A DNA stretch of 64,000 bases, from the NCBI RefSeq assembly GCF_011493005.1, contig NZ_CP049158.1:1762372-1826371 (forward strand), in the 5' to 3' direction. This DNA is from Caballeronia sp. SBC1. Lineage in GTDB: Bacteria; Pseudomonadota; Gammaproteobacteria; Burkholderiales; Burkholderiaceae. Every line of letters begins with the position of its first letter. Positions within the stretch are counted from its first letter, which is position 1. Under the pieces are notes generated by a model. That model was not told the origin of the DNA. It did no database searches and was given only the letters and a program-made list of their open reading frames with translations. The translations under genes and the position numbers were made by a program. Shown in pieces: positions 1 through 64,000 of the stretch.

Positions 1-593
1 AGCGATATCCGGCGATCAAGATCCAGCTTCATTTGTCGGACCGGCCGGTGAATTTGCAGGAGGAAGGGTTCGACCTGGGCATCCGTTTCGGCGATGTCCC
101 GGACGCCCGCATCAATGCGCGTTTGCTGCTCAGGAATCGGCGGATTGTGTGTGCATCGCCGGGATATGCTGAGAAACACGGGCTGCCGGCCATGCCGCAC
201 GATTTGACGCGGCACGCGTGCCTCGTGCTGCGTGAGAACGAATCAGCGTACGGGGCTTGGCATTTCACGCGCGGCAAGAAGGTGGAGACCGTCAAGGTTG
301 ACGGGCCGCTCAGCAGCAATGACGGCACTACGGTGCTGCAATGGGCGCTGGACGGACGCGGCATTGCCGTGCGCTCGCAATGGGAAACGGAGGCGCTGGT
401 GCGTGAGGGGAAGCTTGTCGTGCTGCTGAACGACTGGGCGCTGCCGAACGCGGATATCCACGCGATCTATCTGGAGCGGCACCAGTTGTCCGCGAAATTG
501 CGGACGTTTGTTGAATTTCTGGGGGAAGAGTTACGCGCCGGGGCCGGCCAGAAAGGCCACATCACACCAACCGTCTCCACAAGCAAGCTGTAA
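1..593 (+). CDS. LysR-family transcriptional regulator, C-terminal part (cut by window edge)
   Basis: The reading frame is open from base 3, so the gene begins before the window. The visible part is the effector-binding domain of a LysR-type regulator: the opening residues YPAIKIQLHLSDRPVNLQEE followed by GFDLGIRFGD are the usual entry into this alpha/beta domain, and a segment near GTTVLQWALDGRGIAV is typical of its second half. The DNA-binding helix-turn-helix is outside the window. LysR proteins usually control a divergent neighbour, which would also lie to the left. The target cannot be told from here. The frame ends at a TAA at 591-593. Confidence 0.85.
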   Translation, partial: RYPAIKIQLHLSDRPVNLQEEGFDLGIRFGDVPDARINARLLLRNRRIVCASPGYAEKHGLPAMPHDLTRHACLVLRENESAYGAWHFTRGKKVETVKVDGPLSSNDGTTVLQWALDGRGIAVRSQWETEALVREGKLVVLLNDWALPNADIHAIYLERHQLSAKLRTFVEFLGEELRAGAGQKGHITPTVSTSKL

Positions 594-639
594 AAGCGCT
601 GAAAGACGAATCGAACATAAGAAAATTCCCATGTTATTA

Positions 640-658
640 TCGCGAATAATTCTCATTT
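640..658 (-). promoter_or_regulatory. Possible Fur box upstream of the sigma-factor gene
   Basis: On the minus strand this stretch reads AAATGAGAATTATTCGCGA, close to the classic Fur half-site AATGAGAATTATT. It lies just ahead of an ECF sigma/FecR/TonB-receptor unit, where iron-dependent Fur repression is the usual arrangement. The match is by eye and one arm is imperfect. Confidence 0.55.
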
Positions 659-665
659 ACCATTT

Positions 666-1211
666 TTGGCGCCAGGCGACTGGTCGGGGCAGGCAAGCGT
701 GCCGGCAAACAAATCGCTTCTGCATGGCGACGTGCAGACGCTCTACAGCAATCATCACGGCTGGCTGCAATTGTGGCTGCGCAAAAAGCTCGGCTGCGCG
801 CATCGTGCGGCGGACCTTGCGCACGACACGTTCGTGCGTCTGCTGGCGCGCGACGAACCGCTCGCGCTCGATGAGCCACGGGCATTCCTGACCACCGTCG
901 CGCAGCGCGTCCTGTTCAATCACTGGCGGCGCGAGCAAATCGAACGCGCTTATCTTGAAGCGCTGGCGCATAGGCCCGAGGCGCTGGTGGCATCGCCGGA
1001 AGAACGGGCGGTGCTGCTCGAAACCCTTTGTGAAATCGATGCCCAGCTCAACGGGCTACCCATCGCTGTCAAACGTGCATTCCTGCTCGCCCAGCTAGAC
1101 GGCGCGAGCCACGCGGACATTGCCACGCAACTCAAGATATCGATATCCACGGTCAAGCGTCATCTGGTGCGCGCCGGTACGCAATGTTTCTTTGCGTTAT
1201 CGATGGAATGA
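666..1211 (+). CDS. FecI-like ECF RNA polymerase sigma factor
   Basis: This is a short extracytoplasmic-function sigma factor of the iron-starvation type. Region 2 is visible at about residues 25-85 (start [18 protein letters not shown], then a [11 protein letters not shown] core) and region 4 at about 118-170, with the helix-turn-helix [11 protein letters not shown]. Such proteins direct transcription of the neighbouring TonB-dependent receptor when the cognate siderophore is bound. The frame opens at a TTG at 666; a GTG at 699 preceded by a purine-rich stretch is an equally good start. The stop codon overlaps the ATG of the downstream anti-sigma gene (ATGA at 1208-1211), so the two are translationally coupled. 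Confidence 0.88.
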
Positions 1212-2203
1212 CGCGCTTGAACGCAAACGCACGCCCCGATATTGCGCCGGAGATCGCGCGCAGCGCCGTCGAATGGTGGATGGAGCTGCAATCCGGCGAC
1301 ACCACCGCGTCGCAGCGCAACGCCTTCGAGCGCTGGCTCGCCGCGCATCCCGATCATGAGCGCGCGTGGCGGCATATCCAGTCTGCCAGCAGCCGCTTTC
1401 ACGGTTTGAGCGATGCAATTGGCTCGAACGTCGCGCGTGCCGCGCTGATGCCGCCGCGCTCAGCCAAGCGGCGTGCGAACGTCAAGGCGCTGGCGGTGCT
1501 GCTGTTTGCCAGCAGCGGCGCTTGGATAGTGGAAGAACGCGTGCCATGGCGCGCGTGGAGCGCGGACGAACGGACGGCGGTGGGAGAACGACGCACACTG
1601 ACGCTCGGCGACGGCACCGTGGTGACCTTGAACACCGATAGCGCCATCAACGTGCGCTACAGCAGCACCGAACGCCGCCTGCGCCTGCTGAGCGGCGAGA
1701 TCATGGTGATCACCGGTCACGCCGATGGCCCCACGCCCCGCCCGTTTGTGGTCGAGACGGCGCAAGGCACGTTGCAACCGCTCGGCACGCGTTTCGCCGC
1801 GCGACAGCAGACGGATGCGAGCCGCCTGGATGTCTTCGATGGCGCCGTGCGGATCCAGCCATTCGATGCCGCGCATCGCGCGACTGTGCTGCATGCCGGG
1901 CAACGCGCGCGCTTCACGCGCATCGATGTAGGTCCTCTAGAAACCATCACCGAAAACGACGCGGCCTGGACCGATGGTTTGATCGTCGCGAGCAGCATGC
2001 GGCTGGGGGATTTCGTCGCGGAGTTGAGCCGTTATCGGCGCGGAGTGGTGCGTTGCGCACCGGAGATTGCGGACCTCCGTTTATCCGGCACCTTTCCTCT
2101 CGCCGATACCGGCCGCGTACTGGAAACGCTCGACAGCACCCTGCCCGTCCAACTTGAATTCGTCACGCGGTATTGGGTCACGGTGCAAGCCGCGCGGTCG
2201 TGA
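1208..2203 (+). CDS. FecR-type anti-sigma factor / signal transducer
   Basis: The protein (331 aa) has the FecR layout: an N-terminal cytoplasmic domain (residues about 10-60, with [11 protein letters not shown] and [15 protein letters not shown]), one membrane segment at about 93-108, and a periplasmic FecR domain that receives the signal from the N-terminal domain of the outer-membrane receptor. I chose the ATG at 1208 because it overlaps the sigma-factor stop as ATGA; the frame also contains an ATG at 1184. It should hold the sigma factor inactive, or activate it, according to receptor occupancy. The next gene on the same strand is that receptor. Confidence 0.88.
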
Positions 2204-2310
2204 CTGAAAACCACGATAAAAAATTTTGAGCTGCGTTGAGCTGTTTTCGATTCTCGCGGGACAAGGGAGATGAGAGCACTACATCGTCTATCTTCCTGCG
2301 AGCGTTGAAC

Positions 2311-4791
2311 ATGGGACAGTATCGAAAGGCCGGCTTCTGCCGTCGTATCAAAACGAGGAAAACCAGTCCGGCGCGCCGGCTTGTACGTGTGATGACAGCC
2401 ACGCTGATTGCGGCCGGCGTGCCGTTCAATCTGGCGATAGCCGCCGACGTTAGCGGCGCCACGCAGACACCGCAACGCAAAACCTACGACATTCCGCCGG
2501 GGCCGCTGGAAGCCACGCTCAACCGCTTCGGCCGCGAAGCCGGCATTCTGTTGTCCTTCCCAAGCGCGATCACAGCCAACCGTCAGAGCGCGGGCCTGCG
2601 TGGTGAATACGATGTCCCTCAGGCATTCGTGCAAATCCTGCATGGGACAAGCGTTGCTTCGGTGCAGCAGGCCAACGGCGGTTATACGCTGGTGGAGGTC
2701 GTCGATGTCGGTACTACCGCTTCCGACGGCATGACCCTGCCGCCCGTTGCGGTGAACGCGAGCGCCCTTCATACCGCCGGTTATCAGTTGCCCAAAGAAG
2801 CGGTGGTGATGCGCTCAGACACGCCATTGATCGATACCCCGCAAGTGGTCAACGTCGTGCCATCGCAAGTGCTGCACGACCAGCGGCCGCGCAATCTTGA
2901 CGACGCGCTCGCGAACGTCAGCGGCATCGTGCAGGGCAATACGCTCGCGGGTACGCAGGACACGTTGCTCAAGCGCGGTTTCGGCGGCAACCGCGATGGC
3001 TCCATCATGCGCAACGGCATGCCGATCGTGCAGGGGCGCTCGCTCACCGCCTCGGCCGATAGCGTCGAAGTGCTCAAGGGGCCGACCTCCCTCCTCTACG
3101 GGATCATGGACCCGGGCGGCGTGGTCAACGTGGTGAGCAAACAGCCGCTGCTTACGCCATATCACGCGATCTCGATGTCGGGCTCGACCTACGGCCACGG
3201 TCGCAACGGTGCAGGCGGAACGCTGGACACCACGGGTCCTATCGGCGATTCGGGGCTGGCTTACAGGCTCGTTGTCGATCAGGTCAACGAGCAATATTGG
3301 CGCAACTTCGGCGAGCATCGCGAGACGATGGTGGCGCCCTCGGTTGCGTGGTACGGACGCGATACGCAGGTCGTGGTGTCGTATGAATATCGCAAGTTCC
3401 TGTATCCGTTCGATCGCGGCACCGCGCTCGATCCGAAGACGAACGAACCCCTCGCCATTTCCAGCCGCGAGCGCCTTGACGAGCCTTTCAACCAGATGGC
3501 CGGCGAGTCGCACCTCGCGCAGCTTTCGGTCGATCACCAGATCAACGCCGACTGGAAAGCGCACGTGGGCTACAGCTATAACCGCGAGACCTACGATGCA
3601 AACCAGTTGCGCGTGCAGGGCGTGAACAGCACCACGGGCGTGCTGTCGCGCAGCAACGACGCCACGCACGGCGCGCTCAGCACCGACAGCTACGGCATTG
3701 CTTATGTGGATGGCCACTTCACCGTCGGCGGGTTTCGCAACGACCTGCAGGTGGGCGTGGACGATGAATATCGACGAATCTATCGTCGCGATCTGCTGCG
3801 GCAGGCGACCAAATACACGTTCAACTATTTGAATCCGGTGTACGGGCTGGAGAGTCCGTCGAGCACCATCTCCGCCAGTGACAGCGATCAAACCGACACG
3901 CTGCACGACACATCCCTCTTCTTCCAGGACAGCCTGCACCTGAACGACAAGTGGATTCTCGTGGGTGGCGCGCGCTTTCTTTCGTACAACCAGATTGCCG
4001 GAAAGGGCCGACCGTTCAAGGCGAATACGGATATAGACGGCACGAAATGGCTGCCGCGTGCGGGCGTGGTTTACAAGTGGACGGATACGGTTTCGCTGTA
4101 TGGCAGTTATACGCAGTCGCTCAAGCCGACGTCGACCATTGCGCCTCTGAGTTCCGGCGTGGTGATCGATTCTTCCGTGTTGCCGGAAGAGGCGACGTCG
4201 TGGGAATTGGGGACCAAGGTTGTCATGCCAGGTGGGCTGACCGGGACGCTGGCGCTGTTCAATATCGATAAATCGAACGTGCTCGTGTCGCAATACAACG
4301 ACACGACCAAGCTGACCGACTGGCGCACATCGGGGAAGGCGCGCTCGCGGGGCGTGGAGCTGGATGTGGCGGGTCAGATCGGCCAGCACTGGAGCGTGAT
4401 TGCGAGCTATGCGTATATCGATGCCAAGACCACCGAGGATCCGCTCTATGCCGGCAACCAGCTCTGGAACGTGGCGGCGCATACGGCGTCGCTGGCTGTC
4501 GTGTACGACTTCGGCGCGATCTTCGGCGGCGATCAATTCCGTTTGGGCGCAGGCGCGCATTACGTAGGCCGGCGGCCGGGCGATTCCGCTAACAGCTTCA
4601 CCCTGCCCGCTTATACCGTCGCGGACGCGTTCGCCACCTATGACACGAAGCTGGGCGGGCGCAGGCTCTCGTTCCAGCTCAACGTCAAGAACCTCTTTAA
4701 CAAGACCTACTACCCGTCGAGCGTGAACAAATACTTCGTGTCCGTGGGCGACGCAAGACAGTTTTCGTTGCTCACCACACTGGAGTTTTAA
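2311..4791 (+). CDS. TonB-dependent siderophore receptor with N-terminal signalling (STN) domain
   Basis: This 826-residue outer-membrane receptor has an export signal in about the first 45 residues, an STN signalling domain at about 58-110 (YDIPPGPLEATLNRFGREAG), a plug domain at about 165-275 and a beta-barrel ending in a terminal Phe (TTLEF). The STN domain marks it as the transducing type that talks to FecR, matching the two genes before it. It belongs to the FpvA/ferrichrome-type siderophore receptors; the exact ligand cannot be read from sequence. I prefer the ATG at 2311 to a TTG at 2236; an ATG at 2392 would give a shorter signal. Confidence 0.9.
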   Translation: MGQYRKAGFCRRIKTRKTSPARRLVRVMTATLIAAGVPFNLAIAADVSGATQTPQRKTYDIPPGPLEATLNRFGREAGILLSFPSAITANRQSAGLRGEYDVPQAFVQILHGTSVASVQQANGGYTLVEVVDVGTTASDGMTLPPVAVNASALHTAGYQLPKEAVVMRSDTPLIDTPQVVNVVPSQVLHDQRPRNLDDALANVSGIVQGNTLAGTQDTLLKRGFGGNRDGSIMRNGMPIVQGRSLTASADSVEVLKGPTSLLYGIMDPGGVVNVVSKQPLLTPYHAISMSGSTYGHGRNGAGGTLDTTGPIGDSGLAYRLVVDQVNEQYWRNFGEHRETMVAPSVAWYGRDTQVVVSYEYRKFLYPFDRGTALDPKTNEPLAISSRERLDEPFNQMAGESHLAQLSVDHQINADWKAHVGYSYNRETYDANQLRVQGVNSTTGVLSRSNDATHGALSTDSYGIAYVDGHFTVGGFRNDLQVGVDDEYRRIYRRDLLRQATKYTFNYLNPVYGLESPSSTISASDSDQTDTLHDTSLFFQDSLHLNDKWILVGGARFLSYNQIAGKGRPFKANTDIDGTKWLPRAGVVYKWTDTVSLYGSYTQSLKPTSTIAPLSSGVVIDSSVLPEEATSWELGTKVVMPGGLTGTLALFNIDKSNVLVSQYNDTTKLTDWRTSGKARSRGVELDVAGQIGQHWSVIASYAYIDAKTTEDPLYAGNQLWNVAAHTASLAVVYDFGAIFGGDQFRLGAGAHYVGRRPGDSANSFTLPAYTVADAFATYDTKLGGRRLSFQLNVKNLFNKTYYPSSVNKYFVSVGDARQFSLLTTLEF

Positions 4792-4836
4792 GCGGTGGGT
4801 TTAATTCGGTCGATTTGGGCTTTTCCGGGAAAAACG

Positions 4837-5610
4837 ATGAAGATTTTGAAGCGGTGGTGGGATGCGAGTGATGTTCAGGTGGCGCGTCGACGGGCGATGT
4901 TGCTCACGCCAGCATTGGCAGTGGCGTTGATGTCGACGATGCCTTTTGCTTTGGCTGCGGATCCGGGCGCTCGCGGCGCTTCTGGCGCCGGTCGGAAGGT
5001 GGTGATGGTCGTGCAGATGACCGGGCCGAATATCGGCGTCGATCAGAAGGCCGCGGCTCATCTTGAAGCGCGTGGGTATTCGGTTCGGATGGTGGATCAG
5101 GCGCAGGCGCCGGACTCGGTGGGCGATGTGGATCTGGTGATCATCTCGTCGACGGTTTCATCGAAGGACGTGCCGAGCGGCTGGCGCGCGTTGCCCGTGC
5201 CGCTCCTCACCTGGGAAAACGATCTCCTCGATGACTTCGCGATGACCGGCAAGCGCCACGACGTCGATTTCGGCGAGGCGCCGAAAGAACGTTATTTGTG
5301 GCTCGTCAACGCGCCGCATCCGATGTCCGCCGGATTGCCTGCGGGCGTCGTGAACGTATACGGCAAGCAGGCGCCAATGAGTTGGGGCAAACCGGGCCTG
5401 GGCGCGACGATCATCGCGACGCTTTATGGGCAGCCGGAGAAAGCCGCCATCTTCGCTTACGAAAAAGGCGCGACGATGGATTACGAGGCGCTTGCTCCGG
5501 CGCGACGCGTGATGTTTTTCCTGAGTAACGAGACATTCACCAACCTTTCATCGCCGGGAATTGCTTTATTCGACGCAGCGGTCGATTGGGCAGGAAAAGA
5601 CAGCGTTTAA
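4837..5610 (+). CDS. Exported protein of unknown function linked to the siderophore receptor
   Basis: I do not recognise this 257-residue protein with certainty. It has a signal with three consecutive arginines (VARRRAM) before a hydrophobic stretch and a likely cleavage after ALAA at about residue 40. The mature part starts with a beta strand (KVVMVVQM) and alternates strands and helices. It ends in a segment (PARRVMFFLSNETFTNLSSPGIALFDAAVDWA) reminiscent of class I glutamine-amidotransferase/ThuA-like folds, but no catalytic Cys is apparent. It follows the receptor by 45 bp, so it is probably co-transcribed and may help handle the imported chelate. That role is a guess from context. Confidence 0.7.
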   Translation: MKILKRWWDASDVQVARRRAMLLTPALAVALMSTMPFALAADPGARGASGAGRKVVMVVQMTGPNIGVDQKAAAHLEARGYSVRMVDQAQAPDSVGDVDLVIISSTVSSKDVPSGWRALPVPLLTWENDLLDDFAMTGKRHDVDFGEAPKERYLWLVNAPHPMSAGLPAGVVNVYGKQAPMSWGKPGLGATIIATLYGQPEKAAIFAYEKGATMDYEALAPARRVMFFLSNETFTNLSSPGIALFDAAVDWAGKDSV

Positions 5611-5626
5611 TTAATTGATTAAACGC
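5603..5626. terminator. AT-rich hairpin at end of the receptor unit
   Basis: Perfect 9-bp arms GCGTTTAAT / ATTAAACGC with a 6-nt loop overlap the stop codon of the preceding gene. It lacks a following T-run, so it may only stabilise the 3' end. Confidence 0.45.
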
Positions 5627-5664
5627 GACGATTTTGCATCGCAAAATAAACAATGCGAAACGTA

Positions 5665-5692
5665 ACGCGCCCGCTTTTGACGGGCGTGTTTT
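5665..5692 (+). terminator. Rho-independent terminator
   Basis: Arms ACGCGCCCG and CGGGCGTGT (one G-U pair) enclose a 7-nt loop and are followed by a short T-run. It ends the iron-uptake unit. Confidence 0.65.
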
Positions 5693-5756
5693 ATCGATAC
5701 CTATACGGTATGTTTTAAAGCGGCTTGGCTTTGACTTCCGATTTGGACAGCCGGAT

Positions 5757-6011
5757 TTATGCGGCCTGATCGAAAGAGTGCTGCATTACACGTTGTTGCG
5801 GCGCATGCTGACGTTCGTCTATTTCCGCCATGCCATACGCAAGGGCAAACTTACGGGCATCGACAGGGCACGGGAAATGTCCCAGCACGCCAGTCGCGCG
5901 CTGCAGGCCATCGACCTCCCTAACGATCAGCATGGCTGCGTACAAGCCATCGTCATACGCGGCCAGCGGAATCAAGACGACATTCTCGTAAGCGATCTCA
6001 GCGTATTGCAT
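5757..6011 (-). CDS. Small conserved-type hypothetical protein (84 aa)
   Basis: On the minus strand an ATG at 6011 is preceded by a G-rich ribosome-binding stretch (GGGGGGA, 8 bases upstream). The protein starts MQYAEIAYENVVLIPLAAYD and reads as a compact alpha/beta protein with no signal peptide or membrane segment. I know no function. An opposite-strand frame (5634-6017) overlaps it but has poor composition and no ribosome-binding site. Confidence 0.55.
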   Translation of the reverse strand: MQYAEIAYENVVLIPLAAYDDGLYAAMLIVREVDGLQRATGVLGHFPCPVDARKFALAYGMAEIDERQHAPQQRVMQHSFDQAA

Positions 6012-6619
6012 GACTGATTCCCCCCAAGTTGACGACTTACTATTCTCTCTGCGCACCAGTTGGTCTGGCACGACATTGTGTTTAGGCATTATCAATAAAC
6101 AGAAAACAAGAATCAACAGGATTTGCCCTATTAAGGGTTTATACGTGGAATTACCCTGTTGTTATGTGGCGGGTGCTTCATTTATTTCGTCCATTTGGTG
6201 CATGCGGCGGACAGAAAAGATGCTTATACAGACAGAGTATGTCAATTTGATGAGTTACGTGGGACAACGCATGGATGCACTGTTGTTGTGCGAGTGATGC
6301 TTCTGGCGGCGGAAAGGCGATTGTGGGGTTGAGTTGTTGCTGGATTTGAAGCCGGCGGAACGTTTGGGTCGTCGTGGATTGCTAGGTTTTGCGGCGAGAC
6401 CGGGCGCTTTGCCGGGTAATTTCCGGGGCCGGTGGGCTCAATGAAAGGCGGCGGCCTGGAAGATCCTGCAGTGCCTTTTTACCTTGGCGTATTCTGACGC
6501 TTAGGTTTGCTTGACGAATCTGACGACGCCTTGGGGCGCTTTAGCCTCGATGTCAGGCACGTCATATGCGCGCAATCCTTACACTGACAGCAATGTCCTA
6601 ATGATCTATGGGGGAGCTT
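6012..6619. other. Intergenic stretch without a supported gene
   Basis: Mixed, partly lower-GC sequence. A 95-codon frame at 6010-6297 has unlikely composition and no ribosome-binding site. I see no RNA gene or repeat here. Confidence 0.4.
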
Positions 6620-6931
6620 GTGAAACTCGATCCGACTGCATGGTTTCCGTTAAGTGATTACTCGCCAGTGCGCGACGGATGGTACGAGGTGCAACTCGCG
6701 AGCGGCGAAACAGCATTCGCGAAGTTTGGTACGGACGGATGGACCGAAAAACCGATGCTCGTTTTTACTCACTGGCGTGGCCTTTCTGGCGATCCAAGCA
6801 AGGTTGAGGGTGCCGAGAGTATTGACGCTGAAGTGACGGCGGCGGAAGGGGTTAGAGCGGTTTGGGATACGTTCTTCCCCGGGTCAGGAGCGGAGCAGCA
6901 TAAGCCGTTGGACGCGGGGCATGGGAAGTAG
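6620..6931 (+). CDS. Small hypothetical protein (103 aa)
   Basis: A GTG at 6620 sits behind GGGGGAG, better than the ATG at 6608 in the same frame. The protein has an aromatic-rich core (AWFPLSDYSPVRDGWYEVQL, later VFTHWRGLSGDP) of the kind found in short beta-rich proteins of Burkholderiaceae with no assigned function. There is no signal peptide. It is a single-gene unit closed by a strong terminator at 6969-7001. Confidence 0.6.
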   Translation: MKLDPTAWFPLSDYSPVRDGWYEVQLASGETAFAKFGTDGWTEKPMLVFTHWRGLSGDPSKVEGAESIDAEVTAAEGVRAVWDTFFPGSGAEQHKPLDAGHGK

Positions 6932-6968
6932 TCGCGGTTTGATTTGGTGGCGCGGTAAGGGTGGATAG

Positions 6969-7001
6969 ACTGGCGAGCGTGGGTGGCTCGCCAGTTTTTT
7001 G
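6969..7001 (+). terminator. Strong rho-independent terminator
   Basis: Perfect 10-bp arms ACTGGCGAGC / GCTCGCCAGT with a 7-nt loop, followed directly by a run of T. Confidence 0.85.
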
Positions 7002-7132
7002 TTTTGCGGGTGGTGGTTGAGGCGGGTTGGCAGCTTTCTCGCCGATGTTGGTCCGTGTCTTCGAGAGATGCCGCTTCCCGTTGTGTGACAATCAAAGTTC
7101 TGATCCACTCAACTACGGCACGGCGGAAGAAC

Positions 7133-7486
7133 ATGAACACGAACAAGAAAGTGACGTATCTGGTCAGCATATTTATCGGTACTCCGACACAGAAGCACGC
7201 GCAGATCAAAGACATCGCGGCGCAAGTGTCAGGTGACGACTATGAGTTCTTGCACCTGCATCAAATGGGGGCGTTCCTGGTGCTGAACACGGATCGCAAT
7301 GCCAAGGAACTGGCCGGTTCGTTTTCGCGTGCGACGGCGGCCGACGATCGAGTGTTCATCTGCGAAATGGGCCAGGACTGGCACGCGCTCGGATTGAACA
7401 AAGCGATGTTCTGGTTGCAGAACCATCTGGCAACTAAGACGCAAACGCCAGCGACTAAGAAAGGGAATCCGTTTGGGGATGCGTGA
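7133..7486 (+). CDS. Small hypothetical protein (117 aa)
   Basis: The ATG at 7133 is preceded by GGAAGA. The protein begins MNTNKKVTYLVSIFIGTPTQ and is a soluble alpha/beta protein with a final lysine-rich tail (about residues 95-117). I do not recognise the family. It is the last gene before the defence island to its right. Confidence 0.6.
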   Translation: MNTNKKVTYLVSIFIGTPTQKHAQIKDIAAQVSGDDYEFLHLHQMGAFLVLNTDRNAKELAGSFSRATAADDRVFICEMGQDWHALGLNKAMFWLQNHLATKTQTPATKKGNPFGDA

Positions 7487-8168
7487 TTGCGGGTGAGACG
7501 AGCTCTTGGGTGGTTCTTGATCGAGAGGTCGCGATCGACAGTGGTTGCGCGCGCGGCAATAGTACGGATTTCCGTCGAATGCCCGACCGTCGGCCATAGC
7601 AGTCATTCCTCGCCGGAAAGCAATGCACGAAGAGCGTCCGGTAGCGAGCTGCTATACAAATAGTGCATTACTACACGACAGCGGACGTGTGGAAAAAATG
7701 CAGTGTGATGGGCGCCTCGGGGACCAATAGTCAACGTTGCATGACACGTGTTCCCGATAGCTCGGCTCGGGACGATCATTAACAACCGCATGCCAAATGG
7801 AGTCCCTTGTCGACCGAGAACCGGCCGTCGTGGTACACCTGATCGAGCGACCGCAACTGAGCCGGCCAAAGTCGCTTCGTCCCGCTGCTTCAAGGCAGGG
7901 GTAGTTCAGGGGTGAAATGACTGGCCCCGAACATGCCTAACAATGGTCCATCTACGTGCAATAGCAGTTCTGTAGCTAATCAAGTCGACACGATTGCAAT
8001 ACGCCCTCCGGTAGTGCAAATCCACTCCGTGAGAGCATCGAGTAGAGGCGCAAGCTCCTGCCGCGTCGACGTTTCACTTGCGTCGCTTTCGGGTTTCGGC
8101 AAGTCATTGGCCGCCCAGCGTGGCCTAATTCGGCAGCAAACAGACGTTTGAGCGTGAGGCACAACACT
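7487..8168. other. Left flank of the defence island, no supported gene
   Basis: Short frames exist on both strands, for example 7603-7893 on the minus strand, but none has good composition and start signals. The stretch looks like decayed sequence between the conserved backbone and the island. I could not identify an integrase remnant or a direct repeat marking the boundary. Confidence 0.4.
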
Positions 8169-9913
8169 TCACGGCGTCACTTTCTTTTTGTGCTCTTGTA
8201 TAACCAAATCAATACGCTTCAAGACACCTCTGAAGCCAGAGAAATCTATCTCGCTGTGCTGTTTTGCCACTACGTGGGTCGCGAAATAATGTTTTCCATA
8301 TTCGGACTTAGTATCGTGATCGTTGTTTCGGTTAAAGCTTTTTCCTGATACCTTCGTTAAGAGAGTACTGTCTTGAAAACAGTCTTCCGTTGCCGTATCC
8401 TTTCCATTTTTTTTCGGTATGGCAACCATATAAAGATTTTTTGTAATAAAGTAGAAATCCGCGCTTCCATCGACCTGCCCACCGGCTTTCTTGCTGACCA
8501 CTCCGAACGTCTTCTTTCCACCTGAGTCGTTATCTACCAACACGATTACCGGATTTCTCAATCCTGAAGCCTTGAAAGGCTCGCAGGAATCTCGATACAA
8601 GCCAATAAAGGAATTAAGCGGCGCATATCCGCCAGTGAGGCCAAGCAATCGCCCTGTAAGCTCAGTGTATTCTAAAAATTAAAGTTTTAAATTAATCTCT
8701 CCTTCGACTGATTTCTCACCGAGATTTGTAAACTCTGAAGCAAGGGCTTTTATGGCAAATTTTAAATAAACGTTGTCAGTTTTTCCTTCACAAATAATTA
8801 TTGGAAAATCATTGAAATAAAAATGTTTGAAAAATATAAAATCACGATATGTCTTTTCGCTCCCGTTCAATTGTCGCTCAATGCGTGGACCACCGGCGTG
8901 CTTGGCTGAGGAGTCTTCGATTTTCCGCAAATTATAGAGATTTACCGCATCAATAAATGCAAGCATCCCGTTTAGCTGATTAACGGTCCCCTCTACCGCC
9001 GCGTCCAAAGTGACCCCCGCAGACCCCAATACCGCCGGCACACGATTGAATTTTCCAGTCGTGAAGAGGTTGTGAGCCATTGCCCGGACTGCACGTTTGT
9101 ACTCTATGCGTGTATTTACTTTTTCGTTGACGACCAAACCCGTTACGGCTTGCCGTGAATTCACGTACTGCATCCGCGTTTTGCTTTTATTAATTGAGAA
9201 ACCGTTTCTATCGATTATCTTCAGCAGCTCAGCTCCGACTGTCCAGCCAGTTCGCCCAATGAGGATGTCACAGCAATGGCTGACGGGAAAATACGCTCAT
9301 TTGTAGAAAACGTGATGTCGTCCGCATATCGGCTGTAGTAACAACTGTTGTGGTGCGCGAGTTTTGCAAGACCGATATCTAGTGCGTGCCCGATCAAATT
9401 GGAGATGACTGGCGAGCAAGGGCTCCCTTGTGGCAGCGAATTCTTGAAACACGCGATCTGCGCTAGAATTGTCGCCACAGTCTCATCGAGCTCGAAGTTT
9501 CGATTTTTGATAAAAAACCCCCTTACTCGACCAAAATTTATCGATGCAAAGAAATCATTAAGATCTAAATTGAAAACATATCGCCTTTTACGATGACTTG
9601 CGGCGTTCGTAATGCTTGAGTACCCTCGGCGAAACCCATGAGAAAGAGTACCCTCAATTTTCTTTTCTTTGTTTATCTCGTCAATACAGTCCTGCAACAG
9701 GATTGATAACCGTTTTTGCAGATTTTTTAATTCTGGGCTTGGAGCATTAATACTTCGGATGCCGCCTGTTTTTTTTGGAATATCAAACTGATGATACTTG
9801 TACTCATCAGACATACCGTGAATTACATATGCGAGCGCTTTGGGCTTAAACCCCAGAGTGTTCGCAACGTCACGAAGCGATGTATCAGATTTTATTCTTT
9901 TGAGAGCAGACAT
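8169..9913 (-). pseudogene. Ec67-like retron reverse transcriptase fused to a TOPRIM domain (frameshift plus internal stop)
   Basis: Read from the ATG at 9913, this is a retron reverse transcriptase with a C-terminal TOPRIM nuclease domain. Reverse-transcriptase marks are NAASHRKRR (the retron NAxxH motif), LPQGSPCSP, YSRYADDITFS (YADD catalytic site) and, after the shift, QAVTGLVVN (the retron VTG motif). TOPRIM marks are IIICEGKTDNVY (catalytic Glu) and VIVLVDNDSGG (DxD). Order and length match the E. coli Ec67 retron protein as I remember it (about 586 aa). The frame is broken twice. A one-base shift lies between about 9221 and 9290, just after YADD, and an in-frame TAA at 8679-8681 separates EINLKL from the rest of TOPRIM. 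The full span is 1745 nt, one short of a multiple of three, as a single deletion would give. In intact relatives the pair gives abortive phage defence. Confidence 0.85.
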
Positions 9914-9940
9914 TACGATTAGCAATCAGAGTCCGAAGGA

Positions 9941-10061
9941 GGGCTCGCGGACACTCTTTTGCAACGTATCATAGATAAGGATAAATCGGCAAATAACGGC
10001 AATCCATTGGATGTCGTTGTCACGTGTCGCGAAGCACGACAGAAAATCTGTCCGCAAGCCC
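9941..10061 (-). ncRNA. Retron msr-msd RNA with a1/a2 inverted repeats
   Basis: Upstream of the reverse transcriptase, on the same strand, GGGCTTGCGGAC (10061-10050) and GTCCGCGAGCCC (9952-9941) pair over 12 bases with one G-U, enclosing about 97 nt. This is the a1/a2 arrangement that bounds retron msr-msd RNAs. Right after a1 comes CAGATTT, as in my memory of Ec67 RNA (the branching G lies there), then a small hairpin TGTCG...CGACA. RNA length and distance to the gene (28 bp) fit the family. Confidence 0.68.
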
Positions 10062-10524
10062 GACGCGCAGAATAACACGGAGTTTCACCTTCCGGTCATC
10101 TAGCGCGTCGGCTTAATGCGGATGCCCGTGCCGCCAGTTGAATCTGGAAAATTTGCTCCAAACCGATTCGGTCGGCTGTTTCGAGTAGGTTCCTGAAGTT
10201 CTCCGCGGGACCGGGTCTGACCATTACGGGACAGTGACCATGCCTGAGCAAGCGACGGAAGCGAATTCGCGTCGCGGACGTCCGGAGCCAATCCGATTCG
10301 CTAATATCGATGCGCATGCAATTCCTTGATTACTTGTCGTGATCCCGCGCGGGGTGGAAAGTGATCTATGACGATCGGGGCACGATCCCGAGCGGAGCAC
10401 GCACTTGAAGTAGAGGCGCAACTTATCTCAAACTGCGCTTGAGGGAAGGAGTCGAACGTCCTCCCGATGAGGCCAAAGCTTGCCTGAGACGGCGAGCGCA
10501 GCACCCGCACCTTCTCGAACAGCT
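10062..10524. other. Stretch between retron and ABC-3C remnants, no supported gene
   Basis: Several short minus-strand frames overlap each other, none with a convincing start or family signal. It is probably decayed sequence. Confidence 0.4.
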
Positions 10525-10608
10525 TCAACCCTTCGTACCCTTCGGAGAGCGCGGCGCCTTGAGAACAGCATCAACAGATGTTCGAGGACGGTCTGGGGTA
10601 CCGTGCTC

Positions 10609-10641
10609 GATACGAAAAAGCTTGTCGCTCTGCGACAAGCT
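10609..10641 (-). terminator. Hairpin with T-run embedded in the 3' coding end of the ATPase gene
   Basis: On the minus strand AGCTTGTCGC and GCGACAAGCT form a perfect 10-bp stem with a 3-nt loop, followed by TTTTTCG. It overlaps the codons for QSDKL, close to where the family normally ends. Confidence 0.5.
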
Positions 10642-11075
10642 AACAACGAAATACTTCTCCTTGTTGAGGGCGGGTGGCAACTTATCTTTGAGTATCGATG
10701 CTACGAACTGGACATTGGCCTCCCTCTCGACAAGCTGGCCTATTTTTATTAGCTGGTTATCATGCATCAGCTCTTTCTTATCGTTCAATAGAAAATGAAA
10801 GCAAGGGATGCCTTCATTATCTGCAAACTGAGTATATGCAATGTCAAAGCACGAGATCTCGCCCTGTTTTTTTCCCGAGCTGAAGTTGACGTTGAACGCA
10901 TTGAACTTATATATGCGCTGGCCTGCCTTGTTCGTGGTTAGATCAACCTTCAAAGCATACCGTTCCCCGTAAAGTGTCTGAGCAACCGCCGCAAAGTATT
11001 TATTGAACTTATTAAGCTGAGATTTTATTGTGACCTCGAATTGACTCGAGAACAAAGAGTCCTCGATTTCGCTAA

Positions 11076-12404
11076 CAGGCTGCGGAAATAGAGGCCGACT
11101 TTACTGAGCCGTGAGCTTAATCAGAATTTTCAGCGGGGAATTTCTCATAGTTTGAAATGCGGACCGGTTAATTTCGGTTTTCGGACCTGTTTATGACGCT
11201 CTCTTGGGCATTTTTGGCTCACAGCGGCTGCAACGGCCGGATCTCTCCCAAGGTGCGCATGCGCACGAGGTTGTACGCGGCCATGGTCAGCACAAACATC
11301 TGATCGACCTTCTTCAAGCCGCGCACCATCACTTGACGCATACCGCCGATGCTCTTAGCCCAGCCGAAACCTTGTTCGATGAGCTTGCGCTTTTGCTGGG
11401 AAACCGCATAGCCCGCACTCTGGGCGATTGACTCGGGCACCGCCGACTGGCGGCCTGAGTTGTTTTGCGCCACGTGAGGCGTGACTTTCATGGTCTTGCA
11501 GGCCTCGATGAACTCTGCCGCGTCATAGCCTTTGTCCGCCCCCAGCGTGATCTCGCGCGTCGGATCGCCAAGCGCCTGGCGGGCATCGTTGATCATCACT
11601 TTGGCCGCTTCGCGCTCGGCATAGCCATCGGCCAGCGTCACCACGGCGCTGGCGATCAGCCCATGGCGGTTATCGCTTAACGTGTGGCCCATGTAGCGTA
11701 GCTCGCTTGCCGTTTTGCCCTTACGATACAGCCGCGAATCGGGGTCGCTCTTCGATTCATGCGTCTCATTGCTGCGCGTCTCACCCTTGAAGCTCCCACC
11801 GTCTTCGGGGTCCTGATCATCATCGCGGCGCACAAAGCTTTTATGGCCGGCCCATGCTTGAATTAACGTGCCATCGACGCTGAAGTGCTCACCGCAAAGC
11901 CAGCACTTCTTCTCGGCAATGCCCACAACCTCGTTGAAGAACTCGATGACCGCGTCATGCTTGATCAGGCGCTCGCGGTTCTTGGTGAAGACAGTGGGCA
12001 CCCAAACGGCATCGTCCATCGACAGGCCGATGAACCAACGAAACAGCAGGTTATATTGAACCTGCTCCATCAACTGGCGCTCCGAGCGAACGCTATAGAG
12101 CACTTGTAATAGCATCGCGCGCAGCAACTTCTCCGGGGCAATGCTGGGCCGCCCACCTTTGATATCAGCCTCGTACATGCCGGCAAACAAGCGATCCATC
12201 CTGGCCAATGCTGCGTTGGCCATCTTGCGAATCGAGCGCAGCGGATGATCGGCTGGAACAAAGTCCTCCAGCTTACGCAACGTGAACAAATTCTCGGTAA
12301 AGGTATCCGCGCCGCGCATCGCTTCTCACAGTTGTGGGGTCTTCACTAACAACGTTTGAACTGACCTTTTGGGTGACTCCGGGGTGAGGTATTTCCGCAG
12401 CCTG
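11076..12404 (-). mobile_element. IS5-family insertion sequence, 1329 bp, inside the ATPase gene
   Basis: Both ends carry CAGGCTGCGGAAATA as 15-bp perfect inverted repeats (11076-11090 and 12390-12404), and both flanks carry the 4-bp duplication CTAA (11072-11075 and 12405-12408). The single transposase gene fills most of the element. The intact ends, duplication and transposase indicate a recent insertion. Confidence 0.93.
11219..12319 (-). CDS. IS5-family transposase
   Basis: The 366-residue protein begins MRGADTFTENLFTLRKLEDF, the usual N-terminus of this IS5 subgroup. It has an N-terminal DUF772-like region (residues about 15-130, with SIAPEKLLRAMLLQVLYSVRSERQLMEQ) and a DDE transposase domain: VDGTLIQAWAG holds the first Asp, GADKGYDAAEF the second, and the GFGWAKSIGGMRQV region supplies the Glu-equivalent segment. 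The gene is uninterrupted and starts with ATG at 12319, 71 bp inside the right terminal repeat. Confidence 0.93.
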   Translation of the reverse strand: MRGADTFTENLFTLRKLEDFVPADHPLRSIRKMANAALARMDRLFAGMYEADIKGGRPSIAPEKLLRAMLLQVLYSVRSERQLMEQVQYNLLFRWFIGLSMDDAVWVPTVFTKNRERLIKHDAVIEFFNEVVGIAEKKCWLCGEHFSVDGTLIQAWAGHKSFVRRDDDQDPEDGGSFKGETRSNETHESKSDPDSRLYRKGKTASELRYMGHTLSDNRHGLIASAVVTLADGYAEREAAKVMINDARQALGDPTREITLGADKGYDAAEFIEACKTMKVTPHVAQNNSGRQSAVPESIAQSAGYAVSQQKRKLIEQGFGWAKSIGGMRQVMVRGLKKVDQMFVLTMAAYNLVRMRTLGEIRPLQPL

Positions 12405-13644
12405 CTAAGGCTCTCATTCAAAGTTTTAAGGGTGGTGTCGACGTCCGAGATCTGCTGGATCACTGTCTCATACTCGCCCATCTTGCGGTGCTTTTCGTTT
12501 AGGTCAATGATTAACGCCTCTAGACCCTCGAACGACTCACTCCGCGTCACCTTGTCGGTCAGTGACTTCTCTGACGTAAGCAAAGCTTCCAGCTCTTCTT
12601 CGCGCCGTTGGATATCGGCAGTGATCTGCGGCAACTCTCGACCGATGTAACGCGCCTTCTCATCAATCATGCGATTGTGAAATTCGTGCAATTGCTCAAA
12701 GGTCTTCTGGACGCCCTCTACCCTTGTGGAAACTTGCGTGTACAAGGCACGCAACTGACGCACATCAATATCGGAGCGCCCGTCCAAGATCTCTTGGGTA
12801 GCCTCAGACACCAGTTCCCGCCGCAATTTAAGCCGTCCAATGAGAGATCCTACCGCGTTGATTCGATGCTTTACCTGGTTAAGTTCACCAAGGTCGGATT
12901 CGAAATCGGCGTTTACATTGAACGTTGCTTTTTTTGCGTTCAAGGTCCCAATCTCTTCGGCAAGCAATGACAAAGCGGTTTCATAGGCCGAACGAGTTTG
13001 TTCCGATTCCAACCTCGATTTGAACGTTGTCTCGGTTCGAATGCTCGCCACTAGCTGCTGTTTCTCGTCACCGCGTTCAAAGTGGCAACCCAGCAGGAAC
13101 AAATACAAACTCTCGTACTCGTCATCCCGCGTGAAGGTGTCGAGAGTTTTGAGGGTATTGTTAACGCTATTATCTTTGTATCGGATGTTATGAGAGATGA
13201 TCTGTCGGAACGTTGGCTTCTTGCCGAAATGCCCGGGGAACAAGTGTTCAGTTAGCGCCTGCTCGAATTCTTCCTCAGTCTTCTGTTCCCCGTCGATCCG
13301 ACGAATCATCCGTTTGCGCGGAAGAAAATTCCTTTCGATCTTGATCTCCCGAGCGGCCTCATCGCTCAAATTCTCGACGAGAGAAAGCGTAATCAGCACT
13401 GACGTGTCAACGAGAAAATTCTTAACAAGAGAGTATTCGTTTTTCTTGTTTTCCGGGTCAGTGTAAATGCCTTTCGTGGACGCACCAACGCAAAAGTCAA
13501 TCAGAGCCAGTACGGTCGTCTTCCCAACGTTATTACCAGTCTCTGACTCACCTACTTGGGGAGTCTCATCGACGATCAAATTCAGCCCGGCGTGAAAATT
13601 TATATGTCGGATCGTTCCCAAATCATTCGAAATTCTAAGACTTT

Positions 13645-13872
13645 TTAGGAACATAACTCGATATCCCCCTCGAGATTGAATTTAATCAAATCAATTATGA
13701 ATAGCCAATCCAGGCTAAGCACCAGGATCGGCATGGTCACGTCACGAAACTTCCGGACCTCCGCATATAAATCTAATAGACTGCACACTTTTAGTTTCTT
13801 GAGTGCTTCTAAAATGAGTCCACCGTTATAGTACAGACTCAATGTAGGATGAATATCGTCAGGAAGAAGCAT
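13645..13872 (-). CDS. ABC-three-component system middle component (MC6-like)
   Basis: This 75-residue protein begins MLLPDDIHPTLSLYYNGGLI and has a helical second half (MPILVLSLDWLFIIDLI), matching the small middle component that sits between effector and ATPase genes in ABC-3C systems. I chose the ATG at 13872 because it overlaps the end of the effector frame (TGA at 13859-13861), a typical coupled arrangement; a longer frame reaches 13929. Its 3' end overlaps the ATPase start by 10 nt. It is the only intact gene of the system, and its upstream promoter is separated from it by an IS3-family element. Confidence 0.75.
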   Translation of the reverse strand: MLLPDDIHPTLSLYYNGGLILEALKKLKVCSLLDLYAEVRKFRDVTMPILVLSLDWLFIIDLIKFNLEGDIELCS

Positions 13873-14017
13873 GTTTACTAATGCTCGGATGTTCAAAAAT
13901 CTTGCATCGGACAAATGCATCAACCACAATCAAGCTGACACACAGCTCCAATTCTTCTTTCGGCATTTCTAGGTAATTCTTGCTTTCGGCGGTTGTCAAC
14001 GTAGTTGTCGCGTCACT

Positions 14018-15109
14018 TCAAGCAAACTGCTTTAGTTCTTCCGGCTGCATACGCTCCGGATTGAGCCAGACTTCATCCTTCAATTCCCAATTGCGCGTCG
14101 ATCGGGACCAACGCTGTGGATTGCGCTGCCTGGCCTCTGCATAAACGGCTTCACGTTGCGCGAGCACTGCGGCGGCTACGCCGTTGTGGCGCTGCGCCGG
14201 CGTGACGAATTTCAGGCCGCTGTGTTTGTGCTCCTGGTTGTACCAACGCACGAACTTCTGCGTCCAGGCACGGGCCTCATCCACGCTGCCGAACGGCCTG
14301 CGTGGATAGTCGGGCCGGTACTTGCAGGTGCGGAACAGCGACTCTGCGTACGGGTTGTCATTACTCACACGCGGGCGGCTAAACGAGGCCGCAACCCCCA
14401 AGTTCTCCAGAGTGGCAAGCATCGTCGCACCCTTCATCGGGCTGCCGTTATCCGAGTGCAGCACCAGAGGACGTCCTGCCAGGCCCTCGGCCAGACTGGC
14501 ACGCCGCATCAGCAACGCGGCCAGTTCCGCCGATTCGGCTTCATGCACTTCGTGAGCAACAATCTTGCGGCTGAACACGTCCAGCATCATGTACCAGTAG
14601 TAGTACTGTCCTTTGACCGCCGCCTGCAGCCACGTGATGTCCCACGACCAGACCTGATTCGGCGCTGTCGCACAATGACTGGTCACCACCCGGGTCGAAG
14701 GCTTGCGCGCACGACCCCGGTGATGCTGCTGCGAGGCGCTGCGCAGCACGCGGTAAAAGCTCGATTCCGACGCGACATACACGCCGCGATCCGCCAGGCT
14801 TGGCACGATCTGGCTGGGCGGCAAGCTGGCAAACTCCGCACTATTGGCTACCTCAAGAATCTGTTGCCGTTCGGCCTCACTCAGCTGGTTACCCGGCGGC
14901 GGCCGTTCGGTCGTGGTACGGCCATCGGCGTGCACCGCGTCACCGTCACCCACCCAGCGCTGGAACGTGCGCAGGCTCAGGCCCAGCTCGTCGCAAGCCT
15001 TCTCCAGCCGGCAGCCTGACTGCGCCGCCTCGCGTATCAACGATACACATAACAGGCGATCCGGGACGTTGATTAATCGTCCTCTTTGTCTCCCCAGATC
15101 GCCTGGGCT
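14018..15109 (-). CDS. IS3-family transposase OrfB (made as OrfAB by -1 frameshift)
   Basis: The frame continues from the slippery site in OrfA and has no good start of its own. It contains an HTH_21-like region, then the integrase core with WSWDITWL (first Asp), LHSDNGSP (second Asp) and NPYAESLFRT (Glu), the DDE triad of retroviral-type integrases. The C-terminal WYNQEHKHSGL motif is typical of IS3. No stop or frame damage is visible, so the element appears functional. Confidence 0.9.
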   Translation of the reverse strand, partial: SPGDLGRQRGRLINVPDRLLCVSLIREAAQSGCRLEKACDELGLSLRTFQRWVGDGDAVHADGRTTTERPPPGNQLSEAERQQILEVANSAEFASLPPSQIVPSLADRGVYVASESSFYRVLRSASQQHHRGRARKPSTRVVTSHCATAPNQVWSWDITWLQAAVKGQYYYWYMMLDVFSRKIVAHEVHEAESAELAALLMRRASLAEGLAGRPLVLHSDNGSPMKGATMLATLENLGVAASFSRPRVSNDNPYAESLFRTCKYRPDYPRRPFGSVDEARAWTQKFVRWYNQEHKHSGLKFVTPAQRHNGVAAAVLAQREAVYAEARQRNPQRWSRSTRNWELKDEVWLNPERMQPEELKQFA

Positions 15110-15570
15110 TTTTTTCTCAGAATCAGCAGCGCAGCCGCTTCCGCCAGCGCCTTCTCCTTGCGCTGCAATTCCTTCTCGAGCTGCTGGATCCGCTTCTTGT
15201 CGTCCTTCGACTGATGGCGCTGCTCGCGTGCCTGCTCCGTGGCATTCGCATTGGCCGAACGGCAAGCGGCTCGCCAGGCGGATATCTGTTCTGGATAAAG
15301 ACCCTTTCGACGACAATACTCGGCCAGCTCCGCTGCATTGAGCGGCGCGGTTTCCAGCACTACTGCAAACTTGTCCTCCGAAGACCATGCTTCGGGATTC
15401 TTCCCATCGCCCGGCACGGCCAACCCTTGTCCTTTCGCCTGTCGGCGCCACGTGTACAACGTCTGTTCGGTAATCCCCGTTTCTCTGGCCAGCGCCGAAA
15501 CCAGCGCGTTTTCCGGTGGCATCATGCGCCGCACCAGCGCTTCTTTTCTTTCTGCTGAGTAGGTTTTCAT
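15073..15570 (-). CDS. IS3-family transposase OrfA
   Basis: The 165-residue protein begins MKTYSAERKEALVRRMMPPE and contains an N-terminal helix-turn-helix (TGITEQTLYTWRRQAK) and a C-terminal leucine-rich coiled coil (QQLEKELQRKEKALAEAAAL) used for dimerisation. Near its end a run of seven A followed by G on the coding strand (15115-15108) is the A6G-type slippery site at which IS3 elements make the OrfAB fusion by -1 frameshifting. Confidence 0.9.
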   Translation of the reverse strand: MKTYSAERKEALVRRMMPPENALVSALARETGITEQTLYTWRRQAKGQGLAVPGDGKNPEAWSSEDKFAVVLETAPLNAAELAEYCRRKGLYPEQISAWRAACRSANANATEQAREQRHQSKDDKKRIQQLEKELQRKEKALAEAAALLILRKKAQAIWGDKEDD

Positions 15571-16680
15571 TCACCCTGATTTTACCGCCCCCGGACCATG
15601 TCTATAAGAATCAGATAACACGACAACTATTCTGACGCCGGGGGCTTTCAATCACCCGATCCATCGATGCGTCAATGATGCGAAAAAAAAGATCATCGTC
15701 TTTGTAGTCCTTTCGCAGCCGCAGGTACTCCGACTTGAGAGCTTGCATCACCGAGATGCTTCGATTCTTCCCCGCCCTATCGAACTCCGCATAGATGCCA
15801 TTCATCCGGGGATGATAAACAGCGTAGTCCTGGACAACGCTAGCGGCCGTCGCTAAGTTGTTGAAATTGATCTTGTCATCCACGCTGAATCCCGTCGATG
15901 GGACACTACTACCGGTTGCAGAAAGGTCTTCTTGCGCGAGAATTTTAATTATCTCGGCCAAATTACTTTCAACCCTTGCCTGATCCGTATCGCTGCCTAG
16001 CTGCTTCTTGATGAACTCAAAGACATCATGCTGTTGTGCTGTCGTCAGATGCAACAAATGACTCAGGATAGATGCGAGGTCGTGAATGTCCTGCTTCGGG
16101 TAGAACACGAGACTGTGAGGGTTTACATACGTCAGTTTTCTAAGGTGTGAAGCATCTTTCGCAATCGAGATAAACTGAAATTTATGACCCTTGTACACAG
16201 ACAAGTTTTTTCCAAGCGCCGACTCAATCTTGACTTTGGTAGCGGTCGCAGACACTTGCACGACGAGTTTTTCTCCGCTATCAATCAAATCAATAGCCTC
16301 AGCATTCTGGCTCGTTGCATTAGTGTTCACTAGAGCATAGCCAAATAAGACGTTGAAAAATTCTATATAAAAATCTTCTGCATGCAGATTAAGATTTAGT
16401 AAGTTTAGCTTGCCTAGTGTCTCAATCCGAACGCACATCCACGTCAACTTCTCTTCGCAGTAGTTGAAATAATCTTTTATTCATTGCGTCATAGCGGTCG
16501 TTAGGAGTAGTCGGCAGACAATTCGTCGGCGTCGCGCTGACTGCCGTAGTGTACTTTATTAAACGATGACTCAGACTTGCGATTTCAAATCAACAGCAGC
16601 CGGCGGGATGCCGACAGCACGCCCACGGTATGCTGGGCTCCATCGAGTTCTGCGTCTTCTCGACCCAGTATCTTCCTGTA

Positions 16681-16696
16681 CTGTACATTTGTACAG
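16681..16696. promoter_or_regulatory. LexA box (CTGT-N8-ACAG)
   Basis: CTGTACATTTGTACAG is a perfect palindrome and an exact match to the beta/gammaproteobacterial LexA consensus. It lies 18 bp ahead of a short frame starting at 16715 with a GGAG ribosome-binding site. Confidence 0.75.
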
Positions 16697-16714
16697 TATT
16701 TTGGAGACGCGAGC

Positions 16715-16801
16715 ATGAGCCACTTTCGGCGCTTCGGAAACGGGAAGCGCCGCAATGAGTGCGGGCATTGGAGCAGATCGGATTTGTCTGTCCGCCTTTA
16801 G
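16715..16801 (+). CDS. Possible 28-codon SOS-controlled leader or remnant
   Basis: ATG at 16715 behind GGAG, directly after a LexA box. The peptide is basic and Arg-rich (MSHFRRFGNGKRRN). The coding stretch contains a 9-bp hairpin, CGGCGCTTC (16727-16735) with GAAGCGCCG (16744-16752). It may be a truncated SOS gene cut off when the island formed, or a leader peptide. No longer frame follows. Confidence 0.3.
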   Translation: MSHFRRFGNGKRRNECGHWSRSDLSVRL

Positions 16802-17549
16802 ACGTCAAATCGAAACGCTCTACTGGGTGCGAAATTTTCCGCGACGGGCGAAGAATGGAGACCACCGATATGCTATTTTGCATACCCCTGTGGATAACCG
16901 CGGCCAGCTGAGGCCCATCCTCAGCGGTTTCCGTTTCGCATCCTGCCCGTCCGCCAAGGGCGATCGTTGTCAATGACGACTGGCTCTTTCGCAGCCGAGA
17001 CGGGATATCCGCCGATGTCGACCAACTGGCAGTTCCGGGTCGACTTCGGATCCAAGACTTTCTTGTGCGCAGCCGTTCGCTGGGCCTGGAACCCGTCGAG
17101 CGTGAATGTCCGCGTCGGGCTGAGGGACAGACGTTCGAACCAACCAAGGCGACCGTCGTTTTATGGCCAACTCAATCGATCATGGCACGCCGCCAGCCGC
17201 ACCTATGCGATTTTGCAAGACGTAGCCTATCGAATTCGCGCTCCCAAACGCGTCCTGCAATACAAATCAGTTTATAGCGTGCGATGACCTGAGTAGAAAT
17301 GTAAGCAGCAATCGGCTACGTTCAACGTGCGGATGGCGCGACGGCTTTTTACTCTTGCTGCCGTTTTAGAGAACTGCGGTGGCAGGCGTCGGACCGCCCA
17401 TCCGCCGAATGTCATTCAGCCAAACAGCTTGCTGACAGCTTCAAATCTTCACTTCATCGAAGGATATTCGTTTCTGACACGGCCCCACCCCACCCGCCCA
17501 TCAATTTAACTACCATCCCAAAGTGCCCATCCCTTAACTCCCCACCCCC

Positions 17550-17960
17550 ATGGAATTCGACACCAAAGTAGCCATCATCATCCTCGACGACCTCGCCGTC
17601 TGGCAGAAGCTCAACGTAACCGCGTTCCTCGCGACCGGCATCGCGGGCGCGGCTCCTGACGCAATGGGCGAACCGTACATCGATGCCGCTGGCAGAACCC
17701 ACGCCCGCCTCCTCGGCCAGCCCATCATGGTTTACCAGGCCGACCCTTCCGGCCTCCTCCGCGCCTTCCGCCAAGCGATAGAACGAGAACTAACCCGCGC
17801 CGTCTACGTCCGCGCGATGTTTTCCACTGGCCACGATGAAGCCAATCGGGAAGTGTTTCTAAAGGAGCCGGCTGATGCGCCCGATCTGGTCGGACTGGCC
17901 GTGAGAGGCCCGAAGAAAGCAGTCGATAAAGCCATCAAGGGCTTATCGCTGCATGGATGA
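17550..17960 (+). CDS. DUF2000 family protein
   Basis: This 136-residue protein starts MEFDTKVAIIILDDLAVWQK and LNVTAFLATGIAGAAP, the well-conserved opening of DUF2000 proteins, which have a peptidyl-tRNA-hydrolase-like fold and no settled function. A later VYVRAMFSTGHDEANRE segment is also typical. No signal peptide. It stands alone, convergent with the hopanoid operon, with only 91 bp between stop codons. Confidence 0.85.
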   Translation: MEFDTKVAIIILDDLAVWQKLNVTAFLATGIAGAAPDAMGEPYIDAAGRTHARLLGQPIMVYQADPSGLLRAFRQAIERELTRAVYVRAMFSTGHDEANREVFLKEPADAPDLVGLAVRGPKKAVDKAIKGLSLHG

Positions 17961-18051
17961 TTGAAACAAGATCGAAACGCGGTCGCACGCCGACTTACCG
18001 ACCGCAACTCCCTACTCAGCCGCGCATCGGCCAAGGCAAAAACCTAAAACC

Positions 18052-18801
18052 CTAAACCCCCAAAGCCCCCGCCGCGCCCATAGCGTGTCGCGCCTGGACC
18101 AACGAAGTCCTTGCCGCCCGCGCATCGCCAGCAATCTTCAACAGCGCACCCAACTGCGAAGGCTCCTTCAGCAACTCGCGCAATATCGGCAGAATCGTCG
18201 TAGTCCCATCGTCCCGCAGCCCGGCCGTTGCAGCACTCGGCAAACTCCGCCAAGCCGGATCAACAATCGCCCGACAAACTGCAAACGGTAATCCCCGCGC
18301 CGTGGCAATCGCCCCGGCAATATGCGATTCCATATCCACGGCCAACGCCCCGGTAGCCCGATAAAGCGAGCTCTTCTGCTGCTCGCCGGTCAAAGGCGCG
18401 CTCACACCGGCCATCGTCCCTCGAACCGCCCGCGCTTCCAGCGGCGTCCCGGCAAAAGCCGCAAACAGCCGTGCGGACCATTCCGGATCAGTATCAAGCA
18501 CACCGAACGGCCCCGAAACAGAACTCGCGATAATCACTGTCCCCGGCTCCAACTCCGGCGAAAGTCCTCCGGCCGTCCCGAAGCTAATAATCCCGGAACA
18601 CCCCCGCGCCAACGCTTCGCTGATCGCACGTTCAAGCAAATCCGATCGCGCCGCGAACACCGCTTCCACCCCAGGCCCGCGAGCGATACGCGCTTCAAAC
18701 GCCATCCCCGTCGCGGCAATAACGGGCAAACGCACATCGCCAGAACTGAAGCCAGAGCCGCCAGAACCAGAGCCAACACCGGACCCAGACCGCGAACTCA
18801 C
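18052..18801 (-). CDS. hpnG: Hopanoid-associated phosphorylase HpnG
   Basis: HpnG is a nucleoside-phosphorylase-like enzyme proposed to release adenine from adenosylhopane on the way to ribosylhopane. The core shows VIAATGMAFEARIA, IISFGTAGGLSP and a late ALAVDMESHIAGAIA segment (the nucleoside-phosphorylase Met-Glu pair), as in MTA/SAH nucleosidases. I chose the GTG at 18801, which overlaps the shc stop codon as GTGA; a longer frame from an ATG at 18864 would overlap shc by 67 bp. The first 17 codons encode a Ser/Gly-rich tail of low complexity. It is the last gene of the hopanoid operon. Confidence 0.85.
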   Translation of the reverse strand: MSSRSGSGVGSGSGGSGFSSGDVRLPVIAATGMAFEARIARGPGVEAVFAARSDLLERAISEALARGCSGIISFGTAGGLSPELEPGTVIIASSVSGPFGVLDTDPEWSARLFAAFAGTPLEARAVRGTMAGVSAPLTGEQQKSSLYRATGALAVDMESHIAGAIATARGLPFAVCRAIVDPAWRSLPSAATAGLRDDGTTTILPILRELLKEPSQLGALLKIAGDARAARTSLVQARHAMGAAGALGV

Positions 18802-20777
18802 ATGCCCGCCGTCACGCGCGACGTACCGTCGCGCATCATGTTCCTGTACCGCGCCAACGCCCATAGCGGGAAGAACTTTCTATACCCGTGGTATCGCAGA
18901 TAAAACACTCTCGGGAATCCAGTCGCGGTAAATCGCGTCTCGTCCCACAAGCCATGTTCACGCTGCGTGGCATGCAAGTACTGCACGCCCTTCGCCACGG
19001 CCGGATGATCGACAAACCCCGCCGCCATCAACCCGAGCAACGCCCACGATGTCTGCGATGCCGTGCTCGGCGCCGCTTCATATCCGCGATAGTCGAGCTT
19101 ATAACTCTCCCCGCCCTCACCCCAACCGCCATCGGCGTTCTGAATGCTGATGAGCCACTGCGCGGCGCGTTGCATGCGGCTATCGGTAAGAGGCAGTCCC
19201 GCTGCATTCAACGCGCACAGCGCCGTCCACGTCCCATAGATATAGTTCAGCCCCCAACGCCCGTACCAGCTTCCATCGCGTTCCTGACCGCGCAAAATAT
19301 AGTCGAGCGAGCGTTTCGCCGGCTCACTCGTCGCCGGCAGCTCACCCAACTGCGCGAGCATCGAAAGACAACGCCCCGACACATCAACAGTAGGCGGATC
19401 GAGCAACGCGCCGTGATCGGAGAAAGGAATGTTGTTGAGGTAATACTGCGTGTTTTCAGGCTCGAACGCGCCCCACCCGCCGTCGCTGCTCTGCATGCCG
19501 ACGACCCATTCCCGCCCGCGCGCAATCGCTTCGCCGTACAACGCGGTACCGTTTTCACGATCGGCGCGTTCCATCGCCATAGCGACCACAGCGGTATCGT
19601 CCACATCCGGATAGTGCGGATTCGCAAATTGGAACGCCCAGCCGCCAGGCCGGATGTTCGGCCGGCGCGAGATCCAGTCTCCGCGTACATCGAGAATCTG
19701 CAGCGGCACGAGCCAGTCCAGACCACGCGAAACGGCAGCGCGCGCCTTGGGCGTGTCGGCTTCAAGCAACGCGTGCGCGACGAGCGACGTGTCCCATATC
19801 GGCGATAAACACGGCTGGCAATAAGCCTCGCCATCCGGCGCTTCATCGATGATCAAAAGCTTCTCAATCGACTTGCGCGCAATCGCCCGGTTCGGATGAT
19901 CTTCCGGATAACCGAGCACGTCGTACATCATCACGGAGTTGGCCATCGCGGGGAAAATCGCGCCGAGACCATCTTCTCCATTCAGCCGTTCATCGACGAA
20001 ACTCACGGCCGCTTCTATCGCGCGTTGCCGCGTATGACGCGGGAACAGCGGATCAGCGGCGCGCAGCACGGCGTCCACGCAGCGGAACAGCACGAACCAG
20101 CCCTGATGCTGATGCGGCGCACGCGCGGCCATGCCGGCGTTCACGGGGGCATCGAAGAACAGTTCATCAATGCGCACGCCCTTCGGATTTCGCGCGCGCG
20201 GCCGCTTTGCGTTGAGCACGAGCAGCGGCACGATCACGGTCCGCGCCCAGTACGACACCTTCGACAAATGGAACGGAAACCACTCGGGCAAGAGCGTGAT
20301 TTCCACGGGCATCATGGGCACCGCGCGCCACGACACCACGCCGAACAGTGCCAGCAAAATCCGCGTAAACACGTTCGATTTTTCCGCGCCGCCAGCCGCA
20401 ATAATCGCGCGGCGCGCCCGCTGCATATGTTCGGCTTCAGGCAAATCGCCGATCATCTTCAGCGCGAAATACGTCTTCACGGTGGCGCTGATGTCCATGG
20501 CGCCATCGGTGAACAGCGGCCAGCCGCCGTCCGCCCGCTGGATCCTGCGCAAGTACCGCGCGATCTTCGCTTCGAGTTCGAGATTCGGCGTCTCGGCAAG
20601 GTAATGCACGAGCAGCACGTATTCGGCGGGAATAGTGGCGTCGGCTTCGAGTTCGTAGAGCCAGTAGCCGTCGGGATGTTGGTCGGCAAGAATGGCATCG
20701 GCAGCGCGCGCCACCGACGCTTCCAGCGCCGCCGCCGTCACCGGCTGGAGGCCGGGCGGCTGGACAGTTTCGTTCAT
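18798..20777 (-). CDS. shc: Squalene-hopene cyclase
   Basis: This 659-residue membrane-associated cyclase turns squalene into hopene/hopanol. The catalytic acid motif DVDDTA is at residues 391-396 (DxDD). Several QW-type repeats are visible, such as GYWLYELEAD, GGWPLF, SSDGGWGAFEPEN, ERDGSWYGRWGLNYIYGTW and NADGGWGEGGESY. Length is normal for the family. The ATG overlaps the stop of hpnE as ATGA and the stop overlaps hpnG, so the operon is translationally coupled. Hopanoids strengthen the outer membrane of Burkholderia-type bacteria against acid and antibiotics. Confidence 0.97.
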   Translation of the reverse strand: MNETVQPPGLQPVTAAALEASVARAADAILADQHPDGYWLYELEADATIPAEYVLLVHYLAETPNLELEAKIARYLRRIQRADGGWPLFTDGAMDISATVKTYFALKMIGDLPEAEHMQRARRAIIAAGGAEKSNVFTRILLALFGVVSWRAVPMMPVEITLLPEWFPFHLSKVSYWARTVIVPLLVLNAKRPRARNPKGVRIDELFFDAPVNAGMAARAPHQHQGWFVLFRCVDAVLRAADPLFPRHTRQRAIEAAVSFVDERLNGEDGLGAIFPAMANSVMMYDVLGYPEDHPNRAIARKSIEKLLIIDEAPDGEAYCQPCLSPIWDTSLVAHALLEADTPKARAAVSRGLDWLVPLQILDVRGDWISRRPNIRPGGWAFQFANPHYPDVDDTAVVAMAMERADRENGTALYGEAIARGREWVVGMQSSDGGWGAFEPENTQYYLNNIPFSDHGALLDPPTVDVSGRCLSMLAQLGELPATSEPAKRSLDYILRGQERDGSWYGRWGLNYIYGTWTALCALNAAGLPLTDSRMQRAAQWLISIQNADGGWGEGGESYKLDYRGYEAAPSTASQTSWALLGLMAAGFVDHPAVAKGVQYLHATQREHGLWDETRFTATGFPRVFYLRYHGYRKFFPLWALARYRNMMRDGTSRVTAGM

Positions 20778-22060
20778 CAGCGTTGCACCGAGAAATCAAT
20801 AGAGGGATTCATAAGCAGGTCCGCAGCCTTCTGGCCGGAGCGGATCGAGCCTTCTATGGTGGCGGGCAGCCCGTTGGCCGTCCAGTCGCCGGCCAGCATC
20901 AGATTGGACCAGCGCGTGCGCGTGCCCGGCCGGAGGTTTTCCTGGCTCGGCACGGCCGCAAAGGTCGCACGCTTTTCCGTGACAATTTGCCACGTCGGCA
21001 TGCGCTCAACCGGCAAGCGCGCCGCCTTCGCGACCTCTTGCCAGATGCCGTGGGCAAGCGCCTCGCGCGGGGTATCGAGGAGATGATCCGCGCCGCTAAT
21101 GGTCACCGAAAGACGTCCATCGAACGCGAACAGCCATTCGGCGGTGCCGTTCAGCAAACCAGTCATTGGCTCGAAGGCTAGCGGCGGATCAATAGCAAAA
21201 TGCGCATTGACGATGGCGCGGAATTCGTTCGGCGCGGTTAAGCCCGGCACGAGTTGCTGTGCCACGTTCGGCGGCACGCCAAGTACCACGCCGTCGTGAA
21301 TACCGATGTCCACGCGGCCATCATCGAAATCAAGCGATGTGACACGCGTCTTCGAATCCGTGCCGGAGAACCCGATCTCACGCACCCGCGACCCGAGCTT
21401 GATCTCCGCGCCGCCATATTGCAGCAGACGCAACGCGGGATCGACGAACGCATGGCCCAGCCCGTTGCGCGCGACCAGCGGCCGGCACGCCTGACCGCCC
21501 AGCAGCAGCGATTCCTTCAGCACGTTGCCGGCGAGCACCGCGCTACCTTCACGCGGATCCACATTCAGCACGGCCAGGAACAGCGGGCTGATCAGCGCGT
21601 CCCACAAGCGCCCGTTCGTGCGCATGGTTTGCTGCATCGTGCGGCCGGGTTTGGCGAACAGCAGCGGCAGCAACGACAAATAATCCGAGGGCATGGTGCC
21701 CGGAACACGCGCGGCGGAATCGAAGATCCAGCCCGGCATGCGGCCCGGCGAAAGCTTCACGGTCCAGCGCGCGCCGCTGCGCAAATCCATGAACGGAAAC
21801 TCGGGCTGGGTCGGGCCAACGAGTTCGTCGACCGCGCCAATCGCCTTGGCATAGCTCAGCGTGGCGTGGTTGCCCGACAGCACCAGATGGTTGCCGTTAT
21901 CGATGGTGGCGTTGAGTTTGATATCGAAGTAAGAACGGCAGCGGCCGCCCGCGTGCGGCGCGGCTTCGTGCAGCATCACGCGCGCTCCACGGCGCTGCAA
22001 CTGGACTGCGGCGGCGAGTCCCGATAACCCGGCGCCAATCACATGAACGAGACGCGACAT
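20777..22060 (-). CDS. hpnE: Hydroxysqualene dehydroxylase HpnE (FAD-dependent)
   Basis: The 427-residue protein opens with a Rossmann FAD-binding motif (VHVIGAGLSGLAAAVQLQRRG, GxGxxG at about residues 8-13). HpnE reduces hydroxysqualene, made by HpnC, to squalene. Other amine-oxidase/phytoene-desaturase features include NGNHLVLSGNHAT and the closing LMLAGDWTANGLPATIEGSIRSG, the second FAD contact. The ATG at 22060 overlaps the hpnD stop as ATGA; a longer frame begins at 22087 inside hpnD. It feeds the squalene-hopene cyclase encoded next. Confidence 0.93.
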   Translation of the reverse strand: MSRLVHVIGAGLSGLAAAVQLQRRGARVMLHEAAPHAGGRCRSYFDIKLNATIDNGNHLVLSGNHATLSYAKAIGAVDELVGPTQPEFPFMDLRSGARWTVKLSPGRMPGWIFDSAARVPGTMPSDYLSLLPLLFAKPGRTMQQTMRTNGRLWDALISPLFLAVLNVDPREGSAVLAGNVLKESLLLGGQACRPLVARNGLGHAFVDPALRLLQYGGAEIKLGSRVREIGFSGTDSKTRVTSLDFDDGRVDIGIHDGVVLGVPPNVAQQLVPGLTAPNEFRAIVNAHFAIDPPLAFEPMTGLLNGTAEWLFAFDGRLSVTISGADHLLDTPREALAHGIWQEVAKAARLPVERMPTWQIVTEKRATFAAVPSQENLRPGTRTRWSNLMLAGDWTANGLPATIEGSIRSGQKAADLLMNPSIDFSVQR

Positions 22061-22962
22061 CAGAAAATATGTCGCGCGACGATCCACAACAGCCGCGAAC
22101 GCGGCGTGCGGATGTGGTTGCGCGGGAGATCGAAGCCGCGCTTCAAGTTCGCTTCAAGCACACACCGATACGCACCCGACATGATGCGCGGCGCCCGCAC
22201 CTGAGCACGCGGCGCGGTCGCCATGATCGCGTCGGATTGCGCATAGTGGGTCCGCGCGCGATCGGCAAGCGTCAGGCAGACGCGCGGCAAGCGGGCATCG
22301 TTGACTATGGACGCGATGTCGGTCGTGGAAATACCTTCGCGGGACAGCAGTTCTCGTGGCAGATAAACGCGTCCAATGCCGGCATCTTCATCGATGTCGC
22401 GAAGAATGTTCGTGAGTTGCAGCGCACGGCCGAGGTGGTGCGCAAGACGCCGTCCGGCATCTTCGTGCATCCCGAATATCCTCACCGATAACCGTCCGAC
22501 CGCGCTCGCCACGCGGTCGCAATACAGGTCGAGCGTGGCTTCGTCGGGCGCGACGATGTCTTCGGCGGCGTCCATGGCCATGCCGTCGATCACGGCAATG
22601 AAGTCATCGCGCGAAAGATGAAAGGCGTGGATATGTTGCGTCAACGCAGCCAGCGACCTGCGCGGCTTGCCGGCGTAGCAATCGTCTATGTCCGCGCGCC
22701 ATTGTTCGAGCGCCGCGGCGCGTTCGCCGCGCGGCAGCGTGCCGTCGGCAATGTCGTCAACCGCGCGACAGAACGCGTAGACCTGATACATGGCGTCGCG
22801 CTGCGCAGCCGGCAGGATGCGCATGGCGAGATAGAACGAACTACCCGACGTTACCTTGGCAACGTCGGGAGCAGGATCGTCGGCGATAAGATTGGAAACG
22901 GCCAAGACGGACTCCGCTGTGGCGCCCCCAAGGGCAGCAGTGTTAGATCGGGCGCCGGGCAT
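22060..22962 (-). CDS. hpnD: Presqualene diphosphate synthase HpnD
   Basis: This 300-residue trans-isoprenyl synthase of the squalene/phytoene family condenses two farnesyl diphosphates into presqualene diphosphate. The first aspartate-rich motif is AVDDIAD and the second sits in NILRDIDEDAGIGRVYLP. The N-terminus carries about 40 residues of low-complexity extension before SGSSFYLAMRILP. It is the first gene of the four-gene unit. HpnC, which normally acts between HpnD and HpnE, is not in this window and must be encoded elsewhere if the pathway is complete. Confidence 0.93.
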   Translation of the reverse strand: MPGARSNTAALGGATAESVLAVSNLIADDPAPDVAKVTSGSSFYLAMRILPAAQRDAMYQVYAFCRAVDDIADGTLPRGERAAALEQWRADIDDCYAGKPRRSLAALTQHIHAFHLSRDDFIAVIDGMAMDAAEDIVAPDEATLDLYCDRVASAVGRLSVRIFGMHEDAGRRLAHHLGRALQLTNILRDIDEDAGIGRVYLPRELLSREGISTTDIASIVNDARLPRVCLTLADRARTHYAQSDAIMATAPRAQVRAPRIMSGAYRCVLEANLKRGFDLPRNHIRTPRSRLLWIVARHIF

Positions 22963-23503
22963 CCGGCTTCATGAAACATGCTTTGAAGCTGAATGCAAGC
23001 TCGGCGCAAACCGGCTTCAGACGGCGTGCAGCCGTGCCGGAAGCGGCGAAAAGTATATCAAGTTTGTGAAGTGTTGCCCTGAGATGGCCCTATCCCGCGC
23101 TTTCAACGCGCTTGCCGCGCACCCTCCGCCGGGTTCAATCTTCGTACAAACATTGGCCGACCGTGGCGGCGCTGCTTGATATTCCTCACCAACTTTACGC
23201 GATCCGCCGCTTTTTACCACTCGCCCTCGCGCGCTCGGGACATCACCTCGCCTCAAATCCTGTCGTTTAAACGTCGATACCGTGTGGTTTCGCAGAACAT
23301 CGATTCATCGGTTGAAAGGCACGATTTATGCACGCATTTTCTTTCCCGAGCGCGGGCGATAAACGGGCAATAAACAAGCGAGCGACAAACGAGCGGCTAA
23401 AATGCGCGGAGTTCGCGCACAGCATTCGCTGCCTTTCACCGTTGCAAAAAAACATGCCGCGAAATGCCGCGCTCAGTTATTCACATCGGGACGACGACTC
23501 ACC
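22963..23503. other. Intergenic region between divergent hopanoid operon and hybrid kinase gene
   Basis: Contains the promoters for both directions by position. I see no clear operator or RNA gene. Confidence 0.4.
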
Positions 23504-25765
23504 ATGACGCCGCAACGTGAGGAACCAGGCGCTGACCATTGGCAGGACGAGCCGCCTTTTCCCGTGGTGCCGGAGCGTAACTTCGCCGCCCAGCGCATGA
23601 CCCTCCGGGTCCTTCTGATCGCCGCCATTGTCTTGCCCTGCCTGTATGTGGCGGCCATGTCGTGGAGCGATCTGAAGGCGCAGGAAGCCGATGCCGCCGA
23701 GGTGGTTGATCGCAACGCGCATGTGGCCGAAGAACACGCGCTGAAAGTCTTCGACATGAACGAGACGCTCAACGCCCGCGTGATCGACCTGATCAGCGGC
23801 GTGGACGACAACACTTTGCGCCTCGAAGAACGCTCCATTCACGACAAACTCGTGGCAATGGGCGGCGGTTATCCGCAAGTAGCGTCGGTGAGCATCATTG
23901 GCGCGGATGGGCGCCTGATTGCCACGAGCCGCATTTTCCCCTCGCCGGATGTATCGATTGCAACCCGCGACGACTTCGTCGGCATTCGCGACCACAAGAT
24001 GTTTGAAAACGTCTCCCGCGTGATGGTCGGGAAGGTGGCCGGCGAGACCGTGTTCAACACGGCTGTGCCGCGCAAGAACTCGGATGGCCGCTTCGCCGGC
24101 ATTGTGACCATCGCGCTCCGCCCGAGTTACTTTGGTGCGTTCTACGCCGAATTGCTCGGCCAACACTCCACCGTATCGCTCGGCCTCACGCGTGCGGACG
24201 GCGCGGTGCTCGCCTGGTATCCCGCGCGGCCGCCCGACCGCATGGAACTTGTCGCCAGTTCGCCGTTGCGCGAGGCGTATGCGGCGGGACAGCGGAACGG
24301 CATCCTGCGAATGCGCTCAGGGCTCGACAATGAAATGAAGATCGTGGCGTATCGCAAGGTGGGGAATTATCCCGTGTATGTATCCAGCGGATATCCTGTC
24401 GCAACCATCTGGGCTGCGTGGTATCGGCGTGTCAGCGTGCTGATCCTGTCCTTGTTCGCGCCATGCGTCGTGCTCTGGGGCGTGATCTGGTTGTCCCTGC
24501 GCCGCCTCGCGAATGAAGAAGACGCCTGGGAGCGCTGGCAAGCGGAAGCGTCCATGCGCCGTTCGATCGAATCGGCTTACCGGCAGGCGCGCAAGATGGA
24601 AGCGCTGGGTAATCTGGTCGGCAGCGTCGCGCATGATTTCAACAACCTGCTGATGATCCTCTCAACAAACGTCCAGATTGTCCGGCGACGCGGCGCTGCC
24701 GGGCTGGACCGCGAATTGTCGGCCATGGAACGCGCGCTTAAGAGCGGTCAGTCGCTGACGCGCCAGTTGCTGGGCGTTGCCCGTAAGCAACCGCTGCGCA
24801 ATGAGACCATTGCAATCGGCAGGTGGCTGCCGGCTTGCCGCGAACTGCTGAAGGCGTCGCTGGGCGCAAAAGTCGCGCTGAATCTCGAAGCGAGTGACGA
24901 CGTATGGCCAGTTCGCGTCGATGCCGCCGAACTGGAGCTTGCGCTCATCAACGTGGCCGTGAACGCCCGCGACGCCATGCCGAGCGGCGGCACCTTCTCG
25001 GTCCGCGCCGACAACGTGCACTTTCGCCACGAGGACGGTTTTCCGATCATCGGCGAATTCGTGCAGTTGACGCTGGAGGACACGGGCGGGGGCATGGGTC
25101 CCGAAGTCCTCGGCCGCGCGTTCGAACCGTTGTTCACCACCAAGCCCAAAGGCATGGGTACCGGGCTGGGCCTGCCGCAAGTGTTCGCGTTCTGCGAGCG
25201 CGCGGGCGGCGTGGCGACCATTGACAGCGCGGTGGGCGCGGGAACGTCGGTGCGTCTTTATTTGCCGCGCGCGAGTGCAGCCGTAGCGGAACCCCACGAA
25301 GCGCAACACGACACCGCCGCGGCCGGCGAAGCGCACGGCTTGCGCGTGCTGCTGGTGGAAGACAACGAAGAAGTGGCTGCAGGCACAGAAGCGTTGTTGT
25401 CGATGATGAATCACAACGTCACCCACGTCTTCAACGCGGACGGCGCGATCGCCATGCTGGATGCGGCCCGTCGCGACGTGGCCAATGACGGTGCGCTGCC
25501 GTTCGACGTCGTGCTCTCCGATATCCACATGCCGGGCAAGCTGAACGGCATCGACCTGGCGGAGATCCTGCAAAGCTGGACGCCGCGCGTGCCCGTGATC
25601 CTGGTGACGGGCTATGCCGAAGAACTGGACCGGGCGCGTGAGGTCGATGCGCGCGTGCTGTCCAAACCGTTCGATATCGCCTTGCTCGATTCGCTTCTGC
25701 AAGCCATTCGCGAAGATCTCAGCGCACGCGCGGACAACCGCGAACACGGCGAAGCGCAGCACTGA
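23504..25765 (+). CDS. Hybrid sensor histidine kinase with dCACHE-type sensor and receiver domain
   Basis: A 753-residue membrane sensor: first membrane helix about residues 32-52, a periplasmic double-CACHE-like domain to about 300, a second helix about 308-330, then HisKA with the phospho-accepting His377 in VAHDFNNL, an HATPase domain (NVAVNARDAMPSGG, EDTGGGMG, GMGTGLGLPQVF) and a C-terminal receiver with Asp673 in VLSDIHMPG. Such kinases sense small periplasmic ligands. No response regulator gene is adjacent, so the partner is elsewhere. The ATG at 23504 is preferred over one at 23402 because the longer form adds a basic tail with no purpose. Confidence 0.9.
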   Translation: MTPQREEPGADHWQDEPPFPVVPERNFAAQRMTLRVLLIAAIVLPCLYVAAMSWSDLKAQEADAAEVVDRNAHVAEEHALKVFDMNETLNARVIDLISGVDDNTLRLEERSIHDKLVAMGGGYPQVASVSIIGADGRLIATSRIFPSPDVSIATRDDFVGIRDHKMFENVSRVMVGKVAGETVFNTAVPRKNSDGRFAGIVTIALRPSYFGAFYAELLGQHSTVSLGLTRADGAVLAWYPARPPDRMELVASSPLREAYAAGQRNGILRMRSGLDNEMKIVAYRKVGNYPVYVSSGYPVATIWAAWYRRVSVLILSLFAPCVVLWGVIWLSLRRLANEEDAWERWQAEASMRRSIESAYRQARKMEALGNLVGSVAHDFNNLLMILSTNVQIVRRRGAAGLDRELSAMERALKSGQSLTRQLLGVARKQPLRNETIAIGRWLPACRELLKASLGAKVALNLEASDDVWPVRVDAAELELALINVAVNARDAMPSGGTFSVRADNVHFRHEDGFPIIGEFVQLTLEDTGGGMGPEVLGRAFEPLFTTKPKGMGTGLGLPQVFAFCERAGGVATIDSAVGAGTSVRLYLPRASAAVAEPHEAQHDTAAAGEAHGLRVLLVEDNEEVAAGTEALLSMMNHNVTHVFNADGAIAMLDAARRDVANDGALPFDVVLSDIHMPGKLNGIDLAEILQSWTPRVPVILVTGYAEELDRAREVDARVLSKPFDIALLDSLLQAIREDLSARADNREHGEAQH

Positions 25766-25989
25766 GCCACAGCACTGAGCCGAGCGCCTTTTCCACACGC
25801 TTTGTAAAAACATCCGCTCGCCGAGAGACATCGGGCGGGATCGTCTTGCGCTGGAGATGGCGTCGCGGCGCGCACGTCCACGACCCGGCACGCGAGTTGC
25901 GAGATAACACGTGAGTTGCGACCTAAACTAGATTTGCGACGAGTCTTTTTGATCCGTCGCGATTGATGACATGCCGCCAGGAGGCAGCC

Positions 25990-27288
25990 ATGCGACACAC
26001 AGTTATTGGTATCTTCGATACCTACGACCAGGCCGAAGTGGCGCGCAGCGCACTGGTTGCGTCGGGTTTTGCCCGCTCTGATATCGAGCTTCAGGCTGCA
26101 CCCCAGCCTTCCTCACCCGACGATGACCCCGCCCTCGCAGCCGGCCAGCCACCTGAAACCAGCGGCGTGCTGGCGAATATCGAACGCTTCTTTTCGATGC
26201 TGTTCGGAGGCCGGGATCAGCCGCCCGAAGTAGCGCATTACTCCGAAGCCGTCCGGCGCGGCGGAGTGCTGGTGGCCGTCGATACGGCAACCGAGGCGCT
26301 CGCCGACGCAGCCCGCCAGACGCTGGCAGAGCAAGGCGCAATTGATATTGACGAACGTGCAGCAAGCTGGGGCACGCTGAATCACGGACGCACGACCGCC
26401 GCCGCAGGCGATGACCGCGATCATTCCTTGCTCGACGAACTCGGCCTCGGGACGGGCAGCGCCGTGCCTGGACGCGCGCCGGTGAATCCGCCAGGAGATC
26501 CGATTGGCGCTGCACGCGCCGACGCCAACCGGGCACGCGCTTATCCCCACGCGGACCGTGACGATCCGGCTGTGCAGCCGCTTGACCCAATTAGCCCGGT
26601 TGCCCGCGATGTCTTCGCCGGCGGCAGCGATTCGACCTATCGCGCAACAGGCGGCGATCCGATGACCAGCGGCACCGTCTGGCAGGATACGAACGAAACT
26701 GTGCGGCGCTCGGCTTCCTCTGCTGCGTCGTCGTTAGATGAACCGCTGGCCGGTGGCGCGGTTACACCGGCTCCGGCTGAAGGCGTACGTCCGGTTGCAA
26801 GCGAACCGCTGAGCGGCGGCGCGTCGGCGCAAGGCTGGCGCGCCGTCGATCCGCTCGATCCGCTGGATGAAACCGAAACAGCGTCGCGCGTGGGTAGCGT
26901 GGGTGGCACTGACGCCATGAGCGCGACGGGCTCGCCGGTTCCGGGCACGCTGAGCCAGACTGGGGACTCTTCGCTCGGGACGCGTCCGGGCGCCCGAAGC
27001 ACGATGCCGGACGAATACATGGAGTACGAAGACGAGTTCCGCAGCGACTACGAGTCGAAGTACGCGGCGACGGGCGCAAGTTATGAAGAGTACGAAGAAG
27101 CGTATAAATACGGCGCCTCAGCCGCCAGCGACGAGCGTTTCCACCGCCGCAACTGGGACGATACGATGGAAACCGAACTCCGGCACGACTGGGAAGGCCG
27201 CGGTTTGGGCGGCGCGCCCACATGGGAGCGCTTCAAGCTCGCGGTACGTCACGGCTGGGAGCGCGTGACGGGGCATCACCACCTGTAG
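25990..27288 (+). CDS. Stress-type protein with N-terminal general-stress-protein domain and long disordered tail
   Basis: The ATG at 25990 follows a perfect AGGAGG. The first 110 residues (MRHTVIGIFDTYDQAEVARS, SEAVRRGGVLVAVDT) form an alpha/beta domain like that of general stress proteins of the 17M/YflT type. Residues about 130-330 are low-complexity (Ala, Gly, Pro, Ser, Asp). The C-terminus holds two Tyr/Glu-rich helical repeats (EYEDEFRSDYESKY; SYEEYEEAYKYG) and a DWEGRGLGGAPTWERFK motif. No signal peptide. The function is unknown; Burkholderiaceae have proteins of this layout tied to stress. A strong terminator follows. Confidence 0.75.
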   Translation: MRHTVIGIFDTYDQAEVARSALVASGFARSDIELQAAPQPSSPDDDPALAAGQPPETSGVLANIERFFSMLFGGRDQPPEVAHYSEAVRRGGVLVAVDTATEALADAARQTLAEQGAIDIDERAASWGTLNHGRTTAAAGDDRDHSLLDELGLGTGSAVPGRAPVNPPGDPIGAARADANRARAYPHADRDDPAVQPLDPISPVARDVFAGGSDSTYRATGGDPMTSGTVWQDTNETVRRSASSAASSLDEPLAGGAVTPAPAEGVRPVASEPLSGGASAQGWRAVDPLDPLDETETASRVGSVGGTDAMSATGSPVPGTLSQTGDSSLGTRPGARSTMPDEYMEYEDEFRSDYESKYAATGASYEEYEEAYKYGASAASDERFHRRNWDDTMETELRHDWEGRGLGGAPTWERFKLAVRHGWERVTGHHHL

Positions 27289-27310
27289 CGGGCGCTGATC
27301 ACCGCGTTGA

Positions 27311-27348
27311 AACGACCACGGCCCGCTAAAGCGGGCCGTGGTCGTTTT
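27311..27348. terminator. Strong terminator, usable on both strands
   Basis: Perfect 16-bp arms AACGACCACGGCCCGC / GCGGGCCGTGGTCGTT with a TAAA loop, T-run after and A-run before. It serves both the gene on its left and the convergent reductase gene. Confidence 0.9.
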
Positions 27349-27366
27349 GCGATTGGGTTTTACAGC

Positions 27367-27921
27367 CTAAACCGTCGCAAGGCGCTGAACCCACGCGACG
27401 TATTTATCGACGAAATTCTGCAGGAACTTGCGCGTGTCTTCGCTCACGATCGTGCCGCTGGCATCAATACGGTTTGCATCGTGTTTGACGAACATCTCCG
27501 GATGACCCATGAGCGGCACATCGAGGTAAGCGAGCACATTGCGCAGGTGCGCCTGCGCGAGCGCCGTACCAGTCGCGCCCGGCGACGTGCCCAGCACCGC
27601 GCCCGGCTTGTTGGCCCACGCGCTGTGACCCCACGGCCGCGAACCCCAGTCCAGCGCATTCTTCAGCACGCCGGGAATCGAGCGGTTGTATTCCGGCGTG
27701 ACGAACAGCAAGCCATTCGCCGCCGAAATCTTTTGCTTGAAGGTTCGGGCGGCTTCGGGAAAGTCGCTGTCGTAGTCCTGGCTATAGAGCGGCAAGCCCG
27801 CGATATCCAGGAACTCGAACGAAAAATCCGGCGGCGCAAGCGACGTTACCGCGTGTGCAAGCTGCTTGTTGAATGAATCTCGGCGAATGCTGCCAACAAC
27901 AACCGCAATCTTGTAGGTCAT
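27367..27921 (-). CDS. NADPH-dependent FMN reductase
   Basis: This 184-residue flavodoxin-fold oxidoreductase starts MTYKIAVVVGSIRRDSFNKQ; GSIRRDSFN is the FMN phosphate-binding loop of the ChrR/YieF/Azr family. FVTPEYNRSIPGVLKNALDW is the family's second conserved block (EYN contacts the flavin). Members reduce quinones, chromate or flavins at the cost of NAD(P)H. The ATG at 27921 is chosen by homology; the frame extends to 28017. A single-gene unit. Confidence 0.93.
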   Translation of the reverse strand: MTYKIAVVVGSIRRDSFNKQLAHAVTSLAPPDFSFEFLDIAGLPLYSQDYDSDFPEAARTFKQKISAANGLLFVTPEYNRSIPGVLKNALDWGSRPWGHSAWANKPGAVLGTSPGATGTALAQAHLRNVLAYLDVPLMGHPEMFVKHDANRIDASGTIVSEDTRKFLQNFVDKYVAWVQRLATV

Positions 27922-28168
27922 GGCTTGTCCCGGTGACTGAAAGAAGCTGGCAGATGAACTGCATGCACGAAGGTGACGTAGATGACGTGTGCCAGCCGGC
28001 CCATCATAGGCGGTCACCCAAGGTGATGACTATCCGAAATCGGTCGGATTGACGCCTGGACCGCGATCGGGCGGTGCACATTTCGTAGCGTGCTCTGCCT
28101 CACGATGAGCGTTTCAGTCGCACACCGGGCCACAGGCCCGTTACAAGCCATTTTCGAGATGATTTCCA

Positions 28169-28201
28169 CAAAGTTGTCCACAGAAACTGTGGACAACTTT
28201 G
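28169..28201. promoter_or_regulatory. Perfect 15-bp palindrome built on two DnaA-box-like 9-mers
   Basis: CAAAGTTGTCCACAG, AAA, then CTGTGGACAACTTTG. Each arm holds TTGTCCACA, one base from the DnaA consensus TTATCCACA. No T-run follows, so it is not a standard terminator. Confidence 0.6.
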
Positions 28202-28307
28202 TAGATGTTTAATAATTAGCACTAAACCGCCTCGATGCTTGGCGGAATAAGGCTAGGCGTGGCGAAAGGCGGCAAGAGCGCGGCTATCGCCGCCGCCGGG
28301 TCAAAAA

Positions 28308-28448
28308 TTATTGACCGAAAAACACATTGCATTGCGACGGCGGGCCTTGGCACGTCGACGACTGCGAATTGGCGTTAGTGGCAGCGCTGGCAGCGCCTGC
28401 CACAGCGAACAAAGCGACAGCAGCGAAGATGGAAAGCATGCGTTTCAT
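28308..28448 (-). CDS. Small secreted peptide (46 aa precursor)
   Basis: A short frame missed by length filters: ATG at 28448 with AGGTG seven bases upstream. The peptide begins MKRMLSIFAAVALFAVAGAA, a clear signal sequence with cleavage expected after ASA near residue 22. The mature part is about 24 residues with two cysteines spaced for a disulfide (STCQGPPSQCNVFFGQ). It resembles the small exported peptides common in Burkholderiaceae, function unknown. Confidence 0.6.
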   Translation of the reverse strand: MKRMLSIFAAVALFAVAGAASAATNANSQSSTCQGPPSQCNVFFGQ

Positions 28449-28747
28449 GAGACACCTCGGTGAGTTGGCAACGATCGAACTGGATCGGTGAACCGAGAAT
28501 ATCGATTAAGCGAATGCAGAAAAATGGCAGTGTAGTGAATTGATCTTTACCGAAAGCGCAATGATTGAAGTGCTGCGTCCAAAATAAACGGGCAACCATT
28601 TTCGCGCGCCGACACAAAACGTCACATTCATGCGCGACGCACAACAATATGTTTTCCCAATCGACATTGGTCATCGATAGTGATGTGAATAGACTGCTTC
28701 ACATCGATGGCGTGAAACGCGCCGTCTCAAACCGTGAAGGGTTAATC

Positions 28748-29047
28748 ATGAAACGCGCGCTTATCGGAAGTTTGTTTGCCGCCGTGCTGGTCTCATCGGC
28801 ACCGGTGTTTGCCCAATCCACCGACGTCGCTCAGCAAAGCGTCTACGCGCCGAGGACGCGGGCCGAGGTGAAAGCCGAACTGATCGCCGCGCAAAAGAGC
28901 GGTGAGTTCGACGCGATCCATACGGAAAGTTATCCCCAGTTGCTGCCGTATCAAACCGCGCGGTTTGAACGCGTTACGTCGGGTACGGATGCGGATACGG
29001 ATACGGCCGTGACCCAAGCGAACGGCGTGCGCGTCAGTACGCAATAA
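28748..29047 (+). CDS. DUF4148 small exported protein
   Basis: A 99-residue precursor with a signal peptide (MKRALIGSLFAAVLVSSAPV, cut after VFA at about residue 22). The core RAEVKAELIAAQKSGEFD is the DUF4148 signature, a helical motif found in many copies in Burkholderia-type genomes, in the periplasm, with no known role. The ATG at 28748 is set by the signal peptide. Transcribed alone. Confidence 0.85.
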   Translation: MKRALIGSLFAAVLVSSAPVFAQSTDVAQQSVYAPRTRAEVKAELIAAQKSGEFDAIHTESYPQLLPYQTARFERVTSGTDADTDTAVTQANGVRVSTQ

Positions 29048-29259
29048 GGGCGACCTGGAAGTTATCGAGGGGAAGAGGAACGCGGCGGACTGAGTTGCTG
29101 ACGCCGCGTTATCTATCGAAAGAGTCCGTAGGAAATTCGCTGCGTCACTATCGGCGCGCGGTTTAATGTTCAATATAAAGAACGCAAACGGCGTAAGCAG
29201 CCGTTATGTTCAAAATATTAAACATAACGCGACAAGACCGGTTCCTTCAATGGCCGCTA

Positions 29260-30213
29260 TCAGCTCAACGCGGCAAGGCACACCGTGACCGTGACCAGCG
29301 AGATGATCGTGGAAAACAAAATGGTGCTGGACGTCACCGCCGCTTCCCGCCGATAAAACTCCGCCAGCATGAACGGCCCCGTCCCCGTGGGTAACGCGCT
29401 GAGCACGACGGCGGTCTTCGCCCACAACACCGGCAGCGCGAACACATGAAACGCCAGCCACCACGTCAGCAGTGGTTGCGCAATGAGCTTGGCCAAGACC
29501 AGCATCGTGGTGGTTTTCGCCGCGCCGCCTTCTGACTTCTCGCCGAGGAAAAGCCCGAGCGCAACGAGTGCGCACGGACTTGCCGCTGCCCCCAGCAACT
29601 TGAGAAACGTGTCCGCGCCGCCCGAAATAGTGAGTCCCGCTCCGCTGCATAGCCAGCCCGCGAACGGCGCGAACAACAACGGATTCGTGATTAGCGACCT
29701 GACCACTTTGCCAAGCGTGGCGACAAGATTCTTCTCTGTCTGCAGACCCAGTTCGATCAACACAATAGCTACGGCGAACAGCACGCACACGGTCATGATC
29801 GTCGCAATCACTGCGGGCGCAAGGCTCGCGTGACCGAAGGCAAGCATGCATAACGGCAAGCCGATGAACCCCGCGTTCGGATACGCGGCGTTGAGACCGT
29901 CGAGGCTGGCATCGGCGAGATCACGCGACTGCTTTAATCGAATCAGCACGGTCAGCAGGAATATCCCGCCCGCACCAAGGCCGAACACGGCTATGAACGC
30001 GGGTTGATTGAGCGTATGCCATGGCGTGGTCGCCATGATGTCGAAGAGCAGCGCGGGCAACGCCAGATAGACCACGAATCGATTCAGCTCTGACGACGCA
30101 TTCGGCCCCAGCCGATTGGTCTTGCGACACGCATAACCCGCGAAGATCAGCGCGAACACAGGAAGAATGATTCTCAGAAGCGGGGCGAAAAGCGACGAGA
30201 CCAGCAACGACAT
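29260..30213 (-). CDS. AEC family transporter (auxin efflux carrier-like)
   Basis: The 317-residue inner-membrane protein has about ten hydrophobic helices in two five-helix halves (starts VSSLFAPLLRIILPVFALIF). The conserved half-site NAAYPNAGFIGLPL in the first half is typical of the AEC family, which exports or imports carboxylates such as malate and malonate. The ATG at 30213 is chosen over a TTG at 30228. No linked catabolic gene indicates the substrate. Confidence 0.88.
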   Translation of the reverse strand: MSLLVSSLFAPLLRIILPVFALIFAGYACRKTNRLGPNASSELNRFVVYLALPALLFDIMATTPWHTLNQPAFIAVFGLGAGGIFLLTVLIRLKQSRDLADASLDGLNAAYPNAGFIGLPLCMLAFGHASLAPAVIATIMTVCVLFAVAIVLIELGLQTEKNLVATLGKVVRSLITNPLLFAPFAGWLCSGAGLTISGGADTFLKLLGAAASPCALVALGLFLGEKSEGGAAKTTTMLVLAKLIAQPLLTWWLAFHVFALPVLWAKTAVVLSALPTGTGPFMLAEFYRREAAVTSSTILFSTIISLVTVTVCLAALS

Positions 30214-30287
30214 GAGCAGCGGAACCAAGTGAACAAGGCCAAGAGCATAGCGGCTGAATCCGCTTGCCGCAGAGTGAACTTCTTAAA

Positions 30288-30305
30288 GGTGAGCGATTTC
30301 GGGAG
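30288..30305 (+). repeat. Dispersed iteron copy
   Basis: GGTGAGCGATTTCGGGAG, preceded by AAA as in the origin array, 32 kb from that array. Confidence 0.75.
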
Positions 30306-30555
30306 CCGCGCGAGGTGAGTTGCATGACCTGACAAAAACTCACGCTTAAGGCTATTTACAAGTATCGCTAACTAGATCAAAGAGCTGACCGGGCTTCAGC
30401 AAGTGCTTGAAGTATACTGCTGTGAGCCTTTATCTATAAGGCTTTCACGGCTTCTCTCCTACGTCGCGTTGAGATCTTCATTGCCCTTCATGTGGGTGAT
30501 ACACGATACAGACTCGACGCTTCGCTCGCGTAAGCGTGAAGTGAGTAGCGCTATA

Positions 30556-30573
30556 GGTGAGGTTATCCGGGAG
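30556..30573 (+). repeat. Dispersed iteron copy
   Basis: GGTGAGGTTATCCGGGAG, in the gap between permease and lipocalin genes. Confidence 0.8.
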
Positions 30574-30758
30574 GGTGATCCGGCGATGTTGAGAAAGCAC
30601 ATGAAGAGCTTTGAGTGAGTCTTGCGTCGTGATGCATGCGCCACGTTAAAGTGTTCTCTATCAATGAGTTGCGACCTGTTGTTAAAACAGTAGATACGAC
30701 TGCGGATGAGCTTTAGGTGCTTGCTGTCAGCGCATTTCGATGACTTCACCACGCTATA

Positions 30759-30776
30759 GGTGAGGCTATGCGGGAC
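30759..30776 (+). repeat. Dispersed iteron copy
   Basis: GGTGAGGCTATGCGGGAC; the eight bases before it match those before the copy at 30556. Confidence 0.8.
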
Positions 30777-30842
30777 CCGAAGCAACGGAATGAAGCTTGC
30801 TCATACAGCGACGCGTATCGCTTAAACACAACGAGGACCATC

Positions 30843-31409
30843 ATGAAATTCAAACGATCCGTCACCATTGGCACAACGGCTTTGCTGGTGATCGGCGGAC
30901 TGGGCCTGCTGGCCGCATGCACAATGGGCGGCAGCAACAAGAGCGGCAACGCGCGCGTGCCCGAGCCTGCGAAGCCGGTAGATCTTGATCGTTACCTGGG
31001 CCAATGGTACGAATTTGCACGCTATGAGAACCGCTTCGAACGCGGCTGCGAAGCAGTCACGGCGAACTATGCGAAACGCGATGACGGGCTGGTCTCCATC
31101 ATCAATTCATCTCGCAATGGCGGAGTGAATGGAGCATCCAGGTCGGCCGAAGGGAAGGCAAAGATAGTGCCGGAAACGAACAACGCGAAGCTCAAGGTGT
31201 CGTTCTTCGGACCGTTCTACGTTGGCGATTATTGGATACTCGATCACGCCGATGACTACACGTGGTCCATCGTCGGCGAACCGAGCGGCAGGTACTTGTG
31301 GATCCTGACGCGTGAAGCGAAGCCATCGGCTGAGCAACGCACGGCATTGGTCAATCGTGCACGCACGCTCGGCTACGACGTGACGTTGTTGCGAGAGACA
31401 CTGCATTGA
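30843..31409 (+). CDS. blc: Outer-membrane lipoprotein of the lipocalin family (Blc type)
   Basis: A 188-residue protein with a lipoprotein signal (hydrophobic stretch then LLAAC, Cys at about residue 26). The first lipocalin motif is YLGQWYEFARYENRFERGC (GxW), followed by a strand pattern ending DYTWSIVGEPSGRYLWILTR, the third motif. Bacterial lipocalins bind lysophospholipids or fatty acids at the outer membrane under stress. The ATG at 30843 follows an AGGA. Just upstream lie three dispersed iterons. Confidence 0.92.
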   Translation: MKFKRSVTIGTTALLVIGGLGLLAACTMGGSNKSGNARVPEPAKPVDLDRYLGQWYEFARYENRFERGCEAVTANYAKRDDGLVSIINSSRNGGVNGASRSAEGKAKIVPETNNAKLKVSFFGPFYVGDYWILDHADDYTWSIVGEPSGRYLWILTREAKPSAEQRTALVNRARTLGYDVTLLRETLH

Positions 31410-31463
31410 ACGCATCACACGCGAACCTTTTCGACGCTCACGCGTGAGGTGCTCATGTATCAA

Positions 31464-31757
31464 TCAAGCACCAATGAGGAAGCGTTCCTTGTTACGCCCT
31501 GCCAGCCATCCGGGTGGGCGTCCGCGCCCACTCCATGTCTCACCGGTCTTCGGATCGCGATACTTCGGCGGCAGTGGCGCCTTCTTGACCGACCTGCCGC
31601 GCCTCGCTGAAAAGCCCAGCTCTTCGGCGGTCAGGTCGTAGTCGACGATCTTGCGCTTGATATCCTCAATCACAGCAGCAATTTCCTTCTGCTGTGCAAT
31701 CGCAACTTCCTTATGCAGTTTTTCGAGTTGTGCGGTCAGTTGCTTGTAGGTGGCCAT
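31464..31757 (-). CDS. H-NS family nucleoid protein
   Basis: This 97-residue protein has an N-terminal coiled coil (ATYKQLTAQLEKLHKEVAIAQ) for oligomerisation and a C-terminal H-NS DNA-binding domain (KYRDPKTGETWSGRGRPPGWL; the GRGRPP hook enters the minor groove). It likely silences AT-rich acquired DNA. Burkholderiaceae carry many such genes. The ATG at 31757 is chosen for an N-terminus typical of the family; the frame extends to 31817. Confidence 0.93.
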   Translation of the reverse strand: MATYKQLTAQLEKLHKEVAIAQQKEIAAVIEDIKRKIVDYDLTAEELGFSARRGRSVKKAPLPPKYRDPKTGETWSGRGRPPGWLAGRNKERFLIGA

Positions 31758-31837
31758 AAGCTGCTCTCTGGGTTCGGCATGCGCCCGAATTGGATATGGC
31801 ATCGTGACGCCAGTCATCGGTTCTTACTCGTCACCAC

Positions 31838-33061
31838 TTAGTCGTCGATAGCGTCGTACAGATGGCGTTCGAACACGGCTGCCATCGGGAAGGGTTCTAC
31901 GCTGCGTCGCTGGATCAGCATGATGCCGATCATGTTTTCGACCGGATCGGCGAACCAGCTCGTGCCGAGCGCGCCTGGCCAGCCGAACGACCCTGCAGAA
32001 CGATACCCGAGCGTGCGTTGTTGTGCTGGATCGTCCACGATGGCCAAGCCCAATCCAAACCCCTGGCCGCCCCACACAATCTGACCGAACGCCGGAATGC
32101 GGCGCTGATCACGCGATAGAAAATTCGTGCGCATGAGGTCGACGGACCGATGCGACAGCAGGCGCGGACCGCGCGCGCGTTCATTGGCGTCGCCTTGCAG
32201 ACGGCCGCGGCCAAGCAGCAGGCGCGCAAAACGCAGATAGTCGTCGGCAGTGGAAACAAGACCGCCGCCGCCGTTCTGAAAACGCCCGGGTTTGGCAAAG
32301 CGGCTCGATGCCGGATGATCTTCCACCACGCGTTGCCGCGTAGCGGGATCGACAGCGTAGGCCACCGACAAACGCCCGAGTTTTTCAGGCGGCACCACAA
32401 AGCCGGTGTCCGTCATTCCCAATGGCTCGAAGATGCGCGTGCGGAAGAACGCTGCAAGCGACATACCGCTGATGCGCTGGATCAGCGCGCCGAGGACATC
32501 GGTGGAGATGCCGTAGTGCCAGCGCGTGCCGGGCTGGAACATCAAGGGCAACTCGGCTACGCGCTGAAGCCATGCGCCGGGATCGACCGATGCATCGACG
32601 CCGTTGAAGATGTTCCCGTAGGCGTCGGCTAACGCGCCAAATGCGGTGAAGTGATACGCAAATCCGGCGCGATGCGTGAGCAGATCGAGCAAGGTAATGG
32701 GTGCGCGGGCGGGTTCGGTATGGTCGAGCGGCGCGGTGGGATCGGCGAGCACCTTGGGGTTGGCCAGTTCGGGCAACCAGCGCGCCAAGGGGTCGTCGAG
32801 CGCGATAAGGCCTTCTTCCACCAGCATCAAGGCAGCGACGCTCGTCACGGGTTTCGTCATGGAAGCAATGCGAAACAGCGTGTCGCGCGTCATGGGCGTG
32901 AGGGTTTCGCTGTCGCTGTGACCCAACGTGTCGACCCGGGCTATTTCGGCATGCCGCCAGACCAGGGTGACGCAGCCGGCAACGTCGCCATTCTCGACGA
33001 ACTGCTGCATTGCGGTACGAGTGCGCTCAAGGCGCGTGGCGCTGAATCCCGCGTCGGACAT
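31838..33061 (-). CDS. Serine hydrolase of the beta-lactamase class C / esterase EstB family
   Basis: The 407-residue protein shows the class C fold. The nucleophile motif is SMTK (FRIASMTKPVTSVAALML, Ser at about residue 68). The second motif has the Tyr of YxN-type sites in HYGISTDVLGALIQ at about 180. No signal peptide, so it is a cytoplasmic esterase rather than a periplasmic beta-lactamase. The substrate is unknown. It lies alone on the minus strand downstream of a promoter-length gap. Confidence 0.9.
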   Translation of the reverse strand: MSDAGFSATRLERTRTAMQQFVENGDVAGCVTLVWRHAEIARVDTLGHSDSETLTPMTRDTLFRIASMTKPVTSVAALMLVEEGLIALDDPLARWLPELANPKVLADPTAPLDHTEPARAPITLLDLLTHRAGFAYHFTAFGALADAYGNIFNGVDASVDPGAWLQRVAELPLMFQPGTRWHYGISTDVLGALIQRISGMSLAAFFRTRIFEPLGMTDTGFVVPPEKLGRLSVAYAVDPATRQRVVEDHPASSRFAKPGRFQNGGGGLVSTADDYLRFARLLLGRGRLQGDANERARGPRLLSHRSVDLMRTNFLSRDQRRIPAFGQIVWGGQGFGLGLAIVDDPAQQRTLGYRSAGSFGWPGALGTSWFADPVENMIGIMLIQRRSVEPFPMAAVFERHLYDAIDD

Positions 33062-33200
33062 TGAATATCCCTCTTTGTACGCATTTTCTCAGCGCATCAT
33101 TTAAGCACGCCGGAAATGGGACTCCAAGGGAAGATTTACCGCGGGTTGTAACTCCGTGACACAAAATTGGAAATCAATACATCGAATCCTTAAGGAAACC

Positions 33201-33419
33201 TTAAGCCATCGCGCAGTTTAATCCCACGCTGGCTTCAAGCCGCTCGAGCCGGTCGTTGATTCGCTGCATGCGTGATTGCTGCGCTGGAACAAGCGCACTG
33301 GATGCGACCAAATCAACCCGGTTACGCCAATAGGACAAGGGGATGCGGTCATCGGTGGAAATTCTTCCGATTACCTGCTCCAGATGGAGAATATCCGTTT
33401 CGATTTGACGATGATTCAT
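33201..33419 (-). CDS. Small hypothetical protein (72 aa, helical)
   Basis: ATG at 33419 behind GGAG. The protein is charged and helical (MNHRQIETDILHLEQVIGRI, later RINDRLERLEASVG), probably coiled coil. I do not recognise it. The gene is divergent from the LuxR regulator to its right and may be its target. Confidence 0.5.
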   Translation of the reverse strand: MNHRQIETDILHLEQVIGRISTDDRIPLSYWRNRVDLVASSALVPAQQSRMQRINDRLERLEASVGLNCAMA

Positions 33420-33703
33420 TCACTACTCCAAGGTAGGTTATTTTTACTTTTGATAGAACGAGTTCGAAGCAACACGCGGAACAGATAACCGTTTTCGGTG
33501 TCACAACTGGAACAAACTGGGTGCTCTCGGTTCGCGCAATGCGCGGAACGCACCGCCAGAGGAAGGCAGCATAAGCGCTCGAAGGACTTCCTGCAGAGTA
33601 TCGAAGCACGCGGGGGTTGTATATTCCGCAAATGCGGAACAGTAAAAATGCAATAAGCCGGCATTTCGGATCGGCAAATTATCCGCATGACAGGAGAAAA
33701 TGG

Positions 33704-34771
33704 ATGCTTTTTGAAAGCGACCAATACGACCAGGCTGTCAACGTCATATATGAAACGCTCGCACGTCCTCGCGGATGGCATGCCGTTTGTACTGCGATCG
33801 CCAGCTTGATTGGCGCTCGCGCAGTCTGGATAACCGTCAGCAATAAGCAGCCTGCTAATTTGTATTCCGAAAGTTTCGGATATCAAGAAAATACAAATTA
33901 TTACGACATTTTCAGAAATTCATCGACGGAAATTACGAAAAGTCCAATTGAATCGTTTGCGCGCCTTGAATCCGATCAGAAAGGTGCTGATTCCTTGAAT
34001 ATAAGCGCACCAGGACATGTTTTAAGCCGGCCGATCCTTGAGACTGGCGAATTGCTGATCACGCTGGCTTGCGAGTTTGCATCGGAGGGGGAGGCTGTTA
34101 TCCAGTCCGAGCCGCGCTGGCTCGATCGCTTGATGCCGCATCTTTCACGCGCTGCACAACTTCAGGGCGCGCGTTATTTCGCGACGCCCGAGCTTTTCGC
34201 CCGCATTCCCTTTCTCGACGAATGGCGTCAACCCGCCATGCTCGTCGAATTGAACGGGACGGTGCTCCGCGTTAATGACGCAACCACGCGGATGCTCACG
34301 CGTACCAAGTTGGTTCAAGTTGTAGACGGCATGCTTGAACTGCAAGCCGCTGTACAACGCCAGATTCTGGACGAATGCCTTGCGGCGGCAGACGCAACGC
34401 CGGCGTATAGGATGCTTCGGCTGACAGAAGAACCCCACGCGGAGCCTGCGGGTCAAGACGCGCTGTACGTGTTTTATCACCCGGTTGCGGTGAGCCACGG
34501 GCACGCCGCGCTGCTCACGTTCTATCACCCGTATTCACCGCCTATAGTTGATCTGGATCTGCTTGCGACCGCGTTCGACCTGACGCCGGCGGAGTGCCGC
34601 GTGGCCTGTCATATCGCTGAAGGGCGAACGCCCAAGGAGATAGCCCACCAAACCGGCGTGCAGCACGACACCGTGCGCAAGCAGTTGCAGGCGATCTATC
34701 AGAAGACGGCAACAAACCGTCAGGTCGACCTGATACGCCTGTTGCTCAACCTGCCCGCGCACCCGGTTTAA
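33704..34771 (+). CDS. LuxR-type transcriptional regulator (orphan)
   Basis: A 355-residue protein whose last 70 residues are a LuxR/GerE helix-turn-helix (FDLTPAECRVACHIAEGRTPKEIAHQTGVQHDTVRKQLQAIYQK). The first 270 residues are a sensor region with PAS-like character (LVELNGTVLRVNDATTRML) but no quorum-sensing autoinducer domain. The ATG at 33704 follows AGGAGAAAATGG. No synthase gene is near. The ligand is unknown. Confidence 0.88.
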   Translation: MLFESDQYDQAVNVIYETLARPRGWHAVCTAIASLIGARAVWITVSNKQPANLYSESFGYQENTNYYDIFRNSSTEITKSPIESFARLESDQKGADSLNISAPGHVLSRPILETGELLITLACEFASEGEAVIQSEPRWLDRLMPHLSRAAQLQGARYFATPELFARIPFLDEWRQPAMLVELNGTVLRVNDATTRMLTRTKLVQVVDGMLELQAAVQRQILDECLAAADATPAYRMLRLTEEPHAEPAGQDALYVFYHPVAVSHGHAALLTFYHPYSPPIVDLDLLATAFDLTPAECRVACHIAEGRTPKEIAHQTGVQHDTVRKQLQAIYQKTATNRQVDLIRLLLNLPAHPV

Positions 34772-34795
34772 AGCTCAGTTGAACAAAGCCCGGCG

Positions 34796-35062
34796 TTACT
34801 TCGCCTTGCACGCGATCAAGAGGCTGTTCTGGCCGTTGTCGCTGCTTTGATCGAGGACGTCATAACTGCCGGCGCACAACGCGCGGGCATTTTCCTGGCA
34901 ATTACTCCAGCCGCCGTTAGCCGGGCACTGGATCATGTTGGTCGGGCGGCCATCGGATGAAAAGAGCGGCGGCGCGCTGCTGCACGCAGACAACACCAAC
35001 ACCGCAACCGCAAGCGGCAACAGGGCCAGAAAACGCGATGCTCGTACGCTGGAAATCTTCAT
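34796..35062 (-). CDS. Small lipoprotein with conserved cysteines
   Basis: An 88-residue precursor with signal sequence and lipobox (LSAC, Cys at about residue 27). The mature domain has cysteines in IQCPANGGWSNCQENARALCAGSY and a closing LLIACKAK, a pattern seen in many short Burkholderiaceae lipoproteins. Function unknown. It is convergent with the LuxR gene, 24 bp apart. Confidence 0.8.
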   Translation of the reverse strand: MKISSVRASRFLALLPLAVAVLVLSACSSAPPLFSSDGRPTNMIQCPANGGWSNCQENARALCAGSYDVLDQSSDNGQNSLLIACKAK

Positions 35063-35170
35063 CCGGAACCCCTTTTAACGCTGTTTTTATTGATTGCGCA
35101 AGTATGCCACGTGGAGCTTTCGGCTTGCCTCATTGCAGCGCTGAGCGTGCGCTCTCAGGATGCTTTCGCG

Positions 35171-35419
35171 CTACTTCTGAAGGCCCCAAATGTCGCTGTC
35201 GATCATCTCGACGCGGGCGTCGATTTTCGCTTTTACATCGGCGAGTGCCTGGTTGTAGAAATGCGCGCCAATAATTTTCGATAACTCGTCAAGCCATTCC
35301 TTCGCCTCGAACTGCCCGAGCCGGGCGTCGAAACGTTCTTGCGCCAGCCGCTGCAACTGGTCAATCGCAAGCGCCTCGTGCTCGCGGGATAACACCGTCT
35401 TGTTCGTGTCTTTGCTCAT
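35171..35419 (-). CDS. DUF2164 family protein
   Basis: An 82-residue soluble protein with the DUF2164 pattern: AIDQLQRLAQERFDARLGQF, then FEAKEWLDELSKIIGAHFYNQALADVKAKI. Function unknown. It is followed on the same strand, 108 bp downstream, by a small lipoprotein gene, and preceded by the sigma-54 activator gene. Confidence 0.85.
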   Translation of the reverse strand: MSKDTNKTVLSREHEALAIDQLQRLAQERFDARLGQFEAKEWLDELSKIIGAHFYNQALADVKAKIDARVEMIDSDIWGLQK

Positions 35420-35431
35420 GTCTTCCTTGGT

Positions 35432-36877
35432 TCAAACGTCTATGTCTAGCGCGACGATCTTCTTGTACATCGTCGCCCGGCCAATGCCAATCCGCTGCGC
35501 CGCCTCAGCCACGCGGCCGCCGCTTGCACGAAGGGCTTCCGTGAGGAAACGCTTTTCGAAGCCCGTCATGGCCTCGGCGTAAGACGTTGGGTCGGATTCC
35601 TCCGCCACGTCCGCGGGTTCCGGCGACGACACGGCGCTCGCCGCGCCCATGAAGGCGCCGAGCGCGTGGGCATCTATATGTTCGCTATCCGACAACATCA
35701 CCGCGCGCTCCAGCACGTTGCGCAACTCGCGCACGTTGCCGGGCCACGAATACGCGGCGAGCAGGCGTAGCGCGTCGTCATGGAGCACGAACTGGCCGGC
35801 GTGACGCGGGCGGGCATCGGCGGAAAGCTCCTCAAGCATGGCGTACACCAGCGCCTCGATATCCCCCGCCCGCTCGCGCAACGGCGGCGCGTGAATGGAC
35901 AGCACGTTCAGCCGATAAAACAAGTCCGCGCGAAACCGGCCGCTGGCGACAAGCGCCGGCAAATCCGCCGATGTCGCCGCGATGATCCGCACATCCGTGC
36001 GCACGATCCGGTTCGACCCCAGTGGCTCGAACTCTTTCTCTTGCAACACGCGCAGCAACTTGCCCTGCAGCACGAGCGGCATGTCGCCGATTTCATCGAG
36101 GAAGAGCGTGCCGCCATCGGCCAGTTCGAACTTGCCTACGCGGCCTTTGCGATCCGCGCCCGTGTACGCACCCGCCGCCGCGCCGAAAAACTCCACTTCC
36201 AGCAAGGTGTCCGGAATCGCCGCGACGTTCACACTCACGAGCGGCCGTGCGGCGCGCGTGGAAGCGCCGTGAATCGCGTGCGCCAGCAACTCCTTGCCCG
36301 TGCCCGTTTCTCCGGACAGCAGCACAGGCGAATCGACTTGCGCCGCGCGCCGCGCCTGGCGTTTGACATCGAGGCTCGCAGCGCTCGTCCCCACGAAACT
36401 CGCGAACGTATATTTGGCACGCCGCGCCTGCGCGAGCGATTGCCGTGTCGCGATCAGCTCCTGCTGCACACGCGAGTAGTGCGAAAAGAGTGGTGTGAGC
36501 GCTTTCATTTCGTCGAAGAGCGCGAAGCCAATTGCTCCAACCGTCTGGCCGAAGTCGTCCTTCAGCGGCAGGCGCGTGACGACCAGCGGCTCGCGATCCG
36601 TTTCCAGCAGATCAAGCAGGATAGGCTTGCCCGTTGTCACGACTTCGCGCATCAGGCTATTCGGAATCACCGATTCGCAATCGCGGCCGATCGCCTCTTG
36701 CGGGTCCGAAAACCCGAAGCGTGCCGCGTAGCGTTTGTTGATCCAGACGACCCGCGCTTCTTTGTCGACGATAAACGTGCCTTCGCTGAAATTCTCGAAG
36801 GTCTTGAAAAGCGAATCCATCGCGCGACGCAAAACGTCGCTGTAATCGACGGGGACATGCGTCCAGTCGTTGTGCAT
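35432..36877 (-). CDS. Sigma-54-dependent transcriptional activator with PAS sensor
   Basis: A 481-residue enhancer-binding protein. The N-terminal PAS domain (about residues 17-130) senses a small ligand. The central AAA+ domain has Walker A GETGTGKE, GAYTGADRKG (the GAFTGA loop that touches sigma-54) and FLDEIGDMP (Walker B). The C-terminal helix-turn-helix is of the Fis type (GRVAEAAQRIGIGRATMYKKI). I chose the ATG at 36877; the frame extends to 37015. It is divergent from a GntP permease with a sigma-54-type promoter, so it probably activates the permease and the 3-hydroxybutyrate dehydrogenase. Confidence 0.93.
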   Translation of the reverse strand: MHNDWTHVPVDYSDVLRRAMDSLFKTFENFSEGTFIVDKEARVVWINKRYAARFGFSDPQEAIGRDCESVIPNSLMREVVTTGKPILLDLLETDREPLVVTRLPLKDDFGQTVGAIGFALFDEMKALTPLFSHYSRVQQELIATRQSLAQARRAKYTFASFVGTSAASLDVKRQARRAAQVDSPVLLSGETGTGKELLAHAIHGASTRAARPLVSVNVAAIPDTLLEVEFFGAAAGAYTGADRKGRVGKFELADGGTLFLDEIGDMPLVLQGKLLRVLQEKEFEPLGSNRIVRTDVRIIAATSADLPALVASGRFRADLFYRLNVLSIHAPPLRERAGDIEALVYAMLEELSADARPRHAGQFVLHDDALRLLAAYSWPGNVRELRNVLERAVMLSDSEHIDAHALGAFMGAASAVSSPEPADVAEESDPTSYAEAMTGFEKRFLTEALRASGGRVAEAAQRIGIGRATMYKKIVALDIDV

Positions 36878-37077
36878 CCAGTGTCTCGTGAGATTTTCTC
36901 GATATAGAGACAGAATATCTCTAAATGTGGAAACACGGCAAGACTGTTGCAAAACATTGTGCGACCGGCCGTTCGGGCGAATTTGTGTCGCGGCGTTGTC
37001 TCGATTGGTAGACATTATTCACGCTGATGCGCTCCGCAAAGACCGCCTTTCCTTGCTCAGCAACGCTTCCCGGTCTT

Positions 37078-37092
37078 TGGCATGAATGCTGC
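37078..37092 (+). promoter_or_regulatory. Sigma-54 (-24/-12) promoter of the permease gene
   Basis: TGG-CATGAATGCT-GC: the GG (37079-37080) and GC (37091-37092) are separated by exactly 10 bp, as sigma-54 promoters require, and lie 72 bp before the GntP start. One base of the -12 element (CTGC for TTGC) departs from consensus. Confidence 0.65.
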
Positions 37093-37163
37093 ATAAAGGG
37101 CGCACCCATTTTCGGACGGCTATTGCTGCTGCGCCCGGACACACAACAACTAACGGAGACTTA

Positions 37164-38564
37164 ATGTCGTTCATCATCGTCCTCGCCGCCCTGGCGTTTC
37201 TCATGCTGGCCGCGTATCGCGGATACAGCGTGATCCTGGTGGCCCCGCTCGCCGCGCTCGCCGCCGTGCTGCTGACCGAGCCCGCCGCCGTCGCACCCGT
37301 CTTTTCCGGCATCTTCATGGACAAGATGGTCGGCTTCGTGAAGCTGTATTTCCCCGTGTTCCTGCTCGGCGCCGTGTTCGGCAAGGTCGTCGAATTGTCG
37401 GGCTTCTCCGAATCGATCGTTGCCGCCGCCATTCGGTACATCGGCAAGACACGCGTCAATGCAGTGATTGTCGCGGTGTGCGCATTGCTCACCTATGGCG
37501 GCGTGTCGCTGTTCGTGGTCGTGTTCGCGGTCTATCCGTTCGCAGCCGAAATGTACCGGCAGAGCAATATCCCGAAGCGGCTGATGCCCGGCGCCATTGC
37601 GCTCGGTGCGTTTTCCTTCACCATGGATTCGCTGCCCGGCACGCCGCAGATCCAGAACATTATTCCCACTACTTTCTTCAAGACCACCGGTTGGGCCGCT
37701 CCGTGGCTCGGCACCATTGGCTCGCTGTTTATCGTCGTGGTCGGGTTGTCCTTCCTCGAGTGGCGCCGCCGTTCAGTCATGGCAACGGGTGAAGGCTACG
37801 GCACGTCGCTCGTGAACGAGCCGGAGCGCGTGGAAAGCACGCATTTGCCGAATCCGTTGCTCGCGGTCGCACCGCTGGTGCTGGTGGGCGTCGCGAACTT
37901 CGTGCTGACCAAGATGATCCCGCTCTGGTACGGCGATACTTATACGGTGGCCGCCAATGTGCTGCCGGGCATTCACGCGCCGGTTGTCACGCCGATCAAG
38001 TCGGTTGTCGCGATCTGGGCTGTGGAAGGCGCGCTGCTGCTCGGCATCCTGCTGGTCGTATTGACGGCGTTCGGACGCGTACGCGAACGCTTTGCGGTAG
38101 GAACGAAAGCGGCGGTCGGCGGTGCGTTGCTCGCCTCGTTGAACACCGCGTCCGAGTACGGTTTCGGTGGTGTGATCGCGGCGTTGCCGGGGTTTATCGT
38201 GGTCAGCGATGCGCTCAAGAGCATCCCGAATCCGCTCGTGAATGCGGCGGTGTCGGTGAGTTCGCTGGCGGGTATCACAGGCTCGGCGTCGGGCGGCATG
38301 AGCATCGCGCTGGCTGCCATGTCCGACACGTTCATCAAGGGCGCACAAGCGGCGCACATTCCAATGGAGGTGCTGCATCGCGTGGTCGCCATGGCGAGCG
38401 GCGGCATGGACACACTGCCGCATAACGGCGCGGTGATCACGCTGCTGGCGGTGACCGGCTTGACGCACCGCGAGTCGTATCGGGACATCTTCGCCGTGAC
38501 GATCATCAAGACGCTGGCCGTGTTTTTCGTGATCACGGTGTATTACACGACCGGGCTGGTTTAA
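37164..38564 (+). CDS. GntP-family permease, probably for 3-hydroxybutyrate
   Basis: A 466-residue inner-membrane transporter with about 12 hydrophobic helices. Motifs of the GntP family include PVFLLGAVFGKVVELSGFSE, FSFTMDSLPGTPQIQNIIPT and the late GSASGGMSIALAAMSDTF. Members of this branch import D-3-hydroxybutyrate or gluconate with protons. The ATG at 37164 follows GGAGA. Next on the strand is 3-hydroxybutyrate dehydrogenase, so hydroxybutyrate is the likely substrate. Confidence 0.88.
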   Translation: MSFIIVLAALAFLMLAAYRGYSVILVAPLAALAAVLLTEPAAVAPVFSGIFMDKMVGFVKLYFPVFLLGAVFGKVVELSGFSESIVAAAIRYIGKTRVNAVIVAVCALLTYGGVSLFVVVFAVYPFAAEMYRQSNIPKRLMPGAIALGAFSFTMDSLPGTPQIQNIIPTTFFKTTGWAAPWLGTIGSLFIVVVGLSFLEWRRRSVMATGEGYGTSLVNEPERVESTHLPNPLLAVAPLVLVGVANFVLTKMIPLWYGDTYTVAANVLPGIHAPVVTPIKSVVAIWAVEGALLLGILLVVLTAFGRVRERFAVGTKAAVGGALLASLNTASEYGFGGVIAALPGFIVVSDALKSIPNPLVNAAVSVSSLAGITGSASGGMSIALAAMSDTFIKGAQAAHIPMEVLHRVVAMASGGMDTLPHNGAVITLLAVTGLTHRESYRDIFAVTIIKTLAVFFVITVYYTTGLV

Positions 38565-38702
38565 GGTTCTTGGTTTTGGGGTTTTTGCCAATTGCATCGG
38601 CGGCGTGCGTTGAAAGCCGCCGATGCATGCCACCCTCCGTGGTCCGCATCTGGCAAACTTCGCGTCAACCGCCCCCCGTTCTTCTCTCACAGGACTTCCC
38701 AC

Positions 38703-39503
38703 ATGACCTCATCCGCAACAGCACCGCTCGCCGGCAAAACCGCGCTCGTCACCGGATCGACGAGCGGCATCGGCCTTGGAATCGCTAACGCCCTGGCGCT
38801 TGCCGGCGCGAATCTCGTGTTGAACGGCTTCGGCGACGCCGCCGTCATCCAAGGCGCCATCGCGCAAATCGAGCAGCACGGCGTGAAGGCCGTGCATCAC
38901 GGCGCGGATATGTCGAAGTCCGCTGAAATTGAAGCGATGATTGCTTTCGCCATCGAGCAATTCGGCGCCGTCGATGTGCTCGTGAACAACGCGGGCATTC
39001 AGCACGTTGCAACTATTGATACCTTCCCCGTCGACAAGTGGGACGCGATTATCGCGATCAACCTGAGCTCGGCGTTCCATACCATGCGCGTGGCGTTGCC
39101 GAAGATGCGCGACAACGGCTGGGGGCGCGTGATCAACGTGGCTTCCGCGCATGGGCTGGTGGGATCGGTCGGAAAATCCGCTTACGTGGCGGCCAAGCAC
39201 GGCATTGTGGGGCTGACGAAGGTAGCCGCGCTTGAAAACGCGCGCACGGGCGTGACAGTGAATGCGATCTGCCCGGGATTCGTGCTGACGCCGCTGGTGC
39301 AAAAGCAGATCGACGATATTGCGACGCGCGACAACATTTCGCCGGACGCCGCGCGCTCGAAGTTGCTGGGAGAGAAACAGCCGTCGGAACAGTTTGTCAC
39401 GCCGGAACAGATCGGCAAGCTGGCTGTGTTCCTGTGCTCGGAAGGCGCCGATGAAATCCGCGGGGCAGCGCTGCAAATTGATGGCGGGTGGACGTCGCAG
39501 TAA
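38703..39503 (+). CDS. bdhA: 3-hydroxybutyrate dehydrogenase (short-chain dehydrogenase)
   Basis: A 266-residue SDR enzyme oxidising D-3-hydroxybutyrate to acetoacetate with NAD+. The cofactor motif is TGSTSGIGLGIA, the NNAG motif is VLVNNAGIQHV, and the catalytic pair is YVAAKHG with the Ser in VASAHGLVGS. The block PGFVLTPLVQKQIDD and the insert SPDAARSKLLGEKQPSEQFV are typical of 3-hydroxybutyrate dehydrogenases among SDRs. It lies 138 bp after the permease and behind AGGA. Confidence 0.92.
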   Translation: MTSSATAPLAGKTALVTGSTSGIGLGIANALALAGANLVLNGFGDAAVIQGAIAQIEQHGVKAVHHGADMSKSAEIEAMIAFAIEQFGAVDVLVNNAGIQHVATIDTFPVDKWDAIIAINLSSAFHTMRVALPKMRDNGWGRVINVASAHGLVGSVGKSAYVAAKHGIVGLTKVAALENARTGVTVNAICPGFVLTPLVQKQIDDIATRDNISPDAARSKLLGEKQPSEQFVTPEQIGKLAVFLCSEGADEIRGAALQIDGGWTSQ

Positions 39504-39587
39504 TGTCTCTGTGTGCGCCGATGAGCGGAGCGCGTGCCTGCCGTGGCAACCGTTGGTACTATCGGGGTTCGTAGAACGGAGACTCCG

Positions 39588-39821
39588 ATGACGGCTGAAC
39601 ACAATCGAACAGAAGAAGCGCGAGCGATGGAGCGCATCGTCAATGCCACGCGGCAGGTGCAGACCGCGTTCACGGCGTTGCAGGGGCACTTTCCACCGGG
39701 AGGTGATGGCCGGCCGTCGCAGATGGCATTGCAGACCTTCGACGCCGCGCTCCAGGAGCTGGAGGAAGCGCAAGCCGCGTTCGACACCATGTTGAACGAC
39801 CTGTTCGACGGAAACCGCTAA
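39588..39821 (+). CDS. Small helical hypothetical protein (77 aa)
   Basis: ATG at 39588 with CGGAGA upstream. The protein starts MTAEHNRTEEARAMERIVNA and ends in LQELEEAQAAFDTMLNDLFD; it is nearly all helix. No signal peptide. I do not recognise a family. It is convergent with the AI-2E transporter gene. Confidence 0.55.
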   Translation: MTAEHNRTEEARAMERIVNATRQVQTAFTALQGHFPPGGDGRPSQMALQTFDAALQELEEAQAAFDTMLNDLFDGNR

Positions 39822-39920
39822 AAAGGGTTTGATTCCGCGTTTGATTCGTTCGCGCCCGGGATGACTGAGCGGGAGCCCGTAGGTGCCACCCACGGCGCGA
39901 ACGGAACACGTTAAACCCCC

Positions 39921-41939
39921 TCAAGCACCCCGCAACACCGGCACCACGGGCGCCTTCCCCTTGGCGCTCTCAACCTCTCCCGAGACAACCGCGTCCGGCG
40001 GATTCAGCCCTTCCCACGAAATGCCGTCGGTGGACTGGCATCGCGCTGCCGCCACACACGCCTCGACCAATTCCTTGAACGACGTAGCCGCCGAGGTCTT
40101 GCGAATCACCGCCTCGCCTTCCAGCGCACTGTTTGGCAACACCAATCCCACAATCAGATCGGCTGTAGCCGCCCGCTGATGCAGACGCCGCAGCAGATTG
40201 CGCAAATACGGCGGTGATTCGGCCGCGTCGAACGAAATCACGCAGATCAGCGACACCCCCGTCAAATCGACCTCGTCGAAGCGCGTGCGCGAAAACCGCT
40301 CGTAGGGTGCCAAATCCGCGCCCAGGCCATGCTTGCGGAACAGTTGCGCCGCGATAGCCGTCGCCAGATCGTCAAGCACGCCGCGTCCGGCAATGCACAG
40401 CACGGACGCTGTATGGCCTTCGTGGGCGGCGTCGAAGTGAGACGGCGGCGCTTCGTGCACGATGCCGGCTTCGCGATCGGACATCTCGAGGCTGGCCGGC
40501 GGCTCCTCTCCCTGCCTGACCGCCATCACCACGTCCTCTACCTCCTCGAGCCCTTCGACAATGTCCATCGCCGATTCGTTGATGCGCCTCAACTGGTCCG
40601 TGGTCACGACCCCGCGCAACACGTCGTTGTGCGCAATCCGCAATCCCTCCAGCGCCACTTCGTCGTAATACGCGCTGAGCGAGCGCTCCTTGAGCAGCGA
40701 CTCGGCTTGCACGAGCGCTTCATCGGGATCGTTCGCCAGCAGCCGCTGATAGAAATTCTCTGCTGGCGTCAGCGCTGGACGGTCGCCAAACAGCACATCG
40801 AGAAATTCCAGCCGGTCCACATGCCGCCCCAGAATCACCAGGCACAAGGTCAGCGGTGTCGATAAAACCAGCCCGATCGGTCCCCAGATCCAGCTCCAGA
40901 AAATCGCCGCAACAATCACCGCGAACGGCGAAAGACCCGTGCTGTGTCCGTATAGCAGCGGTTCGACCACCTGCCCCGCGATCACATCGGTCACGCCGAA
41001 GAGGATCATGGCCCAGATCATCATCGACCAGCCGGGCCCGACGGCGGCCGCAAACACCACGGCCAGCAACGCCGCGATCCAGGTGCCCACGTACGGTACG
41101 AAACGCAGCAAGCCGGTGAGCACGCCGAACAGCAACGCGCCGGGTACACCGATGATCGCCAGCCCGATCGAGATGACAATGCCCACGCCCATGTTGATGC
41201 CAAGCTGCGCGAGGAAATAGCGGGATAGCCGGCGGGCGGCTTCATCCATGGCGGTGGTCGCACGGTGCAGGTCGCGCGAGCCGAACAGCCGGATCAGCCG
41301 GTCGCGCAGGTCTTCTCGCTGCAACAAGATGAAGATGGCGACCACAAGCACAATGCCGGTGGTTTCCAGCGGACTGATTATCGGCGATAAAAACCGCTGC
41401 GCCAGCTCCACGGGCGACGGCGACGGTTCGTGGACCTCAACTGGCATCGGGGCATCAATGGGAGACGCGGCGGGATTCTCTTCGCTCTTGCGGATCTCGT
41501 CCTGGCGATTCGGTGACAGGCGCTTGAGCGCCGACGCCGCCTTACCCAGAAACTCGTCCGCCCGGCCGATGGTCTTCTGCTGCACGGCGTTGATCTTGCG
41601 CTCCACCGCCACCTGGTATTGCGGCAGGTCGCCAGCCAGTTGCGCCACCTGCGCGCCGATCAGCGCGCCAACAGCGGTCAGCACCGACAACGCAACCAGT
41701 ACCGCCACAATCACCGACGGCACCTGTCCGAATTTCAGCCGCCGCAACAAGTCCACAAACGGCGCGACCAGGAAGCTCAACAAAACGGCGAGGATGATTG
41801 GAATCAGCACCGCGCGTCCGAAATACAACGCGCAAATCACGACCACACCGGTAATTAACGATGTCAGCGCCCGCAAACCCGGTCCTTCGGGCGGCAAGAC
41901 CGTGGTTGACGGCCGACGGGGCACGGGATCTGGATTCAT
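39921..41939 (-). CDS. AI-2E family transporter (PerM-like) with a C-terminal extra domain
   Basis: The first 370 residues form the AI-2E/PerM membrane domain: several N-terminal helices, a central soluble insert (about residues 130-200), then GLLRFVPYVGTWIAALLAVV and WIWGPIGLVLSTPLTL, typical blocks. PerM proteins can act as Na+/H+ antiporters or exporters. The last 270 residues are unusual: a helical linker and an alpha/beta domain (SVLCIAGRGVLDDLATAIAA; VSLICVISFDAAESPPYLRN) that resembles cobalamin-binding-type receiver folds. The total is 672 residues against about 350 for simple members. ATG at 41939 (frame extends to 42002). Confidence 0.88.
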   Translation of the reverse strand: MNPDPVPRRPSTTVLPPEGPGLRALTSLITGVVVICALYFGRAVLIPIILAVLLSFLVAPFVDLLRRLKFGQVPSVIVAVLVALSVLTAVGALIGAQVAQLAGDLPQYQVAVERKINAVQQKTIGRADEFLGKAASALKRLSPNRQDEIRKSEENPAASPIDAPMPVEVHEPSPSPVELAQRFLSPIISPLETTGIVLVVAIFILLQREDLRDRLIRLFGSRDLHRATTAMDEAARRLSRYFLAQLGINMGVGIVISIGLAIIGVPGALLFGVLTGLLRFVPYVGTWIAALLAVVFAAAVGPGWSMMIWAMILFGVTDVIAGQVVEPLLYGHSTGLSPFAVIVAAIFWSWIWGPIGLVLSTPLTLCLVILGRHVDRLEFLDVLFGDRPALTPAENFYQRLLANDPDEALVQAESLLKERSLSAYYDEVALEGLRIAHNDVLRGVVTTDQLRRINESAMDIVEGLEEVEDVVMAVRQGEEPPASLEMSDREAGIVHEAPPSHFDAAHEGHTASVLCIAGRGVLDDLATAIAAQLFRKHGLGADLAPYERFSRTRFDEVDLTGVSLICVISFDAAESPPYLRNLLRRLHQRAATADLIVGLVLPNSALEGEAVIRKTSAATSFKELVEACVAAARCQSTDGISWEGLNPPDAVVSGEVESAKGKAPVVPVLRGA

Positions 41940-42141
41940 GACATCGTTCTCGTTAATAACGGCGTAAGGACATAAAGGACAGCGCGGGATGACAGGCGGC
42001 AACGCACTCGCTGGTCCGGGCAGGATCGCGGTGCGGGCGCACGTTTTCCGAGTCTAGAGTGCCACGAGCCTGTGTCCGGCGGCTCGGATGTCGAAGGAAC
42101 GTCGACATATCTGAGCAAGGGACATGCCATTTCCGCCAAAA

Positions 42142-42159
42142 GGTGAGTCTTTGCGGGAG
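42142..42159 (+). repeat. Dispersed iteron copy
   Basis: GGTGAGTCTTTGCGGGAG in the gap between the AI-2E transporter and hybrid kinase genes. Confidence 0.8.
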
Positions 42160-42165
42160 CAGAAA

Positions 42166-42183
42166 GGTGAGTCTCTACAGGGG
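42166..42183 (+). repeat. Dispersed iteron copy
   Basis: GGTGAGTCTCTACAGGGG, 24 bp after the copy at 42142 and in the same orientation. Confidence 0.72.
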
Positions 42184-42216
42184 CATGGGCTACACCGTAA
42201 CGGCTTGATCGTCCGC

Positions 42217-44724
42217 TCAATCGTCGGTTACGCCCAGCGTGACCATCCGGCGAATCCGGCTCGCCATGGATTCCAGCGTGAATGGCTTGGTAATCATTTC
42301 CATACCGGTATCGAGGAAACCATTCGTGCGGGTCGCCGCTTCAGCATAACCCGTCATAAAAAGCACCCTCAGCTTGGGCCGCGTCGCCCGCGCGGCGTCC
42401 GCCAGTTGCCGGCCGTTCAGACCGGGAAGCCCGACGTCGGTCACCAGCAAGTCAATACGCGCGTGCGAATTGAGGATCGCCAATCCGGACGGACCATCGA
42501 CCGCTTCGAGGACCTCGTAGTCGAGATCGCGCAGGATCTCGCACACGAGTTCACGCACGGACGCGTCGTCTTCCACCACCAGGATCGCGTGCCGCCCGGC
42601 CGCACGATGCGCCTCGTTCAGTTCGCTCGCGATTTCCTGCGTGCCCGGATCGCCGGAAAAACGCGGCAGATACAGCCGGATCGTGGTGCCGGCATCGGGC
42701 GCGCTGTCGATCGTCGCAATCCCGCCAGACTGCTTTGCAAACCCGTAGGCCATCGATAAACCCAGCCCCGTGCCCTGACCCAGCGGTTTGGTCGTGTAGA
42801 ACGGATCGAAGGCGCGCGCCTTGACGTCGGCGGCCATGCCCGCGCCCGTATCCGACACCGACACCACCACGTAAGACCCCGGGGTCACATCGGGATGGCG
42901 CGCTGCAAAGTCGTGGCCCAGTTCAACGTTGTCGGTTTCAAGCGTCAGGCGGCCGCCTTCGGGCATGGCGTCGCGCGCGTTGATCGCGAAATTCAGCAGC
43001 GCATTTTCAAGCTGGTTCGCGTCGCAGCGCGTAAGCCAGAGATGCGGGTTTCGCACCACGTGTGTATTGATCGCTTCGCCCATCGTGCGCTTGAGCAGGT
43101 CGTCGATGGAATGCAGCAGCTCATCCGCGTTCACCGGCTTCGGGTCGAGCGGCTGACGCCGCGAAAACGCCAGCAGCCGGTGCGTGAGCGATGCCGCCCG
43201 GTTGGCCGCACCGGTCGCCATCGAAATGAACCGGTCGATGTCGTTCGTCCGGCCAAGCTGGGTGTATCGGCGGATCAGTTCGAGCGGACCCGTGATGCCT
43301 TGCAGAAGATTATTGAAATCGTGCGCAATACCGCCCGTCAGTTGCCCGAGCGCCTCCATTTTCTGCGCCTGGCGCAGCGCTTCCTCGGTTTGTTGAAGCG
43401 CCCGCTGAGTTTCCTTTTCGCTGGTGACGTCGCGGCCGTTGCCGTAAAGCGCATCGCCTTCCGGCGCGGCGACCCACGACACCCATCGATACGAGCCGTC
43501 CTTGTGACGGTTGCGATTCTCAAAGCGCACCAGGCCCGACCGGGCCGCCGAAAGCAGGGCCGCTTCGGTGGCTTCCACGTCGTCCGGATGAACGATTTCG
43601 GCGAACGACTTGCCGATCAGCTCGTCCTCGCGAAAGCCGAGAATATCGGTCCAGGCCGGATTGACGGCGCGCAGCACGCCCGCGCTGCTCGCGACAATGA
43701 ACAGGTCGCGCGAGTTGCGCCAGATGCTGTTGCGCTCGCGGGTGCGCGCGTCGACTTCGGCGGCCAGCGAATCGTTCAGGCGCCGCAACTGGGTCTCGCT
43801 GACACGCAGGCGTTCTTCAAAACGCTTATGCCCGGTGATGTCGTAAGTCACGCCGAGATAACGCAACCCGCCCGCACTGTCTTCAATCGCTTCGCCACGG
43901 CGCGCCATCCAGCGCTCCTCGCCGTTGTCCGGGCGGCGAATCCGGTACTCCAGATAATCGAGCGCACCGGGAGGCATGTTGAGATGGCCGGCGCGTACGC
44001 GGTCGCGGTCGTCGGGATGCACGAGTTCCAGCAGGTCGTCGAGACGGTATTCATGACGGGGCGTCAAACCCCATTGCCAGCACAGTTCTTCGGACACCGC
44101 CAGCCGGCCGGTTTGCGGAAATATCTCGAAGGTGCCAATTCCGCCTGCCTGCTGGGCGATGCGCAGACGCTCTTCGCTTTCACGCAACGCACGGTCGCTC
44201 GCATGGCGCTCGATAGCGAGCGCCGCGATGCTCGCCACTTGCGCGATGTCGTCCAGTTCCTCGCGCGATGGCGTTTTCGGGACCGAGTAATAGTTGGCGA
44301 AGGTGCCGAGCAGCCGGCCGTCGGCCGCCTGTATGGGCATGGACCAGCAGGCGCGCAGGTCGTACTGCCGGGCGATATCGCGAAACGCTGCCCAAACCGG
44401 ATCAGTCTGGATATCTTCCACAATCACCGGCTCGCCGCGGAACGCTGCCGCTCCGCACGACCCCATGAGGGGCCCGAATTCGAGGCCGTCCACAATGCGG
44501 TTGTAATCATCCGGCAAACTCGGCGCGGCGCCGTGAACCAGGCGCTTCCCGGTGGCATCGACGAGCAGCACGGAGGCGCGCAACGGCTGTTCGGAGCGAT
44601 TTTCCACTCGACGAACCACGTGCTCGAGCACCTCGCGCAACGGCATGCCTGCAACCACGCGCCCGAGCACGGCCCGCTCGAATTCGAGCTGGCTTAGGGT
44701 GGAAAATAGCAGGGGTTTCTGCAT
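42217..44724 (-). CDS. Hybrid histidine kinase with GAF and PAS domains and receiver
   Basis: An 835-residue soluble sensor. Order: GAF domain (about residues 20-170), two PAS domains (about 190-310 and 335-450), HisKA with His468 in GGIAHDFNNLL, HATPase (NFAINARDAMPEGG; SDTGAGMA; GQGTGLGLSMAYGF) and receiver with Asp763 in LLVTDVGLPG. No membrane segment. It resembles light- or redox-sensing kinases of the FixL/BphP-like PAS type, but no chromophore Cys can be claimed. ATG at 44724 chosen by similarity; the frame reaches 44829. No partner regulator adjoins it. Confidence 0.92.
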   Translation of the reverse strand: MQKPLLFSTLSQLEFERAVLGRVVAGMPLREVLEHVVRRVENRSEQPLRASVLLVDATGKRLVHGAAPSLPDDYNRIVDGLEFGPLMGSCGAAAFRGEPVIVEDIQTDPVWAAFRDIARQYDLRACWSMPIQAADGRLLGTFANYYSVPKTPSREELDDIAQVASIAALAIERHASDRALRESEERLRIAQQAGGIGTFEIFPQTGRLAVSEELCWQWGLTPRHEYRLDDLLELVHPDDRDRVRAGHLNMPPGALDYLEYRIRRPDNGEERWMARRGEAIEDSAGGLRYLGVTYDITGHKRFEERLRVSETQLRRLNDSLAAEVDARTRERNSIWRNSRDLFIVASSAGVLRAVNPAWTDILGFREDELIGKSFAEIVHPDDVEATEAALLSAARSGLVRFENRNRHKDGSYRWVSWVAAPEGDALYGNGRDVTSEKETQRALQQTEEALRQAQKMEALGQLTGGIAHDFNNLLQGITGPLELIRRYTQLGRTNDIDRFISMATGAANRAASLTHRLLAFSRRQPLDPKPVNADELLHSIDDLLKRTMGEAINTHVVRNPHLWLTRCDANQLENALLNFAINARDAMPEGGRLTLETDNVELGHDFAARHPDVTPGSYVVVSVSDTGAGMAADVKARAFDPFYTTKPLGQGTGLGLSMAYGFAKQSGGIATIDSAPDAGTTIRLYLPRFSGDPGTQEIASELNEAHRAAGRHAILVVEDDASVRELVCEILRDLDYEVLEAVDGPSGLAILNSHARIDLLVTDVGLPGLNGRQLADAARATRPKLRVLFMTGYAEAATRTNGFLDTGMEMITKPFTLESMASRIRRMVTLGVTDD

Positions 44725-44933
44725 GGTCGGAAGCAAAAGCCGGTATGCGAGCCACAGTGCAATGAGCGAAATGTTCCAAATACTAGCACTCGGTATGGCC
44801 GGGTCCCGGTTGCGTTTTACGTTCAGCACGAAGCGCGCCTATTGACCCCATCCAGATTATGTTTTAGGTCCGCGGGTATGCATCGTGCGAGATTTGCACG
44901 ATTCAAATAAAGCGTACGCGCAATGGATTTGTA

Positions 44934-45116
44934 ATGGCCGTGGAATCGCCCTGTATCAATGTCTGCAAATTCGATGGCAAAACCGGGCTTTGCATCGGTT
45001 GCTTACGGACCAAGGACGAATGCAAGCAATGGAAAAAGCTGAAGAACAAAACCCGGACAAAAATTATCGACGAACGGCCCAAACGCGCGGCTAAGCTTAA
45101 GAAAACAAACAAGTGA
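44934..45116 (+). CDS. DUF1289 family protein
   Basis: A 60-residue protein: SPCINVCKFDGKTGLCIGCLRTKDE is the DUF1289 signature with four Cys in a likely metal-binding knuckle. The C-terminal third is lysine-rich. Function unknown; widespread in proteobacteria. Confidence 0.9.
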   Translation: MAVESPCINVCKFDGKTGLCIGCLRTKDECKQWKKLKNKTRTKIIDERPKRAAKLKKTNK

Positions 45117-45176
45117 CGCGACAAGCCGATAAGGACACGAGGACACGAAAAACCCACTTACTTAGGGAGTTCAGTC

Positions 45177-45506
45177 ATGACCATCATCGTTAAGTTGAAA
45201 CGCGTTTTATCGGTTTCCGCAGCCGTGCTCGTTGCGTCGTTTGCTGCTCAAGCGGTCTATGCGCAAAGCGTGGGCTTGAGCCCGAACGACGACATGTCTG
45301 CGCCGGCCAACAGCACGAGATTGATGCCGAACGCGCCGCTAGGCAGCGAATACCCGACGCACGGCAATCAGCAAGCGGGTGAGATGAACCTGAACCCGAC
45401 CGATCCGCGCGCGCAGTTGATCAACGGTTTGCCCAATAACACGCAAAGCGGTGGTTATGGCTCACCGCTGGCGGGAAACAAGTCGAATGTGCCTCAGGGG
45501 TATTAG
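45177..45506 (+). CDS. Small exported protein, unknown
   Basis: A 109-residue precursor with a signal peptide (MTIIVKLKRVLSVSAAVLVA, cleavage after VYA near residue 29). The mature part is rich in Asn, Pro and Gly with no recognisable fold, and probably disordered. The start ATG follows TTAGGGAGTTC. One of several small exported proteins in this window. Confidence 0.7.
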   Translation: MTIIVKLKRVLSVSAAVLVASFAAQAVYAQSVGLSPNDDMSAPANSTRLMPNAPLGSEYPTHGNQQAGEMNLNPTDPRAQLINGLPNNTQSGGYGSPLAGNKSNVPQGY

Positions 45507-45556
45507 CCTTTACGGCTCGATGTTGAAGGCCGCGTTCTGAAGCTCAGGCTATCGGT

Positions 45557-45907
45557 TCATGTGTGTGCAAGAACGTTGACGAGCTTGCCGAACGGATCGC
45601 GGACGTAGAAACGTCTTACTCCCCAAGGTTCATTGGCGGGTCCGTATTCGATCGGGAAACCCGCGTTTTTCATGCGATCGAAGGCGGCGTCCACGTCATC
45701 CACCTCGATCGACAGGTCCGGCACCGGCGTGCCGGACCCGCCTTCCGAAGCCACGCTGACCTGGACGGTCATGGCCGTCCCGGAACCGAAGGTCTGAATC
45801 CAGCCTTGATCCATCAGCAGGTCCAGACCCAGTACGTCCTGATAGAACAGCCGGGCTTGGGCCACGTCTTGCGTGCCGATGTTGGCGACTATTCGCTTGA
45901 CCTTCAT
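45557..45907 (-). CDS. VOC-superfamily protein (glyoxalase-like)
   Basis: A 116-residue single-domain protein of the vicinal-oxygen-chelate fold: starts KRIVANIGTQDVAQARLFYQ, and ends WGVRRFYVRDPFGKLVNVLAHT, where the FYVRDPFG block is common to VOC proteins. Members bind metals and act as dioxygenases, glyoxalases or antibiotic-binding proteins. The substrate is unknown. Same strand as the BON-like gene 28 bp to its right. Confidence 0.9.
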   Translation of the reverse strand: MKVKRIVANIGTQDVAQARLFYQDVLGLDLLMDQGWIQTFGSGTAMTVQVSVASEGGSGTPVPDLSIEVDDVDAAFDRMKNAGFPIEYGPANEPWGVRRFYVRDPFGKLVNVLAHT

Positions 45908-45935
45908 CTTTCAGCTCCTCGCTTGATATTCGACT

Positions 45936-46448
45936 CTACGGTGCCGCGGGTGGATACGGTAAGGGCATCGCCTTGGGATTGGTGGTCATGTTGTCGATAA
46001 CCTCCTCCACGTCTGCCGTTTTCGCCAGCTCGGAGAGGAATTTGCCTTTGTCGAAAGCAGGCGATACACAACCTTGCACGTAGATAAACCTGCGCTGCAG
46101 CATCAACCATAACGATGATTGTTCGCGCCAATGCGTGGTGATATTGATCGTGCTGAGCCGACGTTGAACCGCTTCGGCTATCTCGGCATCGTAGCGATAC
46201 GAATTGGACAAACGACACCGCCCCTCCACCCAGCAGCTATTACCACGCTCGATCCGGTAATGCGATTCGCTTAGCCATTCCTGCTCCGTTTCCATTGGCC
46301 CTAAAGGTGTGGGGCACTGCGGTATTGCTTTGGAAATCTGGAAAAAGGGATCGTTTCCGCGGTTACTGCGCAGGTCGCCGGCAAGTGCCAACTGGCTTGC
46401 TATCGATGCCAGCAAACACCAGGCGCAGTGTTGAATGAGCGATCGCAT
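45936..46448 (-). CDS. Exported BON-domain-like protein
   Basis: A 170-residue protein with a signal peptide (ending ALA near residue 23). The second half (AEIAEAVQRRLSTINITTHW, then RRFIYVQGCVSPAFDKGKFL, then ADVEEVIDNMTTNP) has the pattern of BON domains, small lipid-binding modules of the periplasm and outer membrane (as in OsmY). Five cysteines in the mature part suggest disulfides. The VOC gene follows closely. Confidence 0.7.
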   Translation of the reverse strand: MRSLIQHCAWCLLASIASQLALAGDLRSNRGNDPFFQISKAIPQCPTPLGPMETEQEWLSESHYRIERGNSCWVEGRCRLSNSYRYDAEIAEAVQRRLSTINITTHWREQSSLWLMLQRRFIYVQGCVSPAFDKGKFLSELAKTADVEEVIDNMTTNPKAMPLPYPPAAP

Positions 46449-47012
46449 TTTCTTGTACTCACGCGGTTCCTGAGCGGCTGCCTTGAGGCTATCTTGGGGC
46501 TGCCTTGAATCTACCGTAAGGCCGCCTCAGGCGTAACGAATATAACCGATCTGATCGGTCCCTCGAACCACGCAACCCTGCTTTCATTGCGGCACTATGC
46601 AGCCCGCAGCTGCATCACGGCGCCGAGGACTGCGCGAAGGTGAGACGTTCGCCGGTTCGGCATTTTCATTTTTAGAAACGTCCGCGCCAATTGATCCATC
46701 TGTTGACACGTTAGCCCATGCCAAGCCATTCCTGGCGGAGCCGCACTAAGTCCTGGCTGTCCGGCGCACATGCATACCGTTAGCGTCCCTAACGCTTTTA
46801 CGTCGCGGCCAATTCCAATCGCATTTCGCCGGCACATGAAGCGCGTTAACGATTTCTTCATCTTGCGTCGATGGAGTTCCTTACAACCGCGTCGCAACAT
46901 GCCCACATGCGATCCGGACGTTGCCTCGCTCAAGCGATGAACCGTCCGGCATCGCCCTTTTCGGCCAGTGGTTTGCTGACCAATCCGACCTCGGTTTTTG
47001 GGAGAATTCAAC
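46449..47012. other. Intergenic region, no supported gene
   Basis: A minus-strand frame (46595-47104) overlaps the next gene and lacks start signals. I see nothing further. Confidence 0.4.
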
Positions 47013-47267
47013 ATGAAGACGCTTAGAATCGTAGCGGCGTGCGCTGTCGCCCTCTTCGTTGGACAAGCATGGGGGCAAGACCAGCCAACAACCACCCAAC
47101 CCATGACCGCACAGCCCGCACAGGACGTTGGAGGCGTGACGGATATGTCCAGAAGCGATGCAGGCGGGCCGCAAGGCTTGACCCGGCAACAGGTCTATCA
47201 GGACCTCCTCCATTCACAGCAATCCGGTGAACAAAGCCGGTTGCGGGACCTCTATCACGGGCAGTGA
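47013..47267 (+). CDS. Small exported protein (84 aa)
   Basis: ATG at 47013 preceded by GGGAGA. Signal peptide MKTLRIVAACAVALFVGQAW, cleaved after WGQ near residue 22. The mature part has Thr/Gln-rich sequence and ends LTRQQVYQDLLHSQQSGEQSRL, a weak likeness to DUF4148 proteins. Function unknown. Confidence 0.7.
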   Translation: MKTLRIVAACAVALFVGQAWGQDQPTTTQPMTAQPAQDVGGVTDMSRSDAGGPQGLTRQQVYQDLLHSQQSGEQSRLRDLYHGQ

Positions 47268-47390
47268 CTTCGGCATGAGCTGGTATTCCGCGTGACGGGG
47301 GCGAGCCGGCACGCGGAGTTCGGCAAGGCGCACCGGGCATCCGTGGCCGGTTCATGGTTCATGGATCGCCCATCCTCGCGACACCATTCA

Positions 47391-49151
47391 TCAAAAGCCA
47401 ATCCTCTTTTCCAGGATGCGAAATCGCCCTGTCGACCGATAGCGATCGAACCATGCGTTCGTGGGCAACTCGCTCAGGCGAGACGATCGTTCGGCCAGCG
47501 CCACGTCGAGCCAATGAAACATCTCGTCGGGCTTGCCCAGCCGGGCGTAGATCTCCGCAAACAGCAACGGTGACGTATAGCCCAACTGCCGCCTCGCCAA
47601 CAAGTCCTGCAAGTACCACTGCAGGACGGCTTCGTACCCGCCCGCTTCCCAAACGGTCCGGATCACCTCGGCCCGGGCAAAGTCGTTGCAACGCGTCAAC
47701 GCATCGATGGTCGCTTCCACCGCTTCCTTGTACGCGCCTTGCGCTTCGAACGCGATCGACAGCACCTGATAGATCAACGGCGACCGGTTGCCATGCCCTT
47801 CCGTGAGAAACTCCCTGGTGACCTCCTCGTACCGGCCCGATAACACCAGACCGAATATCCGTGAGCCGTCGAATGTAAGCGGGTCGAGTCGCTCCGCGCG
47901 CTCGAACTGCGCACGCCCCTCCGTCTCCCGTCCAAGCGCCATCAACAGTCGTGCATAGAGGCGGCTGGTTTCGGCGAGGTTCGGATTCAAGCGCAGCGCT
48001 TCGAGAAATTCCACCTCCGCCTTACGCCAGTCCCAGTCAAAGAAATAGTGCACGCCAGCCAGCGCGTGATGCGCTTCCGGAAGGTCCGGGTCCAGTTCCA
48101 ATGCGCGAAGCGCGGTTTCCCTCGCTTTCGGATAGCCTTGCGACGGCGCAAACAGACCATGCGTCACGGTCGATCCATAGATATTCGACAAGCCGACATA
48201 GCCGAGCGCGTAAGTCGGATCACGCTCGATAGCGGTCTCGAAGTAGCCGAGCGCGCGCGTGAAGTCCTCGCCGCTCAGCCCATGATGCGCGGCGAACCCC
48301 GGGTGGAAATGAACCCGGCGCAGCCAGTAATACCTGCCGTGCAGGTACGCGTCATGCGCCCCCGGATCGATAGGCAGACGTCTCGCCAGCATGCGCCGCT
48401 GCTGCTCCGCGAGCGTCGGCAACACGTCCTGCGCCAGCGCGCTCCCAACCTCCTTCTGCATATCCAGCGTGCTGCTTGCCACCGGCTCATAGGCACGGCC
48501 CCAGACCTGCGCCTGATCGGTGCAGCGAATCAGCTGCGCCAAAACGCGGACGCGTCCGCCCTCCCGTGCGAGCGAACCTTCCAGCACATAGTCGACCGCC
48601 AGCTCGTGCGCCATCTGCGCAATGCTTTTGTTGGATCGCCGGTAGCTTGCGGCGGTTGTCCTGGCAATAACGTAGATCTGCTCGGCATGCAGCATGCCGA
48701 TATTCGCGGAAGTCTCGTCGGCGAGCGCATCGCAGAAACCGTCCTGGATCGGGTCGCCGCTCTTGTTTTCGAAGGGCAGCACCAGCACGCGAATGTCGGC
48801 CGGCGCGGCGGCTTGCAGTTGTGCGGGCGATCTCCGCACACCATCGAGGCGATAACCCTTGCCCTTGATAGTAAGCAGATACTTCGGGTCGTCCGGATTC
48901 TCGCCAAGTGCGATGCGGATTTTCCGGATCGCTGTATTAATACTGTTGTCGGTGTCCCGGAACGCGTTGCCGCTCCACAGGACCCTGACAATGTCAGCGC
49001 GTGTCACGAGTTCACCACCGCGCGATGCCATGAAAATCAGGAGTTCCATCGGCAAGCGCTCCAGCCGTATGCGCTGCTCTGCACGGCGCAATTCGTAGCG
49101 CTCCACATCGAGCTCGACGTCCCCGATCCTGATGGGTTCGTGCGTCTTCAT
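47391..49151 (-). CDS. Winged-helix (OmpR/CadC-type) regulator with TPR repeats
   Basis: A 586-residue protein. Residues 1-100 are an OmpR-type winged helix (IRIGDVELDVERYELRRAEQ; TAIRKIRIALGENPDDPKYL; IKGKGYRLDG). Residues about 115-250 resemble the periplasmic/TolB-like segment RVLVLPFENKSGD typical of CadC-like cyclase-linked regulators. The rest is tetratricopeptide repeats (about 300-580). No clear membrane helix, so it is likely soluble. The target genes are unknown. The adjacent MFS gene on the same strand is 37 bp upstream. Confidence 0.88.
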   Translation of the reverse strand: MKTHEPIRIGDVELDVERYELRRAEQRIRLERLPMELLIFMASRGGELVTRADIVRVLWSGNAFRDTDNSINTAIRKIRIALGENPDDPKYLLTIKGKGYRLDGVRRSPAQLQAAAPADIRVLVLPFENKSGDPIQDGFCDALADETSANIGMLHAEQIYVIARTTAASYRRSNKSIAQMAHELAVDYVLEGSLAREGGRVRVLAQLIRCTDQAQVWGRAYEPVASSTLDMQKEVGSALAQDVLPTLAEQQRRMLARRLPIDPGAHDAYLHGRYYWLRRVHFHPGFAAHHGLSGEDFTRALGYFETAIERDPTYALGYVGLSNIYGSTVTHGLFAPSQGYPKARETALRALELDPDLPEAHHALAGVHYFFDWDWRKAEVEFLEALRLNPNLAETSRLYARLLMALGRETEGRAQFERAERLDPLTFDGSRIFGLVLSGRYEEVTREFLTEGHGNRSPLIYQVLSIAFEAQGAYKEAVEATIDALTRCNDFARAEVIRTVWEAGGYEAVLQWYLQDLLARRQLGYTSPLLFAEIYARLGKPDEMFHWLDVALAERSSRLSELPTNAWFDRYRSTGRFRILEKRIGF

Positions 49152-49188
49152 GTGCCCTCCAGCGAGATCTGTTTTTATGTGCGCTCTA

Positions 49189-50475
49189 TCAAGCGCCACT
49201 GCCTCCGCTTGCATGAATCATCCCGAACGACGCCACGAATGCGAGCATCGCGCACAGCACCATGAACAGGGAAGGCGCTGGGAGCCAGTGCGTTCGGGCA
49301 ACCAGAACGCTGGCGATCAGCGGGGCCGATCCCATTGATGCAGCCAGCCCGAGATTCATCGCGGTACCCACGCCGCTGAAGCGCACGCCAACCGGAAACA
49401 GCTCGGCAACCGCGCACGCAAAGGTGCCATTGGCGAGCGACGCGACAATGCCAGCCGCCACAAATAACGCAGGCAGGCTCGCCTGATGACCGACCACGGC
49501 CACGTAGAAAACAGGGCCGAATAGTGCGGACAACACGGCGCCCAGACGGAAAACATAACGTCGTGGCAACAGGTCCCCCATATGCGCGGTGATCAGCATG
49601 CAAGCAGAAACAACGACCACATACACCGTCTGGGCTACCGCTATCGGCTGGGGGTCATAGTGAAGCTGGCGCAGATACGTGGGCATGTGCGCGACGAAGA
49701 GACCGTTGGATGCGCCTACCAGGACCGTGGCCGCCATGCCCGTTGCAAGGGGTTTGCGATGCTCGCGAAACAACACGGCGAGCGGCTCCCTGTGCCGCTC
49801 GCTCACAGCTTGGCGATACTCGTTCGTCTCCATCAGGCTGCGGCGCAGGACGAAACTAAGCAGCCCGATCACTCCGCCCAGCAGAAAGCCAATGCGCCAT
49901 CCGACCGAGCTGACCTGCGCTGGCGTCATTCTCGTCTGCACCACGAGGTTGATGCCGGCGGCAAGCAGCAATGCCATGTTCACAGCAAAAAATACGATGC
50001 CGCATAAAAGGCCACGGTTCCGGCGCGTTATCTCCACGGCGTAGACAACGGCGCCGGGCAGTTCTCCGCCCACGCAAAAGCCCTGCGTGAGGCGAAGCAT
50101 AAGCAGGAGCACGGACGCCTCGACACCCCACATGCGATATGAAGGGAGCATTCCAATGAGCAGCGTGGCGACCGCTGCGACCATCGCGGATACGGTGAAG
50201 ACGGAGCGCCGCCCATATTTATCGCCGAGACGGCCAAGGAAGATTCCGCCTACCGGTCTCGATAGCGTGCCGAGCGCCAGGATCGCGAATGACAGCGTGT
50301 CCGCAGACACGCCGGTGTCGGCCGGAAAAAATTCACGGCCTATCTCGTGCGCGAAGAATCCGTAGATAACGAAGTCAAAAGTTTCGAGCGCGCCTCCCAC
50401 GCTGACGAGCAAGATCGTCCAGCGCTGGCGGGCAGCCACCATTTCGTTTCGGATCGGGAGCGAATCGTCGAGCAT
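49189..50475 (-). CDS. MFS transporter (metabolite:H+ symporter type)
   Basis: A 428-residue, 12-helix major-facilitator protein. Early motif ALETFDFVIYGFFAHEIGREFFP is typical of the metabolite:H+ symporters such as ShiA and KgtP; the MFS signature is GRLGDKYGRRSVF. Its substrate is probably an organic acid or shikimate-type compound. Start at ATG 50475 by family N-terminus; the frame goes to 50499. The gene precedes the winged-helix regulator on the same strand, which might control it. Confidence 0.9.
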   Translation of the reverse strand: MLDDSLPIRNEMVAARQRWTILLVSVGGALETFDFVIYGFFAHEIGREFFPADTGVSADTLSFAILALGTLSRPVGGIFLGRLGDKYGRRSVFTVSAMVAAVATLLIGMLPSYRMWGVEASVLLLMLRLTQGFCVGGELPGAVVYAVEITRRNRGLLCGIVFFAVNMALLLAAGINLVVQTRMTPAQVSSVGWRIGFLLGGVIGLLSFVLRRSLMETNEYRQAVSERHREPLAVLFREHRKPLATGMAATVLVGASNGLFVAHMPTYLRQLHYDPQPIAVAQTVYVVVVSACMLITAHMGDLLPRRYVFRLGAVLSALFGPVFYVAVVGHQASLPALFVAAGIVASLANGTFACAVAELFPVGVRFSGVGTAMNLGLAASMGSAPLIASVLVARTHWLPAPSLFMVLCAMLAFVASFGMIHASGGSGA

Positions 50476-50965
50476 AGCCCTCCCGGAATCATCGGGCACG
50501 CACAGCCGCGCAGGGACCAGAGTGCATCACGTCGTTTTCCGCGTGTAAGCGCTAACGCTCTACTATCCTAGAACGCGACCACGTGTCATATCCGCCATTC
50601 TTGTAAGAATATTGGCCGACGCCCGGGGTTGGTGCATGGAGTGGAACGTGGAGCCGATGCGCTGGCAGCCGGCTGATTGCCTAGTCATGCTCCTGCGAGC
50701 TACGCGTGCCAGCTTCTGCTTTTGAAGAGGAATTACCTTGGCGCACTGGTGCGCTTCGCACTCGTGGGCATGATGCGGAAAATCTGATTCGGGGTCGTAT
50801 CGTGCCACCCAACCCTGCGCAATAAGCTAAGCACCCCGACGCTTATCGGCACGAAAGCGTGGTCGCTCTCACCTTCACGCGGCTGACCTCGCCGTTGATG
50901 TTGCACTGGACGGGACCGGAGTTGCCTGCCCGGGACAGAACGCCGGTCCCTTGCATGACGCAGGA
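50476..50965. other. Intergenic region, no supported gene
   Basis: Short frames on both strands without start signals. It holds the promoter for the MFS gene by position. Confidence 0.4.
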
Positions 50966-52168
50966 TTATTTGACCAGCAGCCGCGTTCGGATAAAACCAG
51001 GTTCGCGGCCCAGCGCCTGTATCAACTCGCTGGATGGGGTTCTATCCAGGTCCGTGACTACGTAGCCCGTCTCGCCCTGCGTCTGCAGGTGCTGAGCGAC
51101 GATGTTGGCGCCCTCCCCGGCGAGCCGCGTGTTAAGCGTCGCAAGCGCACCGGGCGCATTGCCGTGGACGTTGAGCAGACGCGCGGGCGCGTCGAGCGGT
51201 CCCGGATTGACATGCGGAAAATTGACCGATCCCACTGTGTCGCCGGTCGTTAAAAACGAAATGAGTTTCGTCGCGACCTCGGTTCCGATGTTCTCCTGCG
51301 CTTCCTCCGTGCTGCCGCCCACATGGGGCGTCAGGATCACGTTCGGCAAATGCTGAAGCACGCTCTTGAAGATATCCGCATTGGTCTTGGGCTCCTCCGG
51401 GAAGACGTCGATGGCAGCTCCACCCAGCCGTTTCGCTTGCAGCGCTTGCGCGAGGGCATCGATATCGACCACCGAACCGCGCGATGCATTGATCAGGATC
51501 GCACCGGCTTTGAAACACGCCAGCATTGCCGCGTCGATCATGCGGTTCGTCTGGGCCGTTGCGGGCACGTGGAGCGTCACCACGTCAGCATGGGAGACCG
51601 CGTCGGCAAGCGATTGTGCCGCGCGAGCGGAACCCAGCGAGAGTCGCGCCTGCACGTCGTAATACACCACGCGCATTCCCATGGCTTCGGCAAGCACGCC
51701 AACCTGCGAGCCGATGTTTCCATACCCGACTATCGCAATGGTCTTGCCGCGCGTCTCAAACGATCCGCTTGCGCCCTTGGCCCACGTTCCGGCATGCGCC
51801 AGCACGCTCTTCTCTGGCACGCGACGCAGCAGCAGGATGGCTTCGGCGATCACCAGTTCGGCGACTGAGCGTGTGTTCGAAAATGGCGCGTTGAAAACAG
51901 GAATGCCTGCGTGCGCGGCTGCCTTCAGATCGACTTGAGATGTTCCAATGCAGAAACAGCCTATGGCGAGCAGATGACGCGCGGCATCGATTTCCTCGCG
52001 CCTGAGATGCGTTGCCGAGCGAATGCCGATCAGGTTATGTGCTTGAAGTGCACTCGCTAAATCCCCACCGGCAAGCGCGCCCGTACGGCGCTCGACCTCG
52101 AGTTTCGCTTCGCTGAAACGCGCGACAGCGGTGTCGTGGATATTTTCGAGTAGAAGAACAGAGGTCAT
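50966..52168 (-). CDS. serA: D-3-phosphoglycerate dehydrogenase with ACT domain
   Basis: A 400-residue D-isomer-specific 2-hydroxyacid dehydrogenase: NAD-binding motif GYGNIGSQVGVLAEAMGMRV, catalytic Arg in INASRGSVVD, Glu in DVFPEEP and His in LTPHVGGSTEEAQ. The last 80 residues are an ACT regulatory domain (VHGNAPGALATLNTRLAGEG), as in serine-feedback SerA of E. coli type (about 410 aa). Such extra serA copies on secondary replicons may serve catabolic or biosynthetic roles. ATG at 52168 chosen by similarity; the frame extends to 52291. Confidence 0.92.
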   Translation of the reverse strand: MTSVLLLENIHDTAVARFSEAKLEVERRTGALAGGDLASALQAHNLIGIRSATHLRREEIDAARHLLAIGCFCIGTSQVDLKAAAHAGIPVFNAPFSNTRSVAELVIAEAILLLRRVPEKSVLAHAGTWAKGASGSFETRGKTIAIVGYGNIGSQVGVLAEAMGMRVVYYDVQARLSLGSARAAQSLADAVSHADVVTLHVPATAQTNRMIDAAMLACFKAGAILINASRGSVVDIDALAQALQAKRLGGAAIDVFPEEPKTNADIFKSVLQHLPNVILTPHVGGSTEEAQENIGTEVATKLISFLTTGDTVGSVNFPHVNPGPLDAPARLLNVHGNAPGALATLNTRLAGEGANIVAQHLQTQGETGYVVTDLDRTPSSELIQALGREPGFIRTRLLVK

Positions 52169-52725
52169 AGAACGCTTATGTGTCAGTGACGTGGGCCATT
52201 CATACGCCCAGCAGGTGGTGTCCGGGTAATGCTCGCAACTTCGATTCGAAACTTCGTCGCGCTCGATCACGCCGGACGAATCGACGCCCAAGCTTCAAAC
52301 ATCACGATGATGTTACCGCTTGCCGGGCATTCGTATTTTCTACCCTACTGTCCATGGGGACTTTGGGGTCGCGCTCTCTTCAGATCACGTTATCTGCTGG
52401 CTAACTGACTAAAAGCAGGTCTTCGGGCGAAGCGGTATGCTAGAGGCTTGTTTCTTAGTTTCTCAGGTAGCGGCAGGTGCCGACGAGGATCTCCGGTGCA
52501 CCGACGCCCCTGGGATAACGCCGATAAGACCGGCAAGATAAGCAACGTCATTTTCCTTACGATGGCCAACACGTATTGCCTACCCACGATTGCGGCATTC
52601 CGTCGTGAACTGCGAACAGACGTAAGTCGTGCTGCTTCACAGAGGCGCTTTATGCGCGGTGACATCCTCTCTGGCAACGACTCGTTGAGAGTGTCAGCCT
52701 TCATGCGGAACCTGGACACGAGTTC
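52169..52725. other. Intergenic region between serA and AraC-type regulator
   Basis: The gap separates divergent genes. A plus-strand frame at 52448-52735 has poor composition. No repeat or hairpin stood out. Confidence 0.4.
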
Positions 52726-53649
52726 ATGCCGATGAGCGCATTCGCCAAACGACCGTCCCGGACCTATGCGATGCCTGAGCGCAGTGATCGCCTCGACTTC
52801 TATATTCGCGACCAGACCTTGCGCTCCGCGATCACGGAACCGCACAAGCACGATTACTTCCAGATCCAGATCAATCTCGGTGGCGACACAAAGCAGCAGA
52901 TCGGCGACGTAACGCGTCCGTTTCCCACCGGGTCAGTCGCGTTCATCGCACCGCATCGAGTGCACATGATTCCGCATCCTGAACACTCGCGGTTTATCGT
53001 GATTAATTTCGCGCTGGACTTCCTGGGCCTGGATGTCGATGCAGTCGATGGCCGGATCGACCTCGGCAGTATTCCCATCATCCGGTTTCCGGAGCTAGCG
53101 CCCTTTCGCTTTCAAGACGAAACCGATTTCAAGCTGACGGACTCCGATCTTGTTGAAGTCGAACGCATCGTTCACCTCATGATGGAGATAGACAGTGCGC
53201 GCGGGTTTGGTGCGACCGGCCGGCTCCGTGGTTACCTCCTGCAATTGATCGGACTGGTTTGCGCAAGATATGCGGACCCGCTTATGCAACTGGCGGCGCT
53301 CAGTGAACGCGCAGTCAGCCGCCGTGACTCCATCAGCAAAGTGATGCGTCACGTTCTGGAGCACCTGGAAGACGATACGCTCTCGCTGGGGTCGGCCGCG
53401 CACGCAGCGGCGTTGACTCCCGGCTACGTGGCCCGCCTGATGAAAAAGGAAACCGGCAGGACCTTTGTGCAGTGGGTAACGGACCAAAGAATCAGCCGGG
53501 CAAAAGCACTGCTTGCCGACGATACCCGCCGCGTCAAGGACATAGCGTTCGTGGTCGGCTTTCGCGACGAGGCCTATTTCACCCGCCGCTTTCGGCAGGC
53601 TGTGGGGACATCTCCGACCGAATACCGGGCGTCGCAATTCGAGCTATAG
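52726..53649 (+). CDS. AraC-family transcriptional regulator
   Basis: A 307-residue protein with an N-terminal cupin-like ligand-binding half (PHKHDYFQIQINLGG, FIAPHRVHMIPHP) and a C-terminal AraC double helix-turn-helix (LSLGSAAHAAALTPGYVARL; KDIAFVVGFRDEAYFTRRFR). It is divergent from serA and upstream of an FAH-family hydrolase gene, which it might regulate. The start is uncertain: ATGs at 52726, 52732 and 52771 are in frame. Confidence 0.9.
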   Translation: MPMSAFAKRPSRTYAMPERSDRLDFYIRDQTLRSAITEPHKHDYFQIQINLGGDTKQQIGDVTRPFPTGSVAFIAPHRVHMIPHPEHSRFIVINFALDFLGLDVDAVDGRIDLGSIPIIRFPELAPFRFQDETDFKLTDSDLVEVERIVHLMMEIDSARGFGATGRLRGYLLQLIGLVCARYADPLMQLAALSERAVSRRDSISKVMRHVLEHLEDDTLSLGSAAHAAALTPGYVARLMKKETGRTFVQWVTDQRISRAKALLADDTRRVKDIAFVVGFRDEAYFTRRFRQAVGTSPTEYRASQFEL

Positions 53650-53805
53650 ACTCCTGCGCAGCCTTTCTCCAATGCGGTCGTAATAGAGCAATTTAATCCA
53701 AGACGTAGGGCGTATTTGTCCTGCATGGAAGGTTGGCCGAAGCATATTGTGTGTGGGTGTCGCGGTGGTCCGCGCCAAACAACCTCCACCTTCGAGTTCG
53801 CCACT

Positions 53806-54507
53806 ATGACCGAATATGTCTTCCCCGCCCCTCAAACTGTCGCCGTGCCCGTCGCCGGCTCGAGCGCCTTCTTCGCGGTACGCCGCGTCTTTTGCGTAGG
53901 GCGCAACTACGCCGATCATGCGCGCGAGATGGGAGCCAACCCTGACCGCGAGCCGCCGTTCTTCTTTACGAAACCCGCCGACGCCGTCGTGCCCGCGACG
54001 GGAACACTTGCGTACCCGATGCTCACCGAGGATCTGCACCACGAGATAGAAATGGTGATTGCCATCGGAAAAGAGGGGCGACAAATCGAACCGAAGGACG
54101 CGCTGTCGTACATATTCGGCTACTGCGTTGGCGTGGACCTTACGCGGCGCGACCTGCAAGCGGTCGCAAAGAAGATGAGCCGTCCGTGGGACTGGGCCAA
54201 GGGCTTCGACGAATCTGCGCCCGTCACGGCTATCCGTCCTGCGACGGAAATCGGTCATCCGGGCAGCGGGCGCATTTGGTTGACGGTCAATGGCGAGACG
54301 CGGCAAACGGGTGATCTCGGCGATATGATCTGGCCAGTTGCAGACATCATCAGCCAGGTTTCACAAGCGGTTGTCATCAAGCCCGGCGATCTGATTTTTA
54401 CCGGCACGCCTGCGGGCGTCGGGGCGTTGAAGCCCGGCGATAAAGTTGCTGGCGGTGTCGATGGTATTGCCGATTTTCACTTTGAAATCGGCAAGGTTCA
54501 GGGCTGA
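53806..54507 (+). CDS. Fumarylacetoacetate hydrolase family protein
   Basis: A 233-residue enzyme of the FAH fold: VFCVGRNYADHAREMG is the family's opening; metal ligands are in DLHHEIEMVIAIG (two Glu) and GVDLTRRDLQ (Asp). The close TGTPAGVGALKPGDKV is diagnostic. Members hydrolyse acylpyruvates or diketones; this size matches YcgM/acylpyruvase types. Start at ATG 53806; an in-frame upstream extension from 53716 is unlikely. It follows the AraC gene by 156 bp. Confidence 0.92.
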   Translation: MTEYVFPAPQTVAVPVAGSSAFFAVRRVFCVGRNYADHAREMGANPDREPPFFFTKPADAVVPATGTLAYPMLTEDLHHEIEMVIAIGKEGRQIEPKDALSYIFGYCVGVDLTRRDLQAVAKKMSRPWDWAKGFDESAPVTAIRPATEIGHPGSGRIWLTVNGETRQTGDLGDMIWPVADIISQVSQAVVIKPGDLIFTGTPAGVGALKPGDKVAGGVDGIADFHFEIGKVQG

Positions 54508-54594
54508 ATTCAAGGGCGTTGGTAGCCGGTGGATTGAATCTCCGAGGTTGCAGGCTATAGCTGCCCCGTAGGCGTTGCAGCGATCCGCTTGATG

Positions 54595-54616
54595 CGCGCC
54601 GGCCGAAGCCGGCGCG
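54595..54616. terminator. GC-rich hairpin between convergent genes
   Basis: CGCGCCGGC and GCCGGCGCG pair over 9 bp with a CGAA tetraloop, between the ends of the hydrolase and phospholipase genes. Confidence 0.7.
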
Positions 54617-54634
54617 GTCTGTCTTCAATATTCT

Positions 54635-56755
54635 TCAGACAGGTTTCGTGACGGGCGCCGTGGCAGCGGGATCGCTTGTGCCCACGCGCCCGGTTTCGAC
54701 GTGCCCCGCCAGGCGGCGCTGGAATGCCGGGTTGGACGGCATCGTGACCTGCAGGTCGTACCAGTTACTGCTGCACGACAGGTCCCAGTGATCCTCGGCG
54801 GTTTGGACCGCGGGCACCGTAATCGATCGCGGTGGCTGGCCGTAGGCCAGGTCGGTGACCGTGAAGACAACCGGCACGGTGCCCTGGTTGCTGATTGTCA
54901 GATAGACGTTGCCGTTGGCCACGTCATAGCACGTGACCGTCTCGGGTTGCACGGCCGCGTCTGCTGCAACCGCGCCCGTGAAACGCCGGAAATACCCGTT
55001 GGGACCATATACGCTCAACGCGTAGTGACCGGTTGTATCGGCGGGCCATGTATCGGAAAGCTGCTTGCCTGCTTCGACGGTATAACGCCTGGGCATTGCC
55101 GTTGGGTCGGCCGTGTACACATAGAAATTCGCGCCCACCTTGCCGGTATTCGCGAAGGTCAGTGTGTAAGTCTGGCTTTGCACCTGCAGCGTGCCGTTCA
55201 CATGCAGTTCATAGGGCAACGGCCGCGCCGGACGCGTGCCCGGCTCCTGTGCCGCGATAACCTGCGCCGAAGTGGCAGCGGGCGCAGTCTGGCTGGTCGG
55301 CAACGCGCATTGCATATCGGCCGCTGCAATGTATCCCGACGTACTCGGCAGCGCCGGCACGGTAGCATCAGGCTTCGAAAAATCGAACGCCGACGTCAAG
55401 TCGCCGCATATGGCGCGACGCCACGGCGTAAGGTTCGTTTCAACCACCCCAAAACGTTTTTCGATGAATTGCAGCACCGACGTGTGATCGAATACCTGCG
55501 AGCAGACAAAACCGCCTTTGCTCCACGGTGAGACAACGGTCATCGGCACCCGCGGTCCGAGACCGTAAGGCAGGTTGTCGGCCGTGTATGTACCGGCTTG
55601 CGCGGCAGTCACCACGGTATGGCGTTCGAGCGTGATGTCCGCTGTACTCAGGCCCGAGCCCGGCAACGTAGGCGCTTGCGGCGGCACCATGTGATCGAAG
55701 AAACCATCGTTCTCGTCATACATGATGAATAGGGCCGTCTTGCTCCACACATCGGGGTTCGCGGTCAGGGCATCGAGGATCATCGAGATGTATTCCGCCC
55801 CGTAGAGCGGCGTCCATTTCGGGTGCTCGGAATAAGCGGCGGGCGGCAGCAGCCACGAGACCTGCGGCAAGGCGTTAGCCACCACATCCGCTTTGAGTTG
55901 CGTCAGCGTGCGAGCGGTCATCGCCTTCGTGTTCAGCGCTGAACCAGCCGGCGCATTCACGTAGTTCTGGAAGTTCGCCAGCACATTGGTGCCGTAGTTG
56001 CCGTTGTAGTTATCGAAGCCCGTTCCCTGCTGATAGATCTGCCATGAGATGCCGGCCGCTTCCAGCCGCTCCGGATAGGTCGTCCAGTTGAACGGCGTCA
56101 TCTGGAGCGTATCGAACTGGTTGTCCACGTAGTCCGTGTTGTCGAGCAGCGGACCGCCGCCCGCCCCGGTCGGGTCGACCATCCCGGTCATCAGGTACAT
56201 CCGGTTCGGATGCGTGTTTCCGGGTATCGAGCAGAAATAGTGATCGCAGACGGTGAACGCATCCGCGAGCGCGTAGTGAAATGGGATGTCCGCACGCACG
56301 TGATAGCCCATCGTCATGTCAGTCTTCTGCACCGCCCATTTGTCGGCGCGGCCGTTGTCGATCGCGCCATGCGTGGTCGCCCATGTATGCGGCAGCCCAC
56401 CTATACATTGCGCATTGACGGCCGGGTTGGTCGTGTCGTAACGAAATGGGGCGATGGTCTGTGCCTGATTCTCCTGACGCGGCTGGAACCATACCGGCAA
56501 CCCATTGGGAAGCGTCACGGGGAAGCGGTCGTTGTAACCTCGCACGCCGCTCAGATGTCCAAGGTAGTGATCGAACGAGCGGTTTTCCTGCATGAACACA
56601 ACAATATGCTCTACGTCGTTGATCGTGCCGGTAACGGAATTCGGTTCGATCGCGAGCGCCTTGCGGATCGAGTCCGGAAAGAGCGACGCTGCAGCGCCGG
56701 CACCGGCCAGGCTGGCGGAAATTTTCAGAAAATCGCGGCGGCTCTTCGTGACCAT
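54635..56755 (-). CDS. Tat-exported phospholipase C (phosphocholine-specific type)
   Basis: A 706-residue secreted enzyme. The N-terminus has the twin-arginine motif SRRDFLK before a hydrophobic stretch (cleavage near residue 36), then the phosphoesterase domain: HIVVFMQENRSFDHYLGHLSG holds the catalytic Glu-Asn of the PLC/acid-phosphatase family, and IMYDENDGFFDHMVPP metal ligands. The last 200 residues hold two beta-sandwich DUF756 domains typical of PlcH/PlcN. It cleaves phosphatidylcholine, releasing phosphocholine. A small lipoprotein gene precedes it on the same strand. Confidence 0.95.
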   Translation of the reverse strand: MVTKSRRDFLKISASLAGAGAAASLFPDSIRKALAIEPNSVTGTINDVEHIVVFMQENRSFDHYLGHLSGVRGYNDRFPVTLPNGLPVWFQPRQENQAQTIAPFRYDTTNPAVNAQCIGGLPHTWATTHGAIDNGRADKWAVQKTDMTMGYHVRADIPFHYALADAFTVCDHYFCSIPGNTHPNRMYLMTGMVDPTGAGGGPLLDNTDYVDNQFDTLQMTPFNWTTYPERLEAAGISWQIYQQGTGFDNYNGNYGTNVLANFQNYVNAPAGSALNTKAMTARTLTQLKADVVANALPQVSWLLPPAAYSEHPKWTPLYGAEYISMILDALTANPDVWSKTALFIMYDENDGFFDHMVPPQAPTLPGSGLSTADITLERHTVVTAAQAGTYTADNLPYGLGPRVPMTVVSPWSKGGFVCSQVFDHTSVLQFIEKRFGVVETNLTPWRRAICGDLTSAFDFSKPDATVPALPSTSGYIAAADMQCALPTSQTAPAATSAQVIAAQEPGTRPARPLPYELHVNGTLQVQSQTYTLTFANTGKVGANFYVYTADPTAMPRRYTVEAGKQLSDTWPADTTGHYALSVYGPNGYFRRFTGAVAADAAVQPETVTCYDVANGNVYLTISNQGTVPVVFTVTDLAYGQPPRSITVPAVQTAEDHWDLSCSSNWYDLQVTMPSNPAFQRRLAGHVETGRVGTSDPAATAPVTKPV

Positions 56756-56839
56756 GCGCTTACCTTTTTGTGTTCTGAGGGGAATGATTGGCCGTCCGCG
56801 GGCACACGGCGGCCGATTTTTCAGGGGACTATGACGATG

Positions 56840-57025
56840 CTATGTATACGTTAAGGATGACGAAGCAGGTGTCACGGATGGCGGACAGCTCATCTTGGCC
56901 GATACGGACGCGCCCCCGCACGCCGATTGACTCGGAGAATCCGAACTACCGCAGGCGGACAGCAGCAGTCCGGGAAGTATCGACGCGACAATGAGCGCAC
57001 AGAGTCGAAGTTTCGACGTTTGCAT
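56840..57025 (-). CDS. Small lipoprotein upstream of phospholipase C
   Basis: A 61-residue precursor: MQTSKLRLCALIVASILPGL then LLSAC, Cys at residue 24 as lipobox. The mature part is Ser/Pro-rich with two more Cys. The ATG at 57025 is set by the lipoprotein signal; the frame extends to 57190. It ends 85 bp before the phospholipase start on the same strand and may be co-transcribed. Function unknown. Confidence 0.65.
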   Translation of the reverse strand: MQTSKLRLCALIVASILPGLLLSACGSSDSPSQSACGGASVSAKMSCPPSVTPASSSLTYT

Positions 57026-57229
57026 GACTTTCTCGGGAAGGATCGGAGTGAACGGATACGCTCGGCGCATATCAATCAAAGCGACGCACCAAAACGATGG
57101 CGCTGAGAATACCTTTCGTTTATGACAGACCGTTGGAAGATTTGAAAAGATAAGAATTGTTGGCGCGCGGATGTCTCGAATCAGATTCAATTCGGTGGCG
57201 CCGCTGGTGGGTTCTGAGTTCGGACCCAG

Positions 57230-57247
57230 CTCCCGAAAAGACTCACC
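57230..57247 (-). repeat. Dispersed iteron copy (minus strand)
   Basis: Reads GGTGAGTCTTTTCGGGAG on the minus strand, facing away from the copy at 57325. Confidence 0.82.
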
Positions 57248-57324
57248 AATGACGGTCCATGCTGTGGGAGCGGCGTTTCTGGCAAGCCGTTTTCGAGCAT
57301 GCGCCCGACTGTTTTTGATCTTAA

Positions 57325-57342
57325 GGTGAGGTGATACGGGAG
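57325..57342 (+). repeat. Dispersed iteron copy
   Basis: GGTGAGGTGATACGGGAG, 77 bp from the minus-strand copy. Confidence 0.82.
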
Positions 57343-57397
57343 CTGGCCTAGAGCGTAGTCAGTGGATGAGGTTGGCGCCTGTCACAGCGTGGATTTT

Positions 57398-57416
57398 TAA
57401 TATGGAATCCATATTA
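57398..57416. promoter_or_regulatory. 19-bp palindrome, possible operator
   Basis: TAATATGG-AAT-CCATATTA, perfect 8-bp arms with a 3-bp centre, in an AT-rich pocket of a GC-rich gap. It looks like a dimeric regulator site (GntR or MarR size); no matching regulator gene is near. Confidence 0.5.
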
Positions 57417-57598
57417 GATAGGGGTCGAAATATATGCGGCGCGCGGATAAGTGTCGGCAGGTCGAGATTAGCGGCAGTCTCTGGAATACCTGACCTTGGG
57501 CTGCTTGAGGACGACCACACGCTCCCGCCCACGATTCGCCCTCGCTGGGCGATCTCGAATGAGGCACGACTAGCGCCTCAACGCCCGCAGGGGGGATG

Positions 57599-58132
57599 TC
57601 ACCAAAATCTGACGCGTAGCTGAAACCCCAGCGTGAAGGGCAAGTCGCTAGAGGGAATCGGCGGAATCAGGATGATGTTCGCGCCAATGCGACCGTACTC
57701 CGCCATGATGACCGGCGCGAGGACCGGACCCAGTTTGTGATCGTGGCCGATACCCCACTTGCCGTAGTCGTATCCCGATATCAAGCCGCCCATTGCGGCC
57801 AGTCGGATGTAACCCCAATGCGCGAATTCCGGCGCCCAAACGCCACCGCCATAAAACGAAGGTGCCGTAAGCGAATTTCGGAAGTAGCCGCCGGTGAGCG
57901 CCCACTGCGGCGCAATCCAGCATTCAACGCCAATGCCTGGATTGAATTGATCGAAGTGTTTTTTGGGATGAACGTGATATGAACCGATCATCGCGTCCGC
58001 CCATAAGCCGTCACTGCAAACCTCGGCTGCTGAGACATTCGATGTCGCGCCCAATGCCATCAAGGCCGCCAGCATGAGCGGGGCACGGATCTTTTTTGAG
58101 ATATTTTTTGAGACAGTTGCTGACGTTTTCAT
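57599..58132 (-). CDS. Outer-membrane beta-barrel-like exported protein
   Basis: A 177-residue precursor with a signal peptide (residues 1-36, ending VSAAE). The mature part alternates aromatic strands (WALTGGYFRNSLTAPSFYGG; IRLAAMGGLISGYDYG; YGRIGANIILIPP) and ends in LGFQLRVRFW, with the terminal aromatic residue of a membrane barrel. It recalls small lipid-A-modifying barrels of the PagL/PagP size class, but the catalytic residues of neither are evident. ATG at 58132 chosen by the signal peptide. Confidence 0.7.
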   Translation of the reverse strand: MKTSATVSKNISKKIRAPLMLAALMALGATSNVSAAEVCSDGLWADAMIGSYHVHPKKHFDQFNPGIGVECWIAPQWALTGGYFRNSLTAPSFYGGGVWAPEFAHWGYIRLAAMGGLISGYDYGKWGIGHDHKLGPVLAPVIMAEYGRIGANIILIPPIPSSDLPFTLGFQLRVRFW

Positions 58133-58793
58133 TCGGCTCAAACCTGTGCGTTCTGCCGTCGCGGTCTCGCCGACCACGCCTTTTTATTTAAAGTTCGAGC
58201 GGAACTTTACATGAACGTCGTAGGCATTTGTGTGAAATTGGGAAATGAGATTTAGGGAATTAAAGTCCTGAGTGGATTTGATATTTAGCTGAAATCTTCC
58301 CGCTTTTAATGACTTCATAGATGGACCATATTCGTTCGTCGATTTTTGGTTCGCTGCGCGAGATAGCCTGCGGAGTGTCAGCAGATGAGATGCGAGATCT
58401 CTTCGTCCAACTAGCACAATCCGGATCGCATGGACTTGGTGCAGCAGGGCAAACCGGTGGCCGGAACTTGATGCGCATAAAGTTTTCCGCCTGCGCGTGA
58501 AAGAGGGGACCCAGCAGCAAAGAACGTTTAGTTTCAAAAGCGCCCCTCCCACAAAATTCAGCTTTTCAACCCGATTAGGACAGGAAGCTGGATAACTCAT
58601 CCAAAACTGGCCGGGCAATTCCCAAGCTGATAAAGCCTTCAGGGGAAACCGTCTCTAGATAACCGGTCAATCCCAGCATTCGCCAGGGTCATCGTGACGA
58701 AGTAAACGTAAATGGCCGTCCCAAATCGCTTTGGAACGGCCAGCCACTTTCAAAGCCCCGCGGCAGCTACTCGCCGCAGCCTGATGTGATCAA
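58133..58793. other. Intergenic region, no supported gene apart from a hairpin
   Basis: About 660 bp of lower-GC sequence. A minus-strand frame (58184-58618) has no start signals. A terminator-like hairpin lies at 58713-58742. Confidence 0.4.
58713..58742 (-). terminator. Terminator-like hairpin after csbD-type gene
   Basis: TGGCCGTCCCAAA and TTTGGAACGGCCA pair over 13 positions with one mismatch and a 4-nt loop, downstream of the minus-strand CsbD gene. Confidence 0.6.
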
Positions 58794-58979
58794 TCAAGGT
58801 TTTTTGAGCGCGTCCTTTACGTCTTCGCGAGCATCGCCGACGCCTTTTTGCACCTTACCGGCTGCCTGTTGCATATCGCCCTTTGCTTCCTGGGTCTTGT
58901 TGCCGGTTACCTTGCCAACCACCTCGTTGACTTTACCCTTGGCCTGATTCACTACGCCGTCTTTCTGATCCTTGTTCAT
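58794..58979 (-). CDS. CsbD family stress protein
   Basis: A 61-residue hydrophilic protein: MNKDQKDGVVNQAKGKVNEV and GKVTGNKTQEAKGDMQQAAGK are the CsbD repeats. CsbD proteins rise in general stress, with unknown mechanism. The ATG at 58979 is preceded by GGAG. Single gene. Confidence 0.95.
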   Translation of the reverse strand: MNKDQKDGVVNQAKGKVNEVVGKVTGNKTQEAKGDMQQAAGKVQKGVGDAREDVKDALKKP

Positions 58980-59183
58980 CTTGATCTCCTTTCGTATCGA
59001 GGCGCGAAATCCGGGTCTCCCGGTATTCGCGACGTCATGTCAGAGAAAGCGCCCTGACCGTGTAATCAGAATGGCGATTTCGAACGCCGCAGAACAGCCG
59101 CACACGTCTGATTCCCGCGTAGGCGGAATCGCACATACGCGCGGAGCACTCAGCGCGACCCTAGAGGAACATTGCGATAAACA

Positions 59184-59199
59184 CTGTATGTTTGTACAG
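59184..59199. promoter_or_regulatory. LexA box (CTGT-N8-ACAG)
   Basis: CTGTATGTTTGTACAG matches the LexA consensus ends exactly and shares TTTGTACAGTA with the box at 16681. It lies 40 bp before the start of the next gene. Confidence 0.75.
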
Positions 59200-59239
59200 T
59201 ACATATCTTGGCGCAATGGCATGGATGGAGGAGAACAGA

Positions 59240-59599
59240 ATGGACTTCGACGAAGATCGTATGGACACCCCCGAATTCGCACGCACAGTGCGTGACCTGG
59301 AGCGGATTACGCGAGATATAGCCCAGCGCTATATCGTGCAAGGTGTGCCTTTGACTTGGCGGTTGCTGCTCGCCATTGAAGCAGAAGCGCTCGCGGATCT
59401 CGGTTTTGCAGGGCGACATGAGTCCGCACTCCGCGCGCTGTTTGCGCGCCCGGACGACATGGCTTTTCCTGAAACCGATGATCTCGTCGATTTCGGGGCA
59501 TCGAATGCTTTACCACCCGTATTTGTATTTGCCGTCGATGCGTACGATTGCGCGGCCCGTGCTGGACATCCTGAACTGGCAATAGTCGTGGCACATTGA
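59240..59599 (+). CDS. Hypothetical protein under probable LexA (SOS) control
   Basis: A 119-residue soluble protein from the ATG at 59240, behind GGAGGAG. It is acidic and mostly helical (MDFDEDRMDTPEFARTVRDL; LTWRLLLAIEAEALADLGFA), with no motif I can name. A LexA box sits 40 bp upstream in the promoter position, so expression should rise on DNA damage. It lies next to the recombinase and replication genes of the replicon, which suggests a role in replicon maintenance under damage. That is inference. A longer frame from 59192 would start inside the LexA box and is unlikely. Confidence 0.7.
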   Translation: MDFDEDRMDTPEFARTVRDLERITRDIAQRYIVQGVPLTWRLLLAIEAEALADLGFAGRHESALRALFARPDDMAFPETDDLVDFGASNALPPVFVFAVDAYDCAARAGHPELAIVVAH

Positions 59600-59998
59600 G
59601 ATCTGAACTCGCGACAGCGCAAATTGCGAGCATGGCCGCCGGGAAACCGGTGGCCAACATTTTTTTAACCGCGTTTCCAGCTGGTAGCCAGACTCGAGCA
59701 CGCTAGAAGCGCATCGCATGTCACGCGCAGGACAAACCGGAATGCCCGCCGTGGGTTCTTCTTATTGCTGGGGCTGGTCAATACGTCGTCGAGCTGTCAC
59801 GCCAGACCTCGCCTGCGAGCGCCTGGCAACGCAGCTTTCAATTTGCGGGCAGCATTTAGATCAGAACTGACCCTCACAATCTCTTTGCAACGACGTCTAC
59901 TTACCAAATGCATCGATAAATTCGTGCAATAGACGGCGCCGTCAGCTATCGCGTAACCTGTCGCTTTGGTACTTTACAACTAACGGATTACCAGACCA
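59600..59998. other. Intergenic region before the recombinase gene
   Basis: About 400 bp with no supported gene or obvious repeat. Confidence 0.4.
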
Positions 59999-61018
59999 AT
60001 GACCGCCTCCGCGAAAACACACGAAATTTTCGATCACGAGCGCGCAAACTGGTATGCCGATCCGCATAGCGCGTTCGACTCGTGGATGGCGCATCAAGCG
60101 TTCAAAGCGTCTTCCGCGGACGTCTACCGAGCGCAATGGGGGCTCTTCCTCGAGTGGCTGACCGTTAAACGAATCGATCTCCGAACTGTTGATCGACTTG
60201 CCATCGAACAATTTGTCACTCAATTAGAGATTCGAAAACCACAGCGTGTTCGCTATCTCCGCCTTATTGAACGGGTACTCGACCGTGTCCGCGAGATCGA
60301 AATGGCATCGACGAACCCAGCTCGCTTCATTGCCCAGGACGGCGAGGCTCCATGGCGAGATGCACGCGAAAACGAGCCAACAGGATTTCTCGCCCACGGC
60401 GAACGAGCGGCACTGATCAGGTATCTTTTCTCTCCAATCGGCAACCTGCCGGCGGGGCAACGCTGGCGAGAGCGCCGCGATCGTGCGCTGGTCGGCGCAT
60501 TCCTGGGTGGCGGGGTAAAAACGGGGGAGGCAGCGGCGCTGACCGTTAGTAACTATTCATGGAATCAACCATGGCTTGCTGTCGAGGCTACGAATTCCGC
60601 ATTAAGTCGAGAAACCCGGCTCGCACCATTTGCAATCGCGTTACTCGACCATTGGATCAGCGAGCGCAAAACAGCGCGATTACTGGGCAATCTGCTGTTC
60701 CCATCTGCACCATCGGGCCGCCCGATGCACAAGGCCACCATGCTGCGAGCGATCGATGCCGTGATCGGAGCCGCCGGCATTGCCGGTTCGCGAACGGCAC
60801 GCGCCAGTCCGCAGACCTTGCGCAATACCTTCGCGGCCGACTTGTTCGAAAGTGGCACAGCACCCGAACGCGTCGGCCAATGGTTAGGTTTTCAGCAACA
60901 AATCTCAGCACATCGACTGTATCGAGCATGGCAAAACTGGACAGGTGAGGAAATACGGGAGCGAGACTTGGCGGAGGCGCTAGAAAGCGGGCGCGAAGCA
61001 GACCACAGATTCGAATAG
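59999..61018 (+). CDS. Tyrosine-recombinase-like protein of the replication region
   Basis: A 339-residue protein with the two-domain plan of XerC/D-type recombinases: an N-terminal SAM-like helical domain (about residues 10-100, FDSWMAHQAFKASSADVYRA) and a catalytic-type domain from about 130. The usual R-H-R-H/W-Y residues are altered: GGGVKTGEAAAL has Lys where the first Arg is expected, SPQTLRNTFAADLFESG keeps one Arg but lacks both His of HxLRHxxA, and the final Tyr is present in AHRLYRAW. It may be a weak or non-catalytic DNA-binding homologue. Related genes sit beside repA/kfrA in Burkholderiaceae replicons, possibly for dimer resolution. An iteron lies within its 3' end. Confidence 0.8.
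   Translation: MTASAKTHEIFDHERANWYADPHSAFDSWMAHQAFKASSADVYRAQWGLFLEWLTVKRIDLRTVDRLAIEQFVTQLEIRKPQRVRYLRLIERVLDRVREIEMASTNPARFIAQDGEAPWRDARENEPTGFLAHGERAALIRYLFSPIGNLPAGQRWRERRDRALVGAFLGGGVKTGEAAALTVSNYSWNQPWLAVEATNSALSRETRLAPFAIALLDHWISERKTARLLGNLLFPSAPSGRPMHKATMLRAIDAVIGAAGIAGSRTARASPQTLRNTFAADLFESGTAPERVGQWLGFQQQISAHRLYRAWQNWTGEEIRERDLAEALESGREADHRFE
60944..60961 (+). repeat. Iteron copy inside the recombinase gene
   Basis: GGTGAGGAAATACGGGAG, coding for part of the C-terminal tail; the only intragenic copy. Confidence 0.75.
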
Positions 61019-61023
61019 TTCAG

Positions 61024-61041
61024 CTCCCGAAAAGTCTCACC
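61024..61041 (-). repeat. Iteron copy between the convergent genes
   Basis: Minus-strand GGTGAGACTTTTCGGGAG; its TGA is the stop codon of the KfrA-like gene. Confidence 0.82.
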
Positions 61042-62251
61042 TCTCGGTCTGTTCACTGACGTTGGCGATCTCTGCGGAGTGAAATCGGGCTACCGCGAGC
61101 AACCGCGACGACGCGGTTCCCGACGAGCGATCGCAATCCGGACAGGACAACTCGAACTCATCATCGTGCTGCGCGAGTTCAGGCTCGCCGGTGACACACG
61201 TGGGACAACTGGCCGGCACTGCGACAAAACCATCAATGTCCGTTCCCAGCGTCTGCATTTCTGGCATGGATAGCCGTCCTTCCTCAACCATAGTGCAGAT
61301 CAGCCGGGCGACGTTTTCGCTCATTCCAGTTTGTCCGAGCAACGCGTCACGTTCAAAGGCCAGTGCGTCGATCTCGTCGGATTGCTCGCGAATTCGCAGC
61401 TCTAGCCGATCCGTGCGTGCCTTAGCGATGCTAAGTTGTTGAATAAAATCGAATTCCTTCTGACTTGCCTGACGCACCCCCGCTTGGTAGGTTGCCGCCA
61501 TGCCACGCAAAGAATCAAGTTCCACGAGCATCGGCTTCACTCGCCGCTCGGCCTCGCTGATTGCATCCTTGATCTGTTGCGCGTAATGCTCAGTGTTGTG
61601 CCGTAGTTCACCGTTCAACGCATCCACACGATCGCGTAACGTGGCGTTAGCCGCTTGCTCTGTTTCGAGTCGTTGAGTCAGTGCGGCATGTTCTCGTTCC
61701 AACCGATGAATCGATGCATGCAAGCTGCTTTGTGCCTCCAGTTCGCGGCCACGAAGCGATGCTAATTCGATCTCCAGCGCGGAATTGCGTGCTAAAGCGG
61801 TATCGGCACGCGCCTCGCTGCGGCGAAGCGCCTCGTCGACCGTTGCACAACGGACTTCTGCGTCGCGAAGTCGGCTTAACGCAGTGTTGATATCGTCTTT
61901 TGCAGCATGGCGCTCGTCTTCAAGCGATTGAAGCGCAAATTCCTGCGCTTCCAGGAAAAGCTGCCCGAGCAGCTCGCCAGCTCGCTCCTGGAGTCCTTCC
62001 GGAATCGCTCCACTTTCGATACGAACGCGCGACGCGGATCTGATCCGAGTCCAGAATGCGTCAATATCCTTTGGGATATCGCTCGCGCTTCCAGTTTGCG
62101 TGAGGTCTCTGACAGTGGCCATTGACGGGCGAATGCCAAAATCGAAGAAAAGCCGCTTGCAGGCGTGCTGCGACAGATCTTGCCGACGCGCACCATTGGT
62201 CCGCATTGTTGCGAGTTCAGTCCGCAACGCGAGACGTTCTGCGTCATTCAT
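61037..62251 (-). CDS. kfrA: KfrA-like DNA-binding coiled-coil protein with C-terminal zinc-ribbon-like segment
   Basis: A 404-residue protein. Residues about 10-110 match the KfrA N-terminal plasmid replication-region DNA-binding domain (ACKRLFFDFGIRPSMATVRD, the helix-turn-helix). Residues about 110-330 form a long alpha-helical coiled coil (Leu/Glu/Arg/Ala), as in plasmid KfrA, which aids segregation. The tail is unusual: CPTC, then about 18 residues, then CPDC forms a likely zinc ribbon. ATG at 62251 is preferred to a TTG at 62263. Convergent with the recombinase gene; its promoter faces the iteron array. Confidence 0.87.
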   Translation of the reverse strand: MNDAERLALRTELATMRTNGARRQDLSQHACKRLFFDFGIRPSMATVRDLTQTGSASDIPKDIDAFWTRIRSASRVRIESGAIPEGLQERAGELLGQLFLEAQEFALQSLEDERHAAKDDINTALSRLRDAEVRCATVDEALRRSEARADTALARNSALEIELASLRGRELEAQSSLHASIHRLEREHAALTQRLETEQAANATLRDRVDALNGELRHNTEHYAQQIKDAISEAERRVKPMLVELDSLRGMAATYQAGVRQASQKEFDFIQQLSIAKARTDRLELRIREQSDEIDALAFERDALLGQTGMSENVARLICTMVEEGRLSMPEMQTLGTDIDGFVAVPASCPTCVTGEPELAQHDDEFELSCPDCDRSSGTASSRLLAVARFHSAEIANVSEQTER

Positions 62252-62614
62252 ACGAAGCTCCAAGTGAATTTCGTTCGTATAATAATACTTTACGTATCAA
62301 ACACTACATATTTAGATCGGATGGGCGGGCTAACGCTTGCCGCTACTCTCTTTCTAGCTGATTACGCCATATCACACATTCTGCGCGGTGGCATCCGTGA
62401 AACATGTCGAGGTTAATCCGTTAAGCCGTTGATTACTAGCGTCTTTTCACAACTTCCCCATTTCCGCAGATGTTCCACGGAGTTTTTGTTTCACGGTTCT
62501 CTTTCTTCGATCCCTCCGCTTCTTGAGAGTATTAGAAGTAAACACCTTTGAAACCTAGTTAAAGACGTTAACGCCGCGGCAAAGCCTTACCCGATAAGGC
62601 TTTCCGGGCGGGTG
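62252..62614. other. AT-richer leader between the KfrA-like gene and the iteron array
   Basis: No gene seen. It contains an AT-rich stretch (about 62275-62320), and two similar motifs GTTCCACGG and GTTTCACGG around 62472-62498 that resemble halves of parS-type sites. Confidence 0.45.
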
Positions 62615-63884
62615 GGTGAGGGTCTGCGGGATAGAAGGTGAGATAACACGGGAGCTATCGGTGTATAGGTTCGGGGACTAGCGTGAGGAGCCACGGGAGC
62701 AAACGTGAGCGAGTTCGGGGGGCAAGTGTTTTGGGAAGGTGAGGAAATACAGGAGTTGGCCCAGCCATTGTCTATATGCGGCGGTACGGCACGCTTCGAC
62801 CGGCCAATTTCTGCAGTGAGCGTTTGCAGGATAAGAAAAATGCGAAAATCTCGGTCAAAAATGGGTAATTAATACCGATAGGTGAGGCTTTCCAGGGGGC
62901 AAACCGATTCCAGGGTGAGACTATCCGGGTGTTGCCAGCTCCGAGTCCCGGGTTTGCGAGGCGCGCAAACCCCAATGGTGAGGGAATACGGGAGAGCTGC
63001 TCGGTCGTATTTGGAGTTGCTCACTTTGACGATCCTGCTGGTTTTAAGGGGTATTTCCGCAAAACCGGGCCGGAGGTGAGCGTTTCCAGGATCGGTTTGT
63101 TGTCCGTCCAGGATCACATCGACAGCTGTGGTGAAGTTCAAAGGTGAGGCTTTTCGGGACGATATATGCTCGATCTTAACGCTCGAAGATGCGGGTTGGC
63201 TGATACTTCATCGACCAATCTTGTATTAAGGACATGATTTAAAAAGACTTTATGTGGATTGAATGCTCTCACATCTCGGCAAAGGTGAGTGTTTTCGGGA
63301 GCGGTGATCAGTTGTTCGCGGTTAACTCCTTAGCGTGAAAAACAGGCAAAGGTGAGCTTTTACAGGACCGCATTTCCCTGAATTTGGTTCGTGAGAAGGC
63401 TCCCGCGGTGCTGAAATCCAGAAAATCTTCCGTTTGCGACGCTAAAGGTGAGTGTTTGCGGGGGGCGATGAGGGATATGTATCGATGCTGCGGAGCGTGG
63501 GAAATGCCAAAGGTGAGGTTATGCGGGACCTCGAACGCGAGGTTCGAGAACCTGTTTTGAGACCCCGACTCGGCTGAGTAGGCCTCTCCGGCGGGTAAAG
63601 GTGAGCTTTTGCGGGAGTAATTGCGCGGCAACTGGCATGCTATTGAGGGCTAAAGCTTTGATAACTCGATGATTAGGCCATTTCTCCGCACTTTCATGAA
63701 TTTGCGCCTTGCGGGGAAAATTCGTGAAAACCACAGGAACGCGTAAAAAAATTTCAGGTGAGAGGATACGGGACCAGGTTTGAGGCGGCTCGATTCGATT
63801 CGGGAAGCGCCCAATCCGTTTACCCGCATGGCACGGGGCATAAATGAGACGAGGCGTGACGGTGAAGGTGAGAGTTTTCAGGAG
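62615..63884 (+). repeat. Iteron array of the replication origin, 18 copies
   Basis: Eighteen same-strand copies of an 18-bp iteron begin at 62615, 62637, 62682, 62704, 62738, 62815, 62881, 62914, 62977, 63075, 63143, 63284, 63351, 63447, 63512, 63600, 63757 and 63867. The consensus is GGTGAG-N-N-W-W-T-N-C-R-G-G-R-S, often preceded by AAA. Those at 62682, 62704 and 62815 begin CGTGAG or AGTGAG. The stretch has no coding frame. Such arrays bind the RepA/RepB-type initiator at iteron origins; the initiator gene is expected just right of the window. Confidence 0.9.
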
Positions 63885-63965
63885 CGCACCTCAGTGAGTT
63901 TTGCACGTGACATCCCCTTCACCACTACAGGGTGAGTGCGCACCTGTAGACGAGCTTCACCGTCA
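63857..63965. repeat. Long-spaced inverted repeat around the operator
   Basis: TGACGGTGAAG at 63857-63867 and CTTCACCGTCA at 63955-63965 are perfect 11-bp inverted copies flanking the operator region. Confidence 0.6.
63925..63949. promoter_or_regulatory. Inverted repeat, probable operator of the initiator gene
   Basis: CTACAGG...CCTGTAG, 7-bp arms with an 11-bp spacer that contains a degenerate iteron start (GGTGAG). It lies just before the presumed initiator start and resembles operators where iteron initiators repress themselves. Confidence 0.5.
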
Positions 63966-64000
63966 TGAGTATGCTTTCCCAAAATTCTCCTGACTCCAGC
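63965..64000 (+). CDS. Possible first codons of the replication initiator gene (cut by window edge)
   Basis: An ATG at 63965 opens a frame of 12 codons (MSMLSQNSPDSS) running off the window, downstream of the iteron array and operator-like repeats, where iteron replicons place the rep gene. There is no clear ribosome-binding site, so the real start may be the second ATG or further on. The product cannot be verified here. Confidence 0.4.
   Translation, partial: MSMLSQNSPDSS

Follow-up and report, generated by a model that had tools for sequence, protein, structure and literature searches.

Plasmids P1 and F carry iteron arrays of the incA/incC type outside the core origin, which limit copy number via titration and handcuffing; these arrays are compact and adjoin the origin, whereas the dispersed sites described here range across tens to hundreds of kb. 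The coupling of plasmid-derived secondary chromosomes to the cell cycle is a well-studied subject in Vibrio. Baek and Chattoraj (2014) described a 74-kb locus close to oriII of V. cholerae chromosome 2 to which RctB binds, and the extra-origin sites of that organism bind the initiator and inhibit the replication of origin plasmids (PMC3937223). The datA locus of E. coli resembles the present sites in being an origin-proximal cluster of initiator sites, and it lowers initiation, but unlike them it acts on DnaA through ATP hydrolysis (PMC3937223). The crtS site of Vibrio is an initiator-binding site outside the origin, as is proposed for the sites described here, but it lies on chromosome 1, does not resemble iterons and acts as a trigger of replication (PMC6090056). 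In Burkholderia cenocepacia, whose chromosome 2 (c2) iterons agree with those described here in motif and replicon type, Du et al. (2016) noted in the legend of S1 Table that c2 iterons occur elsewhere in the genome, among them a second cluster at a distance of 140 kb from the origin (PMC4948915), so that the statement of an initial annotation that such sites were not known for Burkholderiaceae secondary replicons is not quite right. The same authors inferred that c2 is regulated in a way not typical of plasmids, whose nature they did not settle; the passages considered here contain no discussion of a dispersed layout, its conservation, an hpnD site or a function (PMC4948915). Extra-origin initiator sites in V. 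cholerae and iterons elsewhere in B. cenocepacia are therefore known, and the present case is a variant of that kind.

The DNA analysed (the window) is a stretch of 64,000 nucleotides from Caballeronia sp. SBC1, and it contains the origin of a 1.83-Mb circular contig (C3). The iteron array ends ~115 bp before the start codon of rep, which is directly downstream and just outside the window (C3:1-1350, the contig continuing past the window end at C3:1). The rep product is a Rep_3 winged-helix initiator by profile match (Rep3_N, 2.7e-11; Rep3_C, 5.9e-10), it matched no PDB chain by sequence at E 0.001, and rep is the chromosome-2 initiator gene of Burkholderia sensu lato. With 18 direct repeats adjoining it upstream, the Rep_3 gene marks an iteron-type Rep_3 replicon; to our knowledge, no Rep_3 initiator is ATP-switched. 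The array motif agrees with the published iteron consensus of B. cenocepacia c2 on the opposite strand (PMC4948915). The features of the window are as follows.

22060..22962, minus strand: hpnD-like squalene/phytoene synthase gene (Pfam SQS_PSY, 2.5e-71)
22469..22486, minus strand: iteron embedded in hpnD, 22.7 bits, read as codons GTG AGG ATA TTC GGG
30288..30305, plus strand: first of a three-iteron cluster in the gap between a membrane-transport gene and a lipocalin gene, 23.6 bits
30556..30573, plus strand: second iteron of this cluster, 23.5 bits
30759..30776, plus strand: third iteron of this cluster, 21.7 bits
42142..42159, plus strand: iteron in the gap 42003-42216, 22.7 bits; the same gap is occupied in five other Caballeronia genomes
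42166..42183, plus strand: second iteron of the gap 42003-42216, 24 bp on from 42142, 18.1 bits
57230..57247, minus strand: iteron in the gap 56756-57598, 23.2 bits, with orthologs in G020, G019 and G013
57325..57342, plus strand: iteron in the gap 56756-57598, 22.1 bits, with an ortholog in G020
59999..61018, plus strand: tyrosine-recombinase-like (integrase-like) gene adjoining kfrA (Pfam Phage_integrase, 4.9e-13)
60944..60961, plus strand: iteron inside the integrase-like ORF at its 3' end, paired in inverted orientation with 61024, 22.8 bits
61024..61041, minus strand: iteron between the convergent integrase-like and kfrA-like genes, 24.0 bits, one of a pair ~3 kb from rep
61037..62263, minus strand: gene for a KfrA-like coiled-coil DNA-binding protein, between the array and the -3 kb pair (Pfam KfrA_N, 3.2e-15)
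62615..63884, plus strand: origin iteron array, 18 copies of 18 bp on one strand, core GGTGAGNNNNTNCRGG, from which a few copies deviate

The initial annotation had placed nine dispersed iterons in the window, and the start and strand of every copy were confirmed. Against a position weight matrix built from the 18 array copies, these nine score 18.1-24.0 bits. A tenth iteron in the window (22469, minus strand, 22.7 bits), within hpnD, had been overlooked, as had further sites beyond the window: C3:11189 (minus strand) and a four-copy cluster at C3:346656-346754. All ten window sites score at least 18 bits, a level at which the background rate is 0.15 per Mb (~0.01 expected in 62.5 kb). The claim that seven of the nine lie wholly in gene-free gaps also held, with 60944 inside the integrase-like ORF and 61024 extending 5 nt into the kfrA-like gene at its stop end; with 22469 inside hpnD, 7/10 sites are in gaps, 30759 being counted as such only if translation of the lipocalin gene begins at the signal-peptide ATG (30843) and not at the iteron-internal ATG (30768). 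A P value for intergenic bias was discarded because the crude gene caller behind it missed the integrase-like and kfrA-like genes and set a spurious ORF over 30556; codon shares from the same caller were discarded as well, and the hpnD codon evidence given below comes from a separate analysis.

The sites are largely confined to one replicon. A one-mismatch pattern search of the whole genome placed 33 of 45 matches on C3, and the other 7.02 Mb held 12 (eight of them on C1) against 6.3 predicted by a reversed-pattern control (8 matches in the genome); five of these 12 are near-identical copies of one sequence, without which seven remain. The initial annotation had named equal motif density on other replicons as evidence against its reading, and this is not what the search returned. 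C4, the other Rep_3 replicon of the genome, served as a control: its 11 iterons all lie within 0.8 kb, and it has no dispersed copies. No Rep_3 was found on C2, no RPA-family initiator was found in the genome, and the outermost 20 kb at either end of C2 contain no dense 8-mer array.

One-mismatch sites outside the array and within 75 kb of rep number 10, 12, 11, 17, 9 and 6 in six replicons, versus ~0.14 expected per replicon at the control rate of this genome, and 12 and 10 in two further replicons (of eight relatives searched, the matches covered are those of G001, G019 and G020, 40 of 44 for G011, and those of G012 from a second search, and G013 was read from fetched stretches). Origin-type sites thus exceed chance numbers on this replicon beyond the origin itself and cluster near it, as sites of the titration type do; they are not sites of the crtS type, which lie on the primary chromosome and are unlike iterons, but iteron copies on chromosome 2, and the search sees iteron-like sites only. 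Spacings of the dispersed pairs gave no clear preferred period that would indicate helical phasing. An orientation rule was rejected because Caballeronia is mixed, despite one-sidedness elsewhere (of the sites up to 75 kb upstream, 8/8 in B. cenocepacia, 6/6 in M. rhizoxinica and 14/16 in P. xenovorans LB400 run opposite to the array).

Gap occupancy has been kept across Caballeronia while the flanking DNA diverged. The gap between the membrane-transport and lipocalin genes contains three same-strand sites in 6/6 Caballeronia genomes compared, at a distance from rep that is not fixed (26-63 kb). Between G000/G020/G019/G013 and G001/G011, identity at noncoding orthologous sites is 542/572 in the core, 78/220 in the spacer and 356/1056 in the flanks; core conservation is partly built into this comparison because the sites were chosen by matrix score, a bias that the hpnD test does not share. 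Site number varies between species at 57230/57325 and 42142/42166, evidently by turnover, and the counterpart of 42166 is present in G020, G001 and G011 but absent from G019 and G013. Conservation at -3 kb is wider: rep loci were taken in from 80 of 221 relatives, and in 78/78 loci with enough flank (5 kb upstream, which L081 and L087 do not have), a 1-kb zone ~3 kb upstream of rep contains one or two sites (an inverted +/- pair in 28 loci, a minus-strand pair in 45 and a single minus-strand site in 5). Farther upstream than -1.65 kb, at least two sites are found in 78/78 loci, but in some loci outlying copies of the array (between -1.65 and -2.06 kb) are among them. On their parAB side, these loci gave 0 matches in 366 kb.

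The gene called hpnD, as annotated for its relative on a Vallotia cooleyia plasmid, was surveyed at 78 places in 76/120 genomes, of which 72 were read: 42 of the chromosome-2 type, six of the Mycetohabitans/Vallotia group and 24 others. Two of the 72 are fragments (G127, G055); the six places left out are a second G127 fragment and five weak matches with 35-39% identity (G045, G118, G154, G042 and the second of G085). The iteron core is intact in 41/42 hpnD genes from five genera and in 0/24 from other genera, and it is encoded by codons that are otherwise avoided. In 15 genomes with both genes on one contig (three of them assumed to be circular), hpnD is located 9-17 kb downstream of the rep start (14 genomes) or ~54 kb upstream (one genome). 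The hpnD site is conserved as DNA, even at the cost of avoided codons.

These data bear on the idea that the dispersed copies are functionless relics of array duplication, or chance matches. The motif that they share with the array and the turnover between species would suit such an origin, but the same gaps are occupied across species despite diverged flanks, the -3 kb sites are present in 78/78 loci, site number is far above chance, and the retention of avoided codons in hpnD already contradicts it, making this explanation very improbable. Conservation and codon evidence together strongly support the dispersed copies as real, replicon-restricted, extra-origin copies of the origin iteron that are probably functional.

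A kfrA-like gene is present near rep in 78/78 loci with enough flank, and in the window it is between the array and the -3 kb pair. Three Vallotia plasmids have no kfrA match, and these reduced replicons have kept the array but essentially lost the dispersed sites. Because its distribution matches that of the sites in what was examined, the kfrA-like product may be their real partner, which counts against the reading favoured below. The sites might anchor a bridging of the origin region through the coiled-coil protein, with or without Rep, instead of controlling initiator supply. This architectural role is unlikely, since the motif is that of the array iteron, which apparently serves Rep in Vallotia because the array persists there without kfrA; moreover, the Vallotia replicons are small, so the joint loss of kfrA and the sites may only reflect reduction.

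Rep bound at the sites might instead control neighbouring genes, as initiators autoregulate. Several sites are in gaps able to hold promoters (30229-30842, 42003-42216, 56756-57598), but 61024 is in a convergent gap, 22469 within hpnD and 60944 within the integrase-like ORF, and of two V. cholerae genes with RctB promoter sites, one was unchanged and one weakly changed without RctB (PMC11711613). Transcriptional regulation is therefore a rather remote explanation.

On balance, it is favoured here that the dispersed copies are additional candidate Rep binding sites, kept by selection around the origin and most likely restraining initiation. We infer that Rep binds to them and that they act by titration or handcuffing. 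The sites lying no more than 75 kb from the origin (~6-17 in each of eight replicons), together with a farther cluster in some species, would be duplicated soon after the origin fires, abruptly raising the number of places that hold Rep; Rep-bound sites would pair with the array (handcuffing), and the array would be blocked from firing again until enough Rep had been made. The sites would thus probably act as a brake against a second copying of the chromosome. Among the mechanisms proposed in the initial annotation, titration and handcuffing fit the proximity to the origin best, whereas its analogy with crtS is poor because crtS is on the other chromosome and is unlike iterons (PMC6090056); sequence alone cannot separate titration, handcuffing and timing. 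The role of the sites is directly testable because the conserved set can be removed without touching the origin, and the hpnD copy can be silenced synonymously.

As in V. cholerae chromosome 2 (PMC3937223), a plasmid-derived secondary chromosome repeats its origin iteron on the same replicon at distances of tens of kb, but the initiator there is RctB and here Rep_3, and the sites here are known from their sequence. The present sites are more numerous, conserved across genera and include one within hpnD. V. cholerae also has a second, distinct class of inhibitory site, the 39-mer (PMC3937223). A restraining role would show two lineages with different initiators reaching extra-origin initiator sites near the origin.

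On the parAB side of rep, several species have a second cluster at a distance of 150-350 kb. G000 has four copies there (+347 kb), G020 also four, in the orthologous position, and G019 two, and B. multivorans has a like group of sites at +154 kb. In the B. cenocepacia record NZ_CP091013.1, 245-294 kb contains no site of at least 15 bits, and a whole-record pattern search found the second cluster at 347 kb of the record (+208 kb from rep), with twelve copies in an exact 23-bp period that is found only in this cluster. Its surroundings have no blastn similarity to those of the Caballeronia cluster, and a distal cluster is absent at one mismatch from G001, G011 (among the 40 of 44 matches listed) and LB400. 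Such clusters, or the dispersed sites, might resemble DARS, or a crtS that acts in cis, such that passage of the fork alters Rep activity and so sets the firing time of chromosome 2. The recurrence of the second cluster on the parAB side in several species suits this idea, but the unrelated surroundings in B. cenocepacia and the three replicons without a cluster do not, and crtS, the known activating site, is unlike iterons (PMC6090056; PMC3937223); activation or timing of this sort is improbable.

Tentatively, a replicon-wide counter read by the fork may have made chromosome 2 chromosome-like, with the sites in gaps and hpnD near the origin, the cluster 150-350 kb away resetting or timing Rep, and the counter lost on replicon shrinkage, as in Vallotia; this possibility is given distinctly less weight than the brake. 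If true, such a counter would be what Du et al. inferred for c2 as regulation "not typical of plasmids". Some sites are 0.15-1.6 Mb away from rep, and the early-duplication effect does not apply to them because of their distance. Site 1413377 may be a coincidence because the ORF reading there uses common codons. The distal coding site at 1110690 carries CTT TTA.

The dispersed iterons belong to a replicon of 1,826,371 bp (C3, the contig NZ_CP049158.1, treated here as circular), of which the window is the final 64 kb, in a genome of 8.85 Mb and five contigs. Its origin comprises:

Start of C3, directly past the window end: rep, Rep_3 initiator of 449 aa (Pfam Rep3_N and Rep3_C)
After rep on C3: parB and parA, convergent
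Window 62615-63884: iteron array, 18 copies on one strand

An identical Rep is encoded by NZ_CP049318.1 of Caballeronia sp. SBC2, and the closest named records are from Caballeronia. Because the Rep shares 93% identity with the one on Paraburkholderia xenovorans LB400 chromosome 2, and 24 of the 25 genomes examined in the genus (this one included) encode a close relative, C3 is a Burkholderia-type chromosome 2. The array motif matches the reverse complement of the B. cenocepacia c2 iteron published in the accessible part of PMC4948915.

The initial annotation placed nine iterons outside the array, and the position and strand given for each of the nine are exact. Scoring the window with a matrix of the 18 array copies identified a tenth (22469, minus strand) and no further match of at least 14 bits in the window outside the array; chance predicts about 0.01 sites of at least 18 bits per 62.5 kb. 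Allowing one mismatch, the 18-bp pattern has 45 matches in the genome, of which C3 accounts for 33 (12 from the array, one from rep and 20 from elsewhere: 10 less than 75 kb from rep, six at 75-400 kb and four farther) versus 12 in the other 7.02 Mb, where 6.3 are predicted from the reversed-pattern control; the comparison of densities proposed in that annotation thus upholds restriction to this replicon. Five of the 12 are near-identical copies of one sequence. GGTGAGTGGCTTCGGGAG occurs in four identical copies off C3 (C1:327113, C1:2935779, C4:223858 and C5:120566), both C1 copies being inside 252-aa ORFs, and is probably a repeated element. Two iteron-like sites, separated by 5 kb, are found at a distance of about 0.71 Mb from the origin (C3:1110690-1115722, L171), one of them within an ORF (codons CTT TTA); an identical 18-mer is present in two other Caballeronia genomes (G011 and G019). 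The window also contains a near-perfect inverted repeat of 19 bp with a 3-bp loop (28165-28205, TCCACAAAGTTGTCCACAG), within which TTGTCCACA resembles the DnaA box consensus.

On the other Rep_3 replicon of the genome, C4 (734 kb), the iterons follow the pattern GGTGAGGTNNNNTGTGC, with 11 copies at one mismatch, all within 0.8 kb at its origin, no dispersed copies on C4, and five matches elsewhere in the genome versus six for the control. Thus, dispersal is not general to the Rep_3 replicons of this cell. The C4 iteron GGTGAGGTNNNYTGTGC (C4:497108-497868, L177) has the left half GGTGAG of the chromosome 2 iteron and a different right half, which seems to keep the two systems apart.

One-mismatch sites outside the array and less than 75 kb from rep number 10, 12, 11, 17, 9 and 6 on C3, two other Caballeronia replicons, LB400 chromosome 2, B. 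cenocepacia and M. rhizoxinica pBRH01, respectively (0.14 expected by chance per replicon at the control rate of the SBC1 genome); B. multivorans has 10 and another Caballeronia (G012) 12, as counted by eye. The gap between membrane-transport and lipocalin genes (30288, 30556 and 30759 in the window, plus strand) holds three same-strand sites in 6/6 Caballeronia genomes, 26 to 63 kb from rep, with variable spacing, spacer letters and flanks. Between two Caballeronia subclades, noncoding orthologous sites are identical at 542/572 core, 78/220 spacer and 356/1056 flank positions; the core agreement is partly built in, because sites entered the table by matrix score, which does not affect the spacer and flank figures or the occupancy of the same gaps. 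LB400 chromosome 2 also has a pair of iteron cores without mismatch roughly halfway along it, at about 1.5 Mb from rep (G041 C2:1496849-1497118).

Among the 80 loci kept, 78 extend at least 5 kb upstream of rep, and all 78 have one or two sites of at least 16 bits in a 1-kb zone around -3 kb (28 inverted pairs, 45 minus-strand pairs and five single minus-strand sites; 0.1 sites expected by chance over all loci), versus 0 matches in 366 kb on the parAB side. A kfrA-like gene (window 61037-62263) is found at all 78 chromosome 2 origins examined, and its product is the most serious competing candidate partner of the dispersed sites, since the two distributions match in the replicons examined: three Vallotia plasmids (61-72 kb) with orthologous Rep at 77-80% have arrays of 10-11 sites of at least 15 bits, a single weak site (15.8 bits, on one plasmid) outside them, and no kfrA match. 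Since these plasmids are reduced replicons rich in AT, the loss tells us about dispensability in them and not about mechanism.

The tenth site is embedded in a gene and is selected at the DNA level:

Window 22469, minus strand: iteron inside the squalene/phytoene synthase gene hpnD, codons GTG AGG ATA TTC GGG

With hpnD genes gathered by protein similarity alone, and therefore without motif bias, the core is kept in 41 of 42 genes (akin, and so not 42 independent events) from five genera with this chromosome 2 type, in 1/6 of the Mycetohabitans/Vallotia group and in 0/24 of other genera. Among 41 of these 42 genes, the AGR share is 0.97 at Arg161 versus 0-0.03 at the 25 other conserved arginines, and the GGG share is 0.98 at Gly164, while ten other glycines reach no more than 0.27. 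The spacer codon, unlike the core, varies freely (ATA, ATT, ATC, also Val), and the gene of one genome (G143) has serine AGC at the site with GTGAG still preserved. Rep was found in 16/16 checked genomes of this set, spanning all five genera; in 15 the two genes share a contig, 9-17 kb apart (14) or about 54 kb apart (one), and in the sixteenth (G107), the single genome of the set whose hpnD has lost the iteron motif, they are on different contigs.

The sequence comparisons show the sites, their restriction to this replicon, their position and selection on their DNA; from these, Rep binding at the dispersed sites is inferred. Many sites near the origin would be duplicated early in the round and could then titrate Rep or aid handcuffing, most likely holding back the next round. 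The accessible part of PMC3937223, which already describes extra-origin iterons on a secondary chromosome in Vibrio, proposes the same scheme for a 74-kb locus of V. cholerae, where inhibition was measured. Against this scheme, deletion and mutations in V. cholerae are reported as silent or weak (PMC3937223 and PMC11711613, in part). The sites may serve handcuffing, timing or architecture. For Burkholderia-type chromosomes, the accessible text of PMC4948915 mentions B. cenocepacia iterons outside the origin in passing, and no description of iteron conservation, the -3 kb sites or the hpnD site was found in the portions of the open-licence PMC literature covered.

Farther from the origin, the sites also form clusters:

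C3:346656-346754, minus strand: four copies in the gap that follows a hairpin resembling a terminator (read by eye)

The orthologous place has four copies with equal spacing in one Caballeronia genome (G020) and two in another (G019). In B. cenocepacia, twelve iterons repeat every 23 bp exactly at +208 kb from rep (NZ_CP091013.1:346898-347168; L165:8898-9168); they probably correspond to the second cluster of Du et al., which the accessible part of their paper puts 140 kb away in their strain (PMC4948915). The surroundings of the Caballeronia and B. cenocepacia clusters have no similarity by blastn, so the cluster position seems not to be conserved from one genus to another. B. multivorans has a similar group at +154 kb, and B. 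cenocepacia has three further minus-strand copies 3 kb before its twelve-copy cluster.
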